64,000 nt of DNA from Pigmentiphaga kullae (GTDB lineage: Bacteria > Pseudomonadota > Gammaproteobacteria > Burkholderiales > Burkholderiaceae_B). Positions 1 through 64,000 of the stretch are shown here, one piece after another. The position numbers were made by a program, and so were the translations under genes. Below the pieces are notes generated by a model, which saw only the letters and a program-made list of their open reading frames with translations, ran no database searches and was not told where the DNA came from. The stretch's first letter is position 1, and every line of letters starts with the position of its first letter. Location: NCBI RefSeq assembly GCF_004216695.1, contig NZ_SGXC01000001.1, forward strand, positions 372,001-436,000, written 5' to 3'.

Positions 1-654
1 TTCCGCATGGACGAGACGGCGGCCAGGCTGATCCTGGTCGCCGGCGGCATCGGCATCACTCCCATCGCCGCCATGGCCCGCCGCGCCCGTGAACTGGGCA
101 TGGACTACGAACTGCACTACAGCGGCCGCAGCCGCGCCGCCATGGCTTTCCTGGACGAGCTGGCCGCCCTGCACGGCAGCCGGCTGCGCGTGTACGTCTC
201 GGAAGAAGGCCGGCGCAACGACCTGGCCGCGCTGCTGGGCCAGCCGCGGGAAGGCTGGAAGATCTGCGCCTGCGGGCCCAGGCGCATGCTCGAAGCCCTG
301 GAGGCGCACTGCGCCGCCTGGCCCGACGATGCGCTGCGCATCGAACACTTCGAGTCCAACCTCCCCCAGCTCGACCCGGCGAAGGAACACGCCTTCGAGG
401 TGGAGCTGAAGGATTCCGGCATCACGGTGACGGTCCCGGCCGACCGCACCGTGCTGGCCGCGCTGCGCGCGGCCAACATCGACGTGCCCAGCGACTGCGA
501 GGAAGGCCTGTGCGGTTCCTGCGAGGTGCGCGTGCTGGCCGGGCAGGTCGACCATCGCGACATGGTACTGACCCGGGCCGAGCGCGAGGCGAACGACCGG
601 ATGATGACGTGCTGTTCGCGGGCCTGCGGCGGAAAGCTGGTGCTGGAGCTGTAG
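1..654 (+). CDS. Oxidoreductase of the phthalate dioxygenase reductase / VanB type, C-terminal part
   Basis: The reading frame is open from the first base, so the N-terminal FMN/FAD domain lies outside the window; the ATG at base 7 is probably internal. The fragment starts in the NAD-binding domain, with GGIGIT at about residues 15-20. It ends in a plant-type [2Fe-2S] ferredoxin domain: Cys166-x4-Cys171-x2-Cys174 and Cys204, the spacing usual for this fold. Members of the family pass electrons from NAD(P)H through flavin and an iron-sulfur cluster to Rieske oxygenases such as phthalate dioxygenase or vanillate demethylase. The partner oxygenase is probably upstream of the window. No other reductase is seen in the window, so it could in principle also serve the distant Rieske genes, but that is inference. 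Confidence 0.85.
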   Translation, partial: FRMDETAARLILVAGGIGITPIAAMARRARELGMDYELHYSGRSRAAMAFLDELAALHGSRLRVYVSEEGRRNDLAALLGQPREGWKICACGPRRMLEALEAHCAAWPDDALRIEHFESNLPQLDPAKEHAFEVELKDSGITVTVPADRTVLAALRAANIDVPSDCEEGLCGSCEVRVLAGQVDHRDMVLTRAEREANDRMMTCCSRACGGKLVLEL

Positions 655-715
655 CGCGCGTACGGAGCGGGATGCGGTACCATCGGCCCCACTCAGTCCC
701 GCTTCGTTCCGCACC

Positions 716-1186
716 GTGTTCCACGTCGTCCTCGTCCATCCGGAAATCCCCCCCAACACCGGCAACGCCATCCGGCTCGCCGCCAATACCGGCGTGCAAC
801 TGCACCTGGTGCGCCCGCTGGGCTTCGAGCTCGAGGACGCCAAGCTGCGGCGCGCCGGGCTGGACTACCACGAATGGGCTTCGGTCCAGGTGCATGACGA
901 TTTCGCCGCCGCCATCGCCGCCACCGGCGCGGCGGCGGACCGCGTGTTCGCCTTCACGACGCGCGGCTCCCGGCTGTTCGGCACCGCCCGTTTCCAGCCC
1001 GGCGACGCGTTCGTGTTCGGCAGCGAGACGGCGGGACTGCCGGCCGCCATCCGCGACGGCTTTCCCGAAGCGCAACGGCTGCGCCTGCCGATGCGGCCGG
1101 GCCAGCGCAGCCTGAACCTGTCCAACTCCGTGGCGGTGGCGGTGTTCGAGGCCTGGCGGCAATCGGGCTACGAAGGCGGCCTGTAA
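716..1186 (+). CDS. trmL: tRNA (cytidine(34)-2'-O)-methyltransferase TrmL
   Basis: This 156-residue SPOUT methyltransferase matches TrmL (YibK) in length and pattern. It has the N-terminal HPEIPPNTGNAIR motif, then GSETAGLP and the C-terminal LNLSNSVAVAVFE segment that forms the trefoil knot binding S-adenosylmethionine. The family methylates the ribose of the wobble base (C/cmo5U34) in tRNA-Leu isoacceptors. The start is GTG; no ATG is available before the first motif. In many gammaproteobacteria the gene adjoins secB-gpsA, but here that cluster lies 12 kb away on the other strand. It stands alone between the reductase and the MetE-like gene. Confidence 0.92.
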   Translation: MFHVVLVHPEIPPNTGNAIRLAANTGVQLHLVRPLGFELEDAKLRRAGLDYHEWASVQVHDDFAAAIAATGAAADRVFAFTTRGSRLFGTARFQPGDAFVFGSETAGLPAAIRDGFPEAQRLRLPMRPGQRSLNLSNSVAVAVFEAWRQSGYEGGL

Positions 1187-1209
1187 GATACGCAAAAAGG
1201 AGGAACGCG

Positions 1210-2334
1210 ATGCCCATTCTGACCACCCACGTCGGCAGCCTGCCCCGCGGCGACGAGCTGGCGCAGCTGCTGCTGGCGCGCGACCACGGCCAGGAAGTCG
1301 ACCCCGACCAATTCGAGCGGACCGTGCAGGCGGCCATCGACGGCGCGGTGCAGAAGCAGGTCCAGGCCGGTGTCGACATCATGAGCGACGGCGAACTCGG
1401 CAAGGTGGGCTATGCCACCTACATCACCGAACGGCTGGAAGGCTTCGGCGGCCACATCGACCGGCAGCCCGCCAAGGACCTGGCCGACTTCCCCGAACTG
1501 CGCAAGAAGCTGGCCGCGATCATGGGGTCCCAGGAATTCGTGCGCGCCGCCTGCGTCGGCCCGGTGAAACTGCGCACCATGGAGCCCTGCCACGCCGACA
1601 TCCGCCGCTTCAAGTCCGCGGTCGAGCGGCACGGCCAGGGCCGCCGGGCCTTCATGAACGCCGCCTCGCCCGGGCTGGTGACCGCGTTCCAGCCCAACAA
1701 GCACTATCCGACGCACGAGGCCTACCTGGCGGACCTGGTCGAAGCCATGCGCCCCGAGTACGAAGCCATCGTGGCGGCGGGCTTCGACCTGCAACTGGAC
1801 TGCCCGGACCTGGCCATGGCCGCGCACACCGGCTACCAGAACCTGAGCGAGGCCGAGTTCGTCCAGCGCGCGTGGCAGAACGTCGAGGCCCTGAACGCGG
1901 CCACCAGCGACATCCCGCCCGAAAAGCTGCGCATGCACATCTGCTGGGGCAATTACGAAGGCCCCCACCACTGCGACATCGCCCTGGAAAAGGTCATCGA
2001 CCTGATCCTGGCCGCCCGGCCGGCCACCATCCTGTTCGAAGCCGCCAACCCGCGCCACGAGCACGAATGGGAGATCTGGCGCGCGGCCAAACCCGAGAAC
2101 AAGATCCTGGCGCCCGGGCTGATCGACAGCTGCTCGAACTACGTCGAGCATCCGGAGCTGATCCGCCAGCGGCTGGAGCGCTACGTCTCGTTCATGGGCG
2201 AAGACCGGGTGGTGGCGAGCACCGACTGCGGCTTCGGCACCTTCGCCAACTACGGCAAGATCGATCCGGCCGTGACCTGGATGAAGCTGTCGGCGCTGCG
2301 CGACGGCGCCGACCGGGCCAGCGCGGCCCGATAG
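1210..2334 (+). CDS. MetE C-terminal-like cobalamin-independent methyltransferase family protein
   Basis: At 374 residues this is the length of a stand-alone catalytic domain of the cobalamin-independent methionine synthase superfamily, lacking the N-terminal half of MetE. The zinc ligand set is visible: His243-x-Cys245, Glu277 and Cys340. The N-terminal THVGSLPR motif is also typical. Such short proteins transfer methyl or alkyl groups to thiols; some make methionine from other donors, others act on epoxides or xenobiotics. A strong GGAGG lies just upstream of the ATG. It follows trmL by 23 bases but is probably functionally unrelated. The exact donor and acceptor cannot be told. Confidence 0.82.
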   Translation: MPILTTHVGSLPRGDELAQLLLARDHGQEVDPDQFERTVQAAIDGAVQKQVQAGVDIMSDGELGKVGYATYITERLEGFGGHIDRQPAKDLADFPELRKKLAAIMGSQEFVRAACVGPVKLRTMEPCHADIRRFKSAVERHGQGRRAFMNAASPGLVTAFQPNKHYPTHEAYLADLVEAMRPEYEAIVAAGFDLQLDCPDLAMAAHTGYQNLSEAEFVQRAWQNVEALNAATSDIPPEKLRMHICWGNYEGPHHCDIALEKVIDLILAARPATILFEAANPRHEHEWEIWRAAKPENKILAPGLIDSCSNYVEHPELIRQRLERYVSFMGEDRVVASTDCGFGTFANYGKIDPAVTWMKLSALRDGADRASAAR

Positions 2335-2349
2335 GCGGACACGGAAGGA

Positions 2350-2371
2350 GCGGCCCGCGCAGGCGGGCCGC
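2350..2371. terminator. GC-rich hairpin between convergent genes
   Basis: The arms GCGGCCCGC (2350-2358) and GCGGGCCGC (2363-2371) form a perfect 9-bp stem with a 4-base loop, in the 40-base gap between two convergent stop codons. There is no T-run, so it may be a transcript-end stabiliser or a bidirectional terminator of modest strength. Confidence 0.5.
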
Positions 2372-2374
2372 CGC

Positions 2375-3820
2375 CTACCACTCCACCGCCACGTACTTGG
2401 TCTCCATGTATTCCTGCATGCCCTCCCAACTGCCCTCCCGGCCCAGTCCGCTCTGCTTGACCCCGCCGAACGGCGCCGCCGGGTCCGAGACCAGCCCCCG
2501 GTTCAGCGCCACCATGCCGAACTCCAGCCGCTCCGCCAGCTTCAGGCCCTTGGCCAGGTCGCGGGTGTAGAGGTAGGCGGCCAGGCCGTATTCCGTGCCG
2601 TTGGCCAACTCCACCATCTCGTCCTCGGACGCCACGCGCACGATGGGCGCGACGGGGCCGAAGATCTCCTCGCTCAGCACGCGGCTGTCGGCCGGGACAT
2701 CGCCCAGGACGGTGGGCGGATAGAAGTAGCCCGGACCGGGCAGCCTTTCCCCGCCGCACAGCACGCGGGCGCCGCGCGCGACGGCATCCTGGACCAGTTC
2801 CTCGACTTTGTCGCGGGTGGCGGCGTCGATCAGGCTGCCGACCTGGTTCGCCTCGTCCAGGCCATGGCCGATCTTCTGGGCGCGCATCCTTTCCGCGAAG
2901 GCGCGCACGAACGCATCGTAGACCCCCGCCCCGACATAGAAGCGGTTGGCCGCCGTGCAGGCCTCGCCCATGTTGCGCATCTTGGCGATCATCGCGCCGT
3001 CGACGGCCGCCTCCACGTCGGCGTCGTCCAGCACCAGGAACGGAGCGTTGCCGCCCAATTCCATCGGCGTCTTCAGGACCTGGTCGGCGGCGGCCTTCAG
3101 CAGGATGCGCCCCACCTCGGTCGACCCGGTGAAGGACACCAGCCGCACGCGCGGGTCGTGCAGCCAGAGGTCCACCAGCGGACCCGAGCGCGACGTCGGC
3201 ACGATGTTGACCACGCCGTCCGGCACGCCCGCCTCGGCCAGGATGTCGGCCAGCGCCAGCATGCTGAGCGGCGTCAGCGAGGCCGGCTTGACCAGCACCG
3301 AGCACCCGGCCGCCAGCGCGGGCGCGATCTTGCGCGCCCCCATGGCCGAGGGGAAGTTCCACGGCGTGACCAGCGCCACGACGCCTATGGGCTGGTGCTG
3401 GACCAGGATCCGGTAGCCGCCGGCCGGCGCCTGGCTGACCGATCCCAGGTTGCGGCAGGCCTCTTCCGAGTACCAGCGGAAGAACTCCGCCGCGTAGCGG
3501 GTCTCGGCCCGGCTGTCGGCCAGCGGTTTGCCGTTCTCCAGCGTGATGATGCGCGCCAGTTCTTCCAGCCGCTCCAGCATCAGCAGGTGGACCTTGCGCA
3601 GCACCTCGGCCCGGGTGCGCGGCGGCGTGTCGCGCCACGCCGGCAGGGCCGCCGCCGCGGCGTCGACGGCCGCGCGCGCGTCGTCCAGGCCGGCATCGGC
3701 CACCTGGGCGACCCGCTCGCCCGTGGCGGGGTCCGAGACCGTGAACGAACGCGGCTGGGCGGGCTTGGCCCAACTGCCGTCTATGTAGAGATCGGTGGGC
3801 AGGTTGGCGATGGATAGCAT
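2375..3820 (-). CDS. NAD(P)-dependent aldehyde dehydrogenase, succinate-semialdehyde dehydrogenase type
   Basis: The 481-residue product is a full-length class 3-like aldehyde dehydrogenase. The catalytic Glu254 lies in MELGGNAPF and the nucleophile Cys288 in EACTAANRF; the C-terminal PFGGVKQSGLGREG motif is present. It most resembles GabD-type succinate-semialdehyde dehydrogenases, but substrate specificity in this family cannot be set by motifs alone. An in-frame ATG at 3835 would add five residues and would lie five bases after the stop of the upstream gene, so translational coupling is likely either way. It is the last gene of a four-gene operon behind a Bug protein, a cyclodeaminase-like and a DapA-like enzyme. 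In that setting it could oxidise a semialdehyde released by the DapA-like lyase. Confidence 0.85.
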   Translation of the reverse strand: MLSIANLPTDLYIDGSWAKPAQPRSFTVSDPATGERVAQVADAGLDDARAAVDAAAAALPAWRDTPPRTRAEVLRKVHLLMLERLEELARIITLENGKPLADSRAETRYAAEFFRWYSEEACRNLGSVSQAPAGGYRILVQHQPIGVVALVTPWNFPSAMGARKIAPALAAGCSVLVKPASLTPLSMLALADILAEAGVPDGVVNIVPTSRSGPLVDLWLHDPRVRLVSFTGSTEVGRILLKAAADQVLKTPMELGGNAPFLVLDDADVEAAVDGAMIAKMRNMGEACTAANRFYVGAGVYDAFVRAFAERMRAQKIGHGLDEANQVGSLIDAATRDKVEELVQDAVARGARVLCGGERLPGPGYFYPPTVLGDVPADSRVLSEEIFGPVAPIVRVASEDEMVELANGTEYGLAAYLYTRDLAKGLKLAERLEFGMVALNRGLVSDPAAPFGGVKQSGLGREGSWEGMQEYMETKYVAVEW

Positions 3821-3839
3821 GGGGGTCTCGCGCATGGGC

Positions 3840-4868
3840 TCAGGCCGCGGTATCCATGGGATGCCGGCCGACGAAGAAATCGCCATTGGGCGAATCGGTG
3901 GGCGTCAGGCCCGACTTGACCAGCGCCTGCCGCAGGCTGTTCATGGTGTTCTCGTTGATGCGCATGGTCGGCTGGCGCACCGGGCCGCCGTTGAAGCCGT
4001 TGAGCCAGCCTTCGAACTTCCACAGCATGCGGTTCAGGAACTGGGTTTGCGAAGAATACGAGTTGGCCGCGGCCCGGGCCTTGCGCGCCGGCGTCAGCTG
4101 CCAGTAGAGCCGGGTGGCCTTGTCGTACTTTTTCTCCAGGATCAGGTTGAAGATGCGCGGGATCATGCCGCCGTAGTATTCGGTGTCGCTGGTGCCGATG
4201 AACTGGATGGGCACGAGCTGGGCCAGCGCCAGGGCGTACTGTTCGAGCGGCATGGTCACGACCACGTCCTTGCTGAACAGGCGATAGGCCTCCACCCAGC
4301 CCATGATGCTGGGCATGCCGCCCTCGGCCTTCAGCGCGGCGATGTTCGGGCAGTCGTCCAGCAGCCGGCGGATCAGGGGCGCTTCCAGGTCGGAGGGATG
4401 CACGCGCTCGAAGCCCCAGTGCGGCACCTGGAACAGCATCACACCCAGGTCCGTCGCATCGCAGAAGGCCTTGGTGTAGTCGTAGATGTCCTGCGACGTG
4501 CGGGCGTAGAAGTTGGCCGGATAAGACAGCAGGATGAGTTCGGCGCCGTTGCGCTCGGCAATCTTCGCCGCCTCGATGTTCTCTTCCAGCGTGTTGAAGC
4601 TGGCGTGGTGGATGAGTTTGAGCCGGCCGCGCGATTCGTCGTTCGCCCACGCGAAGAACTGCTCGTACTCGGGCAGCGTGATGGCCACTTCCGAGACCAT
4701 CAGCGTGCCGGAGAAGCCCAGCTCGATCTCGTGGCGGATGTCGTGGCGGATGCCCTGCTCGTTCAGGCCCTTGAGGTCGGCGGTGAACGAGGGAATCACG
4801 ACGTTGGCGACGCCGCGCAGGTGTTCGTGCGCCCAGTCGCGGGCTTCGTGTCGTTTGTAGGAGGCCAT
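3840..4868 (-). CDS. Dihydrodipicolinate synthase (DapA)/N-acetylneuraminate lyase family protein
   Basis: The 342-residue TIM-barrel protein carries the Schiff-base lysine Lys180 in the segment IAALKAEGG. Its N-terminal region has the usual PSFTADLKGLNEQGIR pattern. DapA-superfamily enzymes catalyse aldol-type cleavage or condensation of 2-oxo acids, and catabolic members also act as dehydratases or decarboxylating lyases. It is longer than biosynthetic DapA (about 290 residues), with an extended C terminus, which argues for a catabolic role. It lies between the cyclodeaminase-like gene and the aldehyde dehydrogenase, whose reading frame begins at its stop codon. The substrate is unknown. 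Confidence 0.8.
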   Translation of the reverse strand: MASYKRHEARDWAHEHLRGVANVVIPSFTADLKGLNEQGIRHDIRHEIELGFSGTLMVSEVAITLPEYEQFFAWANDESRGRLKLIHHASFNTLEENIEAAKIAERNGAELILLSYPANFYARTSQDIYDYTKAFCDATDLGVMLFQVPHWGFERVHPSDLEAPLIRRLLDDCPNIAALKAEGGMPSIMGWVEAYRLFSKDVVVTMPLEQYALALAQLVPIQFIGTSDTEYYGGMIPRIFNLILEKKYDKATRLYWQLTPARKARAAANSYSSQTQFLNRMLWKFEGWLNGFNGGPVRQPTMRINENTMNSLRQALVKSGLTPTDSPNGDFFVGRHPMDTAA

Positions 4869-4892
4869 GTTCCAGTTCCTGGTCGAAGAAAG

Positions 4893-5873
4893 CTATTGTT
4901 TGTAGGTAAAGGCAATGGGCAGCTCGACGGCCAGCCCCGCGGCGGTGGCCAGATCGAAGACCAGCTCGGCCGCGACGATGTCCTGCAGGGCCGAGCCCAC
5001 CGACTTGAACATCGGCAGCCGGGCGCCGGGCGCGATCTCGCCGCGCACCAACTGGTTGAGCGAGCGCAGCCTGGGCGCGAAGTCGATCCCGCGCGCCCGC
5101 GCCTCCAGCATGTCGCCGGACTCGGCGCTGACCTCGTCGGGCATGTCGCAGACGATGAGGTCGCAGCGCTCGACCACCGAGGCGTCGATCTCGCGCTGCT
5201 GCGGCAGCGTGGAGCCGACCGACACCAGCACCATGCCGTCGCGCAGCGCGTCGGCATGCAGGATGGGCGTCTCGTCGCGCGACCGCGCGGCGGCAATGCC
5301 GATGTCGGCGCCTTCCATGGCTTGCGCGGCGGTGGCGGCCGGCCGGCACGGCACGCCCAGCATCGCTTCGAAGTCGTGCGCGAACCGCTCGCGGTTGGCC
5401 GATGTCGGGCTGTAGATGCTCAAGCCTTCGATCTGCCGCAGCGAGGCAATGGCCTGGACATGGGCGCGCGCCTCGGCGCCGCTGCCCAGCACGCCCAGCC
5501 GCACCGGCCGCCGGGGCGCCAGGCAGTCGACCGCCAGCGCCGAGGTGGCCGCGGTGCGGTAGGCGGTGATCTTGTTGGCGTCGAGCAGCGCGCGGATCTC
5601 GCCCGTGTCCTGGTCCGCCAGCGAGATCAGGTAGTTCATGCCGCGGTTGCGGCCGCGGCCGAACACCTTGGCGCCCATGAAGCGCTTGCCGGGCGGCACG
5701 CTGGCCAGGGCCCGCAGCGACGCGCCGTCGCCGCGGGCGAAGGTGCGCGGCGGGCTGATGTGCTCGTCGTGGCGCTGGGCATAGGCATCGCGCAGCGCGG
5801 CCACCAGCGCGTCCCAGGTCAGCACCTGTTCGACCGCGTCGGTGCCGATGAAGACCGGCGCCGTGCCGCTCAT
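4893..5873 (-). CDS. Ornithine cyclodeaminase/mu-crystallin family NAD(P)-binding protein
   Basis: The 326-residue product has the family's dinucleotide-binding motif GVLGSGAEARAH at about residue 125. Other conserved family segments are MGAKVFGRG (about residue 69) and DANKITAYRTAATSALAVD (about 100). Relatives include ornithine cyclodeaminase, alanine dehydrogenase (archaeal) and ketimine reductases. The start ATG overlaps the stop of the upstream Bug gene by four bases (ATGA), so the two are translationally coupled. With a solute-binding protein, a lyase and an aldehyde dehydrogenase in the same operon, a role in use of an imported amino or imino acid is plausible. Confidence 0.82.
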   Translation of the reverse strand: MSGTAPVFIGTDAVEQVLTWDALVAALRDAYAQRHDEHISPPRTFARGDGASLRALASVPPGKRFMGAKVFGRGRNRGMNYLISLADQDTGEIRALLDANKITAYRTAATSALAVDCLAPRRPVRLGVLGSGAEARAHVQAIASLRQIEGLSIYSPTSANRERFAHDFEAMLGVPCRPAATAAQAMEGADIGIAAARSRDETPILHADALRDGMVLVSVGSTLPQQREIDASVVERCDLIVCDMPDEVSAESGDMLEARARGIDFAPRLRSLNQLVRGEIAPGARLPMFKSVGSALQDIVAAELVFDLATAAGLAVELPIAFTYKQ

Positions 5874-6856
5874 TTGGCCACCTCCCGCGTCTCGGTCGCG
5901 GCGATGCGGTGCGTGATGGCCGCGATCGACTTCACGTAGGAAGCCCAGAACGCCGCGAACTTGTGGCCGGCGGAATACTTGACCTCGCCACCCGCGCTGG
6001 ACACGATCTTCTTGAACTCGGGATCGCCGGCCGCCGCCTCCACCGCCTGGCGGATCTTGCGTTCCACGGCCTCAGGCGTGCCGGAGGAAATGAAAAGAGC
6101 CGTGCCCGCCACCGAGTCGAAGTCCACGCCGCCATCCTTCATCCGGGGCAGGCCCGCCGGATCGGTCCACGGCTCGTCGCCGGCCGTGGCCAGATACTTC
6201 AGCCGGCCGGCCTTGACCTGGGTCAGCGACAGCGAGCGCGACAGCAGCGCGAAATCGACCTCGCCGGCCACCAGCGCGGTCACCAGCGGGCCGCCCCCCT
6301 GGTAGGGAATGTGCCGGACCTTGATGTGAGCCGTGTCCGCGAACGCCGCCGTGCGCACGTGCACTTCGCCGAAGAAGCCGGTCGACCCGTAGGTCAGGGC
6401 ATCGGGCCTGGCCTTGGCCGCCGCGATCAATTCAGGAAAGGTCTTGTAGGGGCTGGCCTCGGGCACCACCATGGCCACCGGCTCGGCGCTCAGCATCGCC
6501 ACGGGGGTGAGCTGCTCCAGCGTGAACGGCGGCTTCTGCTTGTTGACCACCGCCTGTTCGGGCAGGCTGGCCACGCTCAGCAGCGAGCACAGGATCGTGT
6601 AGCCGTCCGCCGGCGCGTTGGCGACCTGGCTCACGCCTATCGCGCCGCCCGCCCCCGGGCGATTGATGACCACCACGGTCTGCTTGAGCGCCCGCTGAAG
6701 GGCGGGTTGCAGCGCGCGGGCCATGTTGTCCGCCGTACCGCCTGGCGGGAAGGGAACGATCAGGTTGATCGGCCGGTCGGGATACTCCGCCCGCGCGCCG
6801 GGCGCGGCGACCAGCGAGAGGGCGGCGAACGCCGCGGCCCACAGCGTGGTTTTCAT
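5870..6856 (-). CDS. Bug family tripartite tricarboxylate transporter substrate-binding protein
   Basis: The chosen ATG gives a 328-residue preprotein with a signal peptide (MKTTLWAAAFAALSLVAAPGARA) followed by YPDRPINLIVPFPPGGTADN, the signature start of mature Bug proteins. These periplasmic receptors bind small carboxylates or amino acids, with specificity set by the pocket, and feed TctAB-type membrane pairs. No tctA/tctB lies next to it, which is usual in this family. It is the first gene of the leftward operon and faces the GntR regulator across an AT-rich gap with paired operators. Longer in-frame starts upstream would place the signal sequence inside the protein, so they were rejected. 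Confidence 0.92.
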   Translation of the reverse strand: MKTTLWAAAFAALSLVAAPGARAEYPDRPINLIVPFPPGGTADNMARALQPALQRALKQTVVVINRPGAGGAIGVSQVANAPADGYTILCSLLSVASLPEQAVVNKQKPPFTLEQLTPVAMLSAEPVAMVVPEASPYKTFPELIAAAKARPDALTYGSTGFFGEVHVRTAAFADTAHIKVRHIPYQGGGPLVTALVAGEVDFALLSRSLSLTQVKAGRLKYLATAGDEPWTDPAGLPRMKDGGVDFDSVAGTALFISSGTPEAVERKIRQAVEAAAGDPEFKKIVSSAGGEVKYSAGHKFAAFWASYVKSIAAITHRIAATETREVAK

Positions 6857-6978
6857 GATGGTCTGTCTCCGTAGGAAGGTGGTCTGGTGCGCTCTGGCGG
6901 CGCCTTGCGGACGGCCCGGCACCCGGGCCGCATGGCATGCCTCGCTGGTTGGCCGGATTCTCTTCCAGATCCGACCAA

Positions 6979-7108
6979 TTGGTTTAATTTGGTTTTCAAT
7001 GGTATTGATTTGTCGAACTATAAAGCCATTTTTATCGCCGCATTCCTAGGGTTTTCACCTAAATAAATGGCGAATTTGCGCCTTACAATAAAACCAATTT
7101 AAACCAAT
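6979..7108. promoter_or_regulatory. Divergent control region with paired 18-bp GntR operators
   Basis: This AT-rich gap separates the leftward Bug operon from the rightward GntR gene. ATTGGTTTAATTTGGTTT at 6979-6996 is repeated in inverted orientation as AAACCAATTTAAACCAAT at 7091-7108, matching at 17 of 18 positions after reverse complementation. The left copy is extended by a perfect palindrome ACCAATTGGT at 6974-6983. The right copy ends 18 bases before the GntR ATG. One site on each side suggests control of both directions, including autoregulation. Confidence 0.75.
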
Positions 7109-7126
7109 AAAGAACCAGTCCCTACC

Positions 7127-7843
7127 ATGTACCCGCCCCCCAGCCTTCAGGTCCGTACCGACCCCGTCCAGGCGCTGCGCACGGAACTGCTCGATGGCCT
7201 GCGCACCGGCAAGTGGGCGCCCGGCAGCCGCCTGCCGACCGAACGCAGCCTGTGCGTGGACTTCGGCGTCAGCCGCTCCGCCCTGCGCCGCGTGCTGCAG
7301 GAGCTGCGGGACCAGGGCCTGATCGTGCAGAAAGTGGGAAGCGGAACCTATGTGTCGGACACGCCGGCCGGCATCGAACCGGGCATCATGGCGGCGGCGG
7401 GCAAGCTGCTCACGATTCCGTCCGCCAGCCCGGCCGAGATCATGGAAGCGCGGCTGCTGCTGGAACCGATGATCGTCGAGCTCATCGTCAGCAACGCCAC
7501 CCTGGCCGACTTCGAACGGCTCGAAGCCTGCTGCGCGCGGTCCGAGACCGCCGATACGCTGGAGGAGTTCGAGCACTGGGACAACGCGCTGCACGAACAC
7601 CTGGCGCTGGCCACCCACAACGCGCTGTTCGTGAGCGTGTTCAGGCTGCTGGCGGAGGTGCGCAACAGCGGGGAATGGGGTTTCCTGAAGAAGAAGATCG
7701 TGACGCCCGAGCGGCGCAGGGAATACGAGGCGGAACACCGCCGCATCGTGGAAGCCTTGAAGCACCGCGACGCGGACACCGCGCGGCGGGAGATCTTCGA
7801 ACATATCGTGCACGCGCGGACCAACCTGCTGGGCCGGATCTGA
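7127..7843 (+). CDS. GntR family (FadR subfamily) transcriptional regulator
   Basis: The 238-residue protein has an N-terminal winged helix at about residues 12-75, with the typical LPTERSLCVDFGVSRSALRRVL recognition region split by the turn. It continues into an all-helical FCD effector domain from about residue 95 to the end, with the metal-ligand-type histidines HEH near residue 157. FadR/FCD regulators sense small carboxylates and usually repress adjacent catabolic or uptake operons. It is transcribed away from the Bug-cyclodeaminase-DapA-ALDH operon. The inverted operator pair in the shared gap is the likely target. Confidence 0.88.
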   Translation: MYPPPSLQVRTDPVQALRTELLDGLRTGKWAPGSRLPTERSLCVDFGVSRSALRRVLQELRDQGLIVQKVGSGTYVSDTPAGIEPGIMAAAGKLLTIPSASPAEIMEARLLLEPMIVELIVSNATLADFERLEACCARSETADTLEEFEHWDNALHEHLALATHNALFVSVFRLLAEVRNSGEWGFLKKKIVTPERRREYEAEHRRIVEALKHRDADTARREIFEHIVHARTNLLGRI

Positions 7844-7879
7844 CGGTCCGGCCCGCCACGCGAACCTGCGGACGGCCGC

Positions 7880-8518
7880 TCAGGCGCGCGCCGGCCGCCG
7901 TACCGACCTGAGCATCCCGCTTTGGCCGCCACCGCAGAAGAAGCGGTCGCCGCCATCGGACTCCAGTCCCGAGACCCCCGTGCCGGGCGGCATCTCCAGC
8001 CGGGCCAGGACTTCGCCGCTCTGCGCGTCGATCCGCCGCAGATCGCTTGCCTCGCCTTCCCAGGTGCCGTGCCATAGCTCGCCGTCGACCCAGGTCACGC
8101 CGGTGACGAAGCGCTCGGAGGTGATCGAACGCAGGATCTTTCCGGTCTCGGGATCGAGCTGGTGGATCTTGCGGGCGCGGTAGTGGCCGACCCACAGAAA
8201 GCCCTCGGCCCATGCCAGTCCCGAGTCCTCGCCGCCGGCCGGCGAGGGGATCGTGGCCAGCACGCGGCCGGAGTCCGGGTCGATCTTGCGGATGTGGCCG
8301 TCGGCGATCTGGTACAGGTGCTTGCCGTCGAACGCGGTGCCGGCATTCGCCGGCGTCCGGATCGAGCGCTGGATCTCGCCGCTGGCCGGATCCATGGCAC
8401 AAAGCCGGTCGCCGACGGCGAACCAGACGTTCTTGCCGTCATAGGTCACGCCGTGCACGGCGTCGGTCTCGGGGAAAGGACCATATTCGCGAAGAATGTG
8501 GGCTGTCGATGTCTTCAT
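7880..8518 (-). CDS. Beta-propeller protein, glutamine cyclotransferase/Vgb-like
   Basis: The 212-residue product is made of repeated short blades: each has a Gly-Trp or Leu-Trp pair after a turn, followed by an R-K-I-x-x-[LI]-D-P-x-[ST]-G unit (for example RKIDPDSGRV and HQLDPETGKI). This matches the YVTN/glutamine cyclotransferase/virginiamycin B lyase-like propeller class. No signal peptide is evident. The reading frame runs open far upstream through the next gene, but the ATG at 8518 begins the recognisable protein. It follows an HTH regulator and precedes nothing in the same direction. Its enzyme activity, if any, is unknown. Confidence 0.7.
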   Translation of the reverse strand: MKTSTAHILREYGPFPETDAVHGVTYDGKNVWFAVGDRLCAMDPASGEIQRSIRTPANAGTAFDGKHLYQIADGHIRKIDPDSGRVLATIPSPAGGEDSGLAWAEGFLWVGHYRARKIHQLDPETGKILRSITSERFVTGVTWVDGELWHGTWEGEASDLRRIDAQSGEVLARLEMPPGTGVSGLESDGGDRFFCGGGQSGMLRSVRRPARA

Positions 8519-8568
8519 GGCGTCTGCTCCCTGGAAGAGGAAAGAAAGAGGATGTCCATGGAGGCATC

Positions 8569-9789
8569 CTAGCCCTGCGGCAGCACGGCCGGGAGTAACA
8601 AGGTTGTCGCGAAGCCCGGCACCGGCGGCATCAGCCAGCGGCGGGCAGGCCCCCGTCCGGTGGCCTGCACCCGGCCCGCCTCGGCCAGTTCGTCCAGGGC
8701 CCGCTGCACGGTGCGCTGGCTGGCGCCCAGCGCCAGCGACAGGGCCGAACTCGACCATGACTCGCCGTCCGCCAGCAAGGCCAGCACCGGCGCATGCGGC
8801 CCTTCGACCGGCCGGGTCAGCACCGCGACATCGCGCGCCCGACGCGGCGCCAGCGCGAAGCCGTGCCGGGTCGCCGCCACGTCCGCCAACCCCGCCAGCG
8901 CCTTGCGCAAGCGGCCCATCTCCACGCGCAGCCGCGCGCGATGCGTCTCGTCCGGATGCCGGGCGCGGAAGGCGCGTTCGATCAATGTTTCGCGCGCCAC
9001 GTCGGCGGGCCAGGCCTCGCCCAGCGCGCGCGCCAGCGCGAACAGCACCGGCCGCCGCGCCAGCGGGACCACCTGCCCCGCCTCGCGCACCGCGTGGCGG
9101 CAGGCGTCGACCACCAGCGCGTCCGAGGCCAGCAGCGCTTCCACCTCGGCCAGCGCGATCAGGCGCGCTTCCCCCCGCCACGCCAGCCGGGCGGCGGGCA
9201 TGTCCAGCACGGCGGAGGCTTGTCGGACCTCGGCTTGCAGCGCGGGGATGCCGGCGCGGCTGGCGGCCTGTTCCGCGCGCGCCAACGCGGCGCGGGCGAC
9301 GGCGGTCCGCAGGCGCCGCATCGCGATGCCCGCCGCCAGCAACTCGTGGATGGCCGCCGCCGCGGCCGTCAGCGGGCCCGCATCGACCCCGGCCAGCAGC
9401 CGTTCGGCCTCGTCCAGCCTGCCGATCAGCAGGCAGCGCCGGATTTCCAGTTGGCGCACGTGCGCGACGTTGGCCAGGTCGCCATGCGCTTCGAGTGTGG
9501 CGCCCGCGGCCGCCAGCGCCTTGTCGGGCCAGGCCAGCTCGCGCGAGGCCAACGCGATCTCGGCCTCGGCCACGATGCAGCGCGCACGGGCCAGGGGCTG
9601 CTTGTGCCCGAAGGCAGCGGCCGCCCGCCGCACCAGCATCCGGGCGCGCGCGAACTCGCCCAGTTGGGCCATCGCGATCCCGCGCAGCGCCAGCGCCGGC
9701 GGATCGTCGCGCAGCGCCACGCGATTCAAGGCCCCGAAGGGATCGCCCGCGGCCAGCGCCTGGGCGGCCTCGGCAATCGATGCATCCAT
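8569..9789 (-). CDS. Helical-repeat protein with C-terminal winged-helix DNA-binding domain
   Basis: The 406-residue protein is alanine- and arginine-rich. Its first 300 residues look all-helical and TPR-like. Around residues 270-310 a segment resembles the DNA-binding domain of response-regulator/SARP proteins (RHPDETHRARLRVEMGRLRKA). The last 80 residues contain a clear HTH (SSSALSLALGASQRTVQRAL followed by DELAEAGRV). A transcriptional regulator is the best reading. It is divergent from the DUF899-DUF2182 pair and followed by the propeller gene, so it may control either or both. The effector is unknown. Confidence 0.65.
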   Translation of the reverse strand: MDASIAEAAQALAAGDPFGALNRVALRDDPPALALRGIAMAQLGEFARARMLVRRAAAAFGHKQPLARARCIVAEAEIALASRELAWPDKALAAAGATLEAHGDLANVAHVRQLEIRRCLLIGRLDEAERLLAGVDAGPLTAAAAAIHELLAAGIAMRRLRTAVARAALARAEQAASRAGIPALQAEVRQASAVLDMPAARLAWRGEARLIALAEVEALLASDALVVDACRHAVREAGQVVPLARRPVLFALARALGEAWPADVARETLIERAFRARHPDETHRARLRVEMGRLRKALAGLADVAATRHGFALAPRRARDVAVLTRPVEGPHAPVLALLADGESWSSSALSLALGASQRTVQRALDELAEAGRVQATGRGPARRWLMPPVPGFATTLLLPAVLPQG

Positions 9790-9910
9790 CCGAATCCCGC
9801 CACATTTGTCACTCCCGCCGTGCGGCGGCCCGATCCTAATCTAGCACACGCCCCCCGCAGATACGTCGCGCCAACCGGGCGCGATCGACGGGAAATCCAA
9901 GGAGAAAACG

Positions 9911-10684
9911 ATGCGACACACGACAGGCACACGGGAAGAATGGCTGGCCGCGCGGCTGGACCTGCTGGAGGCCGAGAAGGCCCTGACGCGCAGGTCGGAC
10001 GAGCTGGCGCAGCGGCGCCGGGCGCTGCCCTGGGTGGCGATCGGCAAGGACTACCGCTTCGACACCGACCAGGGCAGCGCCTCGCTGGCCGATCTCTTCC
10101 AGGGACGCTCGCAACTGCTCGTCTACCACTTCATGTTCGGCCCCGACTACCAGGCCGGATGCCCATCCTGCTCGTCGATCGCCGACAGCTTCGACGGCTT
10201 CGCCGTCCACCTGGCCAACCACGACGTCATGCTGATGGCGGTCTCGCGCGCGCCGCTGGCCAAGCTGCGGGCATACAAGCAGCGCATGGGCTGGCGCTTC
10301 CCCTGGGCCTCGTCCCGGGACGCCGACTTCAACTTCGACTTCAGCGCCTCGCACACCGAAGCCCAGCAGTTCGAGCAGGGAATCGACTACAACTACCGGC
10401 GCGAACCCGCCTGCGGATGCCACCCGGCCCCCGCCGACACCGGCCAGAGCCCCGAGGGCCGCCTGGCCGCGATGTGCAGCACCGACACCAACACCTACCT
10501 GCGCGAACGCCCCGGCATGAGCGCCTTCGCAATCCAGGACGGCACCGTCTACCACACCTATTCCACCTACGCGCGCGGGCTGGACGGGCTCTGGGGCATG
10601 TACCAGTGGCTGGACCGCGCGCCGCTGGGCCGCAACGAGCAGGGCGTGTGGTGGCGCCGCCGCGATGAGTACGCCGGACGCTGA
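9911..10684 (+). CDS. DUF899 family thioredoxin-like protein
   Basis: The 257-residue protein matches DUF899: an N-terminal EEWLAARLDLLEAEKALTRR helix, LLVYHFMFGPDY, then GCPSCSS at about residue 80, and a later VSRAPLAKLRAYKQRMGW segment. The fold is related to thioredoxins/peroxiredoxins, and CPSC stands where a redox CxxC would be, but no activity is established for the family. An AAGGAG Shine-Dalgarno precedes the ATG. Its 3' end overlaps the following DUF2182 gene by 20 bases, so the two are co-translated. Confidence 0.82.
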   Translation: MRHTTGTREEWLAARLDLLEAEKALTRRSDELAQRRRALPWVAIGKDYRFDTDQGSASLADLFQGRSQLLVYHFMFGPDYQAGCPSCSSIADSFDGFAVHLANHDVMLMAVSRAPLAKLRAYKQRMGWRFPWASSRDADFNFDFSASHTEAQQFEQGIDYNYRREPACGCHPAPADTGQSPEGRLAAMCSTDTNTYLRERPGMSAFAIQDGTVYHTYSTYARGLDGLWGMYQWLDRAPLGRNEQGVWWRRRDEYAGR

Positions 10685-11480
10685 ATCGGGAACGGCGCCG
10701 GCGCCCGCATGGCGGCATGCCGGCCCGCGCCTGCTCGGCGGCATGGTGCTGGCGATGGCCGCCGCCGTCCTGGCCTGGAACGCCGCCATGCGGGCCATGG
10801 CCGGCATGGCCGTACTGTGCGGCAACATGGCGGCGATGTCCTGGCTGCCGCCACCGGGCGGGACGTGGGCCGGCGTGCTCGCGGCCTTCCTGGGCATGTG
10901 GACGGCCATGGCGGTGGCGATGATGCTGCCCGTCGTCGCGCCCGCGCTATGGCGCTACCGCCGCCGGCTGCATGACACCGGCTCGCGCCACGCGGACGGA
11001 CTGGCCGCGATGGCCGGCCTGGGCTACTTCTGCACGTGGACGCTGATCGGCCTCCTGGTGTTTCCGCTGGGTGCCGCCCTGGCCGCGCTGCAGGCGCAGG
11101 TCCCCGCGCTGGCGCGCCTGGGCCCCGCCGCGGCGGGCCTGGCCGTCCTGGCGGGCGGCCTGTTCCAGTTCACCGCGTTCAAGGCCCGCTACCTGGCCAG
11201 TTGCCGCCTGGATGACTGCGCCGGCTTGCCCTGCGCGCGTCCCGGCGCGGCATGGCGCCACGGACTGCGGCTGGGCCTGCGCTGCGGCGCATCCTGCGCC
11301 GGCCTGACCGCCAGCCTGCTCGCCGTCGGCATGATGGACTGGCGGGCCATGGCGATCGCCACGGCGGCCACGGCCGGCGAACGCTTCGCTCCCGGCGGAC
11401 TGCGGGTGGCGCGCATCGCCGGCCTGGTCCTGGCCGCCGCTGGCGCGTACATGGTGGCACAGGCGGCGCATCCGGCCTGA
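10665..11480 (+). CDS. DUF2182 predicted metal-binding integral membrane protein
   Basis: The 271-residue protein has about six hydrophobic segments. Its MAAMSWLPPPGGTW and FLGMWTAMAVAMMLPVVAP motifs are characteristic of DUF2182, as is the pattern of methionines and a later CGASCAG (about residue 207) with MMDWRAM. Family members are annotated as predicted metal-binding, without proven function. The start overlaps the end of the DUF899 gene. The pairing of a thioredoxin-like protein with a Met/Cys-rich membrane protein suggests metal handling, but this is inference. Confidence 0.78.
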   Translation: MSTPDAESGTAPAPAWRHAGPRLLGGMVLAMAAAVLAWNAAMRAMAGMAVLCGNMAAMSWLPPPGGTWAGVLAAFLGMWTAMAVAMMLPVVAPALWRYRRRLHDTGSRHADGLAAMAGLGYFCTWTLIGLLVFPLGAALAALQAQVPALARLGPAAAGLAVLAGGLFQFTAFKARYLASCRLDDCAGLPCARPGAAWRHGLRLGLRCGASCAGLTASLLAVGMMDWRAMAIATAATAGERFAPGGLRVARIAGLVLAAAGAYMVAQAAHPA

Positions 11481-11487
11481 AGCCCCA

Positions 11488-11515
11488 AGAAAAACGGCGC
11501 CCCGAAGGGCGCCGT
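11488..11515 (-). terminator. Rho-independent terminator of the Bug gene
   Basis: The stem ACGGCGCCC (11494-11502) and GGGCGCCGT (11507-11515) has a CGAA loop. Read on the minus strand it is followed by TTTTTCTT, a standard intrinsic terminator placed 25 bases after the Bug stop codon. Confidence 0.85.
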
Positions 11516-11539
11516 GCCTGCGGGCAGGAATACCCCGCC

Positions 11540-12541
11540 TCAATCCAGCGTCAGGTTCAGGCGCTTGATCACCGCGCCCAGCGTCTGCTGTTCCTTCTTG
11601 ATCAGCGCGGTCAGCTCGGCCGGGGTGGACGGCGCGGCGGTGAAGTACTGGGCGGTCAGCTGCTTCTGCACTTCCTCGCTCTTGATGATCTGCACCAGTT
11701 CCTTGTTCAGCCGGTCGACGATAGGCTGCGGCGTGCCGGCGGGCACCAGGATGGCCTGCCAGGAGATCACCTCGAAATCGGGCACGCCCTGCTCCGCCAT
11801 GGTCGGCAGGTCGGGCAGCGCCGGGCTGCGCTTGGTGCTGGTCACCGCCAGGGCCTTGAGCTTGCCGTCGCGCACCTGCGGCATGGCGATGGCGGGCACC
11901 ATGAAGCCGGCCTGCACCTGGCCGCCCAGCATGGCGGTCACGACCTGCGGAAAGCCGGCGTACGGCACGTGCAGGATGTCCAGGTTTTCCTTGCCCTTGA
12001 GCAGTTCCATCGCCAGATGGGCGGAGCTGCCGGCGCCGACGGTGCCGAAATTGAGCTTGCCGGGCTCTTTCTTCACCAGCGAGGTGAAGGCGCCGACCGA
12101 GTCGACGTTCAGCGAGGGCGGCACGACCAGCACGTTGGGGCTGGTGGCGACCAGCGTGACGGGCGCCAGGTCCTTCAGCGGATCGTAGTTGAGCTTGGTG
12201 TAGAGCGCGGGAGCGGTGGCCAGCGGTCCGTTGATGGTGAACAGCATGGTGTAGCCGTCAGGCGTGGCGTGGGCCACCGTGCCGGTACCGATGTTGCCGC
12301 CGGCGCCGGGCTTGTTGTCGATCACGATCGCCTGGCCGAGCTGCTTGGCCAGCGGCTGAGAGATCACGCGCGCGATGATGTCGGGCGACGAGCCGGCCGG
12401 GAACGGCACGACCAGCTTGATGGGACGGCTGGGCCAGTCGTGCTGGGCGAAGGCCGGGGCGGCGGCCATCAGGCCGGCGGCCGCGGCCGCGCCGAGCAGG
12501 CGGCGGCGCAGGGCCGACGCGGAAGAGGCGGAAGAATGCAT
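11540..12541 (-). CDS. Bug family tripartite tricarboxylate transporter substrate-binding protein
   Basis: The ATG at 12541 yields a 333-residue preprotein. Its signal sequence is long and has a twin-arginine-like RRRLLGAAAAAGLMAAAPAFA stretch, and the mature start HDWPSRPIKLVVPFPAG is typical of Bug receptors. Bug proteins bind carboxylic solutes in the periplasm. It lies downstream of the secB-gpsA-LOG cluster, 44 bases after the LOG gene, with its own terminator. There is no transporter pair beside it, and the ligand cannot be predicted. Confidence 0.9.
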   Translation of the reverse strand: MHSSASSASALRRRLLGAAAAAGLMAAAPAFAQHDWPSRPIKLVVPFPAGSSPDIIARVISQPLAKQLGQAIVIDNKPGAGGNIGTGTVAHATPDGYTMLFTINGPLATAPALYTKLNYDPLKDLAPVTLVATSPNVLVVPPSLNVDSVGAFTSLVKKEPGKLNFGTVGAGSSAHLAMELLKGKENLDILHVPYAGFPQVVTAMLGGQVQAGFMVPAIAMPQVRDGKLKALAVTSTKRSPALPDLPTMAEQGVPDFEVISWQAILVPAGTPQPIVDRLNKELVQIIKSEEVQKQLTAQYFTAAPSTPAELTALIKKEQQTLGAVIKRLNLTLD

Positions 12542-12585
12542 GGATATCTCCGTTATTTGGTGTTGGACTGGCGGGCGGGAGTGCT

Positions 12586-13170
12586 TCAGACCGCGTCGCT
12601 GTTCTTGACCCATCGGTCCACATGTACCGGCTGCGCGCTGGCCAGGCGGTCCAGCAGGCGGTCGATATCGGTGTCGACGATCAGCGCCTCGAGATGCACC
12701 GCGCGCACGAAACCCTGTTCATGGGCATGGCGCGCGAAGGCAAGCAAGGCATCGTAATAGCCGTTGGCGTTGAGCAACCCCACCGGCTTGGAGTGGTAGC
12801 CGATCTGTTGCCAGGTCAGCACCTCGAAAAGCTCGTCCAGCGTGCCGAAGCCGCCGGGCAGCGCGACGAAGGCGTCCGAGAGTTCGACCATGCGGGCCTT
12901 GCGGGCGTGCATGGTGGGCACGACGTACATGTCGGTCAGGCCCTTGTGCCCGACTTCCTTTTCCCACAGCCGCTCGGGAATGATGCCGGTCACCTGTCCG
13001 CCCGCCTCGAGCGCGGCATTGGCCACGTGCCCCATCAACCCGACACTGCCGCCGCCATACACCAGCCGCATTCCCCGCCCCGCCACCGCGCGCCCGAAGT
13101 CGCGCGCCACCTCGGCAAAGAAAGGATCGTTCCCGGCACTGGCACCGCAATACACACAAACCGCATCCAT
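12586..13170 (-). CDS. LOG family protein (nucleoside 5'-monophosphate phosphoribohydrolase)
   Basis: The 194-residue protein carries both LOG signatures: the N-terminal VCVYCGAS and VYGGGSVGLMG, and the catalytic PGGFGTLDELFE at about residue 108. LOG proteins hydrolyse the N-glycosidic bond of nucleoside monophosphates; in plants they activate cytokinins, and bacterial members often have general AMP/GMP phosphoribohydrolase activity. The ATG directly abuts the stop codon of gpsA (TAG then ATG), so expression is coupled to the secB-gpsA operon. Confidence 0.88.
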   Translation of the reverse strand: MDAVCVYCGASAGNDPFFAEVARDFGRAVAGRGMRLVYGGGSVGLMGHVANAALEAGGQVTGIIPERLWEKEVGHKGLTDMYVVPTMHARKARMVELSDAFVALPGGFGTLDELFEVLTWQQIGYHSKPVGLLNANGYYDALLAFARHAHEQGFVRAVHLEALIVDTDIDRLLDRLASAQPVHVDRWVKNSDAV

Positions 13171-14217
13171 CTAGTTTCCTTCTACTTTCGGATCACGAGC
13201 CAGCAGGCGCGACACCGCCTGCGCCGGGGGCACGCGGTCGAACAATACCGCGCAGACGGCCTCGGTGATCGGCATCTCGATCCCGCAGCGGCGGGCCAGG
13301 TCGCGCACGGCCGGCGCGCAGCGCACGCCCTCGGCCACCTGGGTCATGTCGCCCAGGATCTCGTCCAGCGACCGGCCGCGGCCGATCTCCAGGCCGACGT
13401 GGCGGTTGCGGGACAGGTCCCCGGTGGCGGTCAGGATCAGGTCGCCCAGCCCGGTCAGGCCGGAGAAGGTATCGGCCTGCGCTCCCAGGGCCACGCCCAG
13501 GCGCGTCATCTCGGCCAGGCCGCGGGTGATCAGGGCGGCGCGGGCATTGGCGCCCATGCCCAGGCCGTCGCCGATGCCGCAGGCGATGGCCATGATGTTC
13601 TTGACGGCGCCGCCGACCTCGACGCCGACGATGTCCTCGCTGCCGTAGACACGGATCGCGCCGCCGTGCAGCGCTTCGGTGACGCGGCCGCGCAGTTCCG
13701 CGCTGGCGCTGGCGATGGTCAGCGCCACCGGCAGGCCCCGGGCCACCTCGCGGGCAAAGGACGGCCCGGACAACACCCCGGTGGAGATGCCCGCCGTGCC
13801 GGCGAACGCCGCCTCGGCGATGGCGTGCGGCAGGCGCCCGGTGTCCGCGTCCAGGCCCTTGCAGGTCCAGGCCACGGCCAGATCGCCCATGCCGTGGCGG
13901 ACCACGCCCGCCGCCACCTCGCGGCAGGCCTGCTCCATGCCGGCCACCGGCACGCCCAGGATCAGCAGCGGACGCTCGGCGCCGCTCAGGTGCCCGAACA
14001 GGTCATCGAGGTCGCTGGTGCAGCGCAGATCCTGCGGCAGCGCGACCCCGGGCAGGTAGTCGGCGTTCTCGCGGGTATCGGCGATACGGCGCGCCAGTTC
14101 GGGCCGGCGCGCCCACAGCATGGTGGCATGGCCGCGGGCGCAGGCGGCGGCCAGGGCCGTGCCCCAGCTGCCGGCCCCCAGGACGGCGACGCGCAGGCCC
14201 GGCGCCATGTCCGCCAT
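13171..14217 (-). CDS. gpsA: Glycerol-3-phosphate dehydrogenase [NAD(P)+]
   Basis: The 348-residue protein has the N-terminal dinucleotide motif [12 protein letters not shown], the [17 protein letters not shown] motif and the catalytic [20 protein letters not shown] region. It reduces dihydroxyacetone phosphate to sn-glycerol 3-phosphate for phospholipid synthesis. The frame is open upstream through secB, but the conserved N terminus fixes the start at 14217, or nine bases later at a second ATG. It sits 14 bases after secB, the classic secB-gpsA arrangement. Confidence 0.95.
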
Positions 14218-14231
14218 GGTGCTGGCGCCGC

Positions 14232-14738
14232 TCAGTGCTTGGTGCCCGGCGGCAGGATCAGGCCGGCGTCGTTGCCGGCCTGGGCCACTTGCTGCTCGGC
14301 GGCCGCCTGGGCCACGCGCTGCTCGTAGATGGCCTGGAAGTTGACCTCGGCCAGGTGCAGCGGCGCCATCGACGCGCGGGTGATGGCGTCGGCGATGTTG
14401 CTGCGCAGGTAGGGGTAGATGATGCCGGGGCAGGCGATGCCCAGGATGGGGTCGAGCTGTTCCAGCGGAATGTTGGCCAGTTCGAAGATGCCGGCCTGCT
14501 TGCCTTCGACCAGGTACAGGACCTTGTCGCCGACCTTGGTGGTCACGGTGGCGGTCACCACCACTTCGAAGACGGTCTCGGCCAGGGCCTGGGCGCCGAC
14601 GTCGATGGCGACCTCGACACCGGGCTGCTCGGTTTCCAGGAAGATCTGGGGCGCGTTGGGCAACTCCAGCGACAGGTCTTTCAGGTAGACGCGCTGGATG
14701 TTGAACACGGGGGCTTGCTGCTCTTGATTGTCGGACAT
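14232..14738 (-). CDS. secB: Protein-export chaperone SecB
   Basis: The 168-residue protein contains the SecB core: [19 protein letters not shown] near residue 13, then EVVVTATVT and the [17 protein letters not shown] segment. SecB is a cytosolic homotetramer that keeps presecretory proteins unfolded and hands them to SecA. The long charged linker and the C-terminal tail rich in Ala/Gln are within family variation. It lies between grxC and gpsA in an operon conserved across proteobacteria. The start was placed at the ATG before SDNQEQQAP rather than at a longer upstream frame. Confidence 0.95.
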
Positions 14739-14853
14739 GGGAGAAAGTCTGGAAACGGAAAGCCTGCTGGCTGGACCCGGCCCCCGGTAAGCGCGGAGCC
14801 GAAACGTATGCACCAAAAGAACATGCCGGGGACACGCCCCGGCCACAACGAAA

Positions 14854-15129
14854 TCAATGGCCCTGGGTAGCCTGGCCGGCAAGCAGGGGTTGCAGCCCGC
14901 CGGCGCGGTCGAGCGCGGCGAGTTCGTCGAACCCGCCCACATGCGTGTCGCCGATGTAGATCTGCGGCACGGTGCGCCGGCCGGTGCGCTCGATCATCTC
15001 GGCCCGGCGCTCGGGCTCGGCGTCGATGCGCACCTTCTCGATCTCCTGCACGCCGCGCTGCTTGAGCAGCATCTCGGCGCGCATGCAAAAGGGGCAATAC
15101 CCCGTCGAATACATCAGGACTTTCTGCAT
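14854..15129 (-). CDS. grxC: Glutaredoxin 3
   Basis: The 91-residue protein is a dithiol glutaredoxin with active site Cys12-Pro-Phe-Cys15, preceded by the usual YSTGY, and the [18 protein letters not shown] glutathione-binding region. A CPFC rather than CPYC site is common in betaproteobacterial GrxC. It reduces disulfides and glutathione mixed disulfides in the cytosol. It starts four bases after the rhodanese-like gene ends and precedes secB by about 115 bases. Confidence 0.94.
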
Positions 15130-15133
15130 GGCG

Positions 15134-15538
15134 CTATCCCTTCGCAATGGGCATGCCCGCCTGCACCCAGCCGGACAGGCCGCCCGACAGGCTGCTGACT
15201 TCGGCGAAACCCTGGGCCTTGAACTGGGCCACCGCCTTGGCTGCGTCGCGGCCGTTGCTGCCCACCAGGATGAGCGGCTTGTTCTTGGGCAGGCCCGACG
15301 CCTTCTGCGCCAGGTCGGCCAGCGGCACACTGCGCGACTGGGCGATGTGGCCGGCTGAGAAATCGGCCGCCGGACGCACGTCGACGAACACCGCCTGGCG
15401 CTGGTTGACCGCGGCCGTGGCCTCGGCCGCGCTCATGGCCCCGCCGGCCTGGCCGCCCCGCAGCGATTGCCACAGCAGCATGCCGCCCGAGACGAGGGCC
15501 AATGCGATCAGGAGAATGTTGTCGAGGATGAATTTCAC
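15134..15538 (-). CDS. YibN-type rhodanese-like domain protein, membrane anchored
   Basis: The 134-residue protein begins with one transmembrane helix (about residues 5-22) and continues into a rhodanese fold (VFVDVRPAADFSAGHIAQSRSVPL). At the place of the rhodanese active-site loop the sequence is LVGSNGRDA, with no cysteine, so sulfurtransferase activity of the classical kind is unlikely. As far as I recall, the E. coli counterpart YibN, also upstream of grxC-secB, likewise lacks that cysteine. It is the first gene of the leftward rhodanese-grxC-secB-gpsA-LOG operon. A role in envelope or export biology is suggested only by context. Confidence 0.85.
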   Translation of the reverse strand: MKFILDNILLIALALVSGGMLLWQSLRGGQAGGAMSAAEATAAVNQRQAVFVDVRPAADFSAGHIAQSRSVPLADLAQKASGLPKNKPLILVGSNGRDAAKAVAQFKAQGFAEVSSLSGGLSGWVQAGMPIAKG

Positions 15539-15828
15539 GGCGGACCCTGGAAACCTGGTGAGGGGAACACACGTCCCGCCGGCCGGAAAGCCTGACGTTA
15601 CGCGCGCTTACGAATTCGCAAAACGGCGGGAAAACCACATGATCCGCCGGATTTTTGCCGTTGCGGCGGCCCGATTCCGGTCCCACGGCAAAGACAATGC
15701 CGCAGGATTATAAAATGTCGGGATAGGCAGCCGCTTTTTCAACGGGCTGCCGTCCGTCCCCGCCGTTTTCGGGCGGGCAGCCGAATTGTATTCAACCTTT
15801 ACGCGCAGCGCCCCTGCGCTCCTGGGAC
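15539..15828 (+). promoter_or_regulatory. Divergent gap and gpmA leader with alternative hairpins
   Basis: This 290-base gap holds no gene. A TATAAA -10 element lies at 15709-15714 facing gpmA, without a good -35. The leader then contains GGCAGCC (15726-15732), GGCTGCC (15745-15751) and a second GGCAGCC (15776-15782). The middle arm can pair with either flank, giving mutually exclusive stems. CCCGCC (15759-15764) and GGCGGG (15772-15777) form another hairpin that overlaps the last arm. Confidence 0.45.
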
Positions 15829-16581
15829 ATGGTCAAACTCGTACTGATGCGTCACGGCGAAAGCCAATGGAACCTTGAAAACCGCTTCACCGGCTGGACC
15901 GACGTCGATCTGACGGACAAGGGCCGGGAAGAGGCCCGCAAGGCGGGCGAACTGCTCAAGCAGGAAGGCTACGACTTCGACCTGGCCTACACCTCGGTCC
16001 TGCGCCGTGCCATCCGCACCCTGTGGATCGCCCTGGACGCCATGGACCACATGTACCTGCCGATCGAGCACAGCTGGCGCCTGAACGAGCGCCACTACGG
16101 CGCCCTGCAGGGCCTGAACAAGGCCGAGACCGCCGCCCGGTACGGCGAGGAACAGGTGCTGGTCTGGCGCCGCGCCTACGCCATCGCCCCGAACCCCTTG
16201 GCGGCCGACGACGAGCGCCATCCGCGCTTCGACCCCCGCTACGCCGCGCTGCCCGCCAGCGAGCTGCCGGCCACCGAGTGCCTGCAGGACACCGTGGCCC
16301 GGGTCGTGCCCTACTGGAACGAGACCATCGCCCCGTCGCTGAGGGCCGGCAAGCGGGTGCTGATCGCCGCCCACGGCAACAGCCTGCGCGCGCTGATCAA
16401 GCACCTGGACGGCATCTCCGACGACGACATCGTGGGCCTGAACATCCCCACCGCCCAGCCGCTGGTCTACGAACTGGACGACGATCTCAAGCCCATCCGC
16501 CACTACTACCTGGGCAACGCGGACGAAATCGCCGCCGCCATGGCCGCCGTGGCCGCGCAAGGAAAGGCCAAGGCCAAGTGA
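15829..16581 (+). CDS. gpmA: 2,3-bisphosphoglycerate-dependent phosphoglycerate mutase
   Basis: The 250-residue protein is a standard GpmA. The phosphorylated His9 lies in LMRHGES, followed by [13 protein letters not shown], the [15 protein letters not shown] segment and His182 in [14 protein letters not shown]. It interconverts 3- and 2-phosphoglycerate in glycolysis and gluconeogenesis. Its TGA stop overlaps the GTG start of the next gene (GTGA). It heads a rightward group gpmA-envC-ctpA-moeB-VOC. Confidence 0.96.
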
Positions 16582-17936
16582 AGCGGCTCGCGGCGATACT
16601 GCTGATCGCACTGCCCGCTGCGGCGGGCTGGCCGCTTGCCGCGGCCGCCGCCGACGCGGGCAAGGCGCCCTCCGACCCGGCCGCCGTGGCGCGCGAGCGC
16701 GAAGCCCTGCGCAAGCGGCTGGAGGCGCTCAAGAAGGACATCGCCGAGGGCGAGGAAGAACACGCCGATGCGGCCGACGCCCTGAAGGAGTCGGAACAGA
16801 CCATCTCCAAGGTCAACCGCCGGCTGGTCGAGCTGGGCAACGCCCAGCGCCGCGCCAACGCCGAACTCGAGCGCCAGAAGCAGGCCATCGCCGAGAAGGA
16901 AAAGAACCTGGCCCAGCGCCAGGCCCACCTGGCCGACCTGCTGCGCCGCCAGTATGCGGTGGGCGGGCTCACGCCCTGGGGCGCGCTGCTGTCGGGCGAC
17001 GACCCGCAGCGTCTGAACCGCAACCTGGCCTACCTGGGCTATATCGCCCAGGCCCGGGCCAACACCGTGACCGAGCTGCAGGGCGAACTGGAGGAGCTGG
17101 CCCGGCTGCGTGCCCAGGCCGACACCAAGCGCGACGAGCTCGAACAACTGGCGTCCGAGGAAAACAACCAGCGCCAGGAACTGCTCAAGCAGTCCGACCA
17201 GCGCCGCAAGGTGCTGGCCGACATCTCGTCCAAGCTGAGCAGCCAGCGCCGCCAGGCGGCCAGCCTGGCGCGCGACGAACAGCGCCTGTCGCGCGTGATC
17301 GAGGACCTGACCCGCATGCTGGCCAGGCGCGCCGAGGAAGCCCGCCGCAAGGCCGAGCAGGCGCGCAAGGCGGAACTCGCCCGCCGGGCCGAGGAAGCGG
17401 CCAGGCGGGCCGCCGCGCAGCGCGCGGCCGAACAGGCCGCCCGCGAAGCGGGCAAGCCGCCCCCGCCTCCGCCCCCCGAGCCGCCGCCGGAGCGCGCGGT
17501 GGCACGCAACGACTCCCTGCCCGACGCCTCGCTGGCCGGCCAGTTCGAGAAACTGCGCGGCCGCCTGCGCCTGCCCGTGCGGGGCGACATCGTCGGCCGC
17601 TTCGGCGCCGCCCGCGGCGAGGGCGGCACCTGGAAGGGCGTCTTCATCCGCGCCAGCGAAGGCACCGAAGTGCGGGCCGTGGCCGCCGGCAAGGTGGTCT
17701 TCGCGGACTGGCTGCGGGGCTTCGGCAACCTCCTGATCATCGACCACGGCAGCCAGTACCTGTCGATTTACGGCAACAACCAGTCGGTGCTTCGCCACGT
17801 CGGCGACGACGTCAAGGGCGGCGACATCGTGGCCAACGTGGGCGCCACCGGAGGGCAGGCGGAATCGGGCCTATACTTTGAACTGCGGCACAAAGGCGCG
17901 CCGTTCGACCCGCTGCGGTGGGCCTCGTTGCGCTGA
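16578..17936 (+). CDS. envC: EnvC-like murein hydrolase activator (degenerate M23/LytM protein)
   Basis: Starting at the GTG that overlaps the gpmA stop, the 452-residue protein has a signal peptide, two long coiled-coil stretches (about residues 35-110 and 165-300, the second rich in Ala/Arg/Glu), a Pro-rich linker ([11 protein letters not shown] near residue 297) and a C-terminal LytM domain. The zinc ligands of active M23 peptidases are missing: [10 protein letters not shown] replaces HxGxD and LYFELRHKG replaces HxH. This is the pattern of EnvC, which activates amidases AmiA/B at the division septum instead of cutting peptidoglycan itself. An earlier frame extension overlapping gpmA was rejected. 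Confidence 0.85.
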
Positions 17937-18068
17937 CCCCCCTACCCGGATATCCTGATCGCACGCGCGTTTGCGCGCCTTCCCCAGCACATTCAACCTA
18001 TCGACGAGAACCCGCGAGGCCCTGGGATGTCAAAGCTTGACGTCCCGAACCGGGGCCCGGAGGAATAC

Positions 18069-19583
18069 ATGGGCAGCAAGAGTAAAGTTCGCAGTATCGG
18101 CCTGGTCAGCCTGGGCGTGGTCGCCGGCGTCCTGGTCAGCCTGGGCATCACCGCCGTGGCGCAGCGGGAAACCCGCGGCCCCTTGCCGCTGGAAGAACTC
18201 CGGCAGTTCTCGAATGTCTTCGCCACCATCAAGAACAACTACGTCGAGCCGGTCGAAGACAAGAAGCTGATCGACGGCGCCATCGCCGGCATGCTGTCCG
18301 ACCTCGACCCCCACTCGGCCTACCTGGACGCCGACGCCTACCGCGAGATGCAGACCGCCACGCAGGGCGAGTTCGGCGGCCTGGGCATCGAGGTCGGCAC
18401 CGAGGACGGCTTCGTCAAGGTCATCTCGCCCATCGAGGACACCCCCGCCGCGCGCGCGGGGGTCAAGGCGGGCGACCTCATCATCAGGATCGACGACAAG
18501 TCCACCAAGGGCCTGCTGCTGAACGACGCGGTCAAGCTGATGCGCGGCAAGCCCAAGACCTCGATCACGCTGACGCTGGTGCGCAAGAACGAGGCGCAGC
18601 CCATCGTCGTCAAGATCGAGCGCGACGTCATCAAGGTCCAGAGCGTGCGCAGCAAGATGCTGGACGGCAATACCGCCTACGTGCGCATCGCCCAGTTCCA
18701 GGAACAGACGGGCGCCGACCTCGCCACCCACCTCGAACGCCTGGGCAGGAGCGGCGTGCCGAAGGCGCTGGTGCTGGACCTGCGCAACGACCCGGGCGGC
18801 CTGCTGCACAGCGCGATCGCGGTCTCGGCCGCCTTCCTGCCGCAGAACACCCTGGTGGTCTCCACCGACGGCCGCACCGCCGACGCCAAGCGCAAGTACC
18901 AGACCAACCCGGCCGACTACCTGCGCAGCAGCGACGACTACATCAAGCGCCTGCCGGCCTGGACCAAGACCGTGCCCATGGTGGTGCTGGTGAACGCCGG
19001 CTCGGCCTCTGCCTCGGAAATCGTGGCCGGCGCGCTGCAGGACCAGAAGCGCGCGCGGGTGCTGGGCGCCCAGACCTTCGGCAAGGGCTCGGTGCAGGTC
19101 ATCCTGCCGATCTCGCGCGATTCGGCCATCAAGCTGACCACTTCTCGCTACTACACGCCCAACGGCCGGTCCATCCAGGCCAAGGGCATCGTGCCCGACT
19201 ACCCGGTCACCGACACGCCCGAAGGCGACCTGTACGAGCGGCCGCGCGAAGCCGACCTGGCCAAGCACCTGCTGAACGACAAGGACCCCAACGGCGAGAT
19301 CAAGTCGGCCGCGCAGGATCCGGCCAAGGCCGCCGAGCGCAAGACCATCAAGCCTATCGAGTTCGGCAGCGCCGACGACTTCCAGCTCGCGCAGGCGCTG
19401 AACCTGCTGGCCGGCAAGCCGGTGCAGCTGGCCAAGGCCGAAGACGTGGCCAAGGCCGCCGCCGAACTGGCCGAACGGAACAAGACCCCCGCCGAGAAAG
19501 CCAAGGACGCCACGAAGGACGAGAAGCCCGCCGCGCCCGTCCCCGCGCCGCCCGAGCAACCCGTTCCCGCGCCGGCCAAGTGA
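18069..19583 (+). CDS. ctpA: S41 family C-terminal processing peptidase
   Basis: The 504-residue protein starts at the ATG with a clean GGAGGA five bases upstream; a frame-open ATG at 18027 lacks such a site. It has an N-terminal membrane anchor/signal (about residues 8-28), a PDZ domain (about 95-180, GLGIEVGTEDGFVKV) and a tail-specific protease core with catalytic Ser314 in SASASE and Lys339 in FGKGSVQ. The 25-residue spacing equals that of Prc. The C-terminal tail is rich in Lys/Ala/Pro. Such periplasmic proteases process or degrade proteins by their C termini; near EnvC a cell-wall role is plausible. Confidence 0.93.
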   Translation: MGSKSKVRSIGLVSLGVVAGVLVSLGITAVAQRETRGPLPLEELRQFSNVFATIKNNYVEPVEDKKLIDGAIAGMLSDLDPHSAYLDADAYREMQTATQGEFGGLGIEVGTEDGFVKVISPIEDTPAARAGVKAGDLIIRIDDKSTKGLLLNDAVKLMRGKPKTSITLTLVRKNEAQPIVVKIERDVIKVQSVRSKMLDGNTAYVRIAQFQEQTGADLATHLERLGRSGVPKALVLDLRNDPGGLLHSAIAVSAAFLPQNTLVVSTDGRTADAKRKYQTNPADYLRSSDDYIKRLPAWTKTVPMVVLVNAGSASASEIVAGALQDQKRARVLGAQTFGKGSVQVILPISRDSAIKLTTSRYYTPNGRSIQAKGIVPDYPVTDTPEGDLYERPREADLAKHLLNDKDPNGEIKSAAQDPAKAAERKTIKPIEFGSADDFQLAQALNLLAGKPVQLAKAEDVAKAAAELAERNKTPAEKAKDATKDEKPAAPVPAPPEQPVPAPAK

Positions 19584-20350
19584 ACGACGAGCAGCTACTG
19601 CGCTATTCGCGGCATGTGCTGCTGGACGAAATCGGCATCGAAGGGCAGCAGCGCCTCCTGGAGGCGCGTGCCCTGATCGTCGGGGCGGGCGGCCTGGGTT
19701 CGCCCGCCGCGTTCTACCTGGCCTCGGCCGGCGTGGGCAACCTGGTGCTGGCCGACGACGACACCGTCGACCTGACCAACCTGCAGCGCCAGATCCTGCA
19801 TACCACCGACCGCGTGGGCCGCTACAAGGCCGAATCCGGCAAGCAGACGCTGGCCGCCATCAACCCCGAGGTCGCCGTCCAGGCCCTGACCCAGCGGCTG
19901 ATGGACGAGGCGCTGGACGCCCAGGTGGCGGCCGCCGACATCGTGCTGGACTGCACCGACAACTTCACCACCCGCCACGCCATCAACCGCGCCTGTGTCC
20001 GGCACCGCAAGCCGCTGGTCTCGGGCGCGGCCATCCGGTTCGACGGCCAGGTCGGCGTGTTCGACCTGCGGCGGGACGACGCGCCCTGCTACCACTGCCT
20101 GTTTCCCGATGGCGAGGACGTGGACGAAATCAATTGCGCCACCATGGGTGTATTCGCACCGCTGGTGGGCATCGTCGGTTCGACCGAGGCTGCCGAGGCG
20201 ATCAAGCTGGTGGCGGGCATAGGCACCAGCCTGTCGGGGCGCCTGCTGATGCTGGACGCGCTGGCGATGAAGTGGCACGAAGTACGGGTGGGCCGGGACG
20301 CGGGCTGCCCGGTATGCGGCGGGCGCCCCGCGCATCCTCCCGCTTCCTGA
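19580..20350 (+). CDS. moeB: MoeB/ThiF/HesA family adenylyltransferase
   Basis: The 256-residue protein has VGAGGLGSPAAFYLASAGVG for ATP binding, DLTNLQRQILH, and DCTDNFTTRHAINRAC. Structural zinc pairs are Cys170-x2-Cys173 (CYHC) and Cys243-x2-Cys246 (CPVC). MoeB adenylates the C-terminal glycine of MoaD for molybdopterin synthesis; ThiF does the same for ThiS, and motif reading alone cannot exclude that role. It has no fused rhodanese domain. The GTG start overlaps the ctpA stop (GTGA). Confidence 0.88.
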   Translation: MNDEQLLRYSRHVLLDEIGIEGQQRLLEARALIVGAGGLGSPAAFYLASAGVGNLVLADDDTVDLTNLQRQILHTTDRVGRYKAESGKQTLAAINPEVAVQALTQRLMDEALDAQVAAADIVLDCTDNFTTRHAINRACVRHRKPLVSGAAIRFDGQVGVFDLRRDDAPCYHCLFPDGEDVDEINCATMGVFAPLVGIVGSTEAAEAIKLVAGIGTSLSGRLLMLDALAMKWHEVRVGRDAGCPVCGGRPAHPPAS

Positions 20351-20382
20351 ACCGGTATCGGCGCCCGCCCTGGGAGGTCCCC

Positions 20383-20778
20383 ATGAAGATCAAGCACATC
20401 GCGCTGGTCGTCCCCGATCTCGAGGCAGCCGCCACTTTCTACGAAACCGCCTTCGACATGAAGCGCGTCGGGCGCGACGACCTGGAAATGGGCTCGGGCA
20501 TCTATCTGTCGGACGGCAGCACCAACCTGGCGCTGCTGCAGTACAAGGAAGGCCATCCGCTGGCGCCGTCCAGCGGCTTTGCCGGCGTGCACCACTTCGG
20601 CTTCCAGGTCGACGACCTGGCCGAGGCCGAACGCCGGATCGAGACCGCGGGCGGCAAGTTCTTCTTCTCGCTCGGCAACGATCCGGAGAAGAAGAACTTC
20701 GAGAAGAAGTTCAAGGATCCCTTCGGCGTGGTGTTCGACATCTCGAAAAGCGGCTGGGAAGGCACCAGCCGCGATTGA
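20383..20778 (+). CDS. VOC family (glyoxalase/bleomycin resistance-like) protein
   Basis: This 131-residue single-domain VOC protein starts IKHIALVVPDLEAAATFYE and continues with a second module at GVHHFGFQVDDLAEAERRIE, ending in DPFGVVFDI. A GGGAGG site precedes the ATG by about seven bases. It has the two expected N-proximal histidines (KHIAL and VHHFG) but ends VVFDI rather than the Glu of glyoxalase I, so a lyase or methylmalonyl-CoA epimerase-like role is possible but unproven. It lies 32 bases after moeB. Confidence 0.8.
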   Translation: MKIKHIALVVPDLEAAATFYETAFDMKRVGRDDLEMGSGIYLSDGSTNLALLQYKEGHPLAPSSGFAGVHHFGFQVDDLAEAERRIETAGGKFFFSLGNDPEKKNFEKKFKDPFGVVFDISKSGWEGTSRD

Positions 20779-20796
20779 CCGCCCGGACCGCGGCGA

Positions 20797-21375
20797 TCAG
20801 GCCAGCATGATCTGGATCTGCACGTCCAGGAACTCCGACGGCGACTTCTTCCAGCCGCTCTTGGCGTAGCGCTGCCAGCGCCCCAGGATGAAGTGCAGGA
20901 TCAGACTGGCGCGGGCGTGGATGTCGTCGGTGGGAGGCAGTTCGTTCAAGGCCAGCGCGTTGCGCAGGCACTGCCGCAGCGAGGCCTCGATGCGGTCCAG
21001 GAACTGGTTCATGCGTTCCTGCAGCCGCTCGTCCTCGGACACCAGCGCGTCGCCGATCAGCACCCGCGTCATGCCCTTGTTGCGCTCGGCGAAGGTCAGC
21101 AGCATCAGGATGGCCTTGCGCGCCTGCGCGAGGCCGCTGGTCTCGGATTCGGAAATCACGTTGAACAGGCCGAACACCGAGCTTTCGATGAAATCGATCA
21201 AGCCCTCGAACATTTGCGCCTTGCTGGCGAAATGCCGGTACAGCGCGGCTTCGGAAACCTGGAGACGCGCGGCCAGCGCCGCGGTGGTGATGCGTTCGCC
21301 CTTGGGGTGCTCGAGCATCTCGGCCAGCATCTGAAGGATCTGGGTCTTGCGCTCGCCCGTCTTGCTAGAGGCCAT
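20797..21375 (-). CDS. slmA: TetR-family nucleoid occlusion factor SlmA
   Basis: The 192-residue protein has a TetR HTH (ITTAALAARLQVSEAALYRHF, split here at its turn) and a C-terminal region matching SlmA, including RNKGMTRVLIGDALV and the closing LGRWQRYAKSGWKKSP. In E. coli SlmA binds DNA sites over the nucleoid and antagonises FtsZ so that septa do not cut the chromosome. It follows the HAD gene by 69 bases in the order argB-HAD-slmA, an order I recall from other betaproteobacteria. Confidence 0.9.
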   Translation of the reverse strand: MASSKTGERKTQILQMLAEMLEHPKGERITTAALAARLQVSEAALYRHFASKAQMFEGLIDFIESSVFGLFNVISESETSGLAQARKAILMLLTFAERNKGMTRVLIGDALVSEDERLQERMNQFLDRIEASLRQCLRNALALNELPPTDDIHARASLILHFILGRWQRYAKSGWKKSPSEFLDVQIQIMLA

Positions 21376-21444
21376 GTCGCGGTGGGTTTCCGTGCAAAGG
21401 AGGAAAAATCGCCCGCTTCGCAGGGCCGCCTCCAGCGGAAACGG

Positions 21445-22371
21445 CTAACTACGGCGCAGGGCGCGACGCTGTAACAACAAGTGACTGACGGAGTTTACTT
21501 GAAGGTCGATGAAAAGCGGGCGTCCTCGATGCGTCTTGGCGAACGGCGTGCCCGGATGGCGGACGTGGACCGTGCGCATGCCGGCCTTGCGGGCGCCGCG
21601 AAGATTGGCCGACGTGTCTTCGACCAGCACAGAATTGTTAGCGCTTACTCCTTCCATCGCCATGACGTGGCGCATCAGGGCCGGTGAAGGCTTGACCCGG
21701 AATTCGCCATGGAAGCGCATGTCCTCGACCGCCCAGAGGCTGTCGAAGCAGTGCAGGATGCCGAGGTGGCGCAGGATGGTGCGGGCGTAATTGTGTGGCG
21801 CGTTCGTCAACAGGATCTTGCGTCCGGGCAGCCGTGACAACCGGTTACGCAAATCCTTGTCGGCGCGCACCAGCGGCCGGATGTCGAAGCTGTGGCTGCG
21901 GTGCAGGAACTCCGCCGGCGACACGCCGTGGTGCCGGACCATGCCGATCAGCGTCGCGCCGTAGCGCTGCCAATACCGCTTGCGCAGCACATGGGCTTCC
22001 TCTTCCGACACGTTCAGCGTCTCCATGACCGCCTGCGTCATCGACAGGTCGATGTGCGAGAAGATGGCGTGCGAGGCATCGTGCAGCGTGTTGTCCAGGT
22101 CGAAGAACCAGACCGGCTCCCCCTTTCCCACCGCCGCCGGCCGCCGCGTCACCCGTACCCGGCTCAACGGCCGCCGCACCTGCCGCCGCGGCGCCGACGC
22201 CACCGAAGGCACCCCGGTAACCGCCGCGGCTATCTCGCTGACGTAGAGGTCCCCCCCTACGCGCTGCGCGCGCCCTCCAGGGGGCGATGCGGGCGGACCG
22301 GCGGAGCCGGATCCGCCGCATCCTGGGTCGGAAGAAGATGGGGGGCCTTGCGTAGAAATATCCTGACTCAT
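21445..22371 (-). CDS. HAD superfamily pyrimidine 5'-nucleotidase
   Basis: The HAD core begins with WFFDLDNTLHDASHAIF, the catalytic Asp pair, then LLTNAPHNYARTIL (motif II Thr), KPSPALMRHVM (motif III Lys) and VEDTSANLRGARKAGM (motif IV acids). The long helical cap inserted after motif I and the TNAP motif match the SDT1/pyrimidine nucleotidase group. The start is uncertain. The ATG used gives 308 residues, but its first 80 or so run through a GC-rich intergenic repeat and are low in complexity. GTG codons inside 22190-22160, nearer the core, may be the true start. It lies between argB and slmA. Confidence 0.8.
   Translation of the reverse strand: MSQDISTQGPPSSSDPGCGGSGSAGPPASPPGGRAQRVGGDLYVSEIAAAVTGVPSVASAPRRQVRRPLSRVRVTRRPAAVGKGEPVWFFDLDNTLHDASHAIFSHIDLSMTQAVMETLNVSEEEAHVLRKRYWQRYGATLIGMVRHHGVSPAEFLHRSHSFDIRPLVRADKDLRNRLSRLPGRKILLTNAPHNYARTILRHLGILHCFDSLWAVEDMRFHGEFRVKPSPALMRHVMAMEGVSANNSVLVEDTSANLRGARKAGMRTVHVRHPGTPFAKTHRGRPLFIDLQVNSVSHLLLQRRALRRS
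22250..22320 (-). repeat. GC-rich intergenic repeat, copy A (inverted relative to B and C)
   Basis: This 70-bp element contains a C-run, TACGCGCTGCGCGCGCC, a CCTCCAGGGGG dyad and GGACCGGCGGAGCCGGATCC. It matches copies at 22417-22487 and 27954-28022 in the opposite orientation. In this copy the sequence lies within the 5' part of the HAD reading frame and codes for a Gly/Ser/Pro-rich stretch. Confidence 0.85.
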
Positions 22372-22416
22372 AAAAAGAAAAACACCCTCGACCAACCGAT
22401 GACTTGCCAGGGCACA

Positions 22417-22487
22417 GCGGATCCGGCTCCGCCGGTCCGCCAGTGCCGCCCCCTGGGGGGCGCGCGTAAGCGCGTACGGGGGGGCCT
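22417..22487 (+). repeat. GC-rich intergenic repeat, copy B
   Basis: It begins GCGGATCCGGCTCCGCCGG and contains CCCCCTGGGGGGC and GCGCGTAAGCGCG, two self-complementary words, ending in a G-run. It lies between HAD and argB, ending four bases from the argB stop codon. Copy C is placed the same way after the COG0523 GTPase gene. As RNA on the minus strand it would fold into strong hairpins after the argB stop. Confidence 0.88.
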
Positions 22488-22491
22488 TCTA

Positions 22492-23457
<966 letters not shown>

Positions 23458-23519
23458 TCAATTGTAGCCACTGCGCCCGCCGGATTCCGTCCACAGGATA
23501 TCCCGCCGTTATACCGGAC

Positions 23520-23733
23520 TTGTCCCGGCCTTTTCCCCAGGCTTGTCCGCAGGGCTGTCCACGGCTTTCCCACAAGGTTCCACACAGCTTTTCCACATGA
23601 AACACCCCGGTTTTCCACCTGCTTTCCCCAGGAAACCCACAGCTTGCCCACAGCCTTTCCACACCGTTTCCCACAAGTTGTCCACAGGGATTTCCAAAGG
23701 CTTTCCACAGCCTTGCCCCCAGGCTTTTCCACA
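23520..23733 (+). repeat. Degenerate 11-12-bp tandem array of DnaA-box-like words
   Basis: Nine-base words resembling TTTTCCACA begin at about 23520, 23531, 23543, 23555, 23566, 23576, 23589, 23600, 23611, 23622, 23633, 23644, 23655, 23667, 23678, 23690, 23701, 23712 and 23725. The mean step is 11.4 bases. TTTTCCACA at 23589-23597 and 23725-23733 fits the DnaA-box consensus TTWTNCACA exactly. TTTCCCACA (23566, 23667), TTTTCCACC (23611), CTTTCCACA (23655, 23701) and TTGTCCACA (23678) differ at one position. All words point the same way. No gene is supported here. Confidence 0.75.
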
Positions 23734-23771
23734 GACGCCCGCCAGGCTTGAAATACGGGGGAACGGCCGTA

Positions 23772-23802
23772 TTTACCTTGACATGATGGCAAGGTCTAGA
23801 AT
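23772..23802 (+). promoter_or_regulatory. MerR-type promoter of cueR with copper-box dyad
   Basis: A -35 TTTACC (23772-23777) and -10 TAGAAT (23797-23802) are separated by 19 bases, the long spacer typical of MerR-family targets. ACCTTG (23775-23780) and CAAGGT (23790-23795) form the dyad between them, close to the CueR box ACCTTCC-N7-GGAAGGT. Autoregulation of cueR is implied. Confidence 0.75.
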
Positions 23803-23829
23803 CTTCTCCACCCTGGTAAGGAGATCGAC

Positions 23830-24270
23830 ATGCAGGCGCTGAACATAGGACAGGCTTCCGACGCCTCGGGCGTTTCGGCCAAGATGATCCGGCATTACGA
23901 ATCCATAGGACTGATACCGCCCGCCCACCGCACCGAGTCCGGCTACCGGCTCTATGGCGAAAGCGATGTCCATATGCTGCAGTTCATCCGCAACGCGCGC
24001 GACCTGGGCTTTTCCATTCCCCAGATCGGGACGCTGCTGGAACTGTGGAACGACCGCGGCCGGCCCAGCGCCGAGGTCAAGCGCCTGGCCTGCGCGCACA
24101 TCGATGAACTGGACGAGAAGATCCGTGGTCTACAGGCCATGAAGGCCACGCTGGAGCAGCTCGCCTCCCACTGCCACGGCGACCACCGTCCGGACTGCCC
24201 CATCCTGAGCGGCCTGGCGACCCCCGGCATGGGCACGCGCGGCCTGGCCGAGCACACCTGCAACGGATGA
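23830..24270 (+). CDS. cueR: Cu(I)-responsive MerR family regulator CueR
   Basis: The 146-residue protein has the MerR winged helix (NIGQASDASGVSAKMIRHYE), the SGYRLY wing and a dimerisation helix. The metal loop has Cys115 and Cys123 eight residues apart in HCHGDHRPDC, equivalent to Cys112 and Cys120 of E. coli CueR, which marks a +1 ion sensor. An AAGGAG site lies upstream. CueR normally activates a copper P-type ATPase and oxidase; here only a CusF-like gene follows, 97 bases downstream. The final Cys in TCNG is an extra thiol at the C terminus. Confidence 0.92.
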   Translation: MQALNIGQASDASGVSAKMIRHYESIGLIPPAHRTESGYRLYGESDVHMLQFIRNARDLGFSIPQIGTLLELWNDRGRPSAEVKRLACAHIDELDEKIRGLQAMKATLEQLASHCHGDHRPDCPILSGLATPGMGTRGLAEHTCNG

Positions 24271-24367
24271 AACCAATCCCCGTACCGGGGCGGCCCGCCG
24301 GCGCAGCCTGTTAGCATTCCGGGTATCGGCGGCCTGCCTGCCGCCCTATCGCCAGAAGGAGAACGCA

Positions 24368-24661
24368 GTGAAACGTCTACTCGCCCTGATCGCCACGGTC
24401 GCCGCCCTCGCGCTGACCGCGGGCGCCGCGCTTGCGCAGGCGCTCAATGCCGAAGGCGAGGTGCGCCGCATCGACGCGGCGAACGGCAAGGTCACCCTCA
24501 AGCACGGCCCCATCTCCAACCTTCAGCTGCCGGCCATGACGCTGGTCTTCAAGGTGGCGGACCCCTCGATGCTGAACCAGATCAAGGCCGGCGACAACGT
24601 GCGCTTCGCGGCCGACAAGATCAACGGCCAATACACGATCACGGCCATCCAGCCGAAATAA
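24368..24661 (+). CDS. Periplasmic CusF-like copper-binding protein
   Basis: The 97-residue GTG-started protein has a signal peptide (ending about residue 23, AGAALAQA) and a CusF domain: AEGEVRRIDAANGKVTLKHGPI and LQLPAMTLVFKV. CusF binds Cu(I)/Ag(I) with His36, Met47, Met49 and Trp44. Here the His of KHGPI and one Met (PAMT) are kept, while the second Met position is Leu and Trp is absent, so affinity may be lower. It lies behind cueR and converges with hslU, three bases from its stop. Confidence 0.8.
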   Translation: MKRLLALIATVAALALTAGAALAQALNAEGEVRRIDAANGKVTLKHGPISNLQLPAMTLVFKVADPSMLNQIKAGDNVRFAADKINGQYTITAIQPK

Positions 24662-24664
24662 GGC

Positions 24665-25990
24665 CTACAACACGTAGCGCGCCAGGTCCTGGTGCGCCGC
24701 GGCCTCTTCCAGCTGCCGGTTGACGTAGTCGGTATCGATGCGCACCACTTCCCCGCTCTTGCGGGTCGCGTCGAACGACAGCTCCTCCAGCAGCTTTTCC
24801 ATCACCGTGTACAGCCGGCGCGCGCCGATGTTCTCGGTCTTCTCGTTCACCGCGAAGGCCAGCTCGGCCAGGCGCTCGATGCCATCGTCGGTGAACTCCA
24901 GCCGGACGCCCTCGGTCTCGAGCAGCGCCGTGTATTGCTTGACCAGCGAGGCATCGGTTTCGGACAGGATGCGCACGAAATCCTTGGCCGACAGCGAATC
25001 GAGCTCGACCCGGATCGGGAAGCGCCCTTGCAGTTCGGGAATCAGGTCCGACGGCCGCGACAGGTGGAAAGCCCCCGACGCGATGAACAGGATATGGTCC
25101 GTGCGCACCATGCCGTACTTGGTGTTGACGGTCGTGCCCTCGACCAGCGGCAACAGGTCGCGCTGCACGCCCTGGCGCGAGACGTCCGAGCCGCTGGTTT
25201 CCTGGCGGGTGGCGATCTTGTCGACCTCGTCCAGGAACACGATGCCGTTCTGCTCGACGCTGGCCAGCGCCTTGGTGCGCAGTTCTTCCTCGTTCACGCG
25301 GCGGCCGGCTTCCTCGTCCACCAGCAGCTTGAAGGCTTCCTTGATGCGCAGCTTGCGGACCTTCTTCTTGCCCTGGGCCATGCCGGCGAACATGCCGCGG
25401 ATCTGCTCGGTCATTTCCTCCATGCCCGGCGGCGACATGATCTCCATCTGCGGCACGGCCTGGGCCACCTCGATCTCGATCTCCTTGTCGTCCAGCTGGC
25501 CTTCGCGCAGGCGCTTGCGGAAAGTCTGGCGCGCGGCATTGTCGTCACGCTGGGGATTGCCCATCGCGTCGCGCGCGGGCGGGACCAGCACGTCCAGGAT
25601 GCGGTCCTCGGCGGCGTCCTCGGCCTGCGTGCGCACGCGGCGCATTTCCGCCTCGCGCACCTGCTTGACGGCCACCTCGGCCAGGTCGCGGATGATGGTA
25701 TCGACGTCGCGGCCCACGTAGCCCACCTCGGTGAACTTGGTCGCCTCGACCTTCACGAAGGGCGCGTCGGCCAGCTTGGCCAGGCGGCGCGCGATCTCGG
25801 TCTTGCCCACGCCCGTCGGGCCTATCATCAGGATGTTCTTGGGGTGGATCTCGTGGCGCAGCGGCTCGGCCACCTGCTGGCGGCGCCAGCGGTTGCGCAG
25901 CGCAATGGCCACGGAACGCTTGGCGCGGTCCTGGCCGACGATGTACTTGTCCAGTTCGGAGACGATCTCACCGGGGGTCATCATGTTCAT
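24665..25990 (-). CDS. hslU: ATP-dependent protease ATPase subunit HslU
   Basis: The 441-residue AAA+ protein has Walker [16 protein letters not shown], the GYVGRDVD pore motif, the I-domain insertion (about residues 110-240) and Walker [12 protein letters not shown]. The C-terminal end DLARYVL is the tail that docks into HslV. It unfolds substrates for HslV. Its ATG overlaps the hslV stop by four bases (ATGA); frame extensions upstream were rejected. The pair is transcribed from the heat-shock-type promoter upstream of hslV. Confidence 0.96.
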
Positions 25991-26523
25991 TCCAGTACCT
26001 CGACGGTGTGATGCTGGTTGGTGTAGATGCAAAGGTCGCCCGCGATCGACAACGACTTCTTGACGATGTCCTCGGGGGCCATGTCGGTGTTCTGCAGCAG
26101 CGCCAGGCCGGCCGACTGCGCATAGGCGCCGCCCGAACCGATGGCCGCCAGGCCGTGCTCGGGCTCCAGCACGTCGCCGTTGCCGGTCAGCACCAGCGTC
26201 GAGTCCCGGTCGGCCACGATCAGCATGGCTTCCAGCCGGCGCAGCACGCGGTCGGTGCGCCAGTCACGCGTAAGGTCCACCGCCGCGCGCAGCAGGTGCC
26301 CCTGGTGTTTTTCCAGCTTGCCCTCGAAACGCTCGATCAGCGTGAAGGCGTCGGCCGTGGCGCCGGCGAAGCCCGCCAGCACCGAATCCTTGTACAGGCG
26401 GCGCACCTTGCGGGCGCTGCCCTTCATGACGATGTTTCCCAGGGTGACCTGCCCGTCGCCGCCCAGGGCAACGCGGTTGCCGCGGCGCACGCTGATGATG
26501 GTGGTGCCGTGGAATTGTTCCAT
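25987..26523 (-). CDS. hslV: ATP-dependent protease proteolytic subunit HslV
   Basis: The 178-residue protein is a proteasome-type Ntn hydrolase. The catalytic threonine is expected at Thr7 in [10 protein letters not shown], after removal of a short MEQFHG leader. [23 protein letters not shown] follows, split here for length, and the [14 protein letters not shown] motif is present. It forms a double hexamer with HslU caps. The first gene of hslVU. Confidence 0.95.
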
Positions 26524-26591
26524 TTGCTCTTCCTGATGGGCCCGCGGCCCCGCGCTGGCGCGCCGGGCCGACGAGCGAAAACGACTTCTGG

Positions 26592-26621
26592 ATAGTGGGG
26601 GCGACGGGGGCCCGATTCAAG
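26592..26621 (-). promoter_or_regulatory. Sigma-32-type heat-shock promoter of hslVU
   Basis: Read on the minus strand, CTTGAA (26616-26621) is followed after 14 bases by CCCCCACTAT (26592-26601). This fits the E. coli sigma-32 consensus CTTGAA-N13/14-CCCCATnT closely and lies about 70 bases before the hslV ATG. Confidence 0.8.
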
Positions 26622-26644
26622 AGGTGGGTCTCCCGCCCTGAGCC

Positions 26645-27025
26645 TTATTCCCCGGAAATCGCAAACCCGCGCAGCCACGGATCGATATGGGCAATATCGA
26701 ACGTTCCGGCCTCGAACATCTGCATCATCTCCTTGTGGATACGCGCCGGCCGCCGTTGCAGGCGCCAGCCATTGATGCGCAGGAACACGTCGACCGCGGC
26801 GAAAGCGATACGCTTGTTGCCATCCACGAACGGATGATGGATCGCCATGCTTTCCATCAGGGCGGCTGCTTCGGCCACGATATCCTCGTAATAGCCGGTT
26901 TGCGGCCGAAACAGTGCCGCCTCGATCGCACCCGGATCACGTACGCCCGGCGCGCCACCGTAGCGCTGCATCAATAGCGCATGCATGCCCAGCACGTCCG
27001 CCACGGTCAGATAATCGTGCGACAC
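26645..27025 (-). CDS. Doc-type (death-on-curing, Fic family) toxin
   Basis: The 126-residue protein has the Doc motif His64-Pro-Phe-Val-Asp68-Gly-Asn70-Lys-Arg, matching HxFxDANKRT of P1 Doc at nearly the same positions. Doc toxins phosphorylate EF-Tu and stop translation. The gene begins three bases after the antitoxin stop, the usual order of antitoxin then toxin. A full-length frame with intact motif suggests an active toxin. Confidence 0.88.
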   Translation of the reverse strand: MSHDYLTVADVLGMHALLMQRYGGAPGVRDPGAIEAALFRPQTGYYEDIVAEAAALMESMAIHHPFVDGNKRIAFAAVDVFLRINGWRLQRRPARIHKEMMQMFEAGTFDIAHIDPWLRGFAISGE

Positions 27026-27028
27026 GGT

Positions 27029-27259
27029 CTACTTGGCCAGTTCGCGATACAGACTGTCGAATTCGTCCACACTCGACGCGAACGCAGCCATGACGTGCCG
27101 GCGGGGACGTTCTTTTTGCTGCCTGTCGATGTAATCGCGCAATGCGTCATCCAGCACTGCCTGGAATTGGCGTCCCTGGGTTTCCGCGATCTGGCGCAAG
27201 GCGGCGAGCACTTCAGGGGCGGCTTGAGAGGAGAATTTCTCCCGAACGGTTGTGGTCAT
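27029..27259 (-). CDS. Antitoxin, probable ribbon-helix-helix protein
   Basis: The 76-residue partner of the Doc toxin starts TTTVREKFSSQAAPEVLAAL and continues with the segment RQIAETQGRQFQAVLDDALR. This resembles a CopG/MetJ-type ribbon-helix-helix domain rather than the Phd/YefM fold usual for Doc partners. The second half is charged and probably disordered until bound to toxin. An in-frame ATG two codons upstream exists, but the GGAA site is better spaced for the one chosen. Confidence 0.72.
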   Translation of the reverse strand: MTTTVREKFSSQAAPEVLAALRQIAETQGRQFQAVLDDALRDYIDRQQKERPRRHVMAAFASSVDEFDSLYRELAK

Positions 27260-27268
27260 GACCATTCC

Positions 27269-27296
27269 ATCATGATTTATCTTGATATTTCATGAT
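27269..27296. promoter_or_regulatory. Operator candidate for the toxin-antitoxin operon
   Basis: ATCATGA (27269-27275) and TCATGAT (27290-27296) form a perfect inverted repeat with centres 21 bases apart, two helical turns, in an AT-rich stretch just upstream of the antitoxin gene. This is the expected layout for autoregulation by a dimeric antitoxin. Confidence 0.6.
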
Positions 27297-27312
27297 AAAG
27301 CAAGTTTTCGCG

Positions 27313-27341
27313 AAAAAAAAAACGGCGCCAGAGGCGCCGTT
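27313..27341 (-). terminator. Rho-independent terminator of dksA
   Basis: AACGGCGCC (27321-27329) and GGCGCCGTT (27333-27341) form a 9-bp stem with a 3-base loop. On the minus strand it is followed by a run of about ten T, 26 bases after the dksA stop. Confidence 0.92.
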
Positions 27342-27366
27342 CATACGGATCGCGCGGACGATCGCG

Positions 27367-27855
27367 TCAGTCGCCGTACAGCTTCTGCCGCAGTTCGCGG
27401 CGTTGCTGCGCCTCCAGCGACAGCGTGGCCGTGGGCCGCGCCAGCAACCGGGCGACGCCGATGGGCTCGCCGGTTTCCTCGCACCAGCCGTACTCGCCCG
27501 ACTCGATGCGGCCCAGGGCCTGCTGGACCTTCTTCAGCAGCTTGCGCTCGCGGTCGCGCGTGCGCAGTTCCAGGGCGTGCTCTTCCTCGATCGTGGCACG
27601 GTCGGCCGGATCCGGCACGAAGGGCGTCTCGCGCAGGTGCTCGGTGGTTTCACCGGCGTTCTGCAGCAGTTCGCGTTCGATTTCCTGGAGCCGGCTCTTG
27701 AAAAAGGCAAGCTGCGCTTCGTTCATATAGTCGGCCTCGGGCATGGCCAACAACTCTTTTTCAGAGAGCACGGCCTCAGCCGGCTTGGTCATCACGTTTT
27801 CCAACGCGTCCTCCTGAGTGACTTTTAAGGTTTTGCTCGACGCTTTCGTTGCCAT
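27367..27855 (-). CDS. dksA: RNA polymerase-binding transcription factor DksA, single-Cys finger type
   Basis: The 162-residue protein has the DksA coiled coil with the tip acids near DPADRATIEEE and the finger region GEYGWCEETGEPIGVARLLARP, split here for length. Only one of the four zinc cysteines of E. coli DksA remains (Cys125); the others are Thr, Ser and Ala (CEET and LSLEA). This zinc-independent type is known from other proteobacteria. DksA binds the secondary channel of RNA polymerase and works with ppGpp on rRNA and amino acid promoters. It is followed by its own terminator. Confidence 0.9.
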   Translation of the reverse strand: MATKASSKTLKVTQEDALENVMTKPAEAVLSEKELLAMPEADYMNEAQLAFFKSRLQEIERELLQNAGETTEHLRETPFVPDPADRATIEEEHALELRTRDRERKLLKKVQQALGRIESGEYGWCEETGEPIGVARLLARPTATLSLEAQQRRELRQKLYGD

Positions 27856-27953
27856 GAAAATGCTCCGCGCGAATCAATAAGGCTTTCCAATTCCCACACA
27901 GCACCGCATATTCCAATCGCTCCCGGCAAGCCGGGTATCCCACCGTGGGCGCC

Positions 27954-28022
27954 GCGGATCCGGCTCCGCCGGTCCGCCAGCGCCGCCCCCTGGGGGGCGC
28001 GCGTCAGCGCGTAGGGGGGGAC
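27954..28022 (+). repeat. GC-rich intergenic repeat, copy C
   Basis: It is nearly identical to copy B: GCGGATCCGGCTCCGCCGG, CCCCCTGGGGGGC, a GCGCGTCAGCGCG word and a final G-run. It ends directly at the stop codon of the COG0523 GTPase gene. Confidence 0.88.
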
Positions 28023-29147
28023 CTACACCAGACATTGCTCCAGGCCGTGCATGAAGACATCGCGAGGCAGGTTGCGGCCGATGAAGACCAGCTTGCTGCC
28101 GCGTTTCTCGCCCGGCGCCCAGGCCCGGCCGGCGTCGGCTCCCATCAGCATGTGCACGCCCTGGAACAGCATCCGGCGGTTCACGCCACTCATGTACAGA
28201 ATACCCTTGTACCTCAATAAATCGGTTCCGTACACCTGCACCACGCCGCCCAGGAATTCCTCCAGGCGCATGGGGTCGAACGGCTTGTCCGACTTGAACA
28301 CGAAGGCGCCGATGGCGTCGTCGTGATGGTGGTGGTGATGGCCGTGCGCATGGTGGTGGCTGGGGTCGCTGCAGCCGTCGACCGCGCACTGCTCGCCATG
28401 TTCGTGAGCGTGGTCGTGGCCATGATCGTGCCCGTGATCATGGCCGTGCTCCGCGGCGTCGGGATGTTCCTCGGCCAGGAACTCCGGGTCGATGTCCAGG
28501 ATGGCGTTCAGGTTGAAGCCATTGATGTCCAGGATTTCCTTCAGGTCGACTTCGCCGAAATTGACCGGCGTGATCGTGGCGCGCGGGTTGATGTGCACCA
28601 GGCGCGAACGCAGGGCCTGGTAGTCGGCGTCGTCGACCAGGTCCACCTTGGAAACCAGCAGGCGGTCGGCGAAACCCACCTGGTTGAGCGCCTCGGGCTG
28701 CTCGTCCAGCGTCTGCATGCCGTGCTTGGCGTCCACCACGGTGATGACGGCATCCAGCCTGAAGTAGCTGGCCACCTCGTCTTCCATGAAGAAGGTCTGG
28801 CACACCGGGCCGGGGTTGGCCATGCCGGTGGTCTCGATGATGACCCGCTCGTAGTTCAGCGCGCCGGCGCGCTGCTTGTCCTTCAGGTCGATCAGGATGC
28901 GCACCAGGTCGCCGCGCACCGTGCAGCACACGCAGCCGTTGTTCATCTCGATGATCTGTTCGTCGCGGTCCTGGATCAGGAGATCGTTGTCCACGCCTTC
29001 GGGCCCGAACTCGTTCTCGATCACGGCGATCCGGCGGCCATGGTGCTCAGTCAGAATCCGGTTGAGCAGCGTGGTCTTGCCCGCGCCCAGGAACCCCGTC
29101 AGGACAGTGACCGGAATCTGCTTCGGTGTTTTGTCCGCAGCCTTCAT
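28023..29147 (-). CDS. COG0523 (CobW/ZigA-type) metallochaperone GTPase with His-rich loop
   Basis: The 374-residue protein has Walker A GFLGAGKTT, the nucleotide-dependent metal site GCVCCTVRGD (CxCC), and the GTPase G4-type SKVDLVDD. A histidine-rich insert with HGHDHGHDH repeats and HHHHHH runs roughly from residue 222 to 272, followed by the C-terminal CobW_C domain. Such proteins insert or allocate zinc or cobalt. The 35-base gap from an upstream Fur-family regulator points to zinc or another divalent metal as the signal. Confidence 0.9.
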   Translation of the reverse strand: MKAADKTPKQIPVTVLTGFLGAGKTTLLNRILTEHHGRRIAVIENEFGPEGVDNDLLIQDRDEQIIEMNNGCVCCTVRGDLVRILIDLKDKQRAGALNYERVIIETTGMANPGPVCQTFFMEDEVASYFRLDAVITVVDAKHGMQTLDEQPEALNQVGFADRLLVSKVDLVDDADYQALRSRLVHINPRATITPVNFGEVDLKEILDINGFNLNAILDIDPEFLAEEHPDAAEHGHDHGHDHGHDHAHEHGEQCAVDGCSDPSHHHAHGHHHHHHDDAIGAFVFKSDKPFDPMRLEEFLGGVVQVYGTDLLRYKGILYMSGVNRRMLFQGVHMLMGADAGRAWAPGEKRGSKLVFIGRNLPRDVFMHGLEQCLV

Positions 29148-29182
29148 CTATACAGCTCCTTGCACATGCGTCCAGGGACGCG

Positions 29183-29671
29183 TCAATGCGTTTTGCGTTC
29201 GTCGCCGGCTTCGCGGCCGGCCTGGACGCAGGCGGGACAGCGCCCGCGCACGACCATTTCCACATCGCGCCCTTCGAAACCGTCGGGCAGGCGATCGAGA
29301 TTCTGCTGGATACCCACCGGCGCATCGATACAGAACATGCGCCGGCAGACATCGCATTGAAAGTGCCCATGCAGCTCGCCGTGATGGTGATGCGCGTGGG
29401 GCGTTCCCGCATCGTCGCCGGGCCGGGCGACGCTGAAGCGCCAGACTCGGTCTTCCCCGGCGATGCGGTGCGCGAGGCCGGTCTGCACCAGCCACTCCAG
29501 CACACGGTACACGGTGACCCGGTCGACCGACACCGACGACCCGATGCGGTCGAACAGCTCCTGGTGCGACAGCGCGCTTGCCGCCTCCATCAGGGTCGCC
29601 AAGACATGCACCCGGGTTGCGGTGACTCGTGCGCCTTGGGCACGTATCGCCTCGCGGGCCAGATCCTCCAC
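29183..29671 (-). CDS. Fur family metalloregulator, probably Zur
   Basis: The 162-residue protein has the Fur winged helix (VTATRVHVLATL, SVDRVTVYRVLEWL), a metal-site region HAHHHHGELHGHFQCDVC and a structural zinc pair CDVC/CPAC (CRRMFC follows as an extra). Gene order Fur-COG0523 GTPase is typical for zinc-responsive Zur regulons. I saw no canonical Zur box upstream, so the operator is unassigned. Fur or PerR identity cannot be fully excluded. Confidence 0.82.
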   Translation of the reverse strand: MEDLAREAIRAQGARVTATRVHVLATLMEAASALSHQELFDRIGSSVSVDRVTVYRVLEWLVQTGLAHRIAGEDRVWRFSVARPGDDAGTPHAHHHHGELHGHFQCDVCRRMFCIDAPVGIQQNLDRLPDGFEGRDVEMVVRGRCPACVQAGREAGDERKTH

Positions 29672-29933
29672 GCGTCGCTCCTTCCGTTCGGCCCGCCAAG
29701 CGGGGCCGGATTACAGCACAAGCCGCTTTGCCAGGGCAAACCCGGACTAACCCCCGGTCCGCCCCGCGGCACAAACCGCTTTTTCCCCCTGGAGGCGGAC
29801 CCCAGGTAAAAAGCAGCGGACGGTGTACCACGAATCGCCACCGGCAAACGCGAGATATGGGGCCGCTTTGGGGGAATTCAAGCCTTCCGGCCGATTTTGG
29901 TAACCGTTTGCGACGAAAGCGGGCGCATACGCC
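29672..29933. other. Gap between the Fur-family gene and rlmI
   Basis: No gene is supported in these 262 bases. The word GCACAAGCCGCTTT (29716-29729) recurs as GCACAAACCGCTTT (29769-29782), 53 bases apart, about five helical turns. It may be a pair of binding sites for the divergently unknown regulator, but no match to a known box was recognised. Confidence 0.4.
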
Positions 29934-31127
29934 CTAGACTCGCTGCAGCAACAGCCCCTTCAGGTACTCGCCTTCGGGGTGCGTCATGCGCATGGGATGG
30001 TCGATCCCCGCCGCCAGCCTCTCCAGCAGCACGAAGTCCTGGCGCGCGTCCACCGCGGCGCCGGCCACGATCTTCTGGAACAGGTCCACGCTGATGGCGC
30101 CCGAACACGAAAAGGTCAGCAGATAGCCGCCCGGCTTGACCAGCTTCATGCCCTTCAGGTTGACGTCCTTGTAGGCGCGCGCCGCCTTGTCCACGTGGTG
30201 CACCGAGGGGGCGAACTTGGGCGGGTCCAGTACCACGATGTCGAACAACTGCCCTTCGGCGGCCAGCGCCTTCTGCGCCTCGGCCACCTTGGACACCCGG
30301 CACTCGAAGGCGGCTTCGGTCAGGCCGTTGCGGGCCGCGTTGCGGGCGGCCATCGCCAGCGCGTCGGCCGACGAATCCACCGACACGGCACGGGCCGCCC
30401 CGGCGCGCATGGCCGCCAGCGAAAAACCGCCCGTGTACGAGAAGCAGTTCAGCACCGTGGCGCCGGGCCCGGCCAGCGCGGCCAGTTCCGCCACCCGGCG
30501 CCGGCTCTCGCGCTGGTCCAGGTAGAAACCGGTCTTGTGGCCGTGGACCACGTCCACGCCGTAGCGCACGCCGTCCTCGACGATTTCCACCTCGGCGGGC
30601 GGTTGCGCCCCCCGGAGCACGCCGGTACGGGGCGCCAGGCCCTCGCGCTCGCGCGCCGCGGCGTCGGAGCGCTCGTACACGTCGGCGCAGCCGGTGGCGG
30701 CCACCAGCGCGTCGACCAGGGCCTCGCGCCAGCGCTCGACCCCGGCGGCCAGGAACTGGACCACCAGTTGGCCGGCATAGCGGTCGGCCACGAAACCCGG
30801 CAGGGCATCGGCCTCGCCGAACACCAGCCGCACCGCGTCGGTGCGGCCGGCCAGCGCGGCGCGGCGGGCCACGGCGTCGGCGACCCGGGCGGCCATCCAG
30901 GCGGCGTCGACCGGCTCGTCCTCGCGGAAGGTCCAGCAGCGCACGCGTATCTGCGAATCGGGGCTGTAGGCGCCCCAGGCCAGGAAATTGCCGCGGCTGT
31001 CGACCACGCGCACGGTGTCGCCGGCCTGCGGCCGGCCGGCGGCCTGCGCCACGGCGGTGGCATAGACCCAGGGATGGCGCCGCAGCAGGGACTTTTCCTT
31101 GCCGGGCTTGAGAACGACGTCGTTCAT
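29934..31127 (-). CDS. rlmI: 23S rRNA (cytosine-C5)-methyltransferase RlmI type
   Basis: The 397-residue protein starts with a PUA domain (VVLKPGKEKSLLRRHPWVYA) and continues to a class I SAM-dependent methyltransferase. Visible are NCFSYTGGFSLAAMRAGA for SAM binding and VVLDPPKFAPS, the catalytic motif IV. Length and domain order match E. coli RlmI (396 residues), which makes m5C1962 in 23S rRNA. The long open frame upstream was rejected since the PUA start fixes the ATG. Confidence 0.9.
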   Translation of the reverse strand: MNDVVLKPGKEKSLLRRHPWVYATAVAQAAGRPQAGDTVRVVDSRGNFLAWGAYSPDSQIRVRCWTFREDEPVDAAWMAARVADAVARRAALAGRTDAVRLVFGEADALPGFVADRYAGQLVVQFLAAGVERWREALVDALVAATGCADVYERSDAAAREREGLAPRTGVLRGAQPPAEVEIVEDGVRYGVDVVHGHKTGFYLDQRESRRRVAELAALAGPGATVLNCFSYTGGFSLAAMRAGAARAVSVDSSADALAMAARNAARNGLTEAAFECRVSKVAEAQKALAAEGQLFDIVVLDPPKFAPSVHHVDKAARAYKDVNLKGMKLVKPGGYLLTFSCSGAISVDLFQKIVAGAAVDARQDFVLLERLAAGIDHPMRMTHPEGEYLKGLLLQRV

Positions 31128-31210
31128 CGGGACTTCTTCAAAGCGGAGGGATGGGGCCTGACGGCAGGCCGCCATGGTACCGCCGCCGGGCCCGAGGCCC
31201 AAATCGGCGC

Positions 31211-32056
31211 CTATTCCCTGCCGATGCGGTTGCGCAGCACGCCGATCGCGTCGACCTCCACTTCCACGATGTCGCCCTCTTTCATGAAGACCGGAGGCAT
31301 CCGTTTCATGCCGACGCCGCCGGGAGTGCCGGTCACGATCACATCGCCGGGCGCGAGCGGCATGAACGTCGAAATGTAGGCGATCAGCCGCGGAATACTG
31401 TGTATGAGCATGTCGGACGTCGCGCGCTGCATTTCCACGCCATTCAGGCGCGTGGTCAGCGTCATTTTGCGATCCGGCGGAATTTCGTCGGCGGTGACCA
31501 TCCAGGGGCCGAAGGCGCCGGTCCGCCAGAAGTTCTTGCCCGCCGTCCATTGCGAGGTGCTCGTCTGCCAGTCCCGCAGGCTGCCGTCGTTGTAGCAGGC
31601 ATAGCCGGCGATGTGGTCCCACGCAGCCACTTCCGCGATGCGCCGTCCACCCTGGCCCAGGATGACCGCGATCTCCCCTTCGTAGTCGAGTTTGCCGGAC
31701 TCGGGCGGCAGGACGATGTCTTCGCCATGGGCGGCCTGGGACTCGGGCACGCGCAGGAACAGGACCGGATCCTCGGTGACCTGGCGGCCGGTCTCGCGGA
31801 CGTGGTCAGCGTAGTTCAACCCGGCGCACACAATCTTGCCGGGATTGGGGATGACCGGCAGTAGCCGGACCTCTCCCGGTTGCCGCAGCACCCCCGCCGC
31901 GCGGGCTCGGGCGGCTTCCTGGAGCAAGCCCCCGGCGATCAGGGCCTTGAGATCGGCGGCGCGGTTTCCGAAGGCGGGCCGAAGATCGATGATGCCCTCT
32001 TCCACGGCCAGGCCGTAGGAGGATTCGTTGTCGACGATGAAGCTGACGAATTTCAT
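31211..32056 (-). CDS. Fumarylacetoacetate hydrolase (FAH) family protein
   Basis: The 281-residue protein carries the FAH core: VCAGLNYADHVRE, LDYEGEIAVILGQGG with acidic metal ligands, and the GDVIVTGTPGGVGMKR loop near the C terminus. Relatives split or isomerise 2-hydroxydienoic acids and acylpyruvates in aromatic degradation. It ends a leftward operon with a CaiB-type CoA-transferase and a flavin hydroxylase, and is divergent from the thiolase operon. It may hydrolyse the ring-opened product. Confidence 0.82.
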   Translation of the reverse strand: MKFVSFIVDNESSYGLAVEEGIIDLRPAFGNRAADLKALIAGGLLQEAARARAAGVLRQPGEVRLLPVIPNPGKIVCAGLNYADHVRETGRQVTEDPVLFLRVPESQAAHGEDIVLPPESGKLDYEGEIAVILGQGGRRIAEVAAWDHIAGYACYNDGSLRDWQTSTSQWTAGKNFWRTGAFGPWMVTADEIPPDRKMTLTTRLNGVEMQRATSDMLIHSIPRLIAYISTFMPLAPGDVIVTGTPGGVGMKRMPPVFMKEGDIVEVEVDAIGVLRNRIGRE

Positions 32057-32083
32057 GGAGGGTATTCCTTGTGAAAACAGCGG

Positions 32084-33208
32084 TCAGGTGGACCAGCAGG
32101 AGGCCAGAGCTTCCCTGGAAGGAAAGACGGAGCCCGGACGGATGGCGGACCGGGTGCGGGAAAATGCCGGGGCGGGAGCCGCCTGCCTGATGCCGTCGAT
32201 CTCGGCCACGCGCTGCCGGTCGTTGAAATGGGGATGCGCCAGCGACTCGTCCAATGTCAGGACCGGCGTGACGCACGCATCCACGCCGTCGAATGCCGCC
32301 ACCCATTCGGCGCGCGTCCTGGTACGGAATACGGCGGCGACCCGCGAACGCAGTTCGGGCCATGCGGCGGGGTCGCGCTGCCGGTCGAACAGCGGATCGG
32401 AAAGGCCGGCGACCCGGCGAAAGGCTTCGTAGAACTGCGGTTCGCCGGCCCCCACGGCGATATAGCGGCCGTCCTTGCATTCGTAGCTGGAGTAGAAGTG
32501 CGAACCGCCGTCCAGCTGATTTGCCCCGCGTTCCGGGTGCCACGTTCCCGATGCCGCCATCGCGTGGAACAGCGACATCATGGACAGGACGTTGTCGCAG
32601 ATGGCGCAATCGACGACCTGCCCCGCACCGGAACGGCGGCTTTCCAGGATGGCGGCGAGTATGCCCACCACCAGGAATAGCGAACCGCCGCCGTAGTCGC
32701 CGATAAGGTTCAAGGGTACGGCCGGCGGCTGGCCGGCCGGACCGATCGCGCCCAGCGCGCCCGCCAGGGCGATGTAGTTGATGTCGTGCCCGCCATGGAG
32801 AGCCAGCGGTCCGGTCTGCCCCCAGCCCGTCATGCGGGCATAGACCAGCGCCGGATTCGCCTCGAGCAAGGGTTGCGGCCCCAGTCCCAGGCGCTCCATG
32901 ACTCCCGGACGAAACCCTTCGATGAGCACGTCGGCGCGCAAGGCCAGTTCCCGGGCGCAGGCCGCGTCGTCCGGCTGCTTAAGATCGAGTGCGAACGAGC
33001 GGCGGCCGCGCAGGATGATGTCCCTGGCGCGGCGCTTCGCGCCCGGCCGCTCCAGCCGGACGACGTCCGCCCCCATGTCCGCCAACATCATGGCGGCGAA
33101 AGGCGCCGGCCCGAGGCCGGCGAACTCCAGCACCCGGACGCCCCGCAGCGGCCCGCGGGCAAGATCCGGCGCCGCGGCCGCTTCGGTTTCATGCATGGTT
33201 GCCGTCAT
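32084..33208 (-). CDS. CaiB/BaiF family CoA-transferase (racemase-like)
   Basis: The 374-residue class III CoA-transferase has the N-terminal GVRVLEFAGLGPAPFAAMMLADMGADVVRLE split here at its middle, the DLKQPDD segment and the catalytic-region GGHDINYIALAGALGAIG with its Asp. It is close in pattern to alpha-methylacyl-CoA racemase. The family transfers CoA or racemises acyl-CoAs. It lies three bases after the flavin hydroxylase. An internal ATG four codons in is a possible start. Confidence 0.82.
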   Translation of the reverse strand: MTATMHETEAAAAPDLARGPLRGVRVLEFAGLGPAPFAAMMLADMGADVVRLERPGAKRRARDIILRGRRSFALDLKQPDDAACARELALRADVLIEGFRPGVMERLGLGPQPLLEANPALVYARMTGWGQTGPLALHGGHDINYIALAGALGAIGPAGQPPAVPLNLIGDYGGGSLFLVVGILAAILESRRSGAGQVVDCAICDNVLSMMSLFHAMAASGTWHPERGANQLDGGSHFYSSYECKDGRYIAVGAGEPQFYEAFRRVAGLSDPLFDRQRDPAAWPELRSRVAAVFRTRTRAEWVAAFDGVDACVTPVLTLDESLAHPHFNDRQRVAEIDGIRQAAPAPAFSRTRSAIRPGSVFPSREALASCWST

Positions 33209-33211
33209 GAT

Positions 33212-34852
33212 CTAGCCCTGCCAGCCGGTCGCTTGCGCCAGGACGGCGTCGGCGTCGCCGGCCGCGTCGTCGCCGCGCCATGCCACGTGGTGGTCGGGGC
33301 GGATCAACACCAGATCGCAGGCGTAGAGGTCGCGCACCTCGCGCAGGTCGACGTTGGCGATATCCAGCGGTATGCCGCGGGCCGCCGCGGCCTGCCTGAA
33401 GGCGGACACGTCGGCGCCCGGCTTCAGGCACAGCAGCGTGAAGCCCTTGCCGAACAGGTCGTAGAGCGATACGCCATGGCCCAGGAACGCATGCGGCGCC
33501 CGGCCGCCCGGCTCCGAGGTGGGCACGTATTCGTTCGGGTCGTCGGCGACGCGGCCGCCGCCATGGCGGACGATGGGCGAATCCGAATAGTGCGCGCCAA
33601 GCTGCACGCCGAGCGAGGCGAACTGGTCGCCGAAGCCGGACAGCATTGCCGCGGCGGCGGCCCGGTCGCGTTCGCCGGCGCTGGAGTCCTCCGAGATGTG
33701 CGCGCCCACCGGCACTTCGCCGTTGGTCAGGGACATGCGCTTGGCCGCCGCGGTATTGCGGAAAGCGATCGGCCGGCGCTCCTGCTCGTAGGACGCCAGC
33801 AGTTGCGGCCCGCCCCAGCCCTGAACGGTGGCGGCCAGCTTCCATCCGAGATTGGCCACGTCGTCCACGCCCGTATTCATGCCGAATCCGCCCGTGGGCG
33901 TGAACAGGTGGACCGCGTCCCCCGCCAGCAGCACCCGCTGCCGGCCATAGCTGTCGGCCACCAGCGCCTGGCCCGCGGTCCACGGGGTGTGGGAGATGAA
34001 CTGCGCGTCGATGCGTTCGCCCACGGCCTGCATGAAGTATCGCGAGATGGCCTCGACGTCCGGATTCGCGTCCTCGCTGCGCAGCTTGGTGTTCATCAGG
34101 AAGTGCGTGCCGCCGTCCAGCGAGACGACATTGGCGCGCACGTTCTCGTTGATCACCCAGTATTGCCATGCCTTGCGGCGGATGAACCTCTGGTATATCC
34201 CGGGCGCCTTGATGTAGGTGGATGCCATCGCGCCGCTGGCGTAGGCCCGCTCCTCCGGGCGTTTGCCCGAGTACCCGATCCCGAGCTTGCGGCGCACGAG
34301 GCTCGCGCCGCCGTCGCAACCGACCAGGTAGCGGCAGTCGACGGTTTCGCGCCGCCCCTGGCCATCGACGATGGATACCGTTACGCCGTCCGGACGTTCC
34401 TCGAAGTCTTCGAACTCGTGTCTCCATCGGCAATCGATGGCCGGCAACGCATGGACGTGGTCGAAGACGAACTTCTCGACGTACATCTGGTTGCAGCGAA
34501 GAATGGGCTCCGGCACCTGGTCGGTGACCGCGACATGGCGCAGGCCCTCCTGCTTTTCCGCTTCGGAGGGCATGGGCAGCCGGCATATCTCCAGCCCGTT
34601 GAGGGCGGTCTTGTACACCACGTCGGTGGGGTGGTCGGCCGGCAAGCCGCGGAGCTGCCGCACCTGCTTCGATATGCCCAGCCGCCGGAAGTGCTCCATC
34701 GTCCGGCAGTTGTGCGTGTTGCCCCGCGGATAGTCGCGCGACCCGCCGCTCCTGTCCACGATCATCGATCGCACGCCCGACGCTTCCAGATTCATCGCCA
34801 GGTGCATGCCGACCGGACCCCCGCCGACAATCACCACATCCACGGACCTCAT
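33212..34852 (-). CDS. FAD-dependent aromatic hydroxylase (class A, PheA/TfdB type)
   Basis: The 546-residue flavoprotein begins VVIVGGGPVGMHLAMNLEASG (the dinucleotide motif, GxGxxG with GGGPVG), has DG near residue 170 (VGCDGGASLVRRKLG), and the second FAD motif LLAGDAVHLFTPTGGFGMN. A C-terminal thioredoxin-like domain starts about residue 440, as in phenol hydroxylase and MhpA. It probably hydroxylates an aromatic substrate using NAD(P)H and oxygen. It is the first gene of its operon and faces the LysR-type box at 34946. Confidence 0.86.
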   Translation of the reverse strand: MRSVDVVIVGGGPVGMHLAMNLEASGVRSMIVDRSGGSRDYPRGNTHNCRTMEHFRRLGISKQVRQLRGLPADHPTDVVYKTALNGLEICRLPMPSEAEKQEGLRHVAVTDQVPEPILRCNQMYVEKFVFDHVHALPAIDCRWRHEFEDFEERPDGVTVSIVDGQGRRETVDCRYLVGCDGGASLVRRKLGIGYSGKRPEERAYASGAMASTYIKAPGIYQRFIRRKAWQYWVINENVRANVVSLDGGTHFLMNTKLRSEDANPDVEAISRYFMQAVGERIDAQFISHTPWTAGQALVADSYGRQRVLLAGDAVHLFTPTGGFGMNTGVDDVANLGWKLAATVQGWGGPQLLASYEQERRPIAFRNTAAAKRMSLTNGEVPVGAHISEDSSAGERDRAAAAAMLSGFGDQFASLGVQLGAHYSDSPIVRHGGGRVADDPNEYVPTSEPGGRAPHAFLGHGVSLYDLFGKGFTLLCLKPGADVSAFRQAAAARGIPLDIANVDLREVRDLYACDLVLIRPDHHVAWRGDDAAGDADAVLAQATGWQG

Positions 34853-34899
34853 GAGACCTCCTTGTTTACGAGTGACTTAATGCCGTTGCATCACCTCCT

Positions 34900-35006
34900 T
34901 TATTAATGCTTGCGGGAGCTCCCGCACAAACTCATTTTCCCCGCGGTGCACTTTGTGCACGCGCCGCAGAAGCGCTTTGACTTCGCCGTTGGCGCGCCAA
35001 TAGTAT
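34900..35006. promoter_or_regulatory. Divergent promoters around LysR-type box 1
   Basis: The box GTGCAC-TTT-GTGCAC lies at 34946-34960 and contains the T-N11-A motif of LysR regulators. To the right: 16 bases, TTGACT (34977-34982), 18 bases, TAGTAT (35001-35006). To the left, on the minus strand: 16 bases, TTGTGC (34924-34929), 18 bases, TAATAA (34900-34905). The box centre is near -60 for each start, the classic activator position. Confidence 0.78.
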
Positions 35007-35075
35007 GAAAAAACGATATGCGCCCAAACGCCGATTCCATGCGGGTTTCGGGGCGGTCGGACCAACGGTTCAAAG

Positions 35076-36209
35076 ATGGGGAGAGACGTGGGAAGAGCAA
35101 AGGCGGCGATCATCGGCGTGGGCGGTTCGAGCATCGAGCGGCGCTCGGACCGGAGCATCGTGGCGTTCGCGCTCGATGCCGCCATGGCGGCCCTGGCCGA
35201 CGCCGGCATCGACCGCGAACAGATCGACGGCTACATCGGATCGCCCAAGGCCTCCCATGCCGCCGCCCTGCACGTGGACGGCGCCGACGAGATCTCCGCC
35301 CGGCTGCTGGCCGGCAGGCTGGGACTCGAGAACCTGTCCGTCGCCATCGACCTGAACAGCGCGTTTCCCACCGAGATGGTGACGACCGCCGGACATCTTC
35401 TGCACAGCGGGGCATGCGACTACCTGCTTGCCGTGCGGGCCCTGTGCAACCTGCCGGGCGTCCGATACGGCGAGGTCAAGTCGCGCGAGGCCCATGGCGA
35501 GGAGCAGTTCACCGCCCCCTTCGGCTACCACACCGGCGGCGCCAGGTTCGCCACGCGGCTCCAGGCGTACTTCAGCGCCTCGGGCGCCACGCGGCGCGAC
35601 CTGTACGAACTGGTCGCGCTGATGCGACGCAACGCCTCGCGCAATCCCCATGCCATCTGGCGCGACAAGAGCGAGATCGCGCTGGACGATTACCTGCGGT
35701 CGCCGCTGATCGCCGAACCGCTCTGCATGCTCGATTGCGACATGCCGGTCAGCGGCGCGGTCGCCTTCGTCATGACGCGGCCGGAGCTGGCCGCGGCTTC
35801 CAGGCAGCCGCCCGTCTATGTGGCCGGCTCGGCGAACTGGCTGACCGCCGACGAGATCTTCGAGCGCTCGGGCCGTGACCGGACCGACATCGATCTATGC
35901 CAGATCTACGACGGCTTCTCCTTCCTGGTCTACGAATGGCTGGAGCGGCTCGGGTGGTGTCCGCCGCATGCGGCCTGGCGCTACGTGCGCGACGGCGAGT
36001 GCGAGATCGGCGGCGAGCTGCCCGTGAACACCTTCGGCGGCGCGCTGGGCGAAGGCCGGCTGCACGGCGCCGGCCACGTCCGCGAAGCGGTGCTGCAACT
36101 GCGGGGCCAGGCCGGTGACCGCCAGGTCCCCGGCGCGGCCGACTGCCTGGTCCAGGTCGGACCGTTCGATTACTCCTCCTTGCTGGTGCTCAGCAATGAC
36201 CCGGCGTGA
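35076..36209 (+). CDS. Thiolase-like protein (Ltp/SCP-x type, acetyl-CoA acetyltransferase family)
   Basis: The 377-residue thiolase-fold protein begins AAIIGVGGSS and has NTFGGALGEGRLHGAGHVREA, the motif of the family with the catalytic His. The nucleophilic cysteine expected after the first half-domain is absent: the segment reads IDLNSAFPTEM. QIYDGFSFL holds a Tyr like that of Ltp2-type retro-aldolases, which work with a DUF35 partner. Such a DUF35 protein exists at 57079. A GTG at 35088 is an alternative start. First gene of the rightward operon. Confidence 0.8.
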   Translation: MGRDVGRAKAAIIGVGGSSIERRSDRSIVAFALDAAMAALADAGIDREQIDGYIGSPKASHAAALHVDGADEISARLLAGRLGLENLSVAIDLNSAFPTEMVTTAGHLLHSGACDYLLAVRALCNLPGVRYGEVKSREAHGEEQFTAPFGYHTGGARFATRLQAYFSASGATRRDLYELVALMRRNASRNPHAIWRDKSEIALDDYLRSPLIAEPLCMLDCDMPVSGAVAFVMTRPELAAASRQPPVYVAGSANWLTADEIFERSGRDRTDIDLCQIYDGFSFLVYEWLERLGWCPPHAAWRYVRDGECEIGGELPVNTFGGALGEGRLHGAGHVREAVLQLRGQAGDRQVPGAADCLVQVGPFDYSSLLVLSNDPA

Positions 36210-36237
36210 ATACGATGTTTCCTGATGAGGTGGTTTG

Positions 36238-37554
36238 ATGTTGTCACATGCAGATAACGAGTTGCTCGTACGGGTCGGTGCCGGAACCGCCATGGGCAAT
36301 CTCATGCGGTTGTACTGGCTGCCGTTCTTCCTGTCGAAGGATCTCGCGGCCGACGGCGCGCCCAAGCGCGTCCGGCTCATGGGCGAGGACCTGGTCGCAT
36401 TCCGCGACTCCGACGGGCAGATCGGCCTGGTCGACGTCGCGTGTGCGCACCGCCGCGCGCCGTTGGCCTATGCGCGCAACGAGGATGGCGGCCTGCGTTG
36501 CGTGTACCACGGCTGGAAGTTCGATCGCACCGGGCAATGCACGGACATGCCCGCCGAACCGGAAGAAAGCCGCTACAAGGAGCGGGTGCGGATCAAGTCC
36601 TACACCTGCCGGGAGCGCAACGGGGTGGTGTGGGCCTACATGGGCCCCGAGCAGCAGAATCCGCCCCCGCTGCCGAACGTCGAGTGGAATCTCGTCGCCC
36701 CCGAACAGGTCCACCTTTCGCTGCGGGTGCAGGAGTGCAACTGGCTGCAAGGACTGGAAGGCGACATCGATTCCGCGCACGCCAGCTTCCTGCACGGCCG
36801 GGTCGATGCGGAAGGCCGCATGAAGCGCCTGCTCTACGTGCGGGACCGCCGTCCCAAGTTCGAGGTCGTCAGGCAGGATTACGGTATCAGCATCGCCGCG
36901 CGCCGCGGCCTGGAAGACAAGGCGTACTGGCGCGTGACCCAGTTGCTCGAACCCTTCTATACCCTGACGCCGCCGCAGCCCGTCTTTCCCGAGCTGACCG
37001 GCCACGCCTGGGTCCCCATCGATGACGAGCATACGCTCGTGCTGATGTTCAGCTACCACCCCGACGAGCCGCTGTACGAGAAAACCAGGAAACTGTTCGA
37101 GGAAGGCTACAACGGCCGCGAGACGGGCCACCCCAGCCGCGATGCCTTCCGGCACGACAATCCCGCCGATCCCTATTTCGGATACTGGACCCGGTTCAAT
37201 CGCGAATCCGATTTTCTCTTCAAGCACGAAGACCAGGTCCGTACCTGGTTCTCGGGGCTGCCGGGGCTGTGGGTGCAGGACACCGGCTGCCAGGCCGGGC
37301 TGGGGCCGATCGCCGACCGGTCCGCGGAAAAACTGGGGGCGAGCGATGCCGGCATCGTGGCCGCGCGCCGCCACCTGCTGGACCTGGCCAAACGGTACCG
37401 GGACGAGGGGCACGCGCCCGCCACCGTGGCGAATCCGGATCTGCTCATGATGCGGGCCGTCTCGCTGACGATCGATCCGCAACTCGAATGGGCGGAGGCA
37501 GGCAAGGAACCCATGACCGCCCGGCTGGGCAAGGGGTTCGGGTACAAGCCATGA
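36238..37554 (+). CDS. Rieske [2Fe-2S] ring-hydroxylating oxygenase, phthalate 4,5-dioxygenase type
   Basis: The 438-residue protein has the Rieske cluster ligands Cys69-x-His71 and Cys88-x2-His91 (CAHRR, CVYHGWKFD) and the mononuclear iron region EGDIDSAHASFLHG at about residue 178. Length and pattern fit the phthalate dioxygenase family of class IA oxygenases. It needs a reductase, none of which is encoded nearby. The ATG overlaps nothing upstream, but the stop overlaps the next ATG (ATGA), so it is coupled to the CoA-transferase. Confidence 0.87.
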   Translation: MLSHADNELLVRVGAGTAMGNLMRLYWLPFFLSKDLAADGAPKRVRLMGEDLVAFRDSDGQIGLVDVACAHRRAPLAYARNEDGGLRCVYHGWKFDRTGQCTDMPAEPEESRYKERVRIKSYTCRERNGVVWAYMGPEQQNPPPLPNVEWNLVAPEQVHLSLRVQECNWLQGLEGDIDSAHASFLHGRVDAEGRMKRLLYVRDRRPKFEVVRQDYGISIAARRGLEDKAYWRVTQLLEPFYTLTPPQPVFPELTGHAWVPIDDEHTLVLMFSYHPDEPLYEKTRKLFEEGYNGRETGHPSRDAFRHDNPADPYFGYWTRFNRESDFLFKHEDQVRTWFSGLPGLWVQDTGCQAGLGPIADRSAEKLGASDAGIVAARRHLLDLAKRYRDEGHAPATVANPDLLMMRAVSLTIDPQLEWAEAGKEPMTARLGKGFGYKP

Positions 37555-38822
37555 GCAGCGACGTCAACGAATACAAGGGAAGCGCCGACGGCGGTGCCCT
37601 GGCGGGCGTCCGGGTGCTGGAGCTGAGCGCCGGCGCGGCGGCGGTCACGGGCCGCATGCTGGCGGACCTGGGGGCGGAGCTCATCAAGGTCGAACCGCCG
37701 GGAGGCGAGGCCGCGCGCACCGCCGAACCGCTGGTCAGCTTGCCCAACGGCGAACGCATCAACCCGTTCTGGCTCGCATTCAACGTGAACAAGCGCAGCC
37801 TGTGCCTCGATCTCGATACGGAGGCGGGGCGCGAAGACTGGATACGGGTGGCGCGGACGGCCGACATCGTGGTCACCGACCACCAGCGCCTGTCCATGGC
37901 CGAGAACGATGCGCTGGCAACGCTGGCCCGGGCCGCGAACCCCGGCCTGGTCTGGACGGAGATCTGGCCGTTCGGCCGAGGCGGTGCCTACGAGAACCAT
38001 CCGGCCGGCGACCTGGTGATCCAGGCCCTGGGCGGACACCTTTGCCTCAACGGCGACCTCGACCGGCCGCCGGTCCGCATCGGCCTGCCGGTGTCCGTGC
38101 TGCATGGCGGATCGGAGGCGGCGGGCGCGGCGCTGATGGCCTATTACCATCGCCTGCGCACCGGCGTCGGCCAACGCGTGGACATCTCCATGCAGGAGTG
38201 CATCACGTGGACGCTGCTCAACACCACCATGATCTGGCAGTTGCTGGGCATCAATGAAACCCGCGGCGGCGCGGTGCGCAAGGAAAGGGCCAACAATTTC
38301 TACACCCGCCTCGTCTGGGAATGCGCCGACGGCTACATCACCATCGCGCCGGTCGGCGGCGGCTTCGGCGTGGTGCGAGAACGGTCCTATGCGGCGCTGG
38401 TGGCCTGGATGGCCGAGGAAGGCGTGGCCGATGAACTCCTCACTTCGCGGGACTGGAACGGCAGGGACGCGGCGTCCATCAGCCAGGAGGACTACGACCG
38501 GGTGGCGGTGATCATCGGCGATTTCATCCGCACCAAGACCAAGCGGCAGTTGATGGACAGGGCAGTCGGAAACCAGATCCTGCTGGCGCCCATCAACGGC
38601 GTGAAAGACGTGCTCGACAACGCCCACCTGCGCGAACGGGGGTTGTACGCGTCGCTGCGGGACGACACGCGCGGCACGACGCTGGACTACCCGGCGACGT
38701 GGGCCAACCTGCGCGCCACCCCGCTGGTTCCGTTGCGGCCCGCCCCCGGCCCGGGCGAATTCGCCCTGGCCGATATCGATGCCGACGGCGCCCGAGGGGC
38801 AACCATCAAGGAGCAAGCATGA
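37551..38822 (+). CDS. CaiB/BaiF family CoA-transferase
   Basis: The 423-residue class III CoA-transferase begins GVRVLELSAGAAAVTGRMLADLGAELIKVE (split at its middle) and has NKRSLCLDLDTEAGR and the DLVIQALGGHLCLNG catalytic-site stretch with Asp. It overlaps its neighbours on both sides by ATGA, as expected for coupled subunits. Together with the next CaiB gene it may form a heteromeric transferase such as succinyl-CoA:benzylsuccinate or cholate-type transferases; homomers are also known. The acyl donor is unknown. Confidence 0.82.
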   Translation: MSSDVNEYKGSADGGALAGVRVLELSAGAAAVTGRMLADLGAELIKVEPPGGEAARTAEPLVSLPNGERINPFWLAFNVNKRSLCLDLDTEAGREDWIRVARTADIVVTDHQRLSMAENDALATLARAANPGLVWTEIWPFGRGGAYENHPAGDLVIQALGGHLCLNGDLDRPPVRIGLPVSVLHGGSEAAGAALMAYYHRLRTGVGQRVDISMQECITWTLLNTTMIWQLLGINETRGGAVRKERANNFYTRLVWECADGYITIAPVGGGFGVVRERSYAALVAWMAEEGVADELLTSRDWNGRDAASISQEDYDRVAVIIGDFIRTKTKRQLMDRAVGNQILLAPINGVKDVLDNAHLRERGLYASLRDDTRGTTLDYPATWANLRATPLVPLRPAPGPGEFALADIDADGARGATIKEQA

Positions 38823-40033
38823 GCCGCGGTTCCATCTTCGACGGCATCAAGGTCGCCGACTTCACCTGGGCTGCGGCGGGTCCGATCATCACCAAGCAGC
38901 TCGCCGACAACGGCGCGACCGTGATCAAGATCGAATCGACTCGCCATCCCGACAGCGTGCGCCTGGGCGGGCCGTTCAAGGACGGGGTGCGCGGCATCAA
39001 CCGCAGCGGTTTCTTCGCCGACTTCAACAGTTCGAAGCTCGGCATCGCCATCGACATGAACCATGCGCGCGCCGCGGAAGTCGTCCTGCCCCTGGTCAAG
39101 TGGGCGGACGTGGTCGCCGACAGCTTCCGGCCCCGGGTCATGGACAAATGGGGATTCGGCTACCGGCGGCTGAGCGAGGTCAATCCCAGCGTCATCATGG
39201 TCAGCTCGTCGCTATACGGCGACACGGGGCCGTGGAGCACTCACCCCGGTTTCGGCGCGCAGGGACAGGCCATCGCCGGCTTCCACGGGCTGACGGGCTG
39301 GCCCGACCGCCCGCCCGCGGTCCCCAAGGGGGCCTATACGGATTCCGTCTCGCCCCGCTTCGGCATGACCGCGCTGGCGGCCGCGCTCATCCACCGGGAG
39401 CGCACGGGACAGGGCCAGCATATCGAACTCGCGCAGGTCGATACCGGCGTCATGTTCCTGTCCGCGGAAATCGTCAAGCTGCAGGCGGGCGGAGGCGAGA
39501 CGGTTCGAGCCGGCAATGCCGACCCGCGTGCGTTGCTGCATGCGGTGCTGCCGTGCCAGGGCGAGGACCGCTGGATCGCCGTCGAAGTCTGGACGCATGA
39601 GCAGTGGCATGCCTGCATGGACATGCTGGCGTCCCGCGGAAAGCCCTCCGCCGTACTGGCGGACCCGGCGGCGGCCAGGCACGCGCCCGAGGCCGTCGAA
39701 CGCGCGGTCGGCGAGCTGACCGCGCATTGGGATGCCTTCGAACTCATGGGCGCCCTGCGCCGCGCCGGCGTGCCGGCCGGGGCATGCCTGCGCGGCGGCG
39801 ACCTGCTGGCGGATCCCGTGCTGCGGGAACGCGGCCATTTCTGGCCGCTTGCGCATCCCGAGATGGGGACGCTGGATTACAACGGTCCGGCCTATCGGTT
39901 CGAGCACACTCCATCGCACCTTACCCGCGCCGCGCCGTGCCTGGGCGCCGACACCGACGACGTGCTGGGCCAGGTGCTGGGTTTCGCCTCGGCCAAGATC
40001 GGCGAATTGCGCGACTGCGGCGTGCTGGCATGA
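38819..40033 (+). CDS. CaiB/BaiF family CoA-transferase, second subunit or paralog
   Basis: This 404-residue protein is a paralog of the preceding one: GIKVADFTWAAAGPIITKQLADNGATVIKIES (split) and MNHARAAEVVLPLVKWADVV. Its N-terminal half resembles BbsF/CaiB subunits of aromatic pathways. Adjacent pairs of this family often work as a heterodimer that activates an aromatic or alicyclic acid as CoA thioester. Start and stop overlap ATGA with the gene before it. It lies 21 bases before the VOC gene. Confidence 0.82.
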   Translation: MSRGSIFDGIKVADFTWAAAGPIITKQLADNGATVIKIESTRHPDSVRLGGPFKDGVRGINRSGFFADFNSSKLGIAIDMNHARAAEVVLPLVKWADVVADSFRPRVMDKWGFGYRRLSEVNPSVIMVSSSLYGDTGPWSTHPGFGAQGQAIAGFHGLTGWPDRPPAVPKGAYTDSVSPRFGMTALAAALIHRERTGQGQHIELAQVDTGVMFLSAEIVKLQAGGGETVRAGNADPRALLHAVLPCQGEDRWIAVEVWTHEQWHACMDMLASRGKPSAVLADPAAARHAPEAVERAVGELTAHWDAFELMGALRRAGVPAGACLRGGDLLADPVLRERGHFWPLAHPEMGTLDYNGPAYRFEHTPSHLTRAAPCLGADTDDVLGQVLGFASAKIGELRDCGVLA

Positions 40034-40054
40034 AGATGGACCGGAGATAGATTC

Positions 40055-41275
40055 ATGGATGAAGGGCTTTTCAGCGTCGGCGGCGTGCTCATGCCCCGGC
40101 CATTCAAGGTCAGGCGGCTCGGGCATTTCGGCATCAATGTTCCGGATGTCGATGCCGCGCTCGATTTCTACCGCCGCCTGCTCGGCTACAAGATCTCCGA
40201 CCCGATCGATTTCTCGTCGCGGCTGCCCCCGCAGGAGCGCGACCGGCATGGTTCCACTGTCGGCTATTTCCTCCGGCATGGCACCGAACATCACTCCTTC
40301 GTGATATTTCCCAGCCGCTTCCTGCATGCGACCAACCCTCACTATCAACATCATCCGGAACTCACGACCAATCAGTTCACCTGGCAGGTGGGCAGCCTCA
40401 AGGAAGTGGTGGACGGACTCCAATGGTTCGAGGCGCACGACAAGAAGATCGTGCGTTCCGGCCGCGACGTGCCGGGCTCCAATTGGCACTTCTACGCGCC
40501 GGATCCGGACGGCCATGTGAACGAGCTTTTCTATGGCATCGAGCAGATCGGCTGGAGCGGGCATGCCAAGCCTTCGCAGGTACACCGGCTTCGGCATGAA
40601 AAACCGCCGCAACTGCCTTTCCGCTCCGAGCAGGCCGAAGTCGATGCGGCGCTGGCCGATTCCCTGCCGCTGGATGCCGGACAACGGGGCGTGGACGCCG
40701 CCGCCGAGGTGCACGACGTGGACGGCATCCTGCTGGGCCGGCCGTTCAAGGTCATTCGCATCGGCCCCATACGCATCTTCGTACAGGACATGGAACGGTC
40801 GCTGCGCTTCTATCGCGACGACCTGGGACTGGCGGTCACCGAGGAGATCGACTATCTCGGCCACCGATGCGTGTTCCTGCGCGCCAATACCGAACACCAC
40901 TCGCTGGCGCTCTACCCCTTGGCGCTGCGGTCGGAACTGGGCCTCGCGGCAGGCAGCACCCTGATGTCCTTCGGCATGCAACTCGGCAGCTACGCCCAGC
41001 TCAGGAACGCCATGGCCTTCCTGCGCGGCCAGGGCGTGGAGGTCTTCACGCTGCCGCCGGCATTGTTTCCCGGCATGGACTACTGCGCCTTCGCACGGGA
41101 TCCGGCCGGCAACGCCATCCAGCTTTATTACCGGATGGACCAGATCGGCTGGGACGGCCGGCCGCAGCCCCGCGGTGCTGCCGGGCCCATGCCCGACATC
41201 GCCGATTGGCCCGAGGCCGTGCCTGCCACGAGCGACGTTTACCAGGGCGAAACATTCCTGGGTCCGATGAATTGA
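40055..41275 (+). CDS. Two-domain VOC (extradiol dioxygenase-like) protein
   Basis: The 406-residue protein has two full VOC domains. The first (about residues 20-175) begins RRLGHFGINVPDVDAALDFY and ends VNELFYG, keeping the first His and the final Glu. The second (about 225-370) begins IRIGPIRIFVQDMERSLRFY and ends AIQLYYR, where the first His is Pro-Ile and the Glu is Gln. The layout matches type I extradiol dioxygenases, but there the N-terminal domain is the inactive one; here it is reversed. It may cleave a catechol or act as a hydratase/isomerase. Confidence 0.72.
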   Translation: MDEGLFSVGGVLMPRPFKVRRLGHFGINVPDVDAALDFYRRLLGYKISDPIDFSSRLPPQERDRHGSTVGYFLRHGTEHHSFVIFPSRFLHATNPHYQHHPELTTNQFTWQVGSLKEVVDGLQWFEAHDKKIVRSGRDVPGSNWHFYAPDPDGHVNELFYGIEQIGWSGHAKPSQVHRLRHEKPPQLPFRSEQAEVDAALADSLPLDAGQRGVDAAAEVHDVDGILLGRPFKVIRIGPIRIFVQDMERSLRFYRDDLGLAVTEEIDYLGHRCVFLRANTEHHSLALYPLALRSELGLAAGSTLMSFGMQLGSYAQLRNAMAFLRGQGVEVFTLPPALFPGMDYCAFARDPAGNAIQLYYRMDQIGWDGRPQPRGAAGPMPDIADWPEAVPATSDVYQGETFLGPMN

Positions 41276-41286
41276 CGGGAAACGAC

Positions 41287-42234
41287 ATGGATTACGACTA
41301 CAGGCTGGTGAGTTTCGTCGACCGGGGCGGCGCCGCCCGCGCCGGCGTGGTGGTAGGTGGGCAGGTCTACGACGCGGCGGACCTGCTGCAGTCGTCGGGG
41401 CTGCCGGATGCGCCCGCGACGATGGCGGGACTGCTCGATGACTGGCCCGGCATGGACGAGCGGGTCCTGGCGGCGGTCAATTCGTCGGCGCTGCCGACGA
41501 CCGCCTCGTGGCCGCTCGAATCCGTCGCGCTGCTGGCGCCGGTTCCCGCACCCGGGGCCATTTATTGCGCGGGAGTCAACTACCGATGCCATCGGGAAGA
41601 AATGGCCAGGGTGCACAACCGGCCGCCGGAACCGGACCTGCGTGAATCCGGCTTCGAGCCCTGGCATTTCCTCGTGCCTCCGCGGGCAAGTCTGGCGGGC
41701 CCCGACGCCATCGTCGAGCGCCCGGCGGGATGCGAGAAACTGGACTGGGAGGCCGAACTGGCCCTGGTCATCGGCCGCCAGGTCCGCCACGTAACGCCGG
41801 ACGAGGCACTATCGGCCGTGGCCGGCTACGCCATCGCCAACGACCTGTCCGCGCGCGACCTGAGCGTACGGCCCCAGCAAAACGAGAAATCTCCCTTCCG
41901 GGCCGACTGGCTGGCGCACAAGGGCTTCGAGGGCTCGCTGCCCCTGGGACCCTGGCTCACGCCGGCGCGGTTCGCCGGAGATCCGCAGAAGCTGGGTATC
42001 CGGCTATGGGTCAACGACGCGCTCAAGCAGGATTCGGACACCAGCCAGATGATCTACTCGGCCGCCGAGCAGATCGCGCACCTTTCCCGGCTGCGCACGC
42101 TCTATCCCGGCGATGTGATCCTGACCGGGACGCCCGCGGGCGTGGGAAGCGCACGCGGCGAATTCCTGCAGCCCGGCGACCTGGTTCGCGTCGAGATAGA
42201 CGGGTTGGGCCAACTGAGGACGCGCATCGTCTGA
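41287..42234 (+). CDS. Fumarylacetoacetate hydrolase (FAH) family protein
   Basis: The 315-residue protein has IYCAGVNYRCHREEMA, the metal-site ligands in LDWEAELALVIGRQ, and LYPGDVILTGTPAGVG. It differs clearly from the FAH protein at 31211, so the two serve different steps or are distant paralogs. Members hydrolyse C-C bonds of acylpyruvates or hydrate/decarboxylate dienoates after ring cleavage. It is 11 bases after the VOC gene, as expected for successive meta-cleavage steps. Confidence 0.82.
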   Translation: MDYDYRLVSFVDRGGAARAGVVVGGQVYDAADLLQSSGLPDAPATMAGLLDDWPGMDERVLAAVNSSALPTTASWPLESVALLAPVPAPGAIYCAGVNYRCHREEMARVHNRPPEPDLRESGFEPWHFLVPPRASLAGPDAIVERPAGCEKLDWEAELALVIGRQVRHVTPDEALSAVAGYAIANDLSARDLSVRPQQNEKSPFRADWLAHKGFEGSLPLGPWLTPARFAGDPQKLGIRLWVNDALKQDSDTSQMIYSAAEQIAHLSRLRTLYPGDVILTGTPAGVGSARGEFLQPGDLVRVEIDGLGQLRTRIV

Positions 42235-42251
42235 TGGGGACGGAGCCGGAT

Positions 42252-43049
42252 ATGACGGAGCTATCCATGCATGAGCGCACTTTTCCTTCCTCGCACGTCG
42301 CGCTAGTGGTCGGGGGCCGATCGCCGATCGGCCTGGGCATCGCGCGCGAGTTCGCCGCCCGCGGTGCGGGCCGCATCGCCATCGCCGGCCGCAACGAGGC
42401 CCAGGGCCGGACCTGCGTGGACGAACTGGCGCGCAGCCTGCCCCGGGCGCGCTTCGAGTTCATCGCCGTCGACATTGCCGACGATGCGAGCCGGCACGCG
42501 ATGTTCGGACGAATAGGCGAGCAGTTCGGCGGCCTGGACAGCTACGTGCATTGCGTACCCCCGGGCGCGGTAAGCGGTGCATTGGCCGACGCCGGCCTGG
42601 ATCGGTTCCGGACCAGCCTGCTGGCCGGGCTCGGCGGCCTGGCGGGGTGCTGCCAGGAGGCTTCGGACCTGCTGCGCGCGCGCGGCGGCGGCAGCATGCT
42701 CGTCTTCGCCTCGGACGCCGGGCGCATCGCATCGCCGCGCAACGCGCTCGTGGCCACGGTGCAGAGCGGTATCATGGCGCTGGTTCGCTCGCTGGCGCTG
42801 GAACTGGCGCGGGACAGGATCCGCGTCAACGGCCTGTCGCCAACCTATGTGCGCGATACGCCGTTGTTCGACCGCCTGATGAGCAACGAGGGTATCGCGC
42901 GGCGCATCGAGAAGGCCGCGCAGCGCGCCGGGCTGGGATTGCCGGCACCGGACGACATCGCGCCCCTGGCCGTTTTCCTGGCCGGCAATGCGGCCTCGAA
43001 AATCACCGGACAGATCATCAGCATCAATGGCGGGTTGAGCGCCGCATGA
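42252..43049 (+). CDS. SDR family protein lacking the catalytic Tyr/Lys pair
   Basis: The 265-residue Rossmann protein has a nucleotide motif VALVVGGRSPIGLGIA and the C-terminal GQIISINGGLS of classical SDRs. The active-site Ser is present (FASDAG), but at the YxxxK position the sequence is Val167-Ala-Thr-Val-Gln171. Such loss is seen in enoyl-ACP reductase-like and non-catalytic SDRs. A GGAG site favours this ATG over an ATG at 42234. It sits between the FAH and LysR genes of the same operon. Confidence 0.78.
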   Translation: MTELSMHERTFPSSHVALVVGGRSPIGLGIAREFAARGAGRIAIAGRNEAQGRTCVDELARSLPRARFEFIAVDIADDASRHAMFGRIGEQFGGLDSYVHCVPPGAVSGALADAGLDRFRTSLLAGLGGLAGCCQEASDLLRARGGGSMLVFASDAGRIASPRNALVATVQSGIMALVRSLALELARDRIRVNGLSPTYVRDTPLFDRLMSNEGIARRIEKAAQRAGLGLPAPDDIAPLAVFLAGNAASKITGQIISINGGLSAA

Positions 43050-43081
43050 ATCGCGGCCGCTCCCCTGCGGGAGTCAAGGCC

Positions 43082-44056
43082 ATGAAGAAGCAAAGTTCCT
43101 TCGATCTGAATCTGCTGGCCTACCTCGAGGCCCTGATCGAGGAAAGCCACGTATCCCGCGCCGCGCAGCGCGTCAACCTGAGCCAGCCCGCCATGAGCCT
43201 GGCGCTCAAGCGGCTGCGGACCATGTTCAGCGATCCCATCCTGGTCCAGACGGCGCAGGGCATGCGACCCACCCTGCGGGCGCAGCGGCTGCTCGGCCAG
43301 GTGCAGGATGTCCTGCACCAGACCGAGCGGCTGGTCGCCCCCCAGCAGGAATTCGACAGTGCGAAGACGACCCAGACCTTCGTCCTGATGGCGTCCAATT
43401 TTGTCGCCTCGCTGTTCCTGGCCCCGCTGGCCGCCCACTTCGCCGAAGCCGCGCCCAATGCCCTGCTGTCGATCCAGCAGGCGCCGCCCTACCGAGTCAA
43501 GGAATGGTTCGAGAACTCGGCTGTCGACCTGGGGGCCTCGTACGCACAGGACTCATTGCCGGGCTCCCTGCATCGCCGCACGGTCTTCGAGGACAGGCTG
43601 GTCTGCATCGCCCGGCGCGGCCACCCCGGCTTCCAGAAGCCGATCGACCTGGAGTCCTTCTGTGCTATCCCCTCGGTCAAGGTGGACAAGCCGCATGCCT
43701 TGCGCATGACGCAGACCGTGGAACGCGTGCTGGCGACCACGGGCCACGGCATGCGGGTGGGCACCCTGGTCTCCGAGTTCCTGCTAGTGCCGGAGGTGGT
43801 CGCTTCCAGCAACATGATCGCCATCGCTCCCGAAAGCCTGTTGCGCCGGTACGCCGGCGCCGACATGCTGCAGTATTCGCCTCTGCCCTTCGACATGCCG
43901 CCCTTGCAGCTTTCTCTGGTGTGGCACCCGCATACCCACAACGAGCCTTCGCACCAGTGGCTGCGCACCTTCGTCAGGAAAGCCATTATCAACGGCCGGA
44001 CCTGTCCCGGCGAATGCGACACGCATCCGCCCGAGCCCGCCATCGTCATCCACTAG
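43082..44056 (+). CDS. LysR family transcriptional regulator of the catabolic cluster
   Basis: The 324-residue protein has an N-terminal HTH (FDLNLLAYLEALIEE, SHVSRAAQRVNLSQPAMSLAL) and a LysR substrate-binding domain from about residue 95, of the LeuO/NodD-like group. It is the last gene of the operon that begins at the thiolase, downstream of box 1, so it probably regulates its own expression. The GTGCAC-N3-GTGCAC boxes carry the LysR T-N11-A pattern and are the obvious targets. An ATG at 43046 overlapping the SDR stop is an alternative start. Confidence 0.87.
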   Translation: MKKQSSFDLNLLAYLEALIEESHVSRAAQRVNLSQPAMSLALKRLRTMFSDPILVQTAQGMRPTLRAQRLLGQVQDVLHQTERLVAPQQEFDSAKTTQTFVLMASNFVASLFLAPLAAHFAEAAPNALLSIQQAPPYRVKEWFENSAVDLGASYAQDSLPGSLHRRTVFEDRLVCIARRGHPGFQKPIDLESFCAIPSVKVDKPHALRMTQTVERVLATTGHGMRVGTLVSEFLLVPEVVASSNMIAIAPESLLRRYAGADMLQYSPLPFDMPPLQLSLVWHPHTHNEPSHQWLRTFVRKAIINGRTCPGECDTHPPEPAIVIH

Positions 44057-44080
44057 CGGGCGCGGCGGCAGGTTGCGCTG

Positions 44081-45052
44081 TTACTCGGCCGAAAATCCTC
44101 CGGCCTTGATCATCGGTTCCCAGATCGACATTTCCTCGCCCATGACCACACCCAGTTCGGCCGGACCGACATGGGCGGGCACATAGCCGTAGGCCAGGTA
44201 GCGCCGGCCGATCTCGGGATCCGACAACGCCGTCCGGAACGCGTCGCTCAGGCGCGAGACGATGGCGGGCGGTGTTTCCCTGGGCGCGACGATGCCGTAC
44301 CAGACGGGCAGATCGAAACCCGGGATGAGCGAGGCGACAGGCGGAACGCCGGGCAGGGCCGGCGACGGGTCCTTGGTGGACACCGCGATGGCGTGGAGCT
44401 TGCCCGCTGCGACCGCCTGGATCGCTGGTTCGGAGAAACTCGTGAACGTGAAGTGGATGTCCCCGGCCAGCAGCGCCGACAACGACTGGGCATTGGTCTT
44501 GTAGGGCACGTGCGTGAACTTGACGCCCGCCTGCTGGGCCAGCCGTTCCGTCAGCAGGTGGCCCTGGCTGCCTATGCCGTTGCTGGCATAGGTGAGCCGG
44601 TCCGGATGTTTCCGGGCCGCGGCCAGCAGGCCATCCAGCGTGCGCAACTCCGGATCGGGGCGGGTGAAGATCACCATCGGGCCGATGGCCACGCGGCAGA
44701 CCGGCGCCAGGTCCTTGATGAGGTCGATGCGGCTGGTCTTCTGTATCAATGGCGTCGGCACCATGCTGCTGATCAGCAGGCCGATCGTATAGCCGTCGGC
44801 GGGCGCGTTCTGTACGGCCTGCGCGGTGATCATGCCCGCCGCGCCGGGTTTGTAGTCCACGATGACGGGCTGGCCCAGCGTCTTGCGCAGCGAATTCTCG
44901 AGCAGGCGGATAGTGGCGTCCAGCGCACCAGACGGCGCCACCGGCATGACCAGGCGTATCGGCCGCTCCGGGTAGGCCGCGGCGGCGGTGTGGGCGACGG
45001 CGCACAACAGCGCGCCAGCGAGCGTCCTGGCCAGGGTGCCGTATCTCATCAT
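44081..45052 (-). CDS. Bug family substrate-binding protein
   Basis: The 323-residue preprotein has a signal peptide and the mature start AYPERPIRLVMPVAPSGALD, with the DG and GAAGMI motifs of Bug receptors. It is the distal gene of porin-Bug-Bug and about 26 bases after the other Bug gene; the two differ clearly. It probably binds the pathway substrate or a related carboxylate. Converges with the LysR gene. Confidence 0.9.
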   Translation of the reverse strand: MMRYGTLARTLAGALLCAVAHTAAAAYPERPIRLVMPVAPSGALDATIRLLENSLRKTLGQPVIVDYKPGAAGMITAQAVQNAPADGYTIGLLISSMVPTPLIQKTSRIDLIKDLAPVCRVAIGPMVIFTRPDPELRTLDGLLAAARKHPDRLTYASNGIGSQGHLLTERLAQQAGVKFTHVPYKTNAQSLSALLAGDIHFTFTSFSEPAIQAVAAGKLHAIAVSTKDPSPALPGVPPVASLIPGFDLPVWYGIVAPRETPPAIVSRLSDAFRTALSDPEIGRRYLAYGYVPAHVGPAELGVVMGEEMSIWEPMIKAGGFSAE

Positions 45053-45079
45053 GTCTCTCCGTATGGGTGTCCTGCGATC

Positions 45080-46057
45080 CTAGTTGCCACGCCCCGCCTT
45101 CCGCGCGACGTCGCTCCAGCGGTTGATCTCGCTGGCCAGCAACTGGCCGAACTCCGCCGGCGTGGACGCGGTGGGCTGGTAGCCCAGGGTGCGTATCCGC
45201 TGCGCGAACGTTTCGGTGCCGGCGAACCGGGCCGCCTCGCGCGCCAGCAGGTCGCGGACGTCGTCCGGCATTCCCTTGGGGCCGAGCAGACCGGCCCACG
45301 CCGTGACGTCGAAGCCCGGCGCCACGGTTTCGGATACCGTGGGAATGTCCGGGTGGGTGGCGAGCCGGGCGCGGGACGTAATGCCCAGTACCCGCACGCG
45401 TCCCGTGTCCACGAAGGGCGTCAGGGGATTAATCGAACTGAAGGTCATCTGAACTTCATTGGCGGCCAGCGCCGCCAGCGTCGGCGATTCACCGTTGAAG
45501 GGAATGGGGAACAGATCTGCCTTGGCGCTCAGCTTGAACAGTTCGATCGCCAGCCCCTGCCCCCCGGACAGGCTGCCATAGTTGATCTTGCCGCGGTGTT
45601 CACGCGTATAGGCGACGAACTCGGGCAGCGTCTTGACCGGCAGGGCCGCGCTGACGGCCACCCAGTACGGCGCCGTCATGAGCTGCGAAATCGGCGCCAG
45701 GTCCCGCATCAGGTCCAGTTCGGAATCTTTCTGGTCGATCTGGAACGTGGTCAGGCCCGGCGAGCCGAGCAGCAGCGTATGGCCGTCCGGCTTGGCGCGA
45801 GCCACCGACAGCGCGCCGATGACGCCGCCCGCGCCGGCCTTGTTCTCGACGATCACCGGTTGCTTGAGCGATTGCGAGAGATAGTCGGCAAGGAGACGGC
45901 CGACGTTGTCCATGGTGCCGCCCGGCGGATAGGGAACGATGATGCGGACGCGGCGGTTGGGATAATCGGCTGCCTGCGCGGCCGGCAACGAGAGCATGCC
46001 GGCCAATGCACAGCAGGCCAGCATTCGTCCGAGCTTCAGTAGCGTGGCAAGACCCAT
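45080..46057 (-). CDS. Bug family substrate-binding protein
   Basis: The 325-residue preprotein has a signal peptide ending LPAAQA and the mature start DYPNRRVRIIVPYPPGGTMDN. GAGGVIGALSVA and the DL/DLAPIS segments are typical. It follows the porin gene and probably receives solutes that pass it. Which TctAB pair it uses is unclear; only one exists in the window, at 57552-59524. Confidence 0.9.
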   Translation of the reverse strand: MGLATLLKLGRMLACCALAGMLSLPAAQAADYPNRRVRIIVPYPPGGTMDNVGRLLADYLSQSLKQPVIVENKAGAGGVIGALSVARAKPDGHTLLLGSPGLTTFQIDQKDSELDLMRDLAPISQLMTAPYWVAVSAALPVKTLPEFVAYTREHRGKINYGSLSGGQGLAIELFKLSAKADLFPIPFNGESPTLAALAANEVQMTFSSINPLTPFVDTGRVRVLGITSRARLATHPDIPTVSETVAPGFDVTAWAGLLGPKGMPDDVRDLLAREAARFAGTETFAQRIRTLGYQPTASTPAEFGQLLASEINRWSDVARKAGRGN

Positions 46058-46114
46058 GGATGTCTCCTTGCGTGGCGCGGCGGAACATGAGGCTGCCGCG
46101 CCGTTGAGATGTGA

Positions 46115-47164
46115 CTAGAAGGCGTGGCGCATGCCCACCGCGATCTGGCGCACGCCTATGTCCCGGTTCAATGTGTGGTTGCGGAAATCGATATCGTCGT
46201 AGAGCACATACAGGCGCGTGCGCTTGGACAGATAGTAGGCATAGGCGAGTGACACCCCGCCGATCTTGGACTCCGTGGCGCGCTGGTAGCTTGCCAGGAT
46301 GGTACCGGGGCCGACAGGCACCGAGACGCCGATCGAATACGTCTGGTCCTTGGTATGGCCGGTGGCGACATAACCCTTGGCCCGGGTATCGCCCGTCATC
46401 GCACCGACGCCGGGATCCGAGTTCAGATTGCGCGCGCGCCCATAGCCGGCATGCAGCTTGGCGACACCGAAGTCGTAGGACGCGCCGAGGATCATGTTGC
46501 TGGTGTCCCGCTTGCCGGTCGGAGCCTGGGCCTGGTCATAGGTCAGCACGGCGCTCAAGGGGCCCTCCTCGTAGCGGATGCCCGACGTGATCACCCGATA
46601 GTTGTTGCCGCTGCCCGGCACTTCGGCGCCGCTCTCGGCGAAGCTGTATCCGATGCCGCCCTGGAATCCACCGAAGCGCGGCGTAGTGTAGTAGATGGCG
46701 TTGCTCAGGCGGCTGCCCGCGCCGGTATCGTCGTTGGCGTAGTTGAACGTGCTCTTGGCGCTGGCGTTCGACCACGTCTGGCCGAACGGCGACACGACCT
46801 GCGGCGTCCAGTCGCCGCCGAAATTCACCTGGCGGCCCAGGCGGACCTCACCGAAGCCGCCGCTCAACCCGACATAGGCCCAGCGCTGGAACAAGGCGCC
46901 GGTATTGGTGCCCTGGTCGATGTTCAACTGGCTTTCCAGGCGGAAATTCGCCTTCAGGCCGTTGCCGAGGTCTTCCTGGCCCCGGAGCCCGAAGGTCGAG
47001 ACCGAGGACATGCCGCTGCCTATGCCGTTGGTGGTTCCCTTGCCGTCCACTTTCTCGCTCAGGAATCCCGCATCGGCGCTGCCGTATATCGTGACGCCGC
47101 TCTGGGCGTGGGCCGCGCCGGATGCGCCCGCAAGCAGCGCCGCGGCTATCAAGGTCTTTCTCAT
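46115..47164 (-). CDS. Outer-membrane porin (Gram-negative porin, Omp_4 type)
   Basis: The 349-residue preprotein has signal peptide MRKTLIAAALLAGASGAAHA and the mature start QSGVTIYGSADAGF, typical of betaproteobacterial general porins. It has alternating beta strands and ends in Phe (VGMRHAF), the outer-membrane assembly signal. It is the first gene of porin-Bug-Bug with its own promoter at LysR box 2, so it is likely the substrate's entry channel. The ATG was placed 12 codons after the longest frame start. Confidence 0.92.
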   Translation of the reverse strand: MRKTLIAAALLAGASGAAHAQSGVTIYGSADAGFLSEKVDGKGTTNGIGSGMSSVSTFGLRGQEDLGNGLKANFRLESQLNIDQGTNTGALFQRWAYVGLSGGFGEVRLGRQVNFGGDWTPQVVSPFGQTWSNASAKSTFNYANDDTGAGSRLSNAIYYTTPRFGGFQGGIGYSFAESGAEVPGSGNNYRVITSGIRYEEGPLSAVLTYDQAQAPTGKRDTSNMILGASYDFGVAKLHAGYGRARNLNSDPGVGAMTGDTRAKGYVATGHTKDQTYSIGVSVPVGPGTILASYQRATESKIGGVSLAYAYYLSKRTRLYVLYDDIDFRNHTLNRDIGVRQIAVGMRHAF

Positions 47165-47261
47165 TTTCCCGTGTCTCCTCTCGCGCAGGTCCTGCGGCAT
47201 GCAGGCGTGCGCTTATCGATGTCATGATGGTGGCGCCACCGGCATTGCTGGTGGCGGGGCC

Positions 47262-47322
47262 ATCCTATGAGGGGCATTGGAGGCAGGCAAAGATATTTGT
47301 TCGTTCAGTGCACTTCGTGCAC
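47262..47322 (-). promoter_or_regulatory. Porin-operon promoter with LysR-type box 2
   Basis: The box GTGCAC-TTC-GTGCAC (47308-47322) lies upstream of the porin. Read on the minus strand, 40 bases separate it from TAGGAT (47262-47267). A -35 TTGCCT (47285-47290) gives a 17-base spacer; TTTGCC one base over gives the same 16/18 layout as at boxes 1 and 3. The -10 is about 98 bases before the porin ATG. Confidence 0.74.
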
Positions 47323-47342
47323 TCCCGCCTCCTGGTCCGGGG

Positions 47343-48374
47343 TTATCTGGCGGCGGGCGCCACCGCGCCATCCATCTCCTTGCGTATCAGGTCTTCGCGT
47401 ATGCGACGAGTCCGCATCACGCCGGCGTCCGTGGCCGCGCTGTACTCGAATGCGCCGTCCCGGTCCGAAGCCACCATCAGTTCCTGCGCCTCGATGGCCT
47501 CCACGTCCTCGGTCAGGACCCGCGTGACGGACTCCAGGGCGTGGCCGTGATCGATGGGATAGTTGAAGCTCACGCCCCAGTAGTAGGTATGGGTGGTGCG
47601 GGTGCGCGGGGTGATCGCGTTGAAGACCGTGTTCTGCCTGGCGACGCCGGGCGCGCCGCACGAGGCGGCGCCCACATGGACCTTGACGAAGGCGGGTGCG
47701 ATGAACTCCGTTTCGTTCCACCGGTTCACCGGGTTCTCCAGACCCATCGTCCGAGCGTGGAAGGGCGGCAAGTCGACCCCTTCCATCATCCGCTTGATCT
47801 TGACCACCATGCCGTCGATTTCCGTGGTGATCGGTGCCTTGGCGAAATAGGAATTGCCGATGCTGGTCGGATGCACGAAGCTCAGGTGCGTCAGATCCAG
47901 CAAGTTCTCCACCATCAGCTCGTGCCGCGCGCTTACCTCGAACGTGCCTGTGATGTTGACGCGCGAGGCATCGCCCAGCCAGGCGGTGTCGGGAATCAGC
48001 GACTCATCGGCCAGCGCCGGATTGCCGGTCCAGACCCAGACCCACCCCGTGCGCTCCGCGATGGGATAGGCACGGATGGAGGCACGATCGGATACCGGAC
48101 CTTCGACGGCGGGAATCGCCACACAAGCACCGCCGGCGTCGAAGGTGAAGCCGTGGTAGGCACAGACGATGCGATCGCCCTCCAGCCGGCTGCGGGACAG
48201 GGGAAACCGGCGATGGCTGCAGCGGTTCGTCAGCGCGACCGCCTTGCCGTCTTCGGTACGGTAGAGTACGAGCGGCTCGTCGAGCAGCCATTTCTCCGAC
48301 AACGAGCGGCCGATCTCGCTGCTCAGCGCCGCCACGTACCAGGCGTTGCGCACATAGACTTCCCGATTGTTCAT
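47343..48374 (-). CDS. Rieske [2Fe-2S] oxygenase, vanillate demethylase (VanA) type
   Basis: The 343-residue protein has Rieske ligands Cys52-x-His54 and Cys71-x2-His74, and the mononuclear iron region ENLLDLTHLSFVHPTS with the DLTHLSFVH motif at about residue 158. It fits the VanA/dicamba O-demethylase group, which oxidises methoxy or methyl groups. It is 58 bases after the SDR gene and read with it. No reductase lies nearby. Confidence 0.87.
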   Translation of the reverse strand: MNNREVYVRNAWYVAALSSEIGRSLSEKWLLDEPLVLYRTEDGKAVALTNRCSHRRFPLSRSRLEGDRIVCAYHGFTFDAGGACVAIPAVEGPVSDRASIRAYPIAERTGWVWVWTGNPALADESLIPDTAWLGDASRVNITGTFEVSARHELMVENLLDLTHLSFVHPTSIGNSYFAKAPITTEIDGMVVKIKRMMEGVDLPPFHARTMGLENPVNRWNETEFIAPAFVKVHVGAASCGAPGVARQNTVFNAITPRTRTTHTYYWGVSFNYPIDHGHALESVTRVLTEDVEAIEAQELMVASDRDGAFEYSAATDAGVMRTRRIREDLIRKEMDGAVAPAAR

Positions 48375-48431
48375 GACAGGTCATTCCGCTTGTAGGAATC
48401 GATGATCGGCGGGCCTTGTGCGCCCCGCCGG

Positions 48432-49190
48432 CTATTGCAGCGTCGAGCCGCCGTCGACGATGTAGGTTTGGCCCGAGACGAAGGCGCTGTCATCGCTGGC
48501 AAGGAACACGAGCGGGCCGACCAGATCCTCCGGAAGCTGTTCGCGCTTGAAGCAGCGCCGCTGCATCTGGCTGGCGAGCAACTGCTGGGCGTCCGCGTAG
48601 TCGTGGCGCACGGATTCGCTCATGGTGATGCCCGGGGCGATGGCGTTGACGCCTATGCCGAAATCGCCCAGTTCGCGCGCCATCGAACGGGTCATGGCCA
48701 GCACCGCGCCCTTCGACGCCACGTAATGCAACAGCAAGGGGGTGCCGGAGTAGATCGTCGCGGAGGCGATGTTGATGATGCGGCCTTGGTTGCGCGCTTT
48801 CATTCCGGGTACGACGGCGCGCGAGAATTCCAGCACGCCGCGGGTATTGACCGTCATGACACGATCCCATTCCTCGGTGGCGATCTCGTAGAAAGGTTTC
48901 TTGGTCAGTCCGCCGAAAATGGCGGCGTTGTTCACCAGGACATCCACGGGGCCCAATTCGGCGATCACCCGTTGAACGAAGCGGGACACGCTGTCGCCGT
49001 CGGTCACGTCCACCTTGCCGGCGATCGCGCGGCCCCCTTGCTTCACGATGTCCGATGCCACGCCGGTGGCGTCGAGCACGTCGCATACGGCGACGGCAGC
49101 GCCTTCCGCGGCCAGGCCGCGGGCATAGACCGCGCCTATGCCCTGCGCCGCGCCGGTCACGATGGCGACCTTTCCTTTCAACCTGTCCAT
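48432..49190 (-). CDS. SDR family oxidoreductase, paralog 1
   Basis: The 252-residue classical SDR has VAIVTGAAQGIG, NNAAIFGG, the catalytic Ser (SATIYSG) and YVASKGA, and ends VSGQTYIVDGGSTLQ. It is about two-thirds identical to the SDR at 60427, both divergent from a Rieske- or ALDH-led operon. A dehydrogenation of an alcohol or dihydrodiol is plausible. The ATG before DRLKGKVAIVTG was chosen over a longer frame. Confidence 0.88.
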   Translation of the reverse strand: MDRLKGKVAIVTGAAQGIGAVYARGLAAEGAAVAVCDVLDATGVASDIVKQGGRAIAGKVDVTDGDSVSRFVQRVIAELGPVDVLVNNAAIFGGLTKKPFYEIATEEWDRVMTVNTRGVLEFSRAVVPGMKARNQGRIINIASATIYSGTPLLLHYVASKGAVLAMTRSMARELGDFGIGVNAIAPGITMSESVRHDYADAQQLLASQMQRRCFKREQLPEDLVGPLVFLASDDSAFVSGQTYIVDGGSTLQ

Positions 49191-49277
49191 GTCGTCTCCC
49201 GTTGGTAGGTTCTTTCTGTTGGCCGCATAGTGGATCGCGGCGATTTCGTGGTCCATATGCCCGGTCCAATACGCACT

Positions 49278-49322
49278 ATTTGCCCTGCAAATGGCATTCC
49301 TCCGACATGTGCGCCGTATCCT
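49278..49322 (+). promoter_or_regulatory. Divergent promoter with palindrome ATTTGC-CCT-GCAAAT
   Basis: The perfect palindrome ATTTGCCCTGCAAAT (49278-49292) lies 24 bases before TATCCT (49317-49322), a possible -10 for the ALDH operon, with no good -35. The same layout is found at 61276-61320. IclR binding is inferred. Confidence 0.55.
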
Positions 49323-49351
49323 TGGCCCACGATTTCAACGGAGACAGACTC

Positions 49352-50773
49352 ATGAAAGCCGAGGCGTATACCCACACGATCAATGGCACGGGCGAATCCT
49401 CGCCGGAACGGATCGGCGTCATCGATCCCAGCCGCGGGAGCGTGTTCGCGCAATGCCCCAGCGCGTCGCAAGAACAATTGGCTCGTGCCGTCGAGGCAGC
49501 ACGAGCGTCGTCCGGAAACTGGCAGCGGCTGGGTTTCGACGGCCGTCGTGTCTACCTGGAGAAATTCGCGGCGGCCCTGCGCGACAGCATCGAAACGCTG
49601 ACGCCGATGCTGACGCAGGAGCAGGGCAAGCCGCTCGACCAATCGCGCGCCGAAATCCTGCGCGCCGCGGAATCGACCCCCCGGCTGTGCGGCCTGACCG
49701 TCGAAGACGAGGTCCTGAATGACACGCCGACCGAACGGGTCGAGCTGCGCCACCGCCCGCTCGGGGTCGTCGGCGTCATCTCCCCCTGGAACGCGCCGAT
49801 CGGGCTTGCCGTGCTGCGCATGGCGCAGGCCCTGTACGCGGGCAACACCGTCGTCGCCAAGCCTTCGCCCTACACGCCGCTGACCACGCTGAAAGTGGGC
49901 GAGATCGCGCGCGGCATCTTCCCCGCCGGCACGGTCAACGTCGTGGCGGGCGGCGACGATCTGGGCCGCTGGATGACAGAACATCCGGGCATAGACAAAA
50001 TCTCGTTCACCGGTTCGGTGCGCACGGGCAAGCGCGTCATGGCCAGCGCTGCCGCCAGCCTGAAACGCGTCACGCTGGAGCTGGGCGGCAACGATCCGGC
50101 CATCGTCCTGCCCGACGTGGATCTAAAGCAGACCGCCCACCAGATCTTCTGGACGGCATTCCGCAACAGTGGGCAGATCTGCATGGCGATCAAGCGCCTG
50201 TTCGTACACGAGGAAATCTACGAACCGATGATCGAGGAACTGGCGGCCATCGCGCGCGGCGCCAAGGTGGGCGACGGCACCGAACCCGGTGTCGACTTCG
50301 GGCCGCTGCAGAACAGGATGCAGTTCGACATCGTCTCGTCGCTGCTGGCCGATACGCGCGGGCTGCCGGGCGTGCGCATCGCCACCGGCGGCGCGCCGCT
50401 GGATCGTCCGGGCTATTTCGTGCCGCCCACCATCGTGGCCGATATCGCCGACGACACCCGGCTGGTGCGCGAAGAGCCCTTCGGCCCGGTGCTGCCGGTG
50501 TTGAAGTTCTCGGACATCGACGATGCCATCGCGCGCGCCAACGATACCCGCTATGGCCTGGGCGCATCCGTCTGGAGCAAGGACCTCGACACGGCCCGCG
50601 CCATCGCCGATAGGCTGGAGGCCGGCACCACGTGGATCAACTGCCATCTGGTCAGCGACGTCCACACGCCTTTCGGCGGCTGCAAGGAATCCGGCCTGGG
50701 GCGCGCCAACTCCGTCTTCGGCATCAAGGAAGACATGGAGATGAACGTCCTGCGCATCCGCAAGGCGGCCTGA
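49352..50773 (+). CDS. NAD(P)-dependent aldehyde dehydrogenase
   Basis: The 473-residue protein has catalytic Glu243 (LELGGNDPA) and Cys277 (SGQICMAIK), and FTGSVRTGKRV near residue 222 for cofactor binding. The ALDH family is certain but the substrate is not; benzaldehyde- or vanillin-like aldehydes are possible in this context. It is followed after 26 bases by a GMC oxidoreductase, consistent with alcohol to aldehyde to acid. First gene of an ALDH-GMC-Rieske operon. Confidence 0.88.
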   Translation: MKAEAYTHTINGTGESSPERIGVIDPSRGSVFAQCPSASQEQLARAVEAARASSGNWQRLGFDGRRVYLEKFAAALRDSIETLTPMLTQEQGKPLDQSRAEILRAAESTPRLCGLTVEDEVLNDTPTERVELRHRPLGVVGVISPWNAPIGLAVLRMAQALYAGNTVVAKPSPYTPLTTLKVGEIARGIFPAGTVNVVAGGDDLGRWMTEHPGIDKISFTGSVRTGKRVMASAAASLKRVTLELGGNDPAIVLPDVDLKQTAHQIFWTAFRNSGQICMAIKRLFVHEEIYEPMIEELAAIARGAKVGDGTEPGVDFGPLQNRMQFDIVSSLLADTRGLPGVRIATGGAPLDRPGYFVPPTIVADIADDTRLVREEPFGPVLPVLKFSDIDDAIARANDTRYGLGASVWSKDLDTARAIADRLEAGTTWINCHLVSDVHTPFGGCKESGLGRANSVFGIKEDMEMNVLRIRKAA

Positions 50774-50799
50774 GACGGCCGCCCGCGACGGAGCATGGC

Positions 50800-52392
50800 G
50801 TGAAAGAAGATATCTACGACTACATCGTGGTGGGAGCCGGATCGGCGGGCTGCGTCATCGCCACCCGCCTGGTGGAAAGCGGCGCGCGGGTCCTGCTGCT
50901 GGAAGCCGGCGCGCGGGACAGCAATCCGTTCGTCCACATCCCCGCCGGCTATCCCCGGCTGACGGCGGCAAAGTACCGCTGGCCCTACGAGAGCGAACCC
51001 CAGGCGGAAACGGACGGCCGCCGGATAGCCGTACCCCAGGGGCGCGGCCTGGGGGGTTCGAGTTCAATCAACGGCATGGTGTACATCCGGGGCCAGGCCC
51101 AGGACTACGATCGCTGGCACGAACTCGGCAATGCCGGCTGGTCCTGGCGCGAGGTGCTGCCCTGGTTCCGGAAGTCCGAGGCCAACGGCACTTACGCCGG
51201 GCCCTTGCACGGCACGGCGGGTCCGCTGTCGGTCAGCGACATCGCTCCGCACCATCCTCTGGGCGCGGCGTTCGTGCGGGCCGGGCAGGAATGCGGCGTG
51301 CCGTTCAATCCCGACTTCAATGGCGATTCGCAACTCGGCATCGGCTACTACCAGGCTACGATAGGCGCGGGGCGGCGCTGCAGTACGGCGGTGGCGTACC
51401 TGAGCCGCGTCCGGCGCGACGGCAGGCTGCGCATCGTCACGGACGCGCAGGCCTCGCGCATCCAGATCGAACGGCGCACCGCGCGCGGCGTGGTCTACCA
51501 GACCCGCAGCGGAGCGCGTGAAGCCCGGGCACACCGGGGCGTGGTGCTGGCGGCGGGCGCGCTGGCGAGCCCCAAGCTCATGCTCCTCTCGGGCCTGGGG
51601 CCGGCACGCCAGCTGGAGGAACTGGGAATCCCGGTGGCCCATGACCTGCCGGGCGTGGGACGCAACTACCAGGACCACGCATCGGTGGCCATGGTGGCGC
51701 GCGTGCGCGATCCCATCAGCCTCCACGCCCAGGATCGCGGATGGAAGGCGCTGCGGCACGGCATCGAATGGATGCTGTTCAGGCGTGGCCTGCTGGCGTC
51801 CAACATCATCGAGAGCGGCGGCTTCCTCGATCTGGACGGCGACGGCCGCGCCGACATCCAAATCCACGTGCTGCCCGTCATCCGGACCGACCGGGTTTCC
51901 GACAGGCTAGCCGGGCACGTGCACGGCCTGACCATCTCGGCTCTGAAGCTGCGGCCCGAATCCCGGGGGGAAGTCCGCCTGCGCAGCAACCGGCCGGCGG
52001 ATCCCATCCTGCTCAAGGGCAACTACCTCCAGGCGGCATCGGACGTGGCGGATCTAGCCCGGGCCTTGCGCTTCGCGCGCGGCCTGCTGCGGGCGCCGTC
52101 GTTCCAAGCCATCGGCGCCCGCGAGCTGCTACCCGGCCCGGGCAAGGAAGACGATGCCGGGCTGGAGGCCTACGTCCGGCGTTCGGCCAGGACCGTGTAC
52201 CACCCCGTCGGCACCTGCCGCATGGGTACGGACGGCGACGCGGTCGTAACGCCAAGGCTGCAGGTGCACGGCATGCGCGGCCTCTGGATAGGAGATGCCT
52301 CGGTCATGCCGGAGATCCCGAGCGGCAATACCAACGCCCCCACCGTCATGATCGGCGAGCGTGCAGCCGACTTCATCATCCATTCGCAATGA
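50800..52392 (+). CDS. GMC family FAD-dependent alcohol oxidase/dehydrogenase
   Basis: The 530-residue protein begins YIVVGAGSAGCVIATRL, has the GMC signature GRGLGGSSSINGMVYIRGQ and the active-site His in YHPVGTCRMG, with WIGDASVMPEIPSGNTNAP at the end. The GTG start has a GGAG site eight bases upstream. The family includes choline dehydrogenase and alcohol oxidases. It probably oxidises a side-chain alcohol. Its stop is 17 bases before the Rieske ATG. Confidence 0.88.
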   Translation: MKEDIYDYIVVGAGSAGCVIATRLVESGARVLLLEAGARDSNPFVHIPAGYPRLTAAKYRWPYESEPQAETDGRRIAVPQGRGLGGSSSINGMVYIRGQAQDYDRWHELGNAGWSWREVLPWFRKSEANGTYAGPLHGTAGPLSVSDIAPHHPLGAAFVRAGQECGVPFNPDFNGDSQLGIGYYQATIGAGRRCSTAVAYLSRVRRDGRLRIVTDAQASRIQIERRTARGVVYQTRSGAREARAHRGVVLAAGALASPKLMLLSGLGPARQLEELGIPVAHDLPGVGRNYQDHASVAMVARVRDPISLHAQDRGWKALRHGIEWMLFRRGLLASNIIESGGFLDLDGDGRADIQIHVLPVIRTDRVSDRLAGHVHGLTISALKLRPESRGEVRLRSNRPADPILLKGNYLQAASDVADLARALRFARGLLRAPSFQAIGARELLPGPGKEDDAGLEAYVRRSARTVYHPVGTCRMGTDGDAVVTPRLQVHGMRGLWIGDASVMPEIPSGNTNAPTVMIGERAADFIIHSQ

Positions 52393-52409
52393 ACGACAAG
52401 GAGTCCACG

Positions 52410-53447
52410 ATGTTTCCCAGGAATCATTGGTATATGGCGGGCTGGAGCTCGGAACTGAGCCAGCGGCCCATGTCGCGCACCATCCTTGGCGAGGCCATGG
52501 TGCTTTACCGGACAGCGGCGGGCCAGGCGGTCGCGCTTGAAGACCGGTGCTGTCACCGCGCCATGCCGCTGTCCGAAGGCGAGGTCGACGGCGACATCCT
52601 GCGCTGCCCCTATCACGGGCTGGAGTTCGCCCCGTCCGGCGCATGCACGCTCATTCCCGGCCAGGACGACATTCCCCGCAAGGCCTGCGTGCGTTCGTTC
52701 CGCGTGGTCGAGCAGGATGCCATCATCTGGATATGGCCGGGCGACCCGGAGAAGGCCGATCCCGCCAGGATCATCTCCTATCCCTACCACCGGCCGGGTT
52801 CCGGATGGGCATGGAAATCGACGAGTTGGCGCGTCAAATGCAATTGGCAGCTCGTCCAGGACAATCTGCTCGATCTGACCCATCTCGCCCTGGTCCACAA
52901 GACGACCATAGGCGGGGACAACGCCCTGCACTTCAACACCACCACCAAGGTGACGCCCACCCCCAACGGCGTGAAAACCCGCCGCTGGATGCCGAACTCG
53001 ACGCCGCCTCCCTACTATCTCGCCTCGGTCGACTTCAAGGGCAAGGTGGACCGCTGGCAGGAGTTCGACGCCACGCCCGCCTTCCTGCTGGCCTACACCG
53101 GCGGGGTCGATGCCGGCCAGGGCGACGGCGAAGGCCCGCGCGAAGGAGGCTTCCAGGTGCGGGTGCTGAACGGCCTGACGCCGGAAACCGAGACGACCAC
53201 CCACTACTTCTGGTCGAAGGCGCACAACTTCCGGATCGACGATCCCGCCGTCACGCAAAAGCAGTTCGAAGGCACGACCCAGGTCTTCAGCGAGGACGTC
53301 CGCGTCATGGAACTGCAGCAACAGCGCCTGTCGGACGACCCCGACCGGGGGCTGGTGGACATCCGGTCCGACGGTGCCGGCCTGCTGATGCGCCGTATCG
53401 TGCAGCGGATGATCGACGAGGAACGCCACGTGGCCCAGGCGTCCTGA
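52410..53447 (+). CDS. Rieske [2Fe-2S] oxygenase, VanA-like
   Basis: The 345-residue protein has Rieske ligands Cys47-x-His49 (RCCHR) and Cys66-x2-His69 (CPYHG), and DNLLDLTHLALVHKTT for the mononuclear iron. It is paralogous to the oxygenase at 61384, sharing the MF[PL]RN-WY start. The ATG at 52410 has AAGGAG at good spacing; the ATG at 52389 overlapping the GMC stop is an alternative. The extra Cys48 next to the ligand is notable. Confidence 0.87.
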   Translation: MFPRNHWYMAGWSSELSQRPMSRTILGEAMVLYRTAAGQAVALEDRCCHRAMPLSEGEVDGDILRCPYHGLEFAPSGACTLIPGQDDIPRKACVRSFRVVEQDAIIWIWPGDPEKADPARIISYPYHRPGSGWAWKSTSWRVKCNWQLVQDNLLDLTHLALVHKTTIGGDNALHFNTTTKVTPTPNGVKTRRWMPNSTPPPYYLASVDFKGKVDRWQEFDATPAFLLAYTGGVDAGQGDGEGPREGGFQVRVLNGLTPETETTTHYFWSKAHNFRIDDPAVTQKQFEGTTQVFSEDVRVMELQQQRLSDDPDRGLVDIRSDGAGLLMRRIVQRMIDEERHVAQAS

Positions 53448-53500
53448 CTCGCCAGGCGGGGATGTCCAGTCCTGTGCCGGCATTCCCCGCCCCGTGGCCG

Positions 53501-55225
53501 TCAACGCCGCGTGCGCGCGTGCATGGCCGCGAGATAGCCGAACACCAGCGCCGGACCGAGCGTCGTGCCCGGGCCGGGATACGCGCCTCCCATGATGGAA
53601 CCCATGTCGTTGCCGCATGCGTAGAGGCCGTCGATCGGCCGGTCTTGCGCATCCAGCACGCGGGCATGGGAATCGGTGGCCAGCCCGGCGCTACAGGCGA
53701 TCTCGGCGGGCCAGACAGCCAGCGCGCAGAAGGGGCCTGTCTGGATCGGCGCCAGGCACGGGTTGGGGCCGTGCGCGGGATCGCCGTTGAATCGGTTCAG
53801 GGCGGTCGTTCCCTTGCCGAAGTCGTCGTCGCGGCCGGCGTCGGCCTGGACGTTGTAGCGTCGCACCGTAGCGAGCAGGTCCGCGGCGGGGATGTCCAGC
53901 GCGGCAGCCAGTTCGTCCAGCGTGTCGGCGCACGTCAGGTAGCCGGCTGACACATGCGGGGCCAGATCCGTCGTTCCAGGATGTATGCAGCCCAGGCCGT
54001 ACTTGCGCACGAACCGGCTCTCGCAGACCAGGTAGGCCGGGATGGCCGGGCGGGTGCGGTCGGCCGCGAACATGGCCAGCCCGAAGTCATGGTAGGACGC
54101 GGCCTCGTTGACGAAGCGCCTGCCGGTCTGGTCGACCGCGATCAGGCCAGGCTTGGCCCGGTCCAGCGAGAGGTGCGGAAACAGGCCGCCGGCCGGCTGG
54201 TGCCGGGTGACGGACACCGGCGTCCAGAACGCGCCGGACCCATATCGCTGCGTGTCTATCCTCGCTCCCGCCCGCAGGCCGGCCGAGATTCCCGCCCCCT
54301 GGTTGTCGGGACTGGCCAGCGATCGCGCCGGCACGGGATCGGGCATGTACAGCGCGCGCATCGCCGCATCGTGCGCATAGCCGCCAGTGGCCAGCACGAC
54401 ACCGCGGCGCGCCTTGATCCGGCGCCGCACGCCCCGTGTTTCCACGATTGCGCCTTCGACCTGGCCGTCCCGGAGAACCAGGTCCACCAGACCGGTTTGC
54501 AGGCATATCGGCACCTGGCGGCGGCGCAGGCTGTAATAGAGGCGCCCCACCAACGCGTTGCCCATGACCAGCCGCGTACCGCGCGGATAGCCGCGGACCC
54601 GGTCGAGCACGTACCTGGTTGCCAACCGGGCGGCATGGAAGAAGTTGGACGGCGAGCGAAAACGTTCCACCAGGGGCGGAATGTCGGCCTTGCCCACCAT
54701 CATGCCGCCCAGCACCATGAATTCCGGAATGGGCGGACGCACGTTCCGGAAGGCGCGGCCAAGCAGGCGTCCATCGAAGCTCTCCGGAATCACCGCCCGG
54801 CCGGCACCTCCGGCTCCCGGCAGATCGAGATAGTCCGGATGCATGCCGCACGAGACGAAGCGCACTTCGCTCCTGCTCTCGAGATAATCCAATACCGCGG
54901 GCCCTTCGGCGAGGTAGGTCCGCCGCAGCGCGCGGCCGGGCTCGTCGTCGACCAGCGCATCCAGGTAGACCGCGGCGGCCTCAGCCGTATCCTGATGGCC
55001 TGCCTCGCGGCCATGCCGATTGCCGGGTATCCACAAGGTGCCGGCCGAGGTGGCCGCCGTGCCGCCAACCTGGCTGCTGCGCTCGCACAACGACACTTGC
55101 AGGCCCTCGAGCGCGCCGACCAGGGCGGCTGCCATGCCGCCGGCCCCCGCGCCGATCACCACGAGATCGGTTTCTTCCTCCCACCCGGCGCCCGAGGGGC
55201 CGCATGCCTGCGTCGGATCAGGCAT
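53501..55225 (-). CDS. KstD-like FAD-dependent dehydrogenase
   Basis: The 574-residue flavoprotein has LVVIGAGAGGMAAAL near residue 21, SQVGGTAATSAGTLWIPGN, and near the C terminus YPGPGTTLGPALVFGYLAA, the motif of 3-ketosteroid delta-1-dehydrogenases and fumarate reductase-like flavoproteins. It most probably desaturates a cyclic ketone. It overlaps the CMD gene by eight bases. Converges with the Rieske gene at 53447. Confidence 0.82.
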   Translation of the reverse strand: MPDPTQACGPSGAGWEEETDLVVIGAGAGGMAAALVGALEGLQVSLCERSSQVGGTAATSAGTLWIPGNRHGREAGHQDTAEAAAVYLDALVDDEPGRALRRTYLAEGPAVLDYLESRSEVRFVSCGMHPDYLDLPGAGGAGRAVIPESFDGRLLGRAFRNVRPPIPEFMVLGGMMVGKADIPPLVERFRSPSNFFHAARLATRYVLDRVRGYPRGTRLVMGNALVGRLYYSLRRRQVPICLQTGLVDLVLRDGQVEGAIVETRGVRRRIKARRGVVLATGGYAHDAAMRALYMPDPVPARSLASPDNQGAGISAGLRAGARIDTQRYGSGAFWTPVSVTRHQPAGGLFPHLSLDRAKPGLIAVDQTGRRFVNEAASYHDFGLAMFAADRTRPAIPAYLVCESRFVRKYGLGCIHPGTTDLAPHVSAGYLTCADTLDELAAALDIPAADLLATVRRYNVQADAGRDDDFGKGTTALNRFNGDPAHGPNPCLAPIQTGPFCALAVWPAEIACSAGLATDSHARVLDAQDRPIDGLYACGNDMGSIMGGAYPGPGTTLGPALVFGYLAAMHARTRR

Positions 55226-55826
55226 GCCGTACCGCCAGCCGCGGGAAGTCGCCGTGCAGTTCCGCCGGTTCGACGTTCGCGGTCTTGAGCATCATCGCCA
55301 CCAGCATGTAATAGCCGGCCACGCCGACCAGATCGACCAGCCTGGACTCGCCGAGTTGCCGGCGCGCCGCGTCGAAGGCCGGATCGCCAATCGCGTGCCG
55401 GGCCAGCAGTTCGGACAAGAGATCGTAGACCGCCGCCTCGTCGTCGCGCATCCCGTCCGGGCGCGCGCCATCGGCGACGGCCTGTGCCACGGCGCGCGGC
55501 AATCCTGCCGCGATGGCGCGCGGGCAGTGGATCTCCCATTCGAAGGCGCAATGCCAGTAGCGGGCAATGATGAGAATGGCGAATTCGTTCAACCTGTCGT
55601 CCAGCATCGTTCCCTGCCGGAAATAGTCGCTGACGGGGGCCAGGCGACGCGCGAGCTCCGGCGCCCGCAGAGTGGCGTCGAAGGGGCCGCCCAGGCTGCC
55701 GTCGGCGGTCTCCATGGCCGCGCGCCATCCCTGTCTGTAGAGCTCCACAACCTGCCGCTGGGCGTCGGATCGCTGTGCTGGGGGAACCGGTGGAAAGCGC
55801 AGGGGCGCCGTGTTTGTGTCACTCAT
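55218..55826 (-). CDS. Carboxymuconolactone decarboxylase (CMD/AhpD-like) family protein
   Basis: The 202-residue protein has the CMD core RYWHCAFEWEIH at about residue 92 and GVAGYYMLVAMML near the end. Only one Cys is in that motif, so it is not a CxxC peroxidase-type AhpD. Members act as decarboxylases or in redox roles. It is the first gene of CMD-KstD-like, behind LysR box 3. The frame start was moved 24 codons to the ATG before SDTNTAPLRF. Confidence 0.75.
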   Translation of the reverse strand: MSDTNTAPLRFPPVPPAQRSDAQRQVVELYRQGWRAAMETADGSLGGPFDATLRAPELARRLAPVSDYFRQGTMLDDRLNEFAILIIARYWHCAFEWEIHCPRAIAAGLPRAVAQAVADGARPDGMRDDEAAVYDLLSELLARHAIGDPAFDAARRQLGESRLVDLVGVAGYYMLVAMMLKTANVEPAELHGDFPRLAVRHA

Positions 55827-55893
55827 GGATTTCTCGGATGTTGGTCGGTGGAAAAACACGCGTCGCCGTCGGGCGTGCGCATGCCGGGAGGCC

Positions 55894-56000
55894 AACATAC
55901 CGGCACGACAACGCCCGGTTCAACGCCGGCGTCAAGACCGTGCACAAAGTGCACCGGGCGGCCGCGTGCTTTGACACCGCGAATGACAGGCCCCTAGCAT
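55894..56000. promoter_or_regulatory. Divergent promoters around LysR-type box 3
   Basis: The box GTGCAC-AAA-GTGCAC lies at 55940-55954. To the right: 16 bases, TTGACA (55971-55976), 18 bases, TAGCAT (55995-56000). To the left, on the minus strand: 16 bases, TTGAAC (55918-55923), 18 bases, TATGTT (55894-55899). The layout equals that of box 1. Confidence 0.78.
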
Positions 56001-56105
56001 GGCTTGCGTCTACATGCCCCGGCCCCGCCGGACGGCGCGTGCGGCGTACCCCACAAGAATCCGTTTGCGGACAGCCCACGCCGTCCGACAGCAAGGAGGA
56101 GACCG

Positions 56106-57059
56106 ATGAAATCGCTGAAACTGCTTTTGGCGTCCATGGCCGTGGCTGCCCATTTCGTGGCGCCCGCGACCCTTGGGCAGACCTATCCCGCCAAGCCCGT
56201 TCAACTGGTGGTGCCGAGCCAGCCCGGCGGCGGCCTGGACGTCGTGGCCAGGCTGTTCGCCGCGTTCGTCGAGCCGCGGCTCGGACAGCCCGTGATCGTC
56301 GAGAACAAGGCAGGCGCCCAGACCCTGCTCGGCAACAAATACGTCGCCAACGCGGCGCCGGACGGCTACCACCTGCTGTTCACCACCCCCAGCACGCCGT
56401 TTCCCGCGCTCTACAAGAAACCCGGCATCAACGTGCCCGAGCAACTGGAATTCATTTCTATGGTGCTCAGGGCGCCCCAGATCGTGGCGGTCAATGCCAA
56501 GTACGGCTCGCTCCAGGACCTCGCCAAGGCGTCCAAGGGGCAGAAGAAGCTCATCTTCGCCAGCTATGGCTCGGTCTTGCACCTGCAATCCCTGTTGCTG
56601 AACGAAGCATTGGGCATCGACGCCAGGGCGCTGCGCTTCTCTTCTTCGCAGGATGCCGCCAAGGCCGTAGCCGCGGGCGACGCGGACTACCTGCTGGCGT
56701 CGGCGGCGACGCTCAAGCCGTGGCAGAAGCTCGGTTCGCTGCGGCCGGTGGCGGTGACCACCAATACCCGCAGCGACGAAATGCCCGAATTGCCGTCGCT
56801 GAAGGAGGCCGGCGTCGCGGCCGAGGACATGACGATCTGGATGGGCCTGTACGCTCCCAAGGGCACGCCCAGGGCAATCGTGGACCGGCTCAATGCCGAG
56901 GTCAGGGCATTCGCTTCGGACAACAAGGCGGCACAGACCATGCGTTCCCTGGGCTTCAGCCCCTATCCGACGACGCCTGAAGCGTTCCGTTCCTACTACA
57001 TGGCGGAACAGAAGAGCCTGGTCGACGCCGCCGACAAATTCGGCGTCGAACGGCAATAG
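56106..57059 (+). CDS. Bug family substrate-binding protein
   Basis: The 317-residue preprotein has a signal peptide (MKSLKLLLASMAVAAHF...) and mature start QTYPAKPVQLVVPSQPGGG. It leads the Bug-DUF35-TctB-TctA operon behind LysR box 3, the only Bug gene in the window that is linked to a TctAB pair. It is the likely receptor for that transporter. Confidence 0.92.
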   Translation: MKSLKLLLASMAVAAHFVAPATLGQTYPAKPVQLVVPSQPGGGLDVVARLFAAFVEPRLGQPVIVENKAGAQTLLGNKYVANAAPDGYHLLFTTPSTPFPALYKKPGINVPEQLEFISMVLRAPQIVAVNAKYGSLQDLAKASKGQKKLIFASYGSVLHLQSLLLNEALGIDARALRFSSSQDAAKAVAAGDADYLLASAATLKPWQKLGSLRPVAVTTNTRSDEMPELPSLKEAGVAAEDMTIWMGLYAPKGTPRAIVDRLNAEVRAFASDNKAAQTMRSLGFSPYPTTPEAFRSYYMAEQKSLVDAADKFGVERQ

Positions 57060-57078
57060 ACGGGCTGGGATCGACGCC

Positions 57079-57549
57079 ATGCCGACACGGCCCATCCCCG
57101 TTCCCAGCCGGGAAACGGCGCCCTTCTGGAAGGGACTGCTGGAAGGCGAACTCAGGCTGCCCTGCTGCGCCGCCTGCCGTCGCTTCCACTACCCCCCGCC
57201 CCCCCGATGCCCGCAATGCCTGGACAGCGCACTCGTCTGGACCAGGCTTTCCGGCAAGGCGAAGCTGTCGAGCTGGACCACCGTCCATATCGATCTCTGT
57301 CCCGGGATCGCGCCGCCGTTCGTGATCGGGGAGGTCGAACTGGCCGAGCAGGCCGGCCTGGTCATGGTGGCCTTGCTAGTCGACGCGGCGCCGGACGAGC
57401 TGCGTCCGGGATTGCCCTTGGCATGCGCTTTTCGCCAGGAGGATGCCGGACCGGACATCGCCGTCGCCTATCCCGAATTCCACATCGATCGCGGCCGACG
57501 GGGTTTCCCCGCAGAACCGCCTAGCGTGAAATCGCTACACCAGGAGTGA
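57079..57549 (+). CDS. DUF35 Zn-ribbon/OB-fold protein, thiolase partner
   Basis: The 156-residue protein has a zinc ribbon CxxC...CxxC (CCAACRRFHYPP, RCPQC) at residues 28-53, then an OB-fold domain ending about residue 140. DUF35 proteins bind acyl-CoA and partner thiolase-like proteins, as in steroid side-chain retro-aldolases. No thiolase lies next to it; the thiolase-like gene at 35076 is 21 kb away under the same box type. It follows the Bug gene by 19 bases. Confidence 0.85.
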   Translation: MPTRPIPVPSRETAPFWKGLLEGELRLPCCAACRRFHYPPPPRCPQCLDSALVWTRLSGKAKLSSWTTVHIDLCPGIAPPFVIGEVELAEQAGLVMVALLVDAAPDELRPGLPLACAFRQEDAGPDIAVAYPEFHIDRGRRGFPAEPPSVKSLHQE

Positions 57550-57551
57550 GC

Positions 57552-58013
57552 ATGTCCATGCCGTTACGCGTAAGAAATCCCCAGGATGCCGCAGCGGGAG
57601 TACTGCTGCTTGGCATCTGCCTTGCAGGTATCCATTTCGGCCGCGACCTGGAGACAGGCACGGCTGCCGAAATGGGACCGGGCTATTTTCCGATGATGCT
57701 CTCGGGCATCATCGGCGTTTGCGGGCTGGCGATGCTGGTGCGCGGGGTTTCCCGCGACGGCCCCGCCATCGGCGCCGTCAGGCTGCGTCCGCTTCTTTGC
57801 GTGTTGGGTTCGCTGATGGCGTTCTTCGTCATGATCGCCTGGGCCGGTCTCGTGCCCTCGGTCGTAGCCATGACGTTCATCGCGGCCTATGCGCGCCCCA
57901 ACGCGAGGCTGGTCGAAACGCTCGTCCTGGCTGTCGTGGCGGCCGTGTTCGCGGTCCTGGTGTTCATCGAAGCGCTGCATCTTCCCATGCAGATCTGGTG
58001 GGGCGCTCAATGA
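57552..58013 (+). CDS. tctB: TctB family small transmembrane subunit
   Basis: The 153-residue protein has four hydrophobic segments, with the AEMGPGYFPMMLSGI motif between the first two, as in TctB. AGGAG lies five bases before the ATG; another ATG is two codons later. It is the small membrane subunit of a tripartite tricarboxylate transporter. The stop overlaps the TctA start (ATGA). Confidence 0.9.
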   Translation: MSMPLRVRNPQDAAAGVLLLGICLAGIHFGRDLETGTAAEMGPGYFPMMLSGIIGVCGLAMLVRGVSRDGPAIGAVRLRPLLCVLGSLMAFFVMIAWAGLVPSVVAMTFIAAYARPNARLVETLVLAVVAAVFAVLVFIEALHLPMQIWWGAQ

Positions 58014-59524
58014 GCCTGGACTTCATCGACAATCTCGCGCTGGGCTTCCAGGCCGCCGCCACCTGGCAGAACCTGGGCTTCGCATTCTTCGGCTGCCTGC
58101 TGGGCACCGTCATCGGCGTGCTGCCCGGCATCGGGACGATACCCGCCATCGCGCTGCTGCTGCCCGCGACCTACGGGCTGGAACCGTTGTCTTCGCTGAT
58201 CATGCTCGCGGGCATCTACTACGGCGCGCAATACGGCGGTTCGACCACGTCCATCCTCGTCAACATGCCGGGCGAATCGAGCTCGGTCGTGACCTGTATA
58301 GACGGCCACCAGATGGCACGCAACGGCCGCGCCGGCTCGGCGCTCGCTATCGCCGCGCTGGGTTCGTTCTTCGCCGGTTGCGTGGGAACGCTGTTCATCG
58401 CGGCATTCGGCCCCGTGCTGGGCGCCTTCAGCCTGCAGTTCAACGCGCCGGAATTCTTCGCCTTGCTGGTGCTGGGGCTGACGATGGGCATCATCCTGGC
58501 CCGGGGATCGGCCATCAAGGCGCTCGCCATGGTGGCCTTCGGGCTGCTGCTCGGCGTCGTGGGCACCGACGTGAACACCGGCGTCATGCGATACACCTTC
58601 GATTCGGCATCGCTCTGGGACGGGCTGGGCTTCCTGCCCCTGGTGATCGGCCTGTTCGGCGTGACCGAGGTCATCCGCAATCTCGAGGAGCCGGACCAGG
58701 CACGCATGAAGATGAAGACCGGCATCCGGGACCTCTATCCCAGCAGGCAGGAGATGCGTGAGGCGTGGCCCGCGGCGGTGCGCGGAACCGCCATAGGCGC
58801 CATTCTCGGCGTGCTTCCCGGCGGTGGCGCGGTACTGTCGTCGTTCGCCAGCTATACCGTAGAAAAGAAGATCGCCCGTTTCCCCGAGAGATTCGGCCAC
58901 GGCGCGGTCCAGGGGCTGGCGGGCCCGGAGTCGGCCAACAACGCGGGTGCGCAGACTTCGTTCATCCCCTTGCTGACGCTGGGGCTGCCTTCCAATGCGC
59001 TGATGGCCCTGATAATGGGCGCCATGATGATCCACGGCATCGCGCCCGGCACGTCGGTGATGAGCGAGCGCCCCGAACTTTTCTGGGGCATGATCGCCTC
59101 GATGTGGATAGGCAACGCCATGCTGGTCGTGCTGAACCTGCCGCTGATCGGGCTCTGGGTGAAACTGCTCTCGGTTCCGTACCGGCTGCTCTTTCCCGTG
59201 ATATTGATGTTCTGCGCCATCGGCGTCTACGGCACCGACGACAACCTGGTGCAAATGTCGCTGACCTGCCTGTTCGCGCTGTTCGGCTACGTCATGCTCA
59301 AGGTCGGCTGCGAGCCGGCGCCGCTGGTCCTGGGTTTCGTGCTGGGCCCGCCCATGGAGTCGAATCTGCGCCGTTCGCTGACGATCTCCGACGGCAGCGC
59401 CGCCATCTTCTTCGAGCGCCCCATCGCCGCCGCACTGCTCGTGGCCGCCATCGTCGTGGTCGGACTCATCGTTTTCCCGCAGTTCAGGCAGAAGCGCCAG
59501 GAGGCCTTTGCCGAAGAAGGCTGA
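58010..59524 (+). CDS. tctA: TctA family large transmembrane subunit
   Basis: The 504-residue protein has about 11-12 hydrophobic segments and the TctA signatures GVLPGIGTIPAIALLLPATYG and YYGAQYGGSTTSILVNMPGE (each split by its turn) plus GVLPGGGAVLSSFASYTVEKK. It is the main permease of a tripartite tricarboxylate transporter, driven by sodium or proton gradient. Followed 57 bases on by the IclR gene. Confidence 0.93.
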   Translation: MSLDFIDNLALGFQAAATWQNLGFAFFGCLLGTVIGVLPGIGTIPAIALLLPATYGLEPLSSLIMLAGIYYGAQYGGSTTSILVNMPGESSSVVTCIDGHQMARNGRAGSALAIAALGSFFAGCVGTLFIAAFGPVLGAFSLQFNAPEFFALLVLGLTMGIILARGSAIKALAMVAFGLLLGVVGTDVNTGVMRYTFDSASLWDGLGFLPLVIGLFGVTEVIRNLEEPDQARMKMKTGIRDLYPSRQEMREAWPAAVRGTAIGAILGVLPGGGAVLSSFASYTVEKKIARFPERFGHGAVQGLAGPESANNAGAQTSFIPLLTLGLPSNALMALIMGAMMIHGIAPGTSVMSERPELFWGMIASMWIGNAMLVVLNLPLIGLWVKLLSVPYRLLFPVILMFCAIGVYGTDDNLVQMSLTCLFALFGYVMLKVGCEPAPLVLGFVLGPPMESNLRRSLTISDGSAAIFFERPIAAALLVAAIVVVGLIVFPQFRQKRQEAFAEEG

Positions 59525-59580
59525 GAAACGGATACTAACGGCTTGGTCCGCGTGCAGCGGCATCGACAGCAGGAGAAGAC

Positions 59581-60402
59581 ATGGAGACCGTCCCGCAAGC
59601 CTGTGCGCCCGGGCAGTACAAGCAGGTCCAGGGCCTGCTCAGGGGTTTCGATCTGCTCGAAAGCCTGAACGAGTGCGAGGGCGGCAAGGCCTCGCCGATC
59701 ACCCTGAGCGAGAAGACCGGCATCCATCGCACGACCGTCAAACGGCTGCTCGAAACCATGCGCGGTGCCGGCTACCTGCGTTTCCTGGAGGAAAGCAACG
59801 AATACTGCCTGACCCGGCGCGTGCACAGCCTGAGCGAGGGCTACCAGGACGACTCCAGCATCGTGGATACGATCCGCCCGATGATGCAGGCGCTGACGCG
59901 CAAGCTGATGTGGCCCAGCGATCTCATGATGCTCGACGGCGACGAACTGGTGGTCCGCTATACCACGCATTCCCTCACGCAATGGTCCTTCAACCCCAAG
60001 GTGCTGGGCGTGAAGGTGCCGCTGCTGCGATCGGCAGGCGGCCGCGCCTACATCGCCTTCTGCAGTCCGACCGAACGGCGCCTGCTGCTGAAGATGCTGC
60101 GCGAGCGGGACGGCATCGATGGCCTGCATTCCAGGGACGACACCTATATGCAGAACCTGATCGAACGGTATCGCAGCCTGGGATACGCGCTGTCGGCAAG
60201 CGAGGAAGGGGAATCGCTGAAGTCCCTGGCGTTCGCCACCAACCGCTGCGGCGCGATCGCGGTGCCCATCCGGCAGAAGGGCGTCTGCGTGGCCAGCCTG
60301 AACGTGGTCTACCTGCGCCGCGCGGTTTCGACCCGGGAAGCCGTCGAGCGCTACGCGCCGGAGTTGATGAAGGTCGGCGAACAGATAGAGAAACGCCTCT
60401 AG
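59581..60402 (+). CDS. IclR family transcriptional regulator
   Basis: The 273-residue protein has an N-terminal winged helix (IHRTTVKRLLETMRGAGYL) and an IclR effector domain, with RYTTHSLTQWS and the NRCGAIAVPIRQKGVCVASLN segment that holds the ligand site. IclR regulators control aromatic acid pathways such as pca and mhp. It sits between TctA and the divergent SDR/Rieske genes. Its targets may be the ATTTGC-N3-GCAAAT palindromes at 49278 and 61276. Confidence 0.88.
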   Translation: METVPQACAPGQYKQVQGLLRGFDLLESLNECEGGKASPITLSEKTGIHRTTVKRLLETMRGAGYLRFLEESNEYCLTRRVHSLSEGYQDDSSIVDTIRPMMQALTRKLMWPSDLMMLDGDELVVRYTTHSLTQWSFNPKVLGVKVPLLRSAGGRAYIAFCSPTERRLLLKMLRERDGIDGLHSRDDTYMQNLIERYRSLGYALSASEEGESLKSLAFATNRCGAIAVPIRQKGVCVASLNVVYLRRAVSTREAVERYAPELMKVGEQIEKRL

Positions 60403-60426
60403 GGATCCGCCTACGCTGCGGACCGC

Positions 60427-61197
60427 TTACTGGAGCACGGCTCCCCCATCCACCAGGTAGGTCTGGCCGGTGACGAATGCGCTGTCGTCGCTGGCCAGGA
60501 ACAGCAGCGGCCCGAGCAGGTCCTCGGGTTGCTGTTCGCGCTTGAAGCAGCGGCGCTGCACCGTTGCCGCCAGCGTCCCCTTTCCGGCATCCCGCTCGGC
60601 ATAGTCCTGCTTGACGGCTTCGCTCATGGTCAAGCCCGGCGCGATGGCATTGACCGAAATGCCGAAGTCGCCCAATTCCCGCGCCATGCACCGCGTCATG
60701 GCAAGCACCGCCCCCTTGCTGGCGACGTAGTGCATCAGCATGGGCGTGCCCGAATACAGCGTGGTCGATGCGATATTGACGATGCGACCATAGCGGCGCG
60801 CCTTCATTGCGCCGACCACCGCGCTGGTGAAATGCAGCACGCCCCGGGTGTTGACGACCATGACCCGGTCCCAGTCCCGCGCGGCGATCTCGGTGAACGG
60901 CATCTTGGGCAGGCCGCCGAACAATGCCGCATTGTTGACCAGGATATCGACCTTCCCGAACTCGGCCTGCACGCCCTGCACGAAGCGCTCGACCGCCGCC
61001 TGGTCCGTGACGTCGACGACGGCGCTGGCGACGCGATGTCCGGCGGTCTTCAGGGATGCCGCGGTGGCCGAGGGATCCCGGACGTCGCAGATGGCGACCG
61101 TGGCGCCATGCGCCGCGAGCCCGCGGGCGTAGACCTCGCCTATGCCCTGCGCGGCGCCGGTAACGATAGCAACCTTGCCATCCAATCGTCCTGTCAT
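60427..61197 (-). CDS. SDR family oxidoreductase, paralog 2
   Basis: The 256-residue classical SDR has VAIVTGAAQGIGEVYARGL, NNAALFGG, Ser in ASTTLYSG and YVASKGAVLAM, ending FVTGQTYLVDGGAVLQ. It is close to the SDR at 48432 along its whole length. The ATG chosen has GGAG seven bases upstream; an ATG five codons earlier is possible. It is divergent from a Rieske gene, as paralog 1 is from an ALDH-GMC-Rieske operon. Confidence 0.88.
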   Translation of the reverse strand: MTGRLDGKVAIVTGAAQGIGEVYARGLAAHGATVAICDVRDPSATAASLKTAGHRVASAVVDVTDQAAVERFVQGVQAEFGKVDILVNNAALFGGLPKMPFTEIAARDWDRVMVVNTRGVLHFTSAVVGAMKARRYGRIVNIASTTLYSGTPMLMHYVASKGAVLAMTRCMARELGDFGISVNAIAPGLTMSEAVKQDYAERDAGKGTLAATVQRRCFKREQQPEDLLGPLLFLASDDSAFVTGQTYLVDGGAVLQ

Positions 61198-61275
61198 GAT
61201 GGTCTCCGTCATGAGTGAAATCGCATCGTAGTCAGCCCCGCGGGCGCTGGCTATTGATGGCGGCGAATAGCGGCT

Positions 61276-61320
61276 ATTTGCTTCGCCAATGCATGGATCG
61301 CCCAGGCTGCGACGTATCCT
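61276..61320 (+). promoter_or_regulatory. Divergent promoter with palindrome ATTTGC-TTC-GCCAAT
   Basis: The near-palindrome (61276-61290, one mismatch) is 24 bases from TATCCT (61315-61320). The spacing is identical to that at 49278, and flanking words (CTATTTGC, CGTATCC) are also shared. Confidence 0.55.
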
Positions 61321-61383
61321 CTGCGGCAGAAACGCGGGACGGGCCGTAAGGCCGTGCACCGCGGCCGCACAAGGAGAGAAACC

Positions 61384-62499
61384 ATGTTTCTGCGCAATTG
61401 CTGGTACGTCGCCGGCTTCTCGCCGGAGCTCGGACAAGGTCCGCTGGCACGGCGGATCTGCGACCAGCCCGTCGTCATGTTCCGGGACACCGCCGGCCGC
61501 GCCGCGGCGCTCGAAGACCGATGCTGGCACCGGGGCGTGCCGCTCTCGGCCGGCGGGCAATGCGAGGCCGGCATCATCCGCTGTCCGTACCATGGGCTGG
61601 AGTTCGACCGGAGCGGCCAGTGCACGAAGGTCCCGGGCCAACCCCGGCCGGCCGCCGGCGTGCGAATCCGCAGCTATCCGCTGGAGGAACGCGACGCCAT
61701 CCTGTGGATCTGGCCGGGAGAGCACGACCAGGCCGATCCCTCGCTGATCCCGTCTCATCCCTATCATGGCGATCCGCTATGGGTCTGGAACAGCGGCATG
61801 CTCGAGGTCAAGGCGCATGCGCAACTCATCGTCGACAACCTGCTGGACCTGAGCCATCTGCAATATGTCCACCGCAACACCATAGGCGGCGACCCGGAGC
61901 TGGAGAGCAGGGCCGAACTGAGCACCGAGCGGCTGGGCAACACGGTGCGTGTCAGGCGCTGGCTGCGCGATGTCGACCCGCCGCCGCTGCATCGGCTTGC
62001 CGCCGGATACCGGGGCAGGATAGATCGCTGGCAGGAGTTCGAGTGGCGTCCCGGCGTGTTGCAATTCCATTCGGGATCGACCGAGACAGGGATCGGCGGC
62101 CTGGAAGGCAATCGGGAAAAGGGCGTGCACATCCGCCATTTCCATGGGGTCACGCCAGAGACCGAGGACAGCACGCTGTATTTCTACAGCAGCGCGCGCA
62201 ACTTCCGCATCGACGATGCCGAGTTGACGACGAAGATGGGCGCCTCGACCCGCGCGACGTTCATGGAGGACCAGATCGTACTGGAAGCGCAACAGGCGCG
62301 CCTGCGGGAGGATCCTGCGCGCGCCTTGTTCACGCTGCGCAACGATCAGGCGTTGATCCAGGCCCGGCGCATCACGGAAGAGTTGCTGTCGGCGGAACGG
62401 AAAGCGCAGCCGCTCGCGCCTGCCCCGGCCGGACCGCGCATACAGGCCGAAGCACGCGCATTTCCCTCGCTGCGTCAGGCGGAAACCCACTCCAACTGA
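61384..62499 (+). CDS. Rieske [2Fe-2S] oxygenase, VanA-like
   Basis: The 371-residue protein has Rieske ligands Cys47-x-His49 (RCWHR) and Cys67-x2-His70 (CPYHG), and DNLLDLSHLQYVHRNT for the mononuclear iron. It is paralogous to the oxygenase at 52410 but has a longer, Ala/Pro-rich C-terminal tail of about 30 residues. It is followed by a Bug gene. Its electron-transfer partner is not encoded nearby. Confidence 0.87.
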   Translation: MFLRNCWYVAGFSPELGQGPLARRICDQPVVMFRDTAGRAAALEDRCWHRGVPLSAGGQCEAGIIRCPYHGLEFDRSGQCTKVPGQPRPAAGVRIRSYPLEERDAILWIWPGEHDQADPSLIPSHPYHGDPLWVWNSGMLEVKAHAQLIVDNLLDLSHLQYVHRNTIGGDPELESRAELSTERLGNTVRVRRWLRDVDPPPLHRLAAGYRGRIDRWQEFEWRPGVLQFHSGSTETGIGGLEGNREKGVHIRHFHGVTPETEDSTLYFYSSARNFRIDDAELTTKMGASTRATFMEDQIVLEAQQARLREDPARALFTLRNDQALIQARRITEELLSAERKAQPLAPAPAGPRIQAEARAFPSLRQAETHSN

Positions 62500-62557
62500 C
62501 CGGACGCGTTCACATGCCGCCCGCAAGAGGCGGCTCCCACCCGCTCGGAGACTCGAT

Positions 62558-63535
62558 GTGCAAACGAAAGCCAAAACATGGACTCCATGCCTGCTGGCAG
62601 GCTGGCTGGCCGTTTTCTCCGCAACCGTCGCGGCGGCCTATCCGGACCGTCCCATCCGACTGGTCATGCCGGCGCCGCCCGGGGGCACGCTCGATGCGCT
62701 GATGCGCACGGTCGGCAAGGCCGCGGGCGAGATCCTCGGGCAGCCATTGATCATGGACTACCGGCCGGGCGCGGCCGGCATGCTGTCCTTGCAGGAAGTC
62801 GCGAAATCCCAGCCCGACGGCTACACCCTGGGCCTGGCCTTGAACGCCATGGTCATCACGCCGCTGGTACAGAAGAGCGGCTCCACGCTCGACCTGTCCA
62901 AGGACATCGATCCCATCTCCCTGGTTGCATCAGGACCAATGGTGCTGTTCACGGGACCTTCGGTTCAAGAACCGGATCTGCGATCCTTCTTCGACCATGC
63001 GAAAAATCATCAAGGCGACATCTTCTATGGCAGCAGCGGCGTGGGCGGCCCCGGACACCTGCTGACCGAACTGATGGCAAGGCAGGCCGGCGTGCATTGG
63101 ACACACGTGCCATTCAAGGGACAGAATCCGCAGCTGACCGCGCTTCTGGCCGGAGATGTCCACCTCATGGTCACGACGGTTTCCGACACCGTGATGCAGT
63201 ACGTTGCAAGCAGGAAGATCAAGGCCATGGCGGTCACCACGCTCGAGGAATCGCCAGTGGTGCCGGGGGTTCCTCCCCTGAGCACCGTACTGCCGGGATT
63301 CGACTATTCGGTGTGGTTCGGCATGGTGGCGGCGAAGGGCACGCCGCCCGCCCTGACCCAGCGCCTGCAACTCGCTTTCGCCCAGGCGCTGCAACAACCC
63401 GAGGTACGAGCCAGTGTCGCGCGGCTCGGCCTGGTGGCGAAATCCTCCACTCAGCGGGAATTCGCCGATACCGTCGCCAAAGAGTCCGCGCTTTGGCGCA
63501 GAACGCTGAAAGACATGAACATCACGTCCGAGTAG
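62558..63535 (+). CDS. Bug family substrate-binding protein
   Basis: The 325-residue GTG-started preprotein has a signal peptide (to about AAA, residue 26) and mature start YPDRPIRLVMPAPPGGTLDAL. A GGAG site lies seven bases upstream. It resembles the Bug protein at 44081 (YPERPIRLVMPVAPSGALDA). It lies 58 bases after the Rieske gene and is probably co-transcribed. Confidence 0.9.
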   Translation: MQTKAKTWTPCLLAGWLAVFSATVAAAYPDRPIRLVMPAPPGGTLDALMRTVGKAAGEILGQPLIMDYRPGAAGMLSLQEVAKSQPDGYTLGLALNAMVITPLVQKSGSTLDLSKDIDPISLVASGPMVLFTGPSVQEPDLRSFFDHAKNHQGDIFYGSSGVGGPGHLLTELMARQAGVHWTHVPFKGQNPQLTALLAGDVHLMVTTVSDTVMQYVASRKIKAMAVTTLEESPVVPGVPPLSTVLPGFDYSVWFGMVAAKGTPPALTQRLQLAFAQALQQPEVRASVARLGLVAKSSTQREFADTVAKESALWRRTLKDMNITSE

Positions 63536-63551
63536 ATCGGCGCACGCCGGC

Positions 63552-64000
63552 TCAAGCCAGGCCGGCGTACGCCGGCTTGCAGGCATACACGTCGTCGGGC
63601 CGCGCCGCCAGCATGGCCTCCAGCCGCGTCCGCAAATCCGCATACCCGGGTTCGTGGAAGACGTTGCGCGTCTCCAGCGGATCGGCTTGCAGGTCGTACA
63701 TCTCGCCGTCGCCGCTGTGCATCTCCACCGTCAGCTTGGCATCCGCCGTGCGCACCGCCCGCAGCAGCAGCGGCACACCCCTGCGGCCGGCGCCCAGGTC
63801 CCATTCGCACAAGGCATGCTCGCGGCTGTCGCGCCCCTCGATCAGGCCGCGCAGCGTCGCGCCGTGCATGGGCGCGGCGGCCGGCACCCCGCCGTAGTCG
63901 AGCAGCGTGGCGGCCACGTCCAGCGTGGACACCGGATCGGCCACGACCCTGCCCGCCGGGATGCCGGGCCCCTTGGCGATCATGCCGACCCGCATCAACC
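63552..64000 (-). CDS. Sulfatase family protein, C-terminal part
   Basis: The frame is open to the end of the window, so the N terminus with the formylglycine site lies outside. The 149 visible residues have the sulfatase C-terminal pattern: DVAATLLDYGG, RAVRTADAKL and EMYDLQADPLETRNV. It could be an arylsulfatase or a choline-sulfatase-type enzyme. It converges with the Bug gene, 16 bases apart. Confidence 0.8.
   Translation of the reverse strand, partial: LMRVGMIAKGPGIPAGRVVADPVSTLDVAATLLDYGGVPAAAPMHGATLRGLIEGRDSREHALCEWDLGAGRRGVPLLLRAVRTADAKLTVEMHSGDGEMYDLQADPLETRNVFHEPGYADLRTRLEAMLAARPDDVYACKPAYAGLA

Follow-up and report, generated by a model that had tools for sequence, protein, structure and literature searches.

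A probable MhpR-like IclR regulon in an aromatic-degradation cluster of Pigmentiphaga kullae

Introduction

An MhpR-like regulator of the IclR family, encoded at 59581-60402 (+) of the stretch of Pigmentiphaga kullae DNA analysed here (64,000 nucleotides in full, hereafter the window), is predicted to bind three copies of the palindrome GTGCAC-N3-GTGCAC and to activate from them five promoters of a catabolism and uptake regulon, a reading drawn from sequence, promoter geometry, regulator family and genomic linkage, and to which we give a probability of about 0.8. That the three boxes and five promoters form one local regulon of an aromatic-degradation cluster is well supported by the sequence. 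A first-pass annotation had already joined these elements into one regulon, but placed it under a LysR-family protein; the regulon stands, as a local one with activator-type promoter geometry, whereas the assignment of its boxes to LysR is, on the sequence comparisons below, probably wrong.

Operators and promoters

Exact copies of the box occur in the window only at 34946-34960 (box 1, GTGCACTTTGTGCAC), 47308-47322 (box 2, GTGCACTTCGTGCAC) and 55940-55954 (box 3, GTGCACAAAGTGCAC), the three positions given in the first-pass annotation, and composition-based gene calls agree with it in placing all three in gaps between genes. Box 1 is a predicted MhpR-type operator and boxes 2 and 3 are predicted operators, boxes 1 and 3 each being common to two divergent promoters and box 2 having a promoter leftward only. 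A whole-genome search for the box returned five exact sites in 6.22 Mb, as against none for a reversed control pattern; with up to one mismatch the counts were 39 and 36, so that enrichment is confined to the exact class and no near-miss is claimed as a further regulon member. The fourth exact genomic box adjoins another MhpR-like iclR gene, a paralogue considered below, and the fifth (L005), which falls inside a 509-aa open reading frame, was set aside as a chance occurrence.

All five gene-facing arms of the boxes carry a sigma70-like promoter in exactly one layout, 16 bases, -35, 18 bases and -10, with the -10 at 40 bp from the box. Box 1 is flanked by TTGACT-N18-TAGTAT rightward (34977-35006, +) and TTGTGC-N18-TAATAA leftward (34900-34929, -), the weakest of the five, box 3 by TTGACA-N18-TAGCAT rightward (55971-56000, +) and TTGAAC-N18-TATGTT leftward (55894-55923, -), while box 2 has TTTGCC-N18-TAGGAT (47262-47291, -). 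Two single elements are weak, the -35 at box 2 (TTTGCC) and the minus-strand -10 at box 1 (TAATAA). The 16/18 arrangement is the best common spacing (5-39 and 15-19 were scanned), and neither 1000 dinucleotide shuffles nor 1000 sets of five arms drawn at random from the window once reached its score. The promoter description made at first pass, with TAGNAT elements (TAGTAT, TAGGAT, TAGCAT) at 40 bases from each box, mirrored copies on the other strand at boxes 1 and 3 (TTGTGC-TAATAA, TTGAAC-TATGTT) and five promoters of one design, is confirmed. The sixth arm, on the + side of box 2, faces no gene start, the neighbouring gene having its 3' end there, and has no promoter, reading GGGGTT/CCGCGC.

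Genes and operons of the cluster

Leftward from box 1, a predicted operon (31211-34852, -) comprises genes assigned by Pfam and NCBIfam to an FAD aromatic hydroxylase (33212-34852), a CoA-transferase III (32084-33208) and an FAA hydrolase (31211-32056). The hydroxylase fits the NCBIfam model PRK06126 best (617.8, cut-off 445), and with the best model named for 3-(3-hydroxyphenyl)propionate hydroxylase it scores 150.2 against a cut-off of 390. Rightward from the same box, a second predicted operon (35076-43049, +) encodes a thiolase-like protein, a LigXa-type Rieske oxygenase, two CoA-transferases III, a glyoxalase/extradiol-type dioxygenase, an FAA hydrolase and an SDR; a gene for a LysR-family regulator (43082-44056, +), whose start fits an in-frame ATG, would be its last member. 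The predicted box-2 operon (44081-47200, -) contains genes for an outer-membrane porin and two TctC-type solute-binding proteins. Box 3 separates a leftward operon (predicted limits 53501-55826, -), with a CMD-like protein (55218-55826; its Pfam score falls short of the cut-off) and a ketosteroid-dehydrogenase-like FAD enzyme (53501-55225), from a rightward one (predicted limits 56106-59524, +) for TctC, a ChsH2-type OB protein, TctB and TctA, of which the gene for the MhpR-like regulator would be the last.

The MhpR-like regulator and its E. coli counterpart

By Pfam gathering cut-offs the protein encoded at 59581-60402 belongs to the IclR family (HTH_IclR, 37 bits, cut-off 22; IclR_C, 41.7 bits, cut-off 24). 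Its best NCBIfam model, PRK09834.1-3, is also that of E. coli MhpR, with which it shares about 38% identity; the E. coli protein passes the cut-off of 269 bits with 343.9, whereas the window protein reaches 238.8 and is accordingly called MhpR-like and not filed as MhpR. A close orthologue was not found in a pattern-limited scan that may omit near records, the best match being 43% identical. In all 20 aligned MhpR-like proteins (the window protein, E. coli MhpR and 18 from the set of 23 loci described below) the helix-turn-helix contains the same four residues, H-R-T-T, where three aligned distant IclRs have PRPT, PRPT and PKPS.

The box is the operator core listed for E. coli MhpR, GGTGCACCTGGTGCACA, in Table 1 of PMC8222616, the only match to the operator string in the literature text available to the search. 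The E. coli mhp DNA has the same box, with TATACT 39 bp away as compared with 40 bp in the window. In that promoter the operator presumably lies at -58. Both systems pair an IclR-family protein with this operator core, and in both the targets belong to aromatic catabolism and include an FAD hydroxylase. They differ in their catabolic genes, in the number of sites (three operators and five promoters here, one operator in the E. coli region examined) and in the place of the regulator gene, which closes a target operon here and is a divergent neighbour in E. coli. Since the E. coli mhpR promoter is described as constitutive in the available text of PMC11237407, autoregulation in P. kullae would be a further difference.

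Whether the local IclR might repress these promoters, or both repress and activate them, has to be asked of a family that includes repressors and dual regulators, according to the accessible part of PMC8222616. Such a role appears unlikely, as in all five promoters the box lies upstream of the -35 at one constant distance and without overlapping it, a spacing close to that of the E. coli mhpA promoter, whose regulator MhpR is an inducer-dependent activator (sequence annotation; PMC11237407, in the text available).

Linkage of the box to iclR genes in other genomes

The association between box and regulator was followed through 23 regions around MhpR-like iclR genes, 22 of them in other genomes and one that of the paralogue (E up to 4.2e-44), assembled from one search with 17 hits (16 other genomes and the paralogue) and another with six; the counts exclude the iclR and lysR loci of the window itself. 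Several of these regions are shortened by contig ends, and five (L099, L102, L103, L104 and L106) look like a single orthologous gene of the same genus and are not independent. The exact box is present in 12 of the 23, and the count rises to 19 when one mismatch is allowed; for 13 regions around distant IclRs the corresponding counts are none and one. Control palindromes occur in at most one of the 23 regions, save TGGCCA in five. Among the four regions without a box at up to one mismatch (L108, L112, L113 and L114), L108 has an exact copy 9.7 kb from iclR, just beyond the stretch examined. The helix motif G[LIM]HRTT[VI][KR]R is encoded in 23/23 MhpR-like regions, 0/13 distant-IclR regions and 0/20 regions around LysR homologues.

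A larger set comprises the best 80 of 290 loci retrieved by the pattern G[LI]HRTTV[KR]R and is therefore selected for the helix; many of its members are close relatives of one another, and at least three (L157, L158 and L183) come from genomes already represented among the 23 loci. The exact box is found in 37 of these 80, with at least two exact copies in ten; within 250 bp upstream of iclR, 48 have a box at up to one mismatch and 78 at up to two, against a background for the latter of 4%, or 87 of 2000 stretches taken at random from these loci. None of 17 control palindromes exceeded 5/80 exact or 26/80 at one mismatch, where GTGCAC gave 37 and 51. The 32 loci without an upstream box at up to one mismatch include 30 with a two-mismatch box, the other two being L226 (three mismatches) and L148 (five mismatches, and a one-mismatch box 6.0 kb upstream).

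The promoter spacing recurs along with the box. Among 44 distinct arms directed away from iclR, TANNNT is found 26 times at 38-41 bp and once at 42-69 bp; a further 17 occurrences lie at 10-37 bp, of which 11 share a single position. The 40 bp of the window falls within the family peak. On iclR-facing arms TANNNT occurs at 30-49 bp in 0 of 47, which makes the two-way use of an operator predicted for boxes 1 and 3 unusual. MhpR-like loci of Pseudomonas, Zobellella, Amphritea, Marinobacterium, Oceanospirillum and others resemble the window in having a box upstream of an HRTTV-type iclR gene and often a -10 at 38-41 bp, and differ from it in that they lack TANNNT at activator distance on the iclR-facing side and in that the box usually lies directly upstream of iclR. 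The window gene, in contrast to most of the 80, has no box directly upstream, the nearest being box 3, 3.6 kb off at the head of the same predicted operon. A same-genus locus, L093, has a similar plan: its box stands between a LigB operon and the head of a Rieske/TctC/ADH/iclR operon.

Other candidate regulators and a second site

The first-pass annotation had named the LysR gene at 43082 as the best candidate; its position in the operon from box 1 holds, but linkage and operator match both point away from it. The T-N11-A motif of LysR-type sites, offered as support, is indeed in every box, yet it is uninformative because GTGCAC-N3-GTGCAC imposes it, with T at base 2 and A at base 14. In 20 regions around LysR homologues, covering the 21 best hits after the query among the matches listed, no box occurs, even when one mismatch is allowed; since identity between those homologues and the window LysR is only 32-40%, their sites could differ from its own, but IclR homologues of similar identity do have the box. 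The cluster also contains an iclR gene of a kind found alongside the box in other genomes, and the box itself, unlike LysR-type sites, matches an operator listed for the IclR family (in the available part of PMC8222616). Binding of the boxes by LysR is thus hardly credible, notwithstanding the presence of its gene within the cluster. The TGCAC halves also suggested an NtrC-like site, a candidate that was dropped because the half-sites of NtrC are spaced further apart than those of the box.

Only slightly less improbable is that the paralogue (G000:C2:1400555) acts on the boxes in place of the local IclR, or together with it. It is 39% identical to the local protein, has the same HRTTVKRLLET helix and carries an exact box beside its own gene, but that box has a CTG (or CAG) linker where those of the window have TTT/TTC (or AAA/GAA), the paralogue and the cluster lie on different contigs, and linkage across genomes favours the nearby iclR gene.

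Two central operons of the window (Rieske/SDR leftward; ALDH/GMC/Rieske rightward) have no GTGCAC box at up to two mismatches. The divergent gap between them holds a different palindrome, ATTTGC-N3-GCAAAT (49278-49292). Across 13 gaps examined, no 6-3-6 palindrome apart from this one and the GTGCAC boxes came up; it has no second exact copy in the genome and is all that a search for a LysR site yielded. It is a speculative second site that could be a chance occurrence, and at one mismatch it was found in 0 of 20 regions around LysR homologues. A two-tier circuit, in which IclR would drive the five promoters, including that of the lysR operon, and LysR would control the two central operons through 49278-49292, is accordingly a doubtful proposal, if less so than repression by IclR.

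Proposed mechanism and implications

In the activation by the local MhpR-like IclR that we favour, a pathway compound would bind the regulator, a dimer or tetramer of which would then occupy the 15-bp palindrome. Centred some 60 bp upstream of each predicted transcription start, in a class-I position just upstream of the -35, the bound protein would recruit sigma70 RNA polymerase. The symmetry of the operator would allow boxes 1 and 3 to act on a divergent pair of promoters each, and box 2 would serve one. The regulon would then take in a hydroxylase, CoA-transferases, a Rieske oxygenase, ring cleavage and FAA hydrolases for catabolism, along with a porin and tripartite uptake. By way of the box-3 operon it would also include its own regulator, and the LysR gene would be a downstream target, its product not the binder.

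The regulon is in this way moved from what is probably the wrong regulator family to one that can be tested, and a likely regulator and site are named for an aromatic pathway with uptake genes. For the family, the comparison suggests a rule by which a gene for an IclR protein with an HRTTV[K/R]R helix has a GTGCAC-N3-GTGCAC-like site just upstream (78 of the best 80 of 290 loci, at up to two mismatches), and this rule could help to assign sites to many unstudied IclR genes.

Box occurrence and promoter design

Exact copies of the palindromic box GTGCAC-N3-GTGCAC lie at 34946-34960, 47308-47322 and 55940-55954 (boxes 1, 2 and 3), as the first-pass annotation had described, and a pattern search found no other exact copy in the window. 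Genome-wide (6.22 Mb in 5 contigs), a box search of the kind that it had called for bears out an excess of exact copies (5, versus 0 for a reversed control pattern) but not of copies with up to one mismatch (39 versus 36), which puts the near misses at background level and leaves the exact class as the distinctive one. The fourth exact site (L004) has a TctC-like frame on one side and an IclR-like frame, whose IclR match was confirmed, on the other; the fifth (L005) lies inside an open frame of 509 aa.

All five arms (flanking DNA on one side of a box) that face gene starts share the layout box-N16-(-35)-N18-(-10). In a scan over common spacings, 16/18 ranked first (score 39.7; the runner-up, with the same -35, reached 19.8), and its score was attained by 0/1000 shuffles and 0/1000 random five-arm sets. 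At this spacing each gene-facing arm ranks among the best-scoring 0.21% of positions across the window; the sixth arm (box 2, + side), with no gene start ahead, scores below 81% of them. The proposal of five promoters of one fixed design has good sequence support. Assuming the usual -10 placement, the box centre would lie near -60, as expected of a class-I activator site. Two AGGAGG stretches occur in the leader of the leftward operon at box 1 (34870-34905, - strand). A short ATG-CAA-CGG-CAT-TAA frame comes after the first stretch, and the predicted transcription start may fall inside that first AGGAGG. The porin gene's predicted 5′ leader contains a GCCACC...GGTGGC inverted repeat (47235-47255, - strand).

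Probable identity of the regulator

The boxes had been ascribed to a LysR-type protein on the strength of a T-N11-A motif, with the LysR gene at 43082-44056 (+) as best candidate. Any copy of this palindrome contains T-N11-A, however, so the motif is no pointer to LysR. Table 1 of PMC8222616 gives GGTGCACCTGGTGCACA as the Escherichia coli MhpR operator, and its core is the box. In E. coli, the region from mhpR to mhpA contains the box, with TATACT 39 bp from it. An IclR-family gene at 59581-60402 (+) encodes a product 37-38% identical to E. coli MhpR, whose best NCBIfam model, PRK09834.1-3, scores 238.8 bits, below the cut-off of 269 (E. coli MhpR, 343.9 bits). It is the final gene of the box-3 operon, in the order TctC, ChsH2-type OB protein, TctB, TctA, iclR; we take the OB protein, TctC and TctA to be COG1545, COG3181 and COG3333. 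These three COGs are associated with aromatic metabolism and transport in IclR regulons (PMC8222616), and for E. coli MhpR it is stated that phenylpropionate compounds stimulate its operator interaction and that the mhpR promoter is constitutive (PMC11237407).

Linkage of the box to iclR genes was examined in regions of up to ~10 kb each side of 23 MhpR-like loci (E up to 4.2e-44; window's own gene excluded), 17 from 121 genomes, including the own-genome paralogue, and 6 from 399 genomes of the order that partly overlap with the 121. The exact box occurs in 12/23 and a box with at most one mismatch in 19/23, as against 0/13 exact and 1/13 one-mismatch for all weaker IclR matches of the 121-genome search (E 2.4e-35 to 2.4e-31), and neither form in any of 20 LysR-homologue regions (21 best after the query, among matches listed). 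These homologues share 32-40% identity with the window's LysR, a divergence similar to that of the IclR set (35-42%). In 23/23, 0/13 and 0/20 of these regions, respectively, there is coding sequence for the motif G[LIM]HRTT[VI][KR]R, which belongs to the recognition helix.

A second set, the best 80 of 290 iclR loci with the HRTTV helix pattern from a pattern search of genome contigs, yielded the exact box in 37/80, two or more exact boxes in 10/80, and a box with at most one mismatch in 51/80. In 48/80 such a box lies upstream of the iclR match by no more than 250 bp; at up to two mismatches this count rises to 78/80, versus 87/2000 random stretches from the same loci. The top identity to the window's IclR among these 80 was 43%, and no close orthologue was found there. 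Upstream of iclR, Thauera and Zoogloea loci carry GTCCAC-N3-ATGCAC, and Paraburkholderia, Ralstonia, Trinickia and Pandoraea loci GTGCAT-N3-ATGCAC, each two mismatches from the box (variant loci L149, L160, L166, L168; L191, L205, L209, L213, L216, L217, L219). On these sequence comparisons, the three boxes would be governed by the MhpR-like IclR rather than by LysR, with a probability of roughly 0.8. The original observation is confirmed and the idea of a single regulon supported, with its regulator reassigned.

Content of the proposed regulon and the central gap

With operon limits inferred from spacing, box 1 would serve a leftward operon (FAD hydroxylase, CoA-transferase, FAA hydrolase) and a rightward one (thiolase-like protein, LigXa-type Rieske oxygenase, two CoA-transferases, glyoxalase/extradiol-type dioxygenase, FAA hydrolase, SDR, LysR), box 2 a porin and two TctC, and box 3 a leftward operon (weak CMD-like protein, ketosteroid-dehydrogenase-like FAD enzyme) and a rightward one (tripartite transporter, OB protein, IclR). 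An aromatic compound is the probable substrate; the cluster encodes three O-demethylase-type Rieske enzymes (two from the central box-less operons), which hint at methoxylated aromatics. Outside the cluster, 26645-27025 encodes a Fic/DOC-family protein (Pfam Fic).

The central divergent pair (SDR/Rieske leftward, starting near 49200-49256; ALDH rightward at 49353) has no box at up to two mismatches in the window search. Its gap holds the genome's sole exact copy of ATTTGC-N3-GCAAAT (49278-49292), a palindrome that could be the site of the LysR protein, giving a two-tier circuit, or could be due to chance. The genome's second MhpR-like IclR (G000:C2:1400555), identical to the window's in the residues HRTTVKRLLET, may cross-talk with this system. 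Its gene region (G000:C2:1400494-1401307; L004, L099) has its own GTGCACCTGGTGCAC box beside the TctC-like frame, and four same-genus regions (L102, L103, L104, L106) have a box at the same place.

Promoter geometry across MhpR-type sites

Among boxes with at most one mismatch from the 48/80 loci (best 80 of 290), TANNNT in the 44 distinct arms away from iclR peaks at 38-41 bp from the box, with 26 occurrences; there is a single one at 42-69 bp, and a further 17 lie at 10-37 bp, of which 11 share one position. On the iclR-facing side, none of 47 distinct arms has it at 30-49 bp. The peak at 38-41 bp indicates that MhpR-type sites commonly have the fixed geometry. A same-genus region (L093) has a similar plan, with a LigB operon, a box and then a Rieske/TctC/ADH/iclR operon. 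At 40 bp from that box stands TAGGAT in one direction and a weak GATAAA in the other. Less usual in the window are promoters on both sides at two of the three boxes; its system belongs to a known, MhpR type, and such two-way use of the operator is the less common feature.
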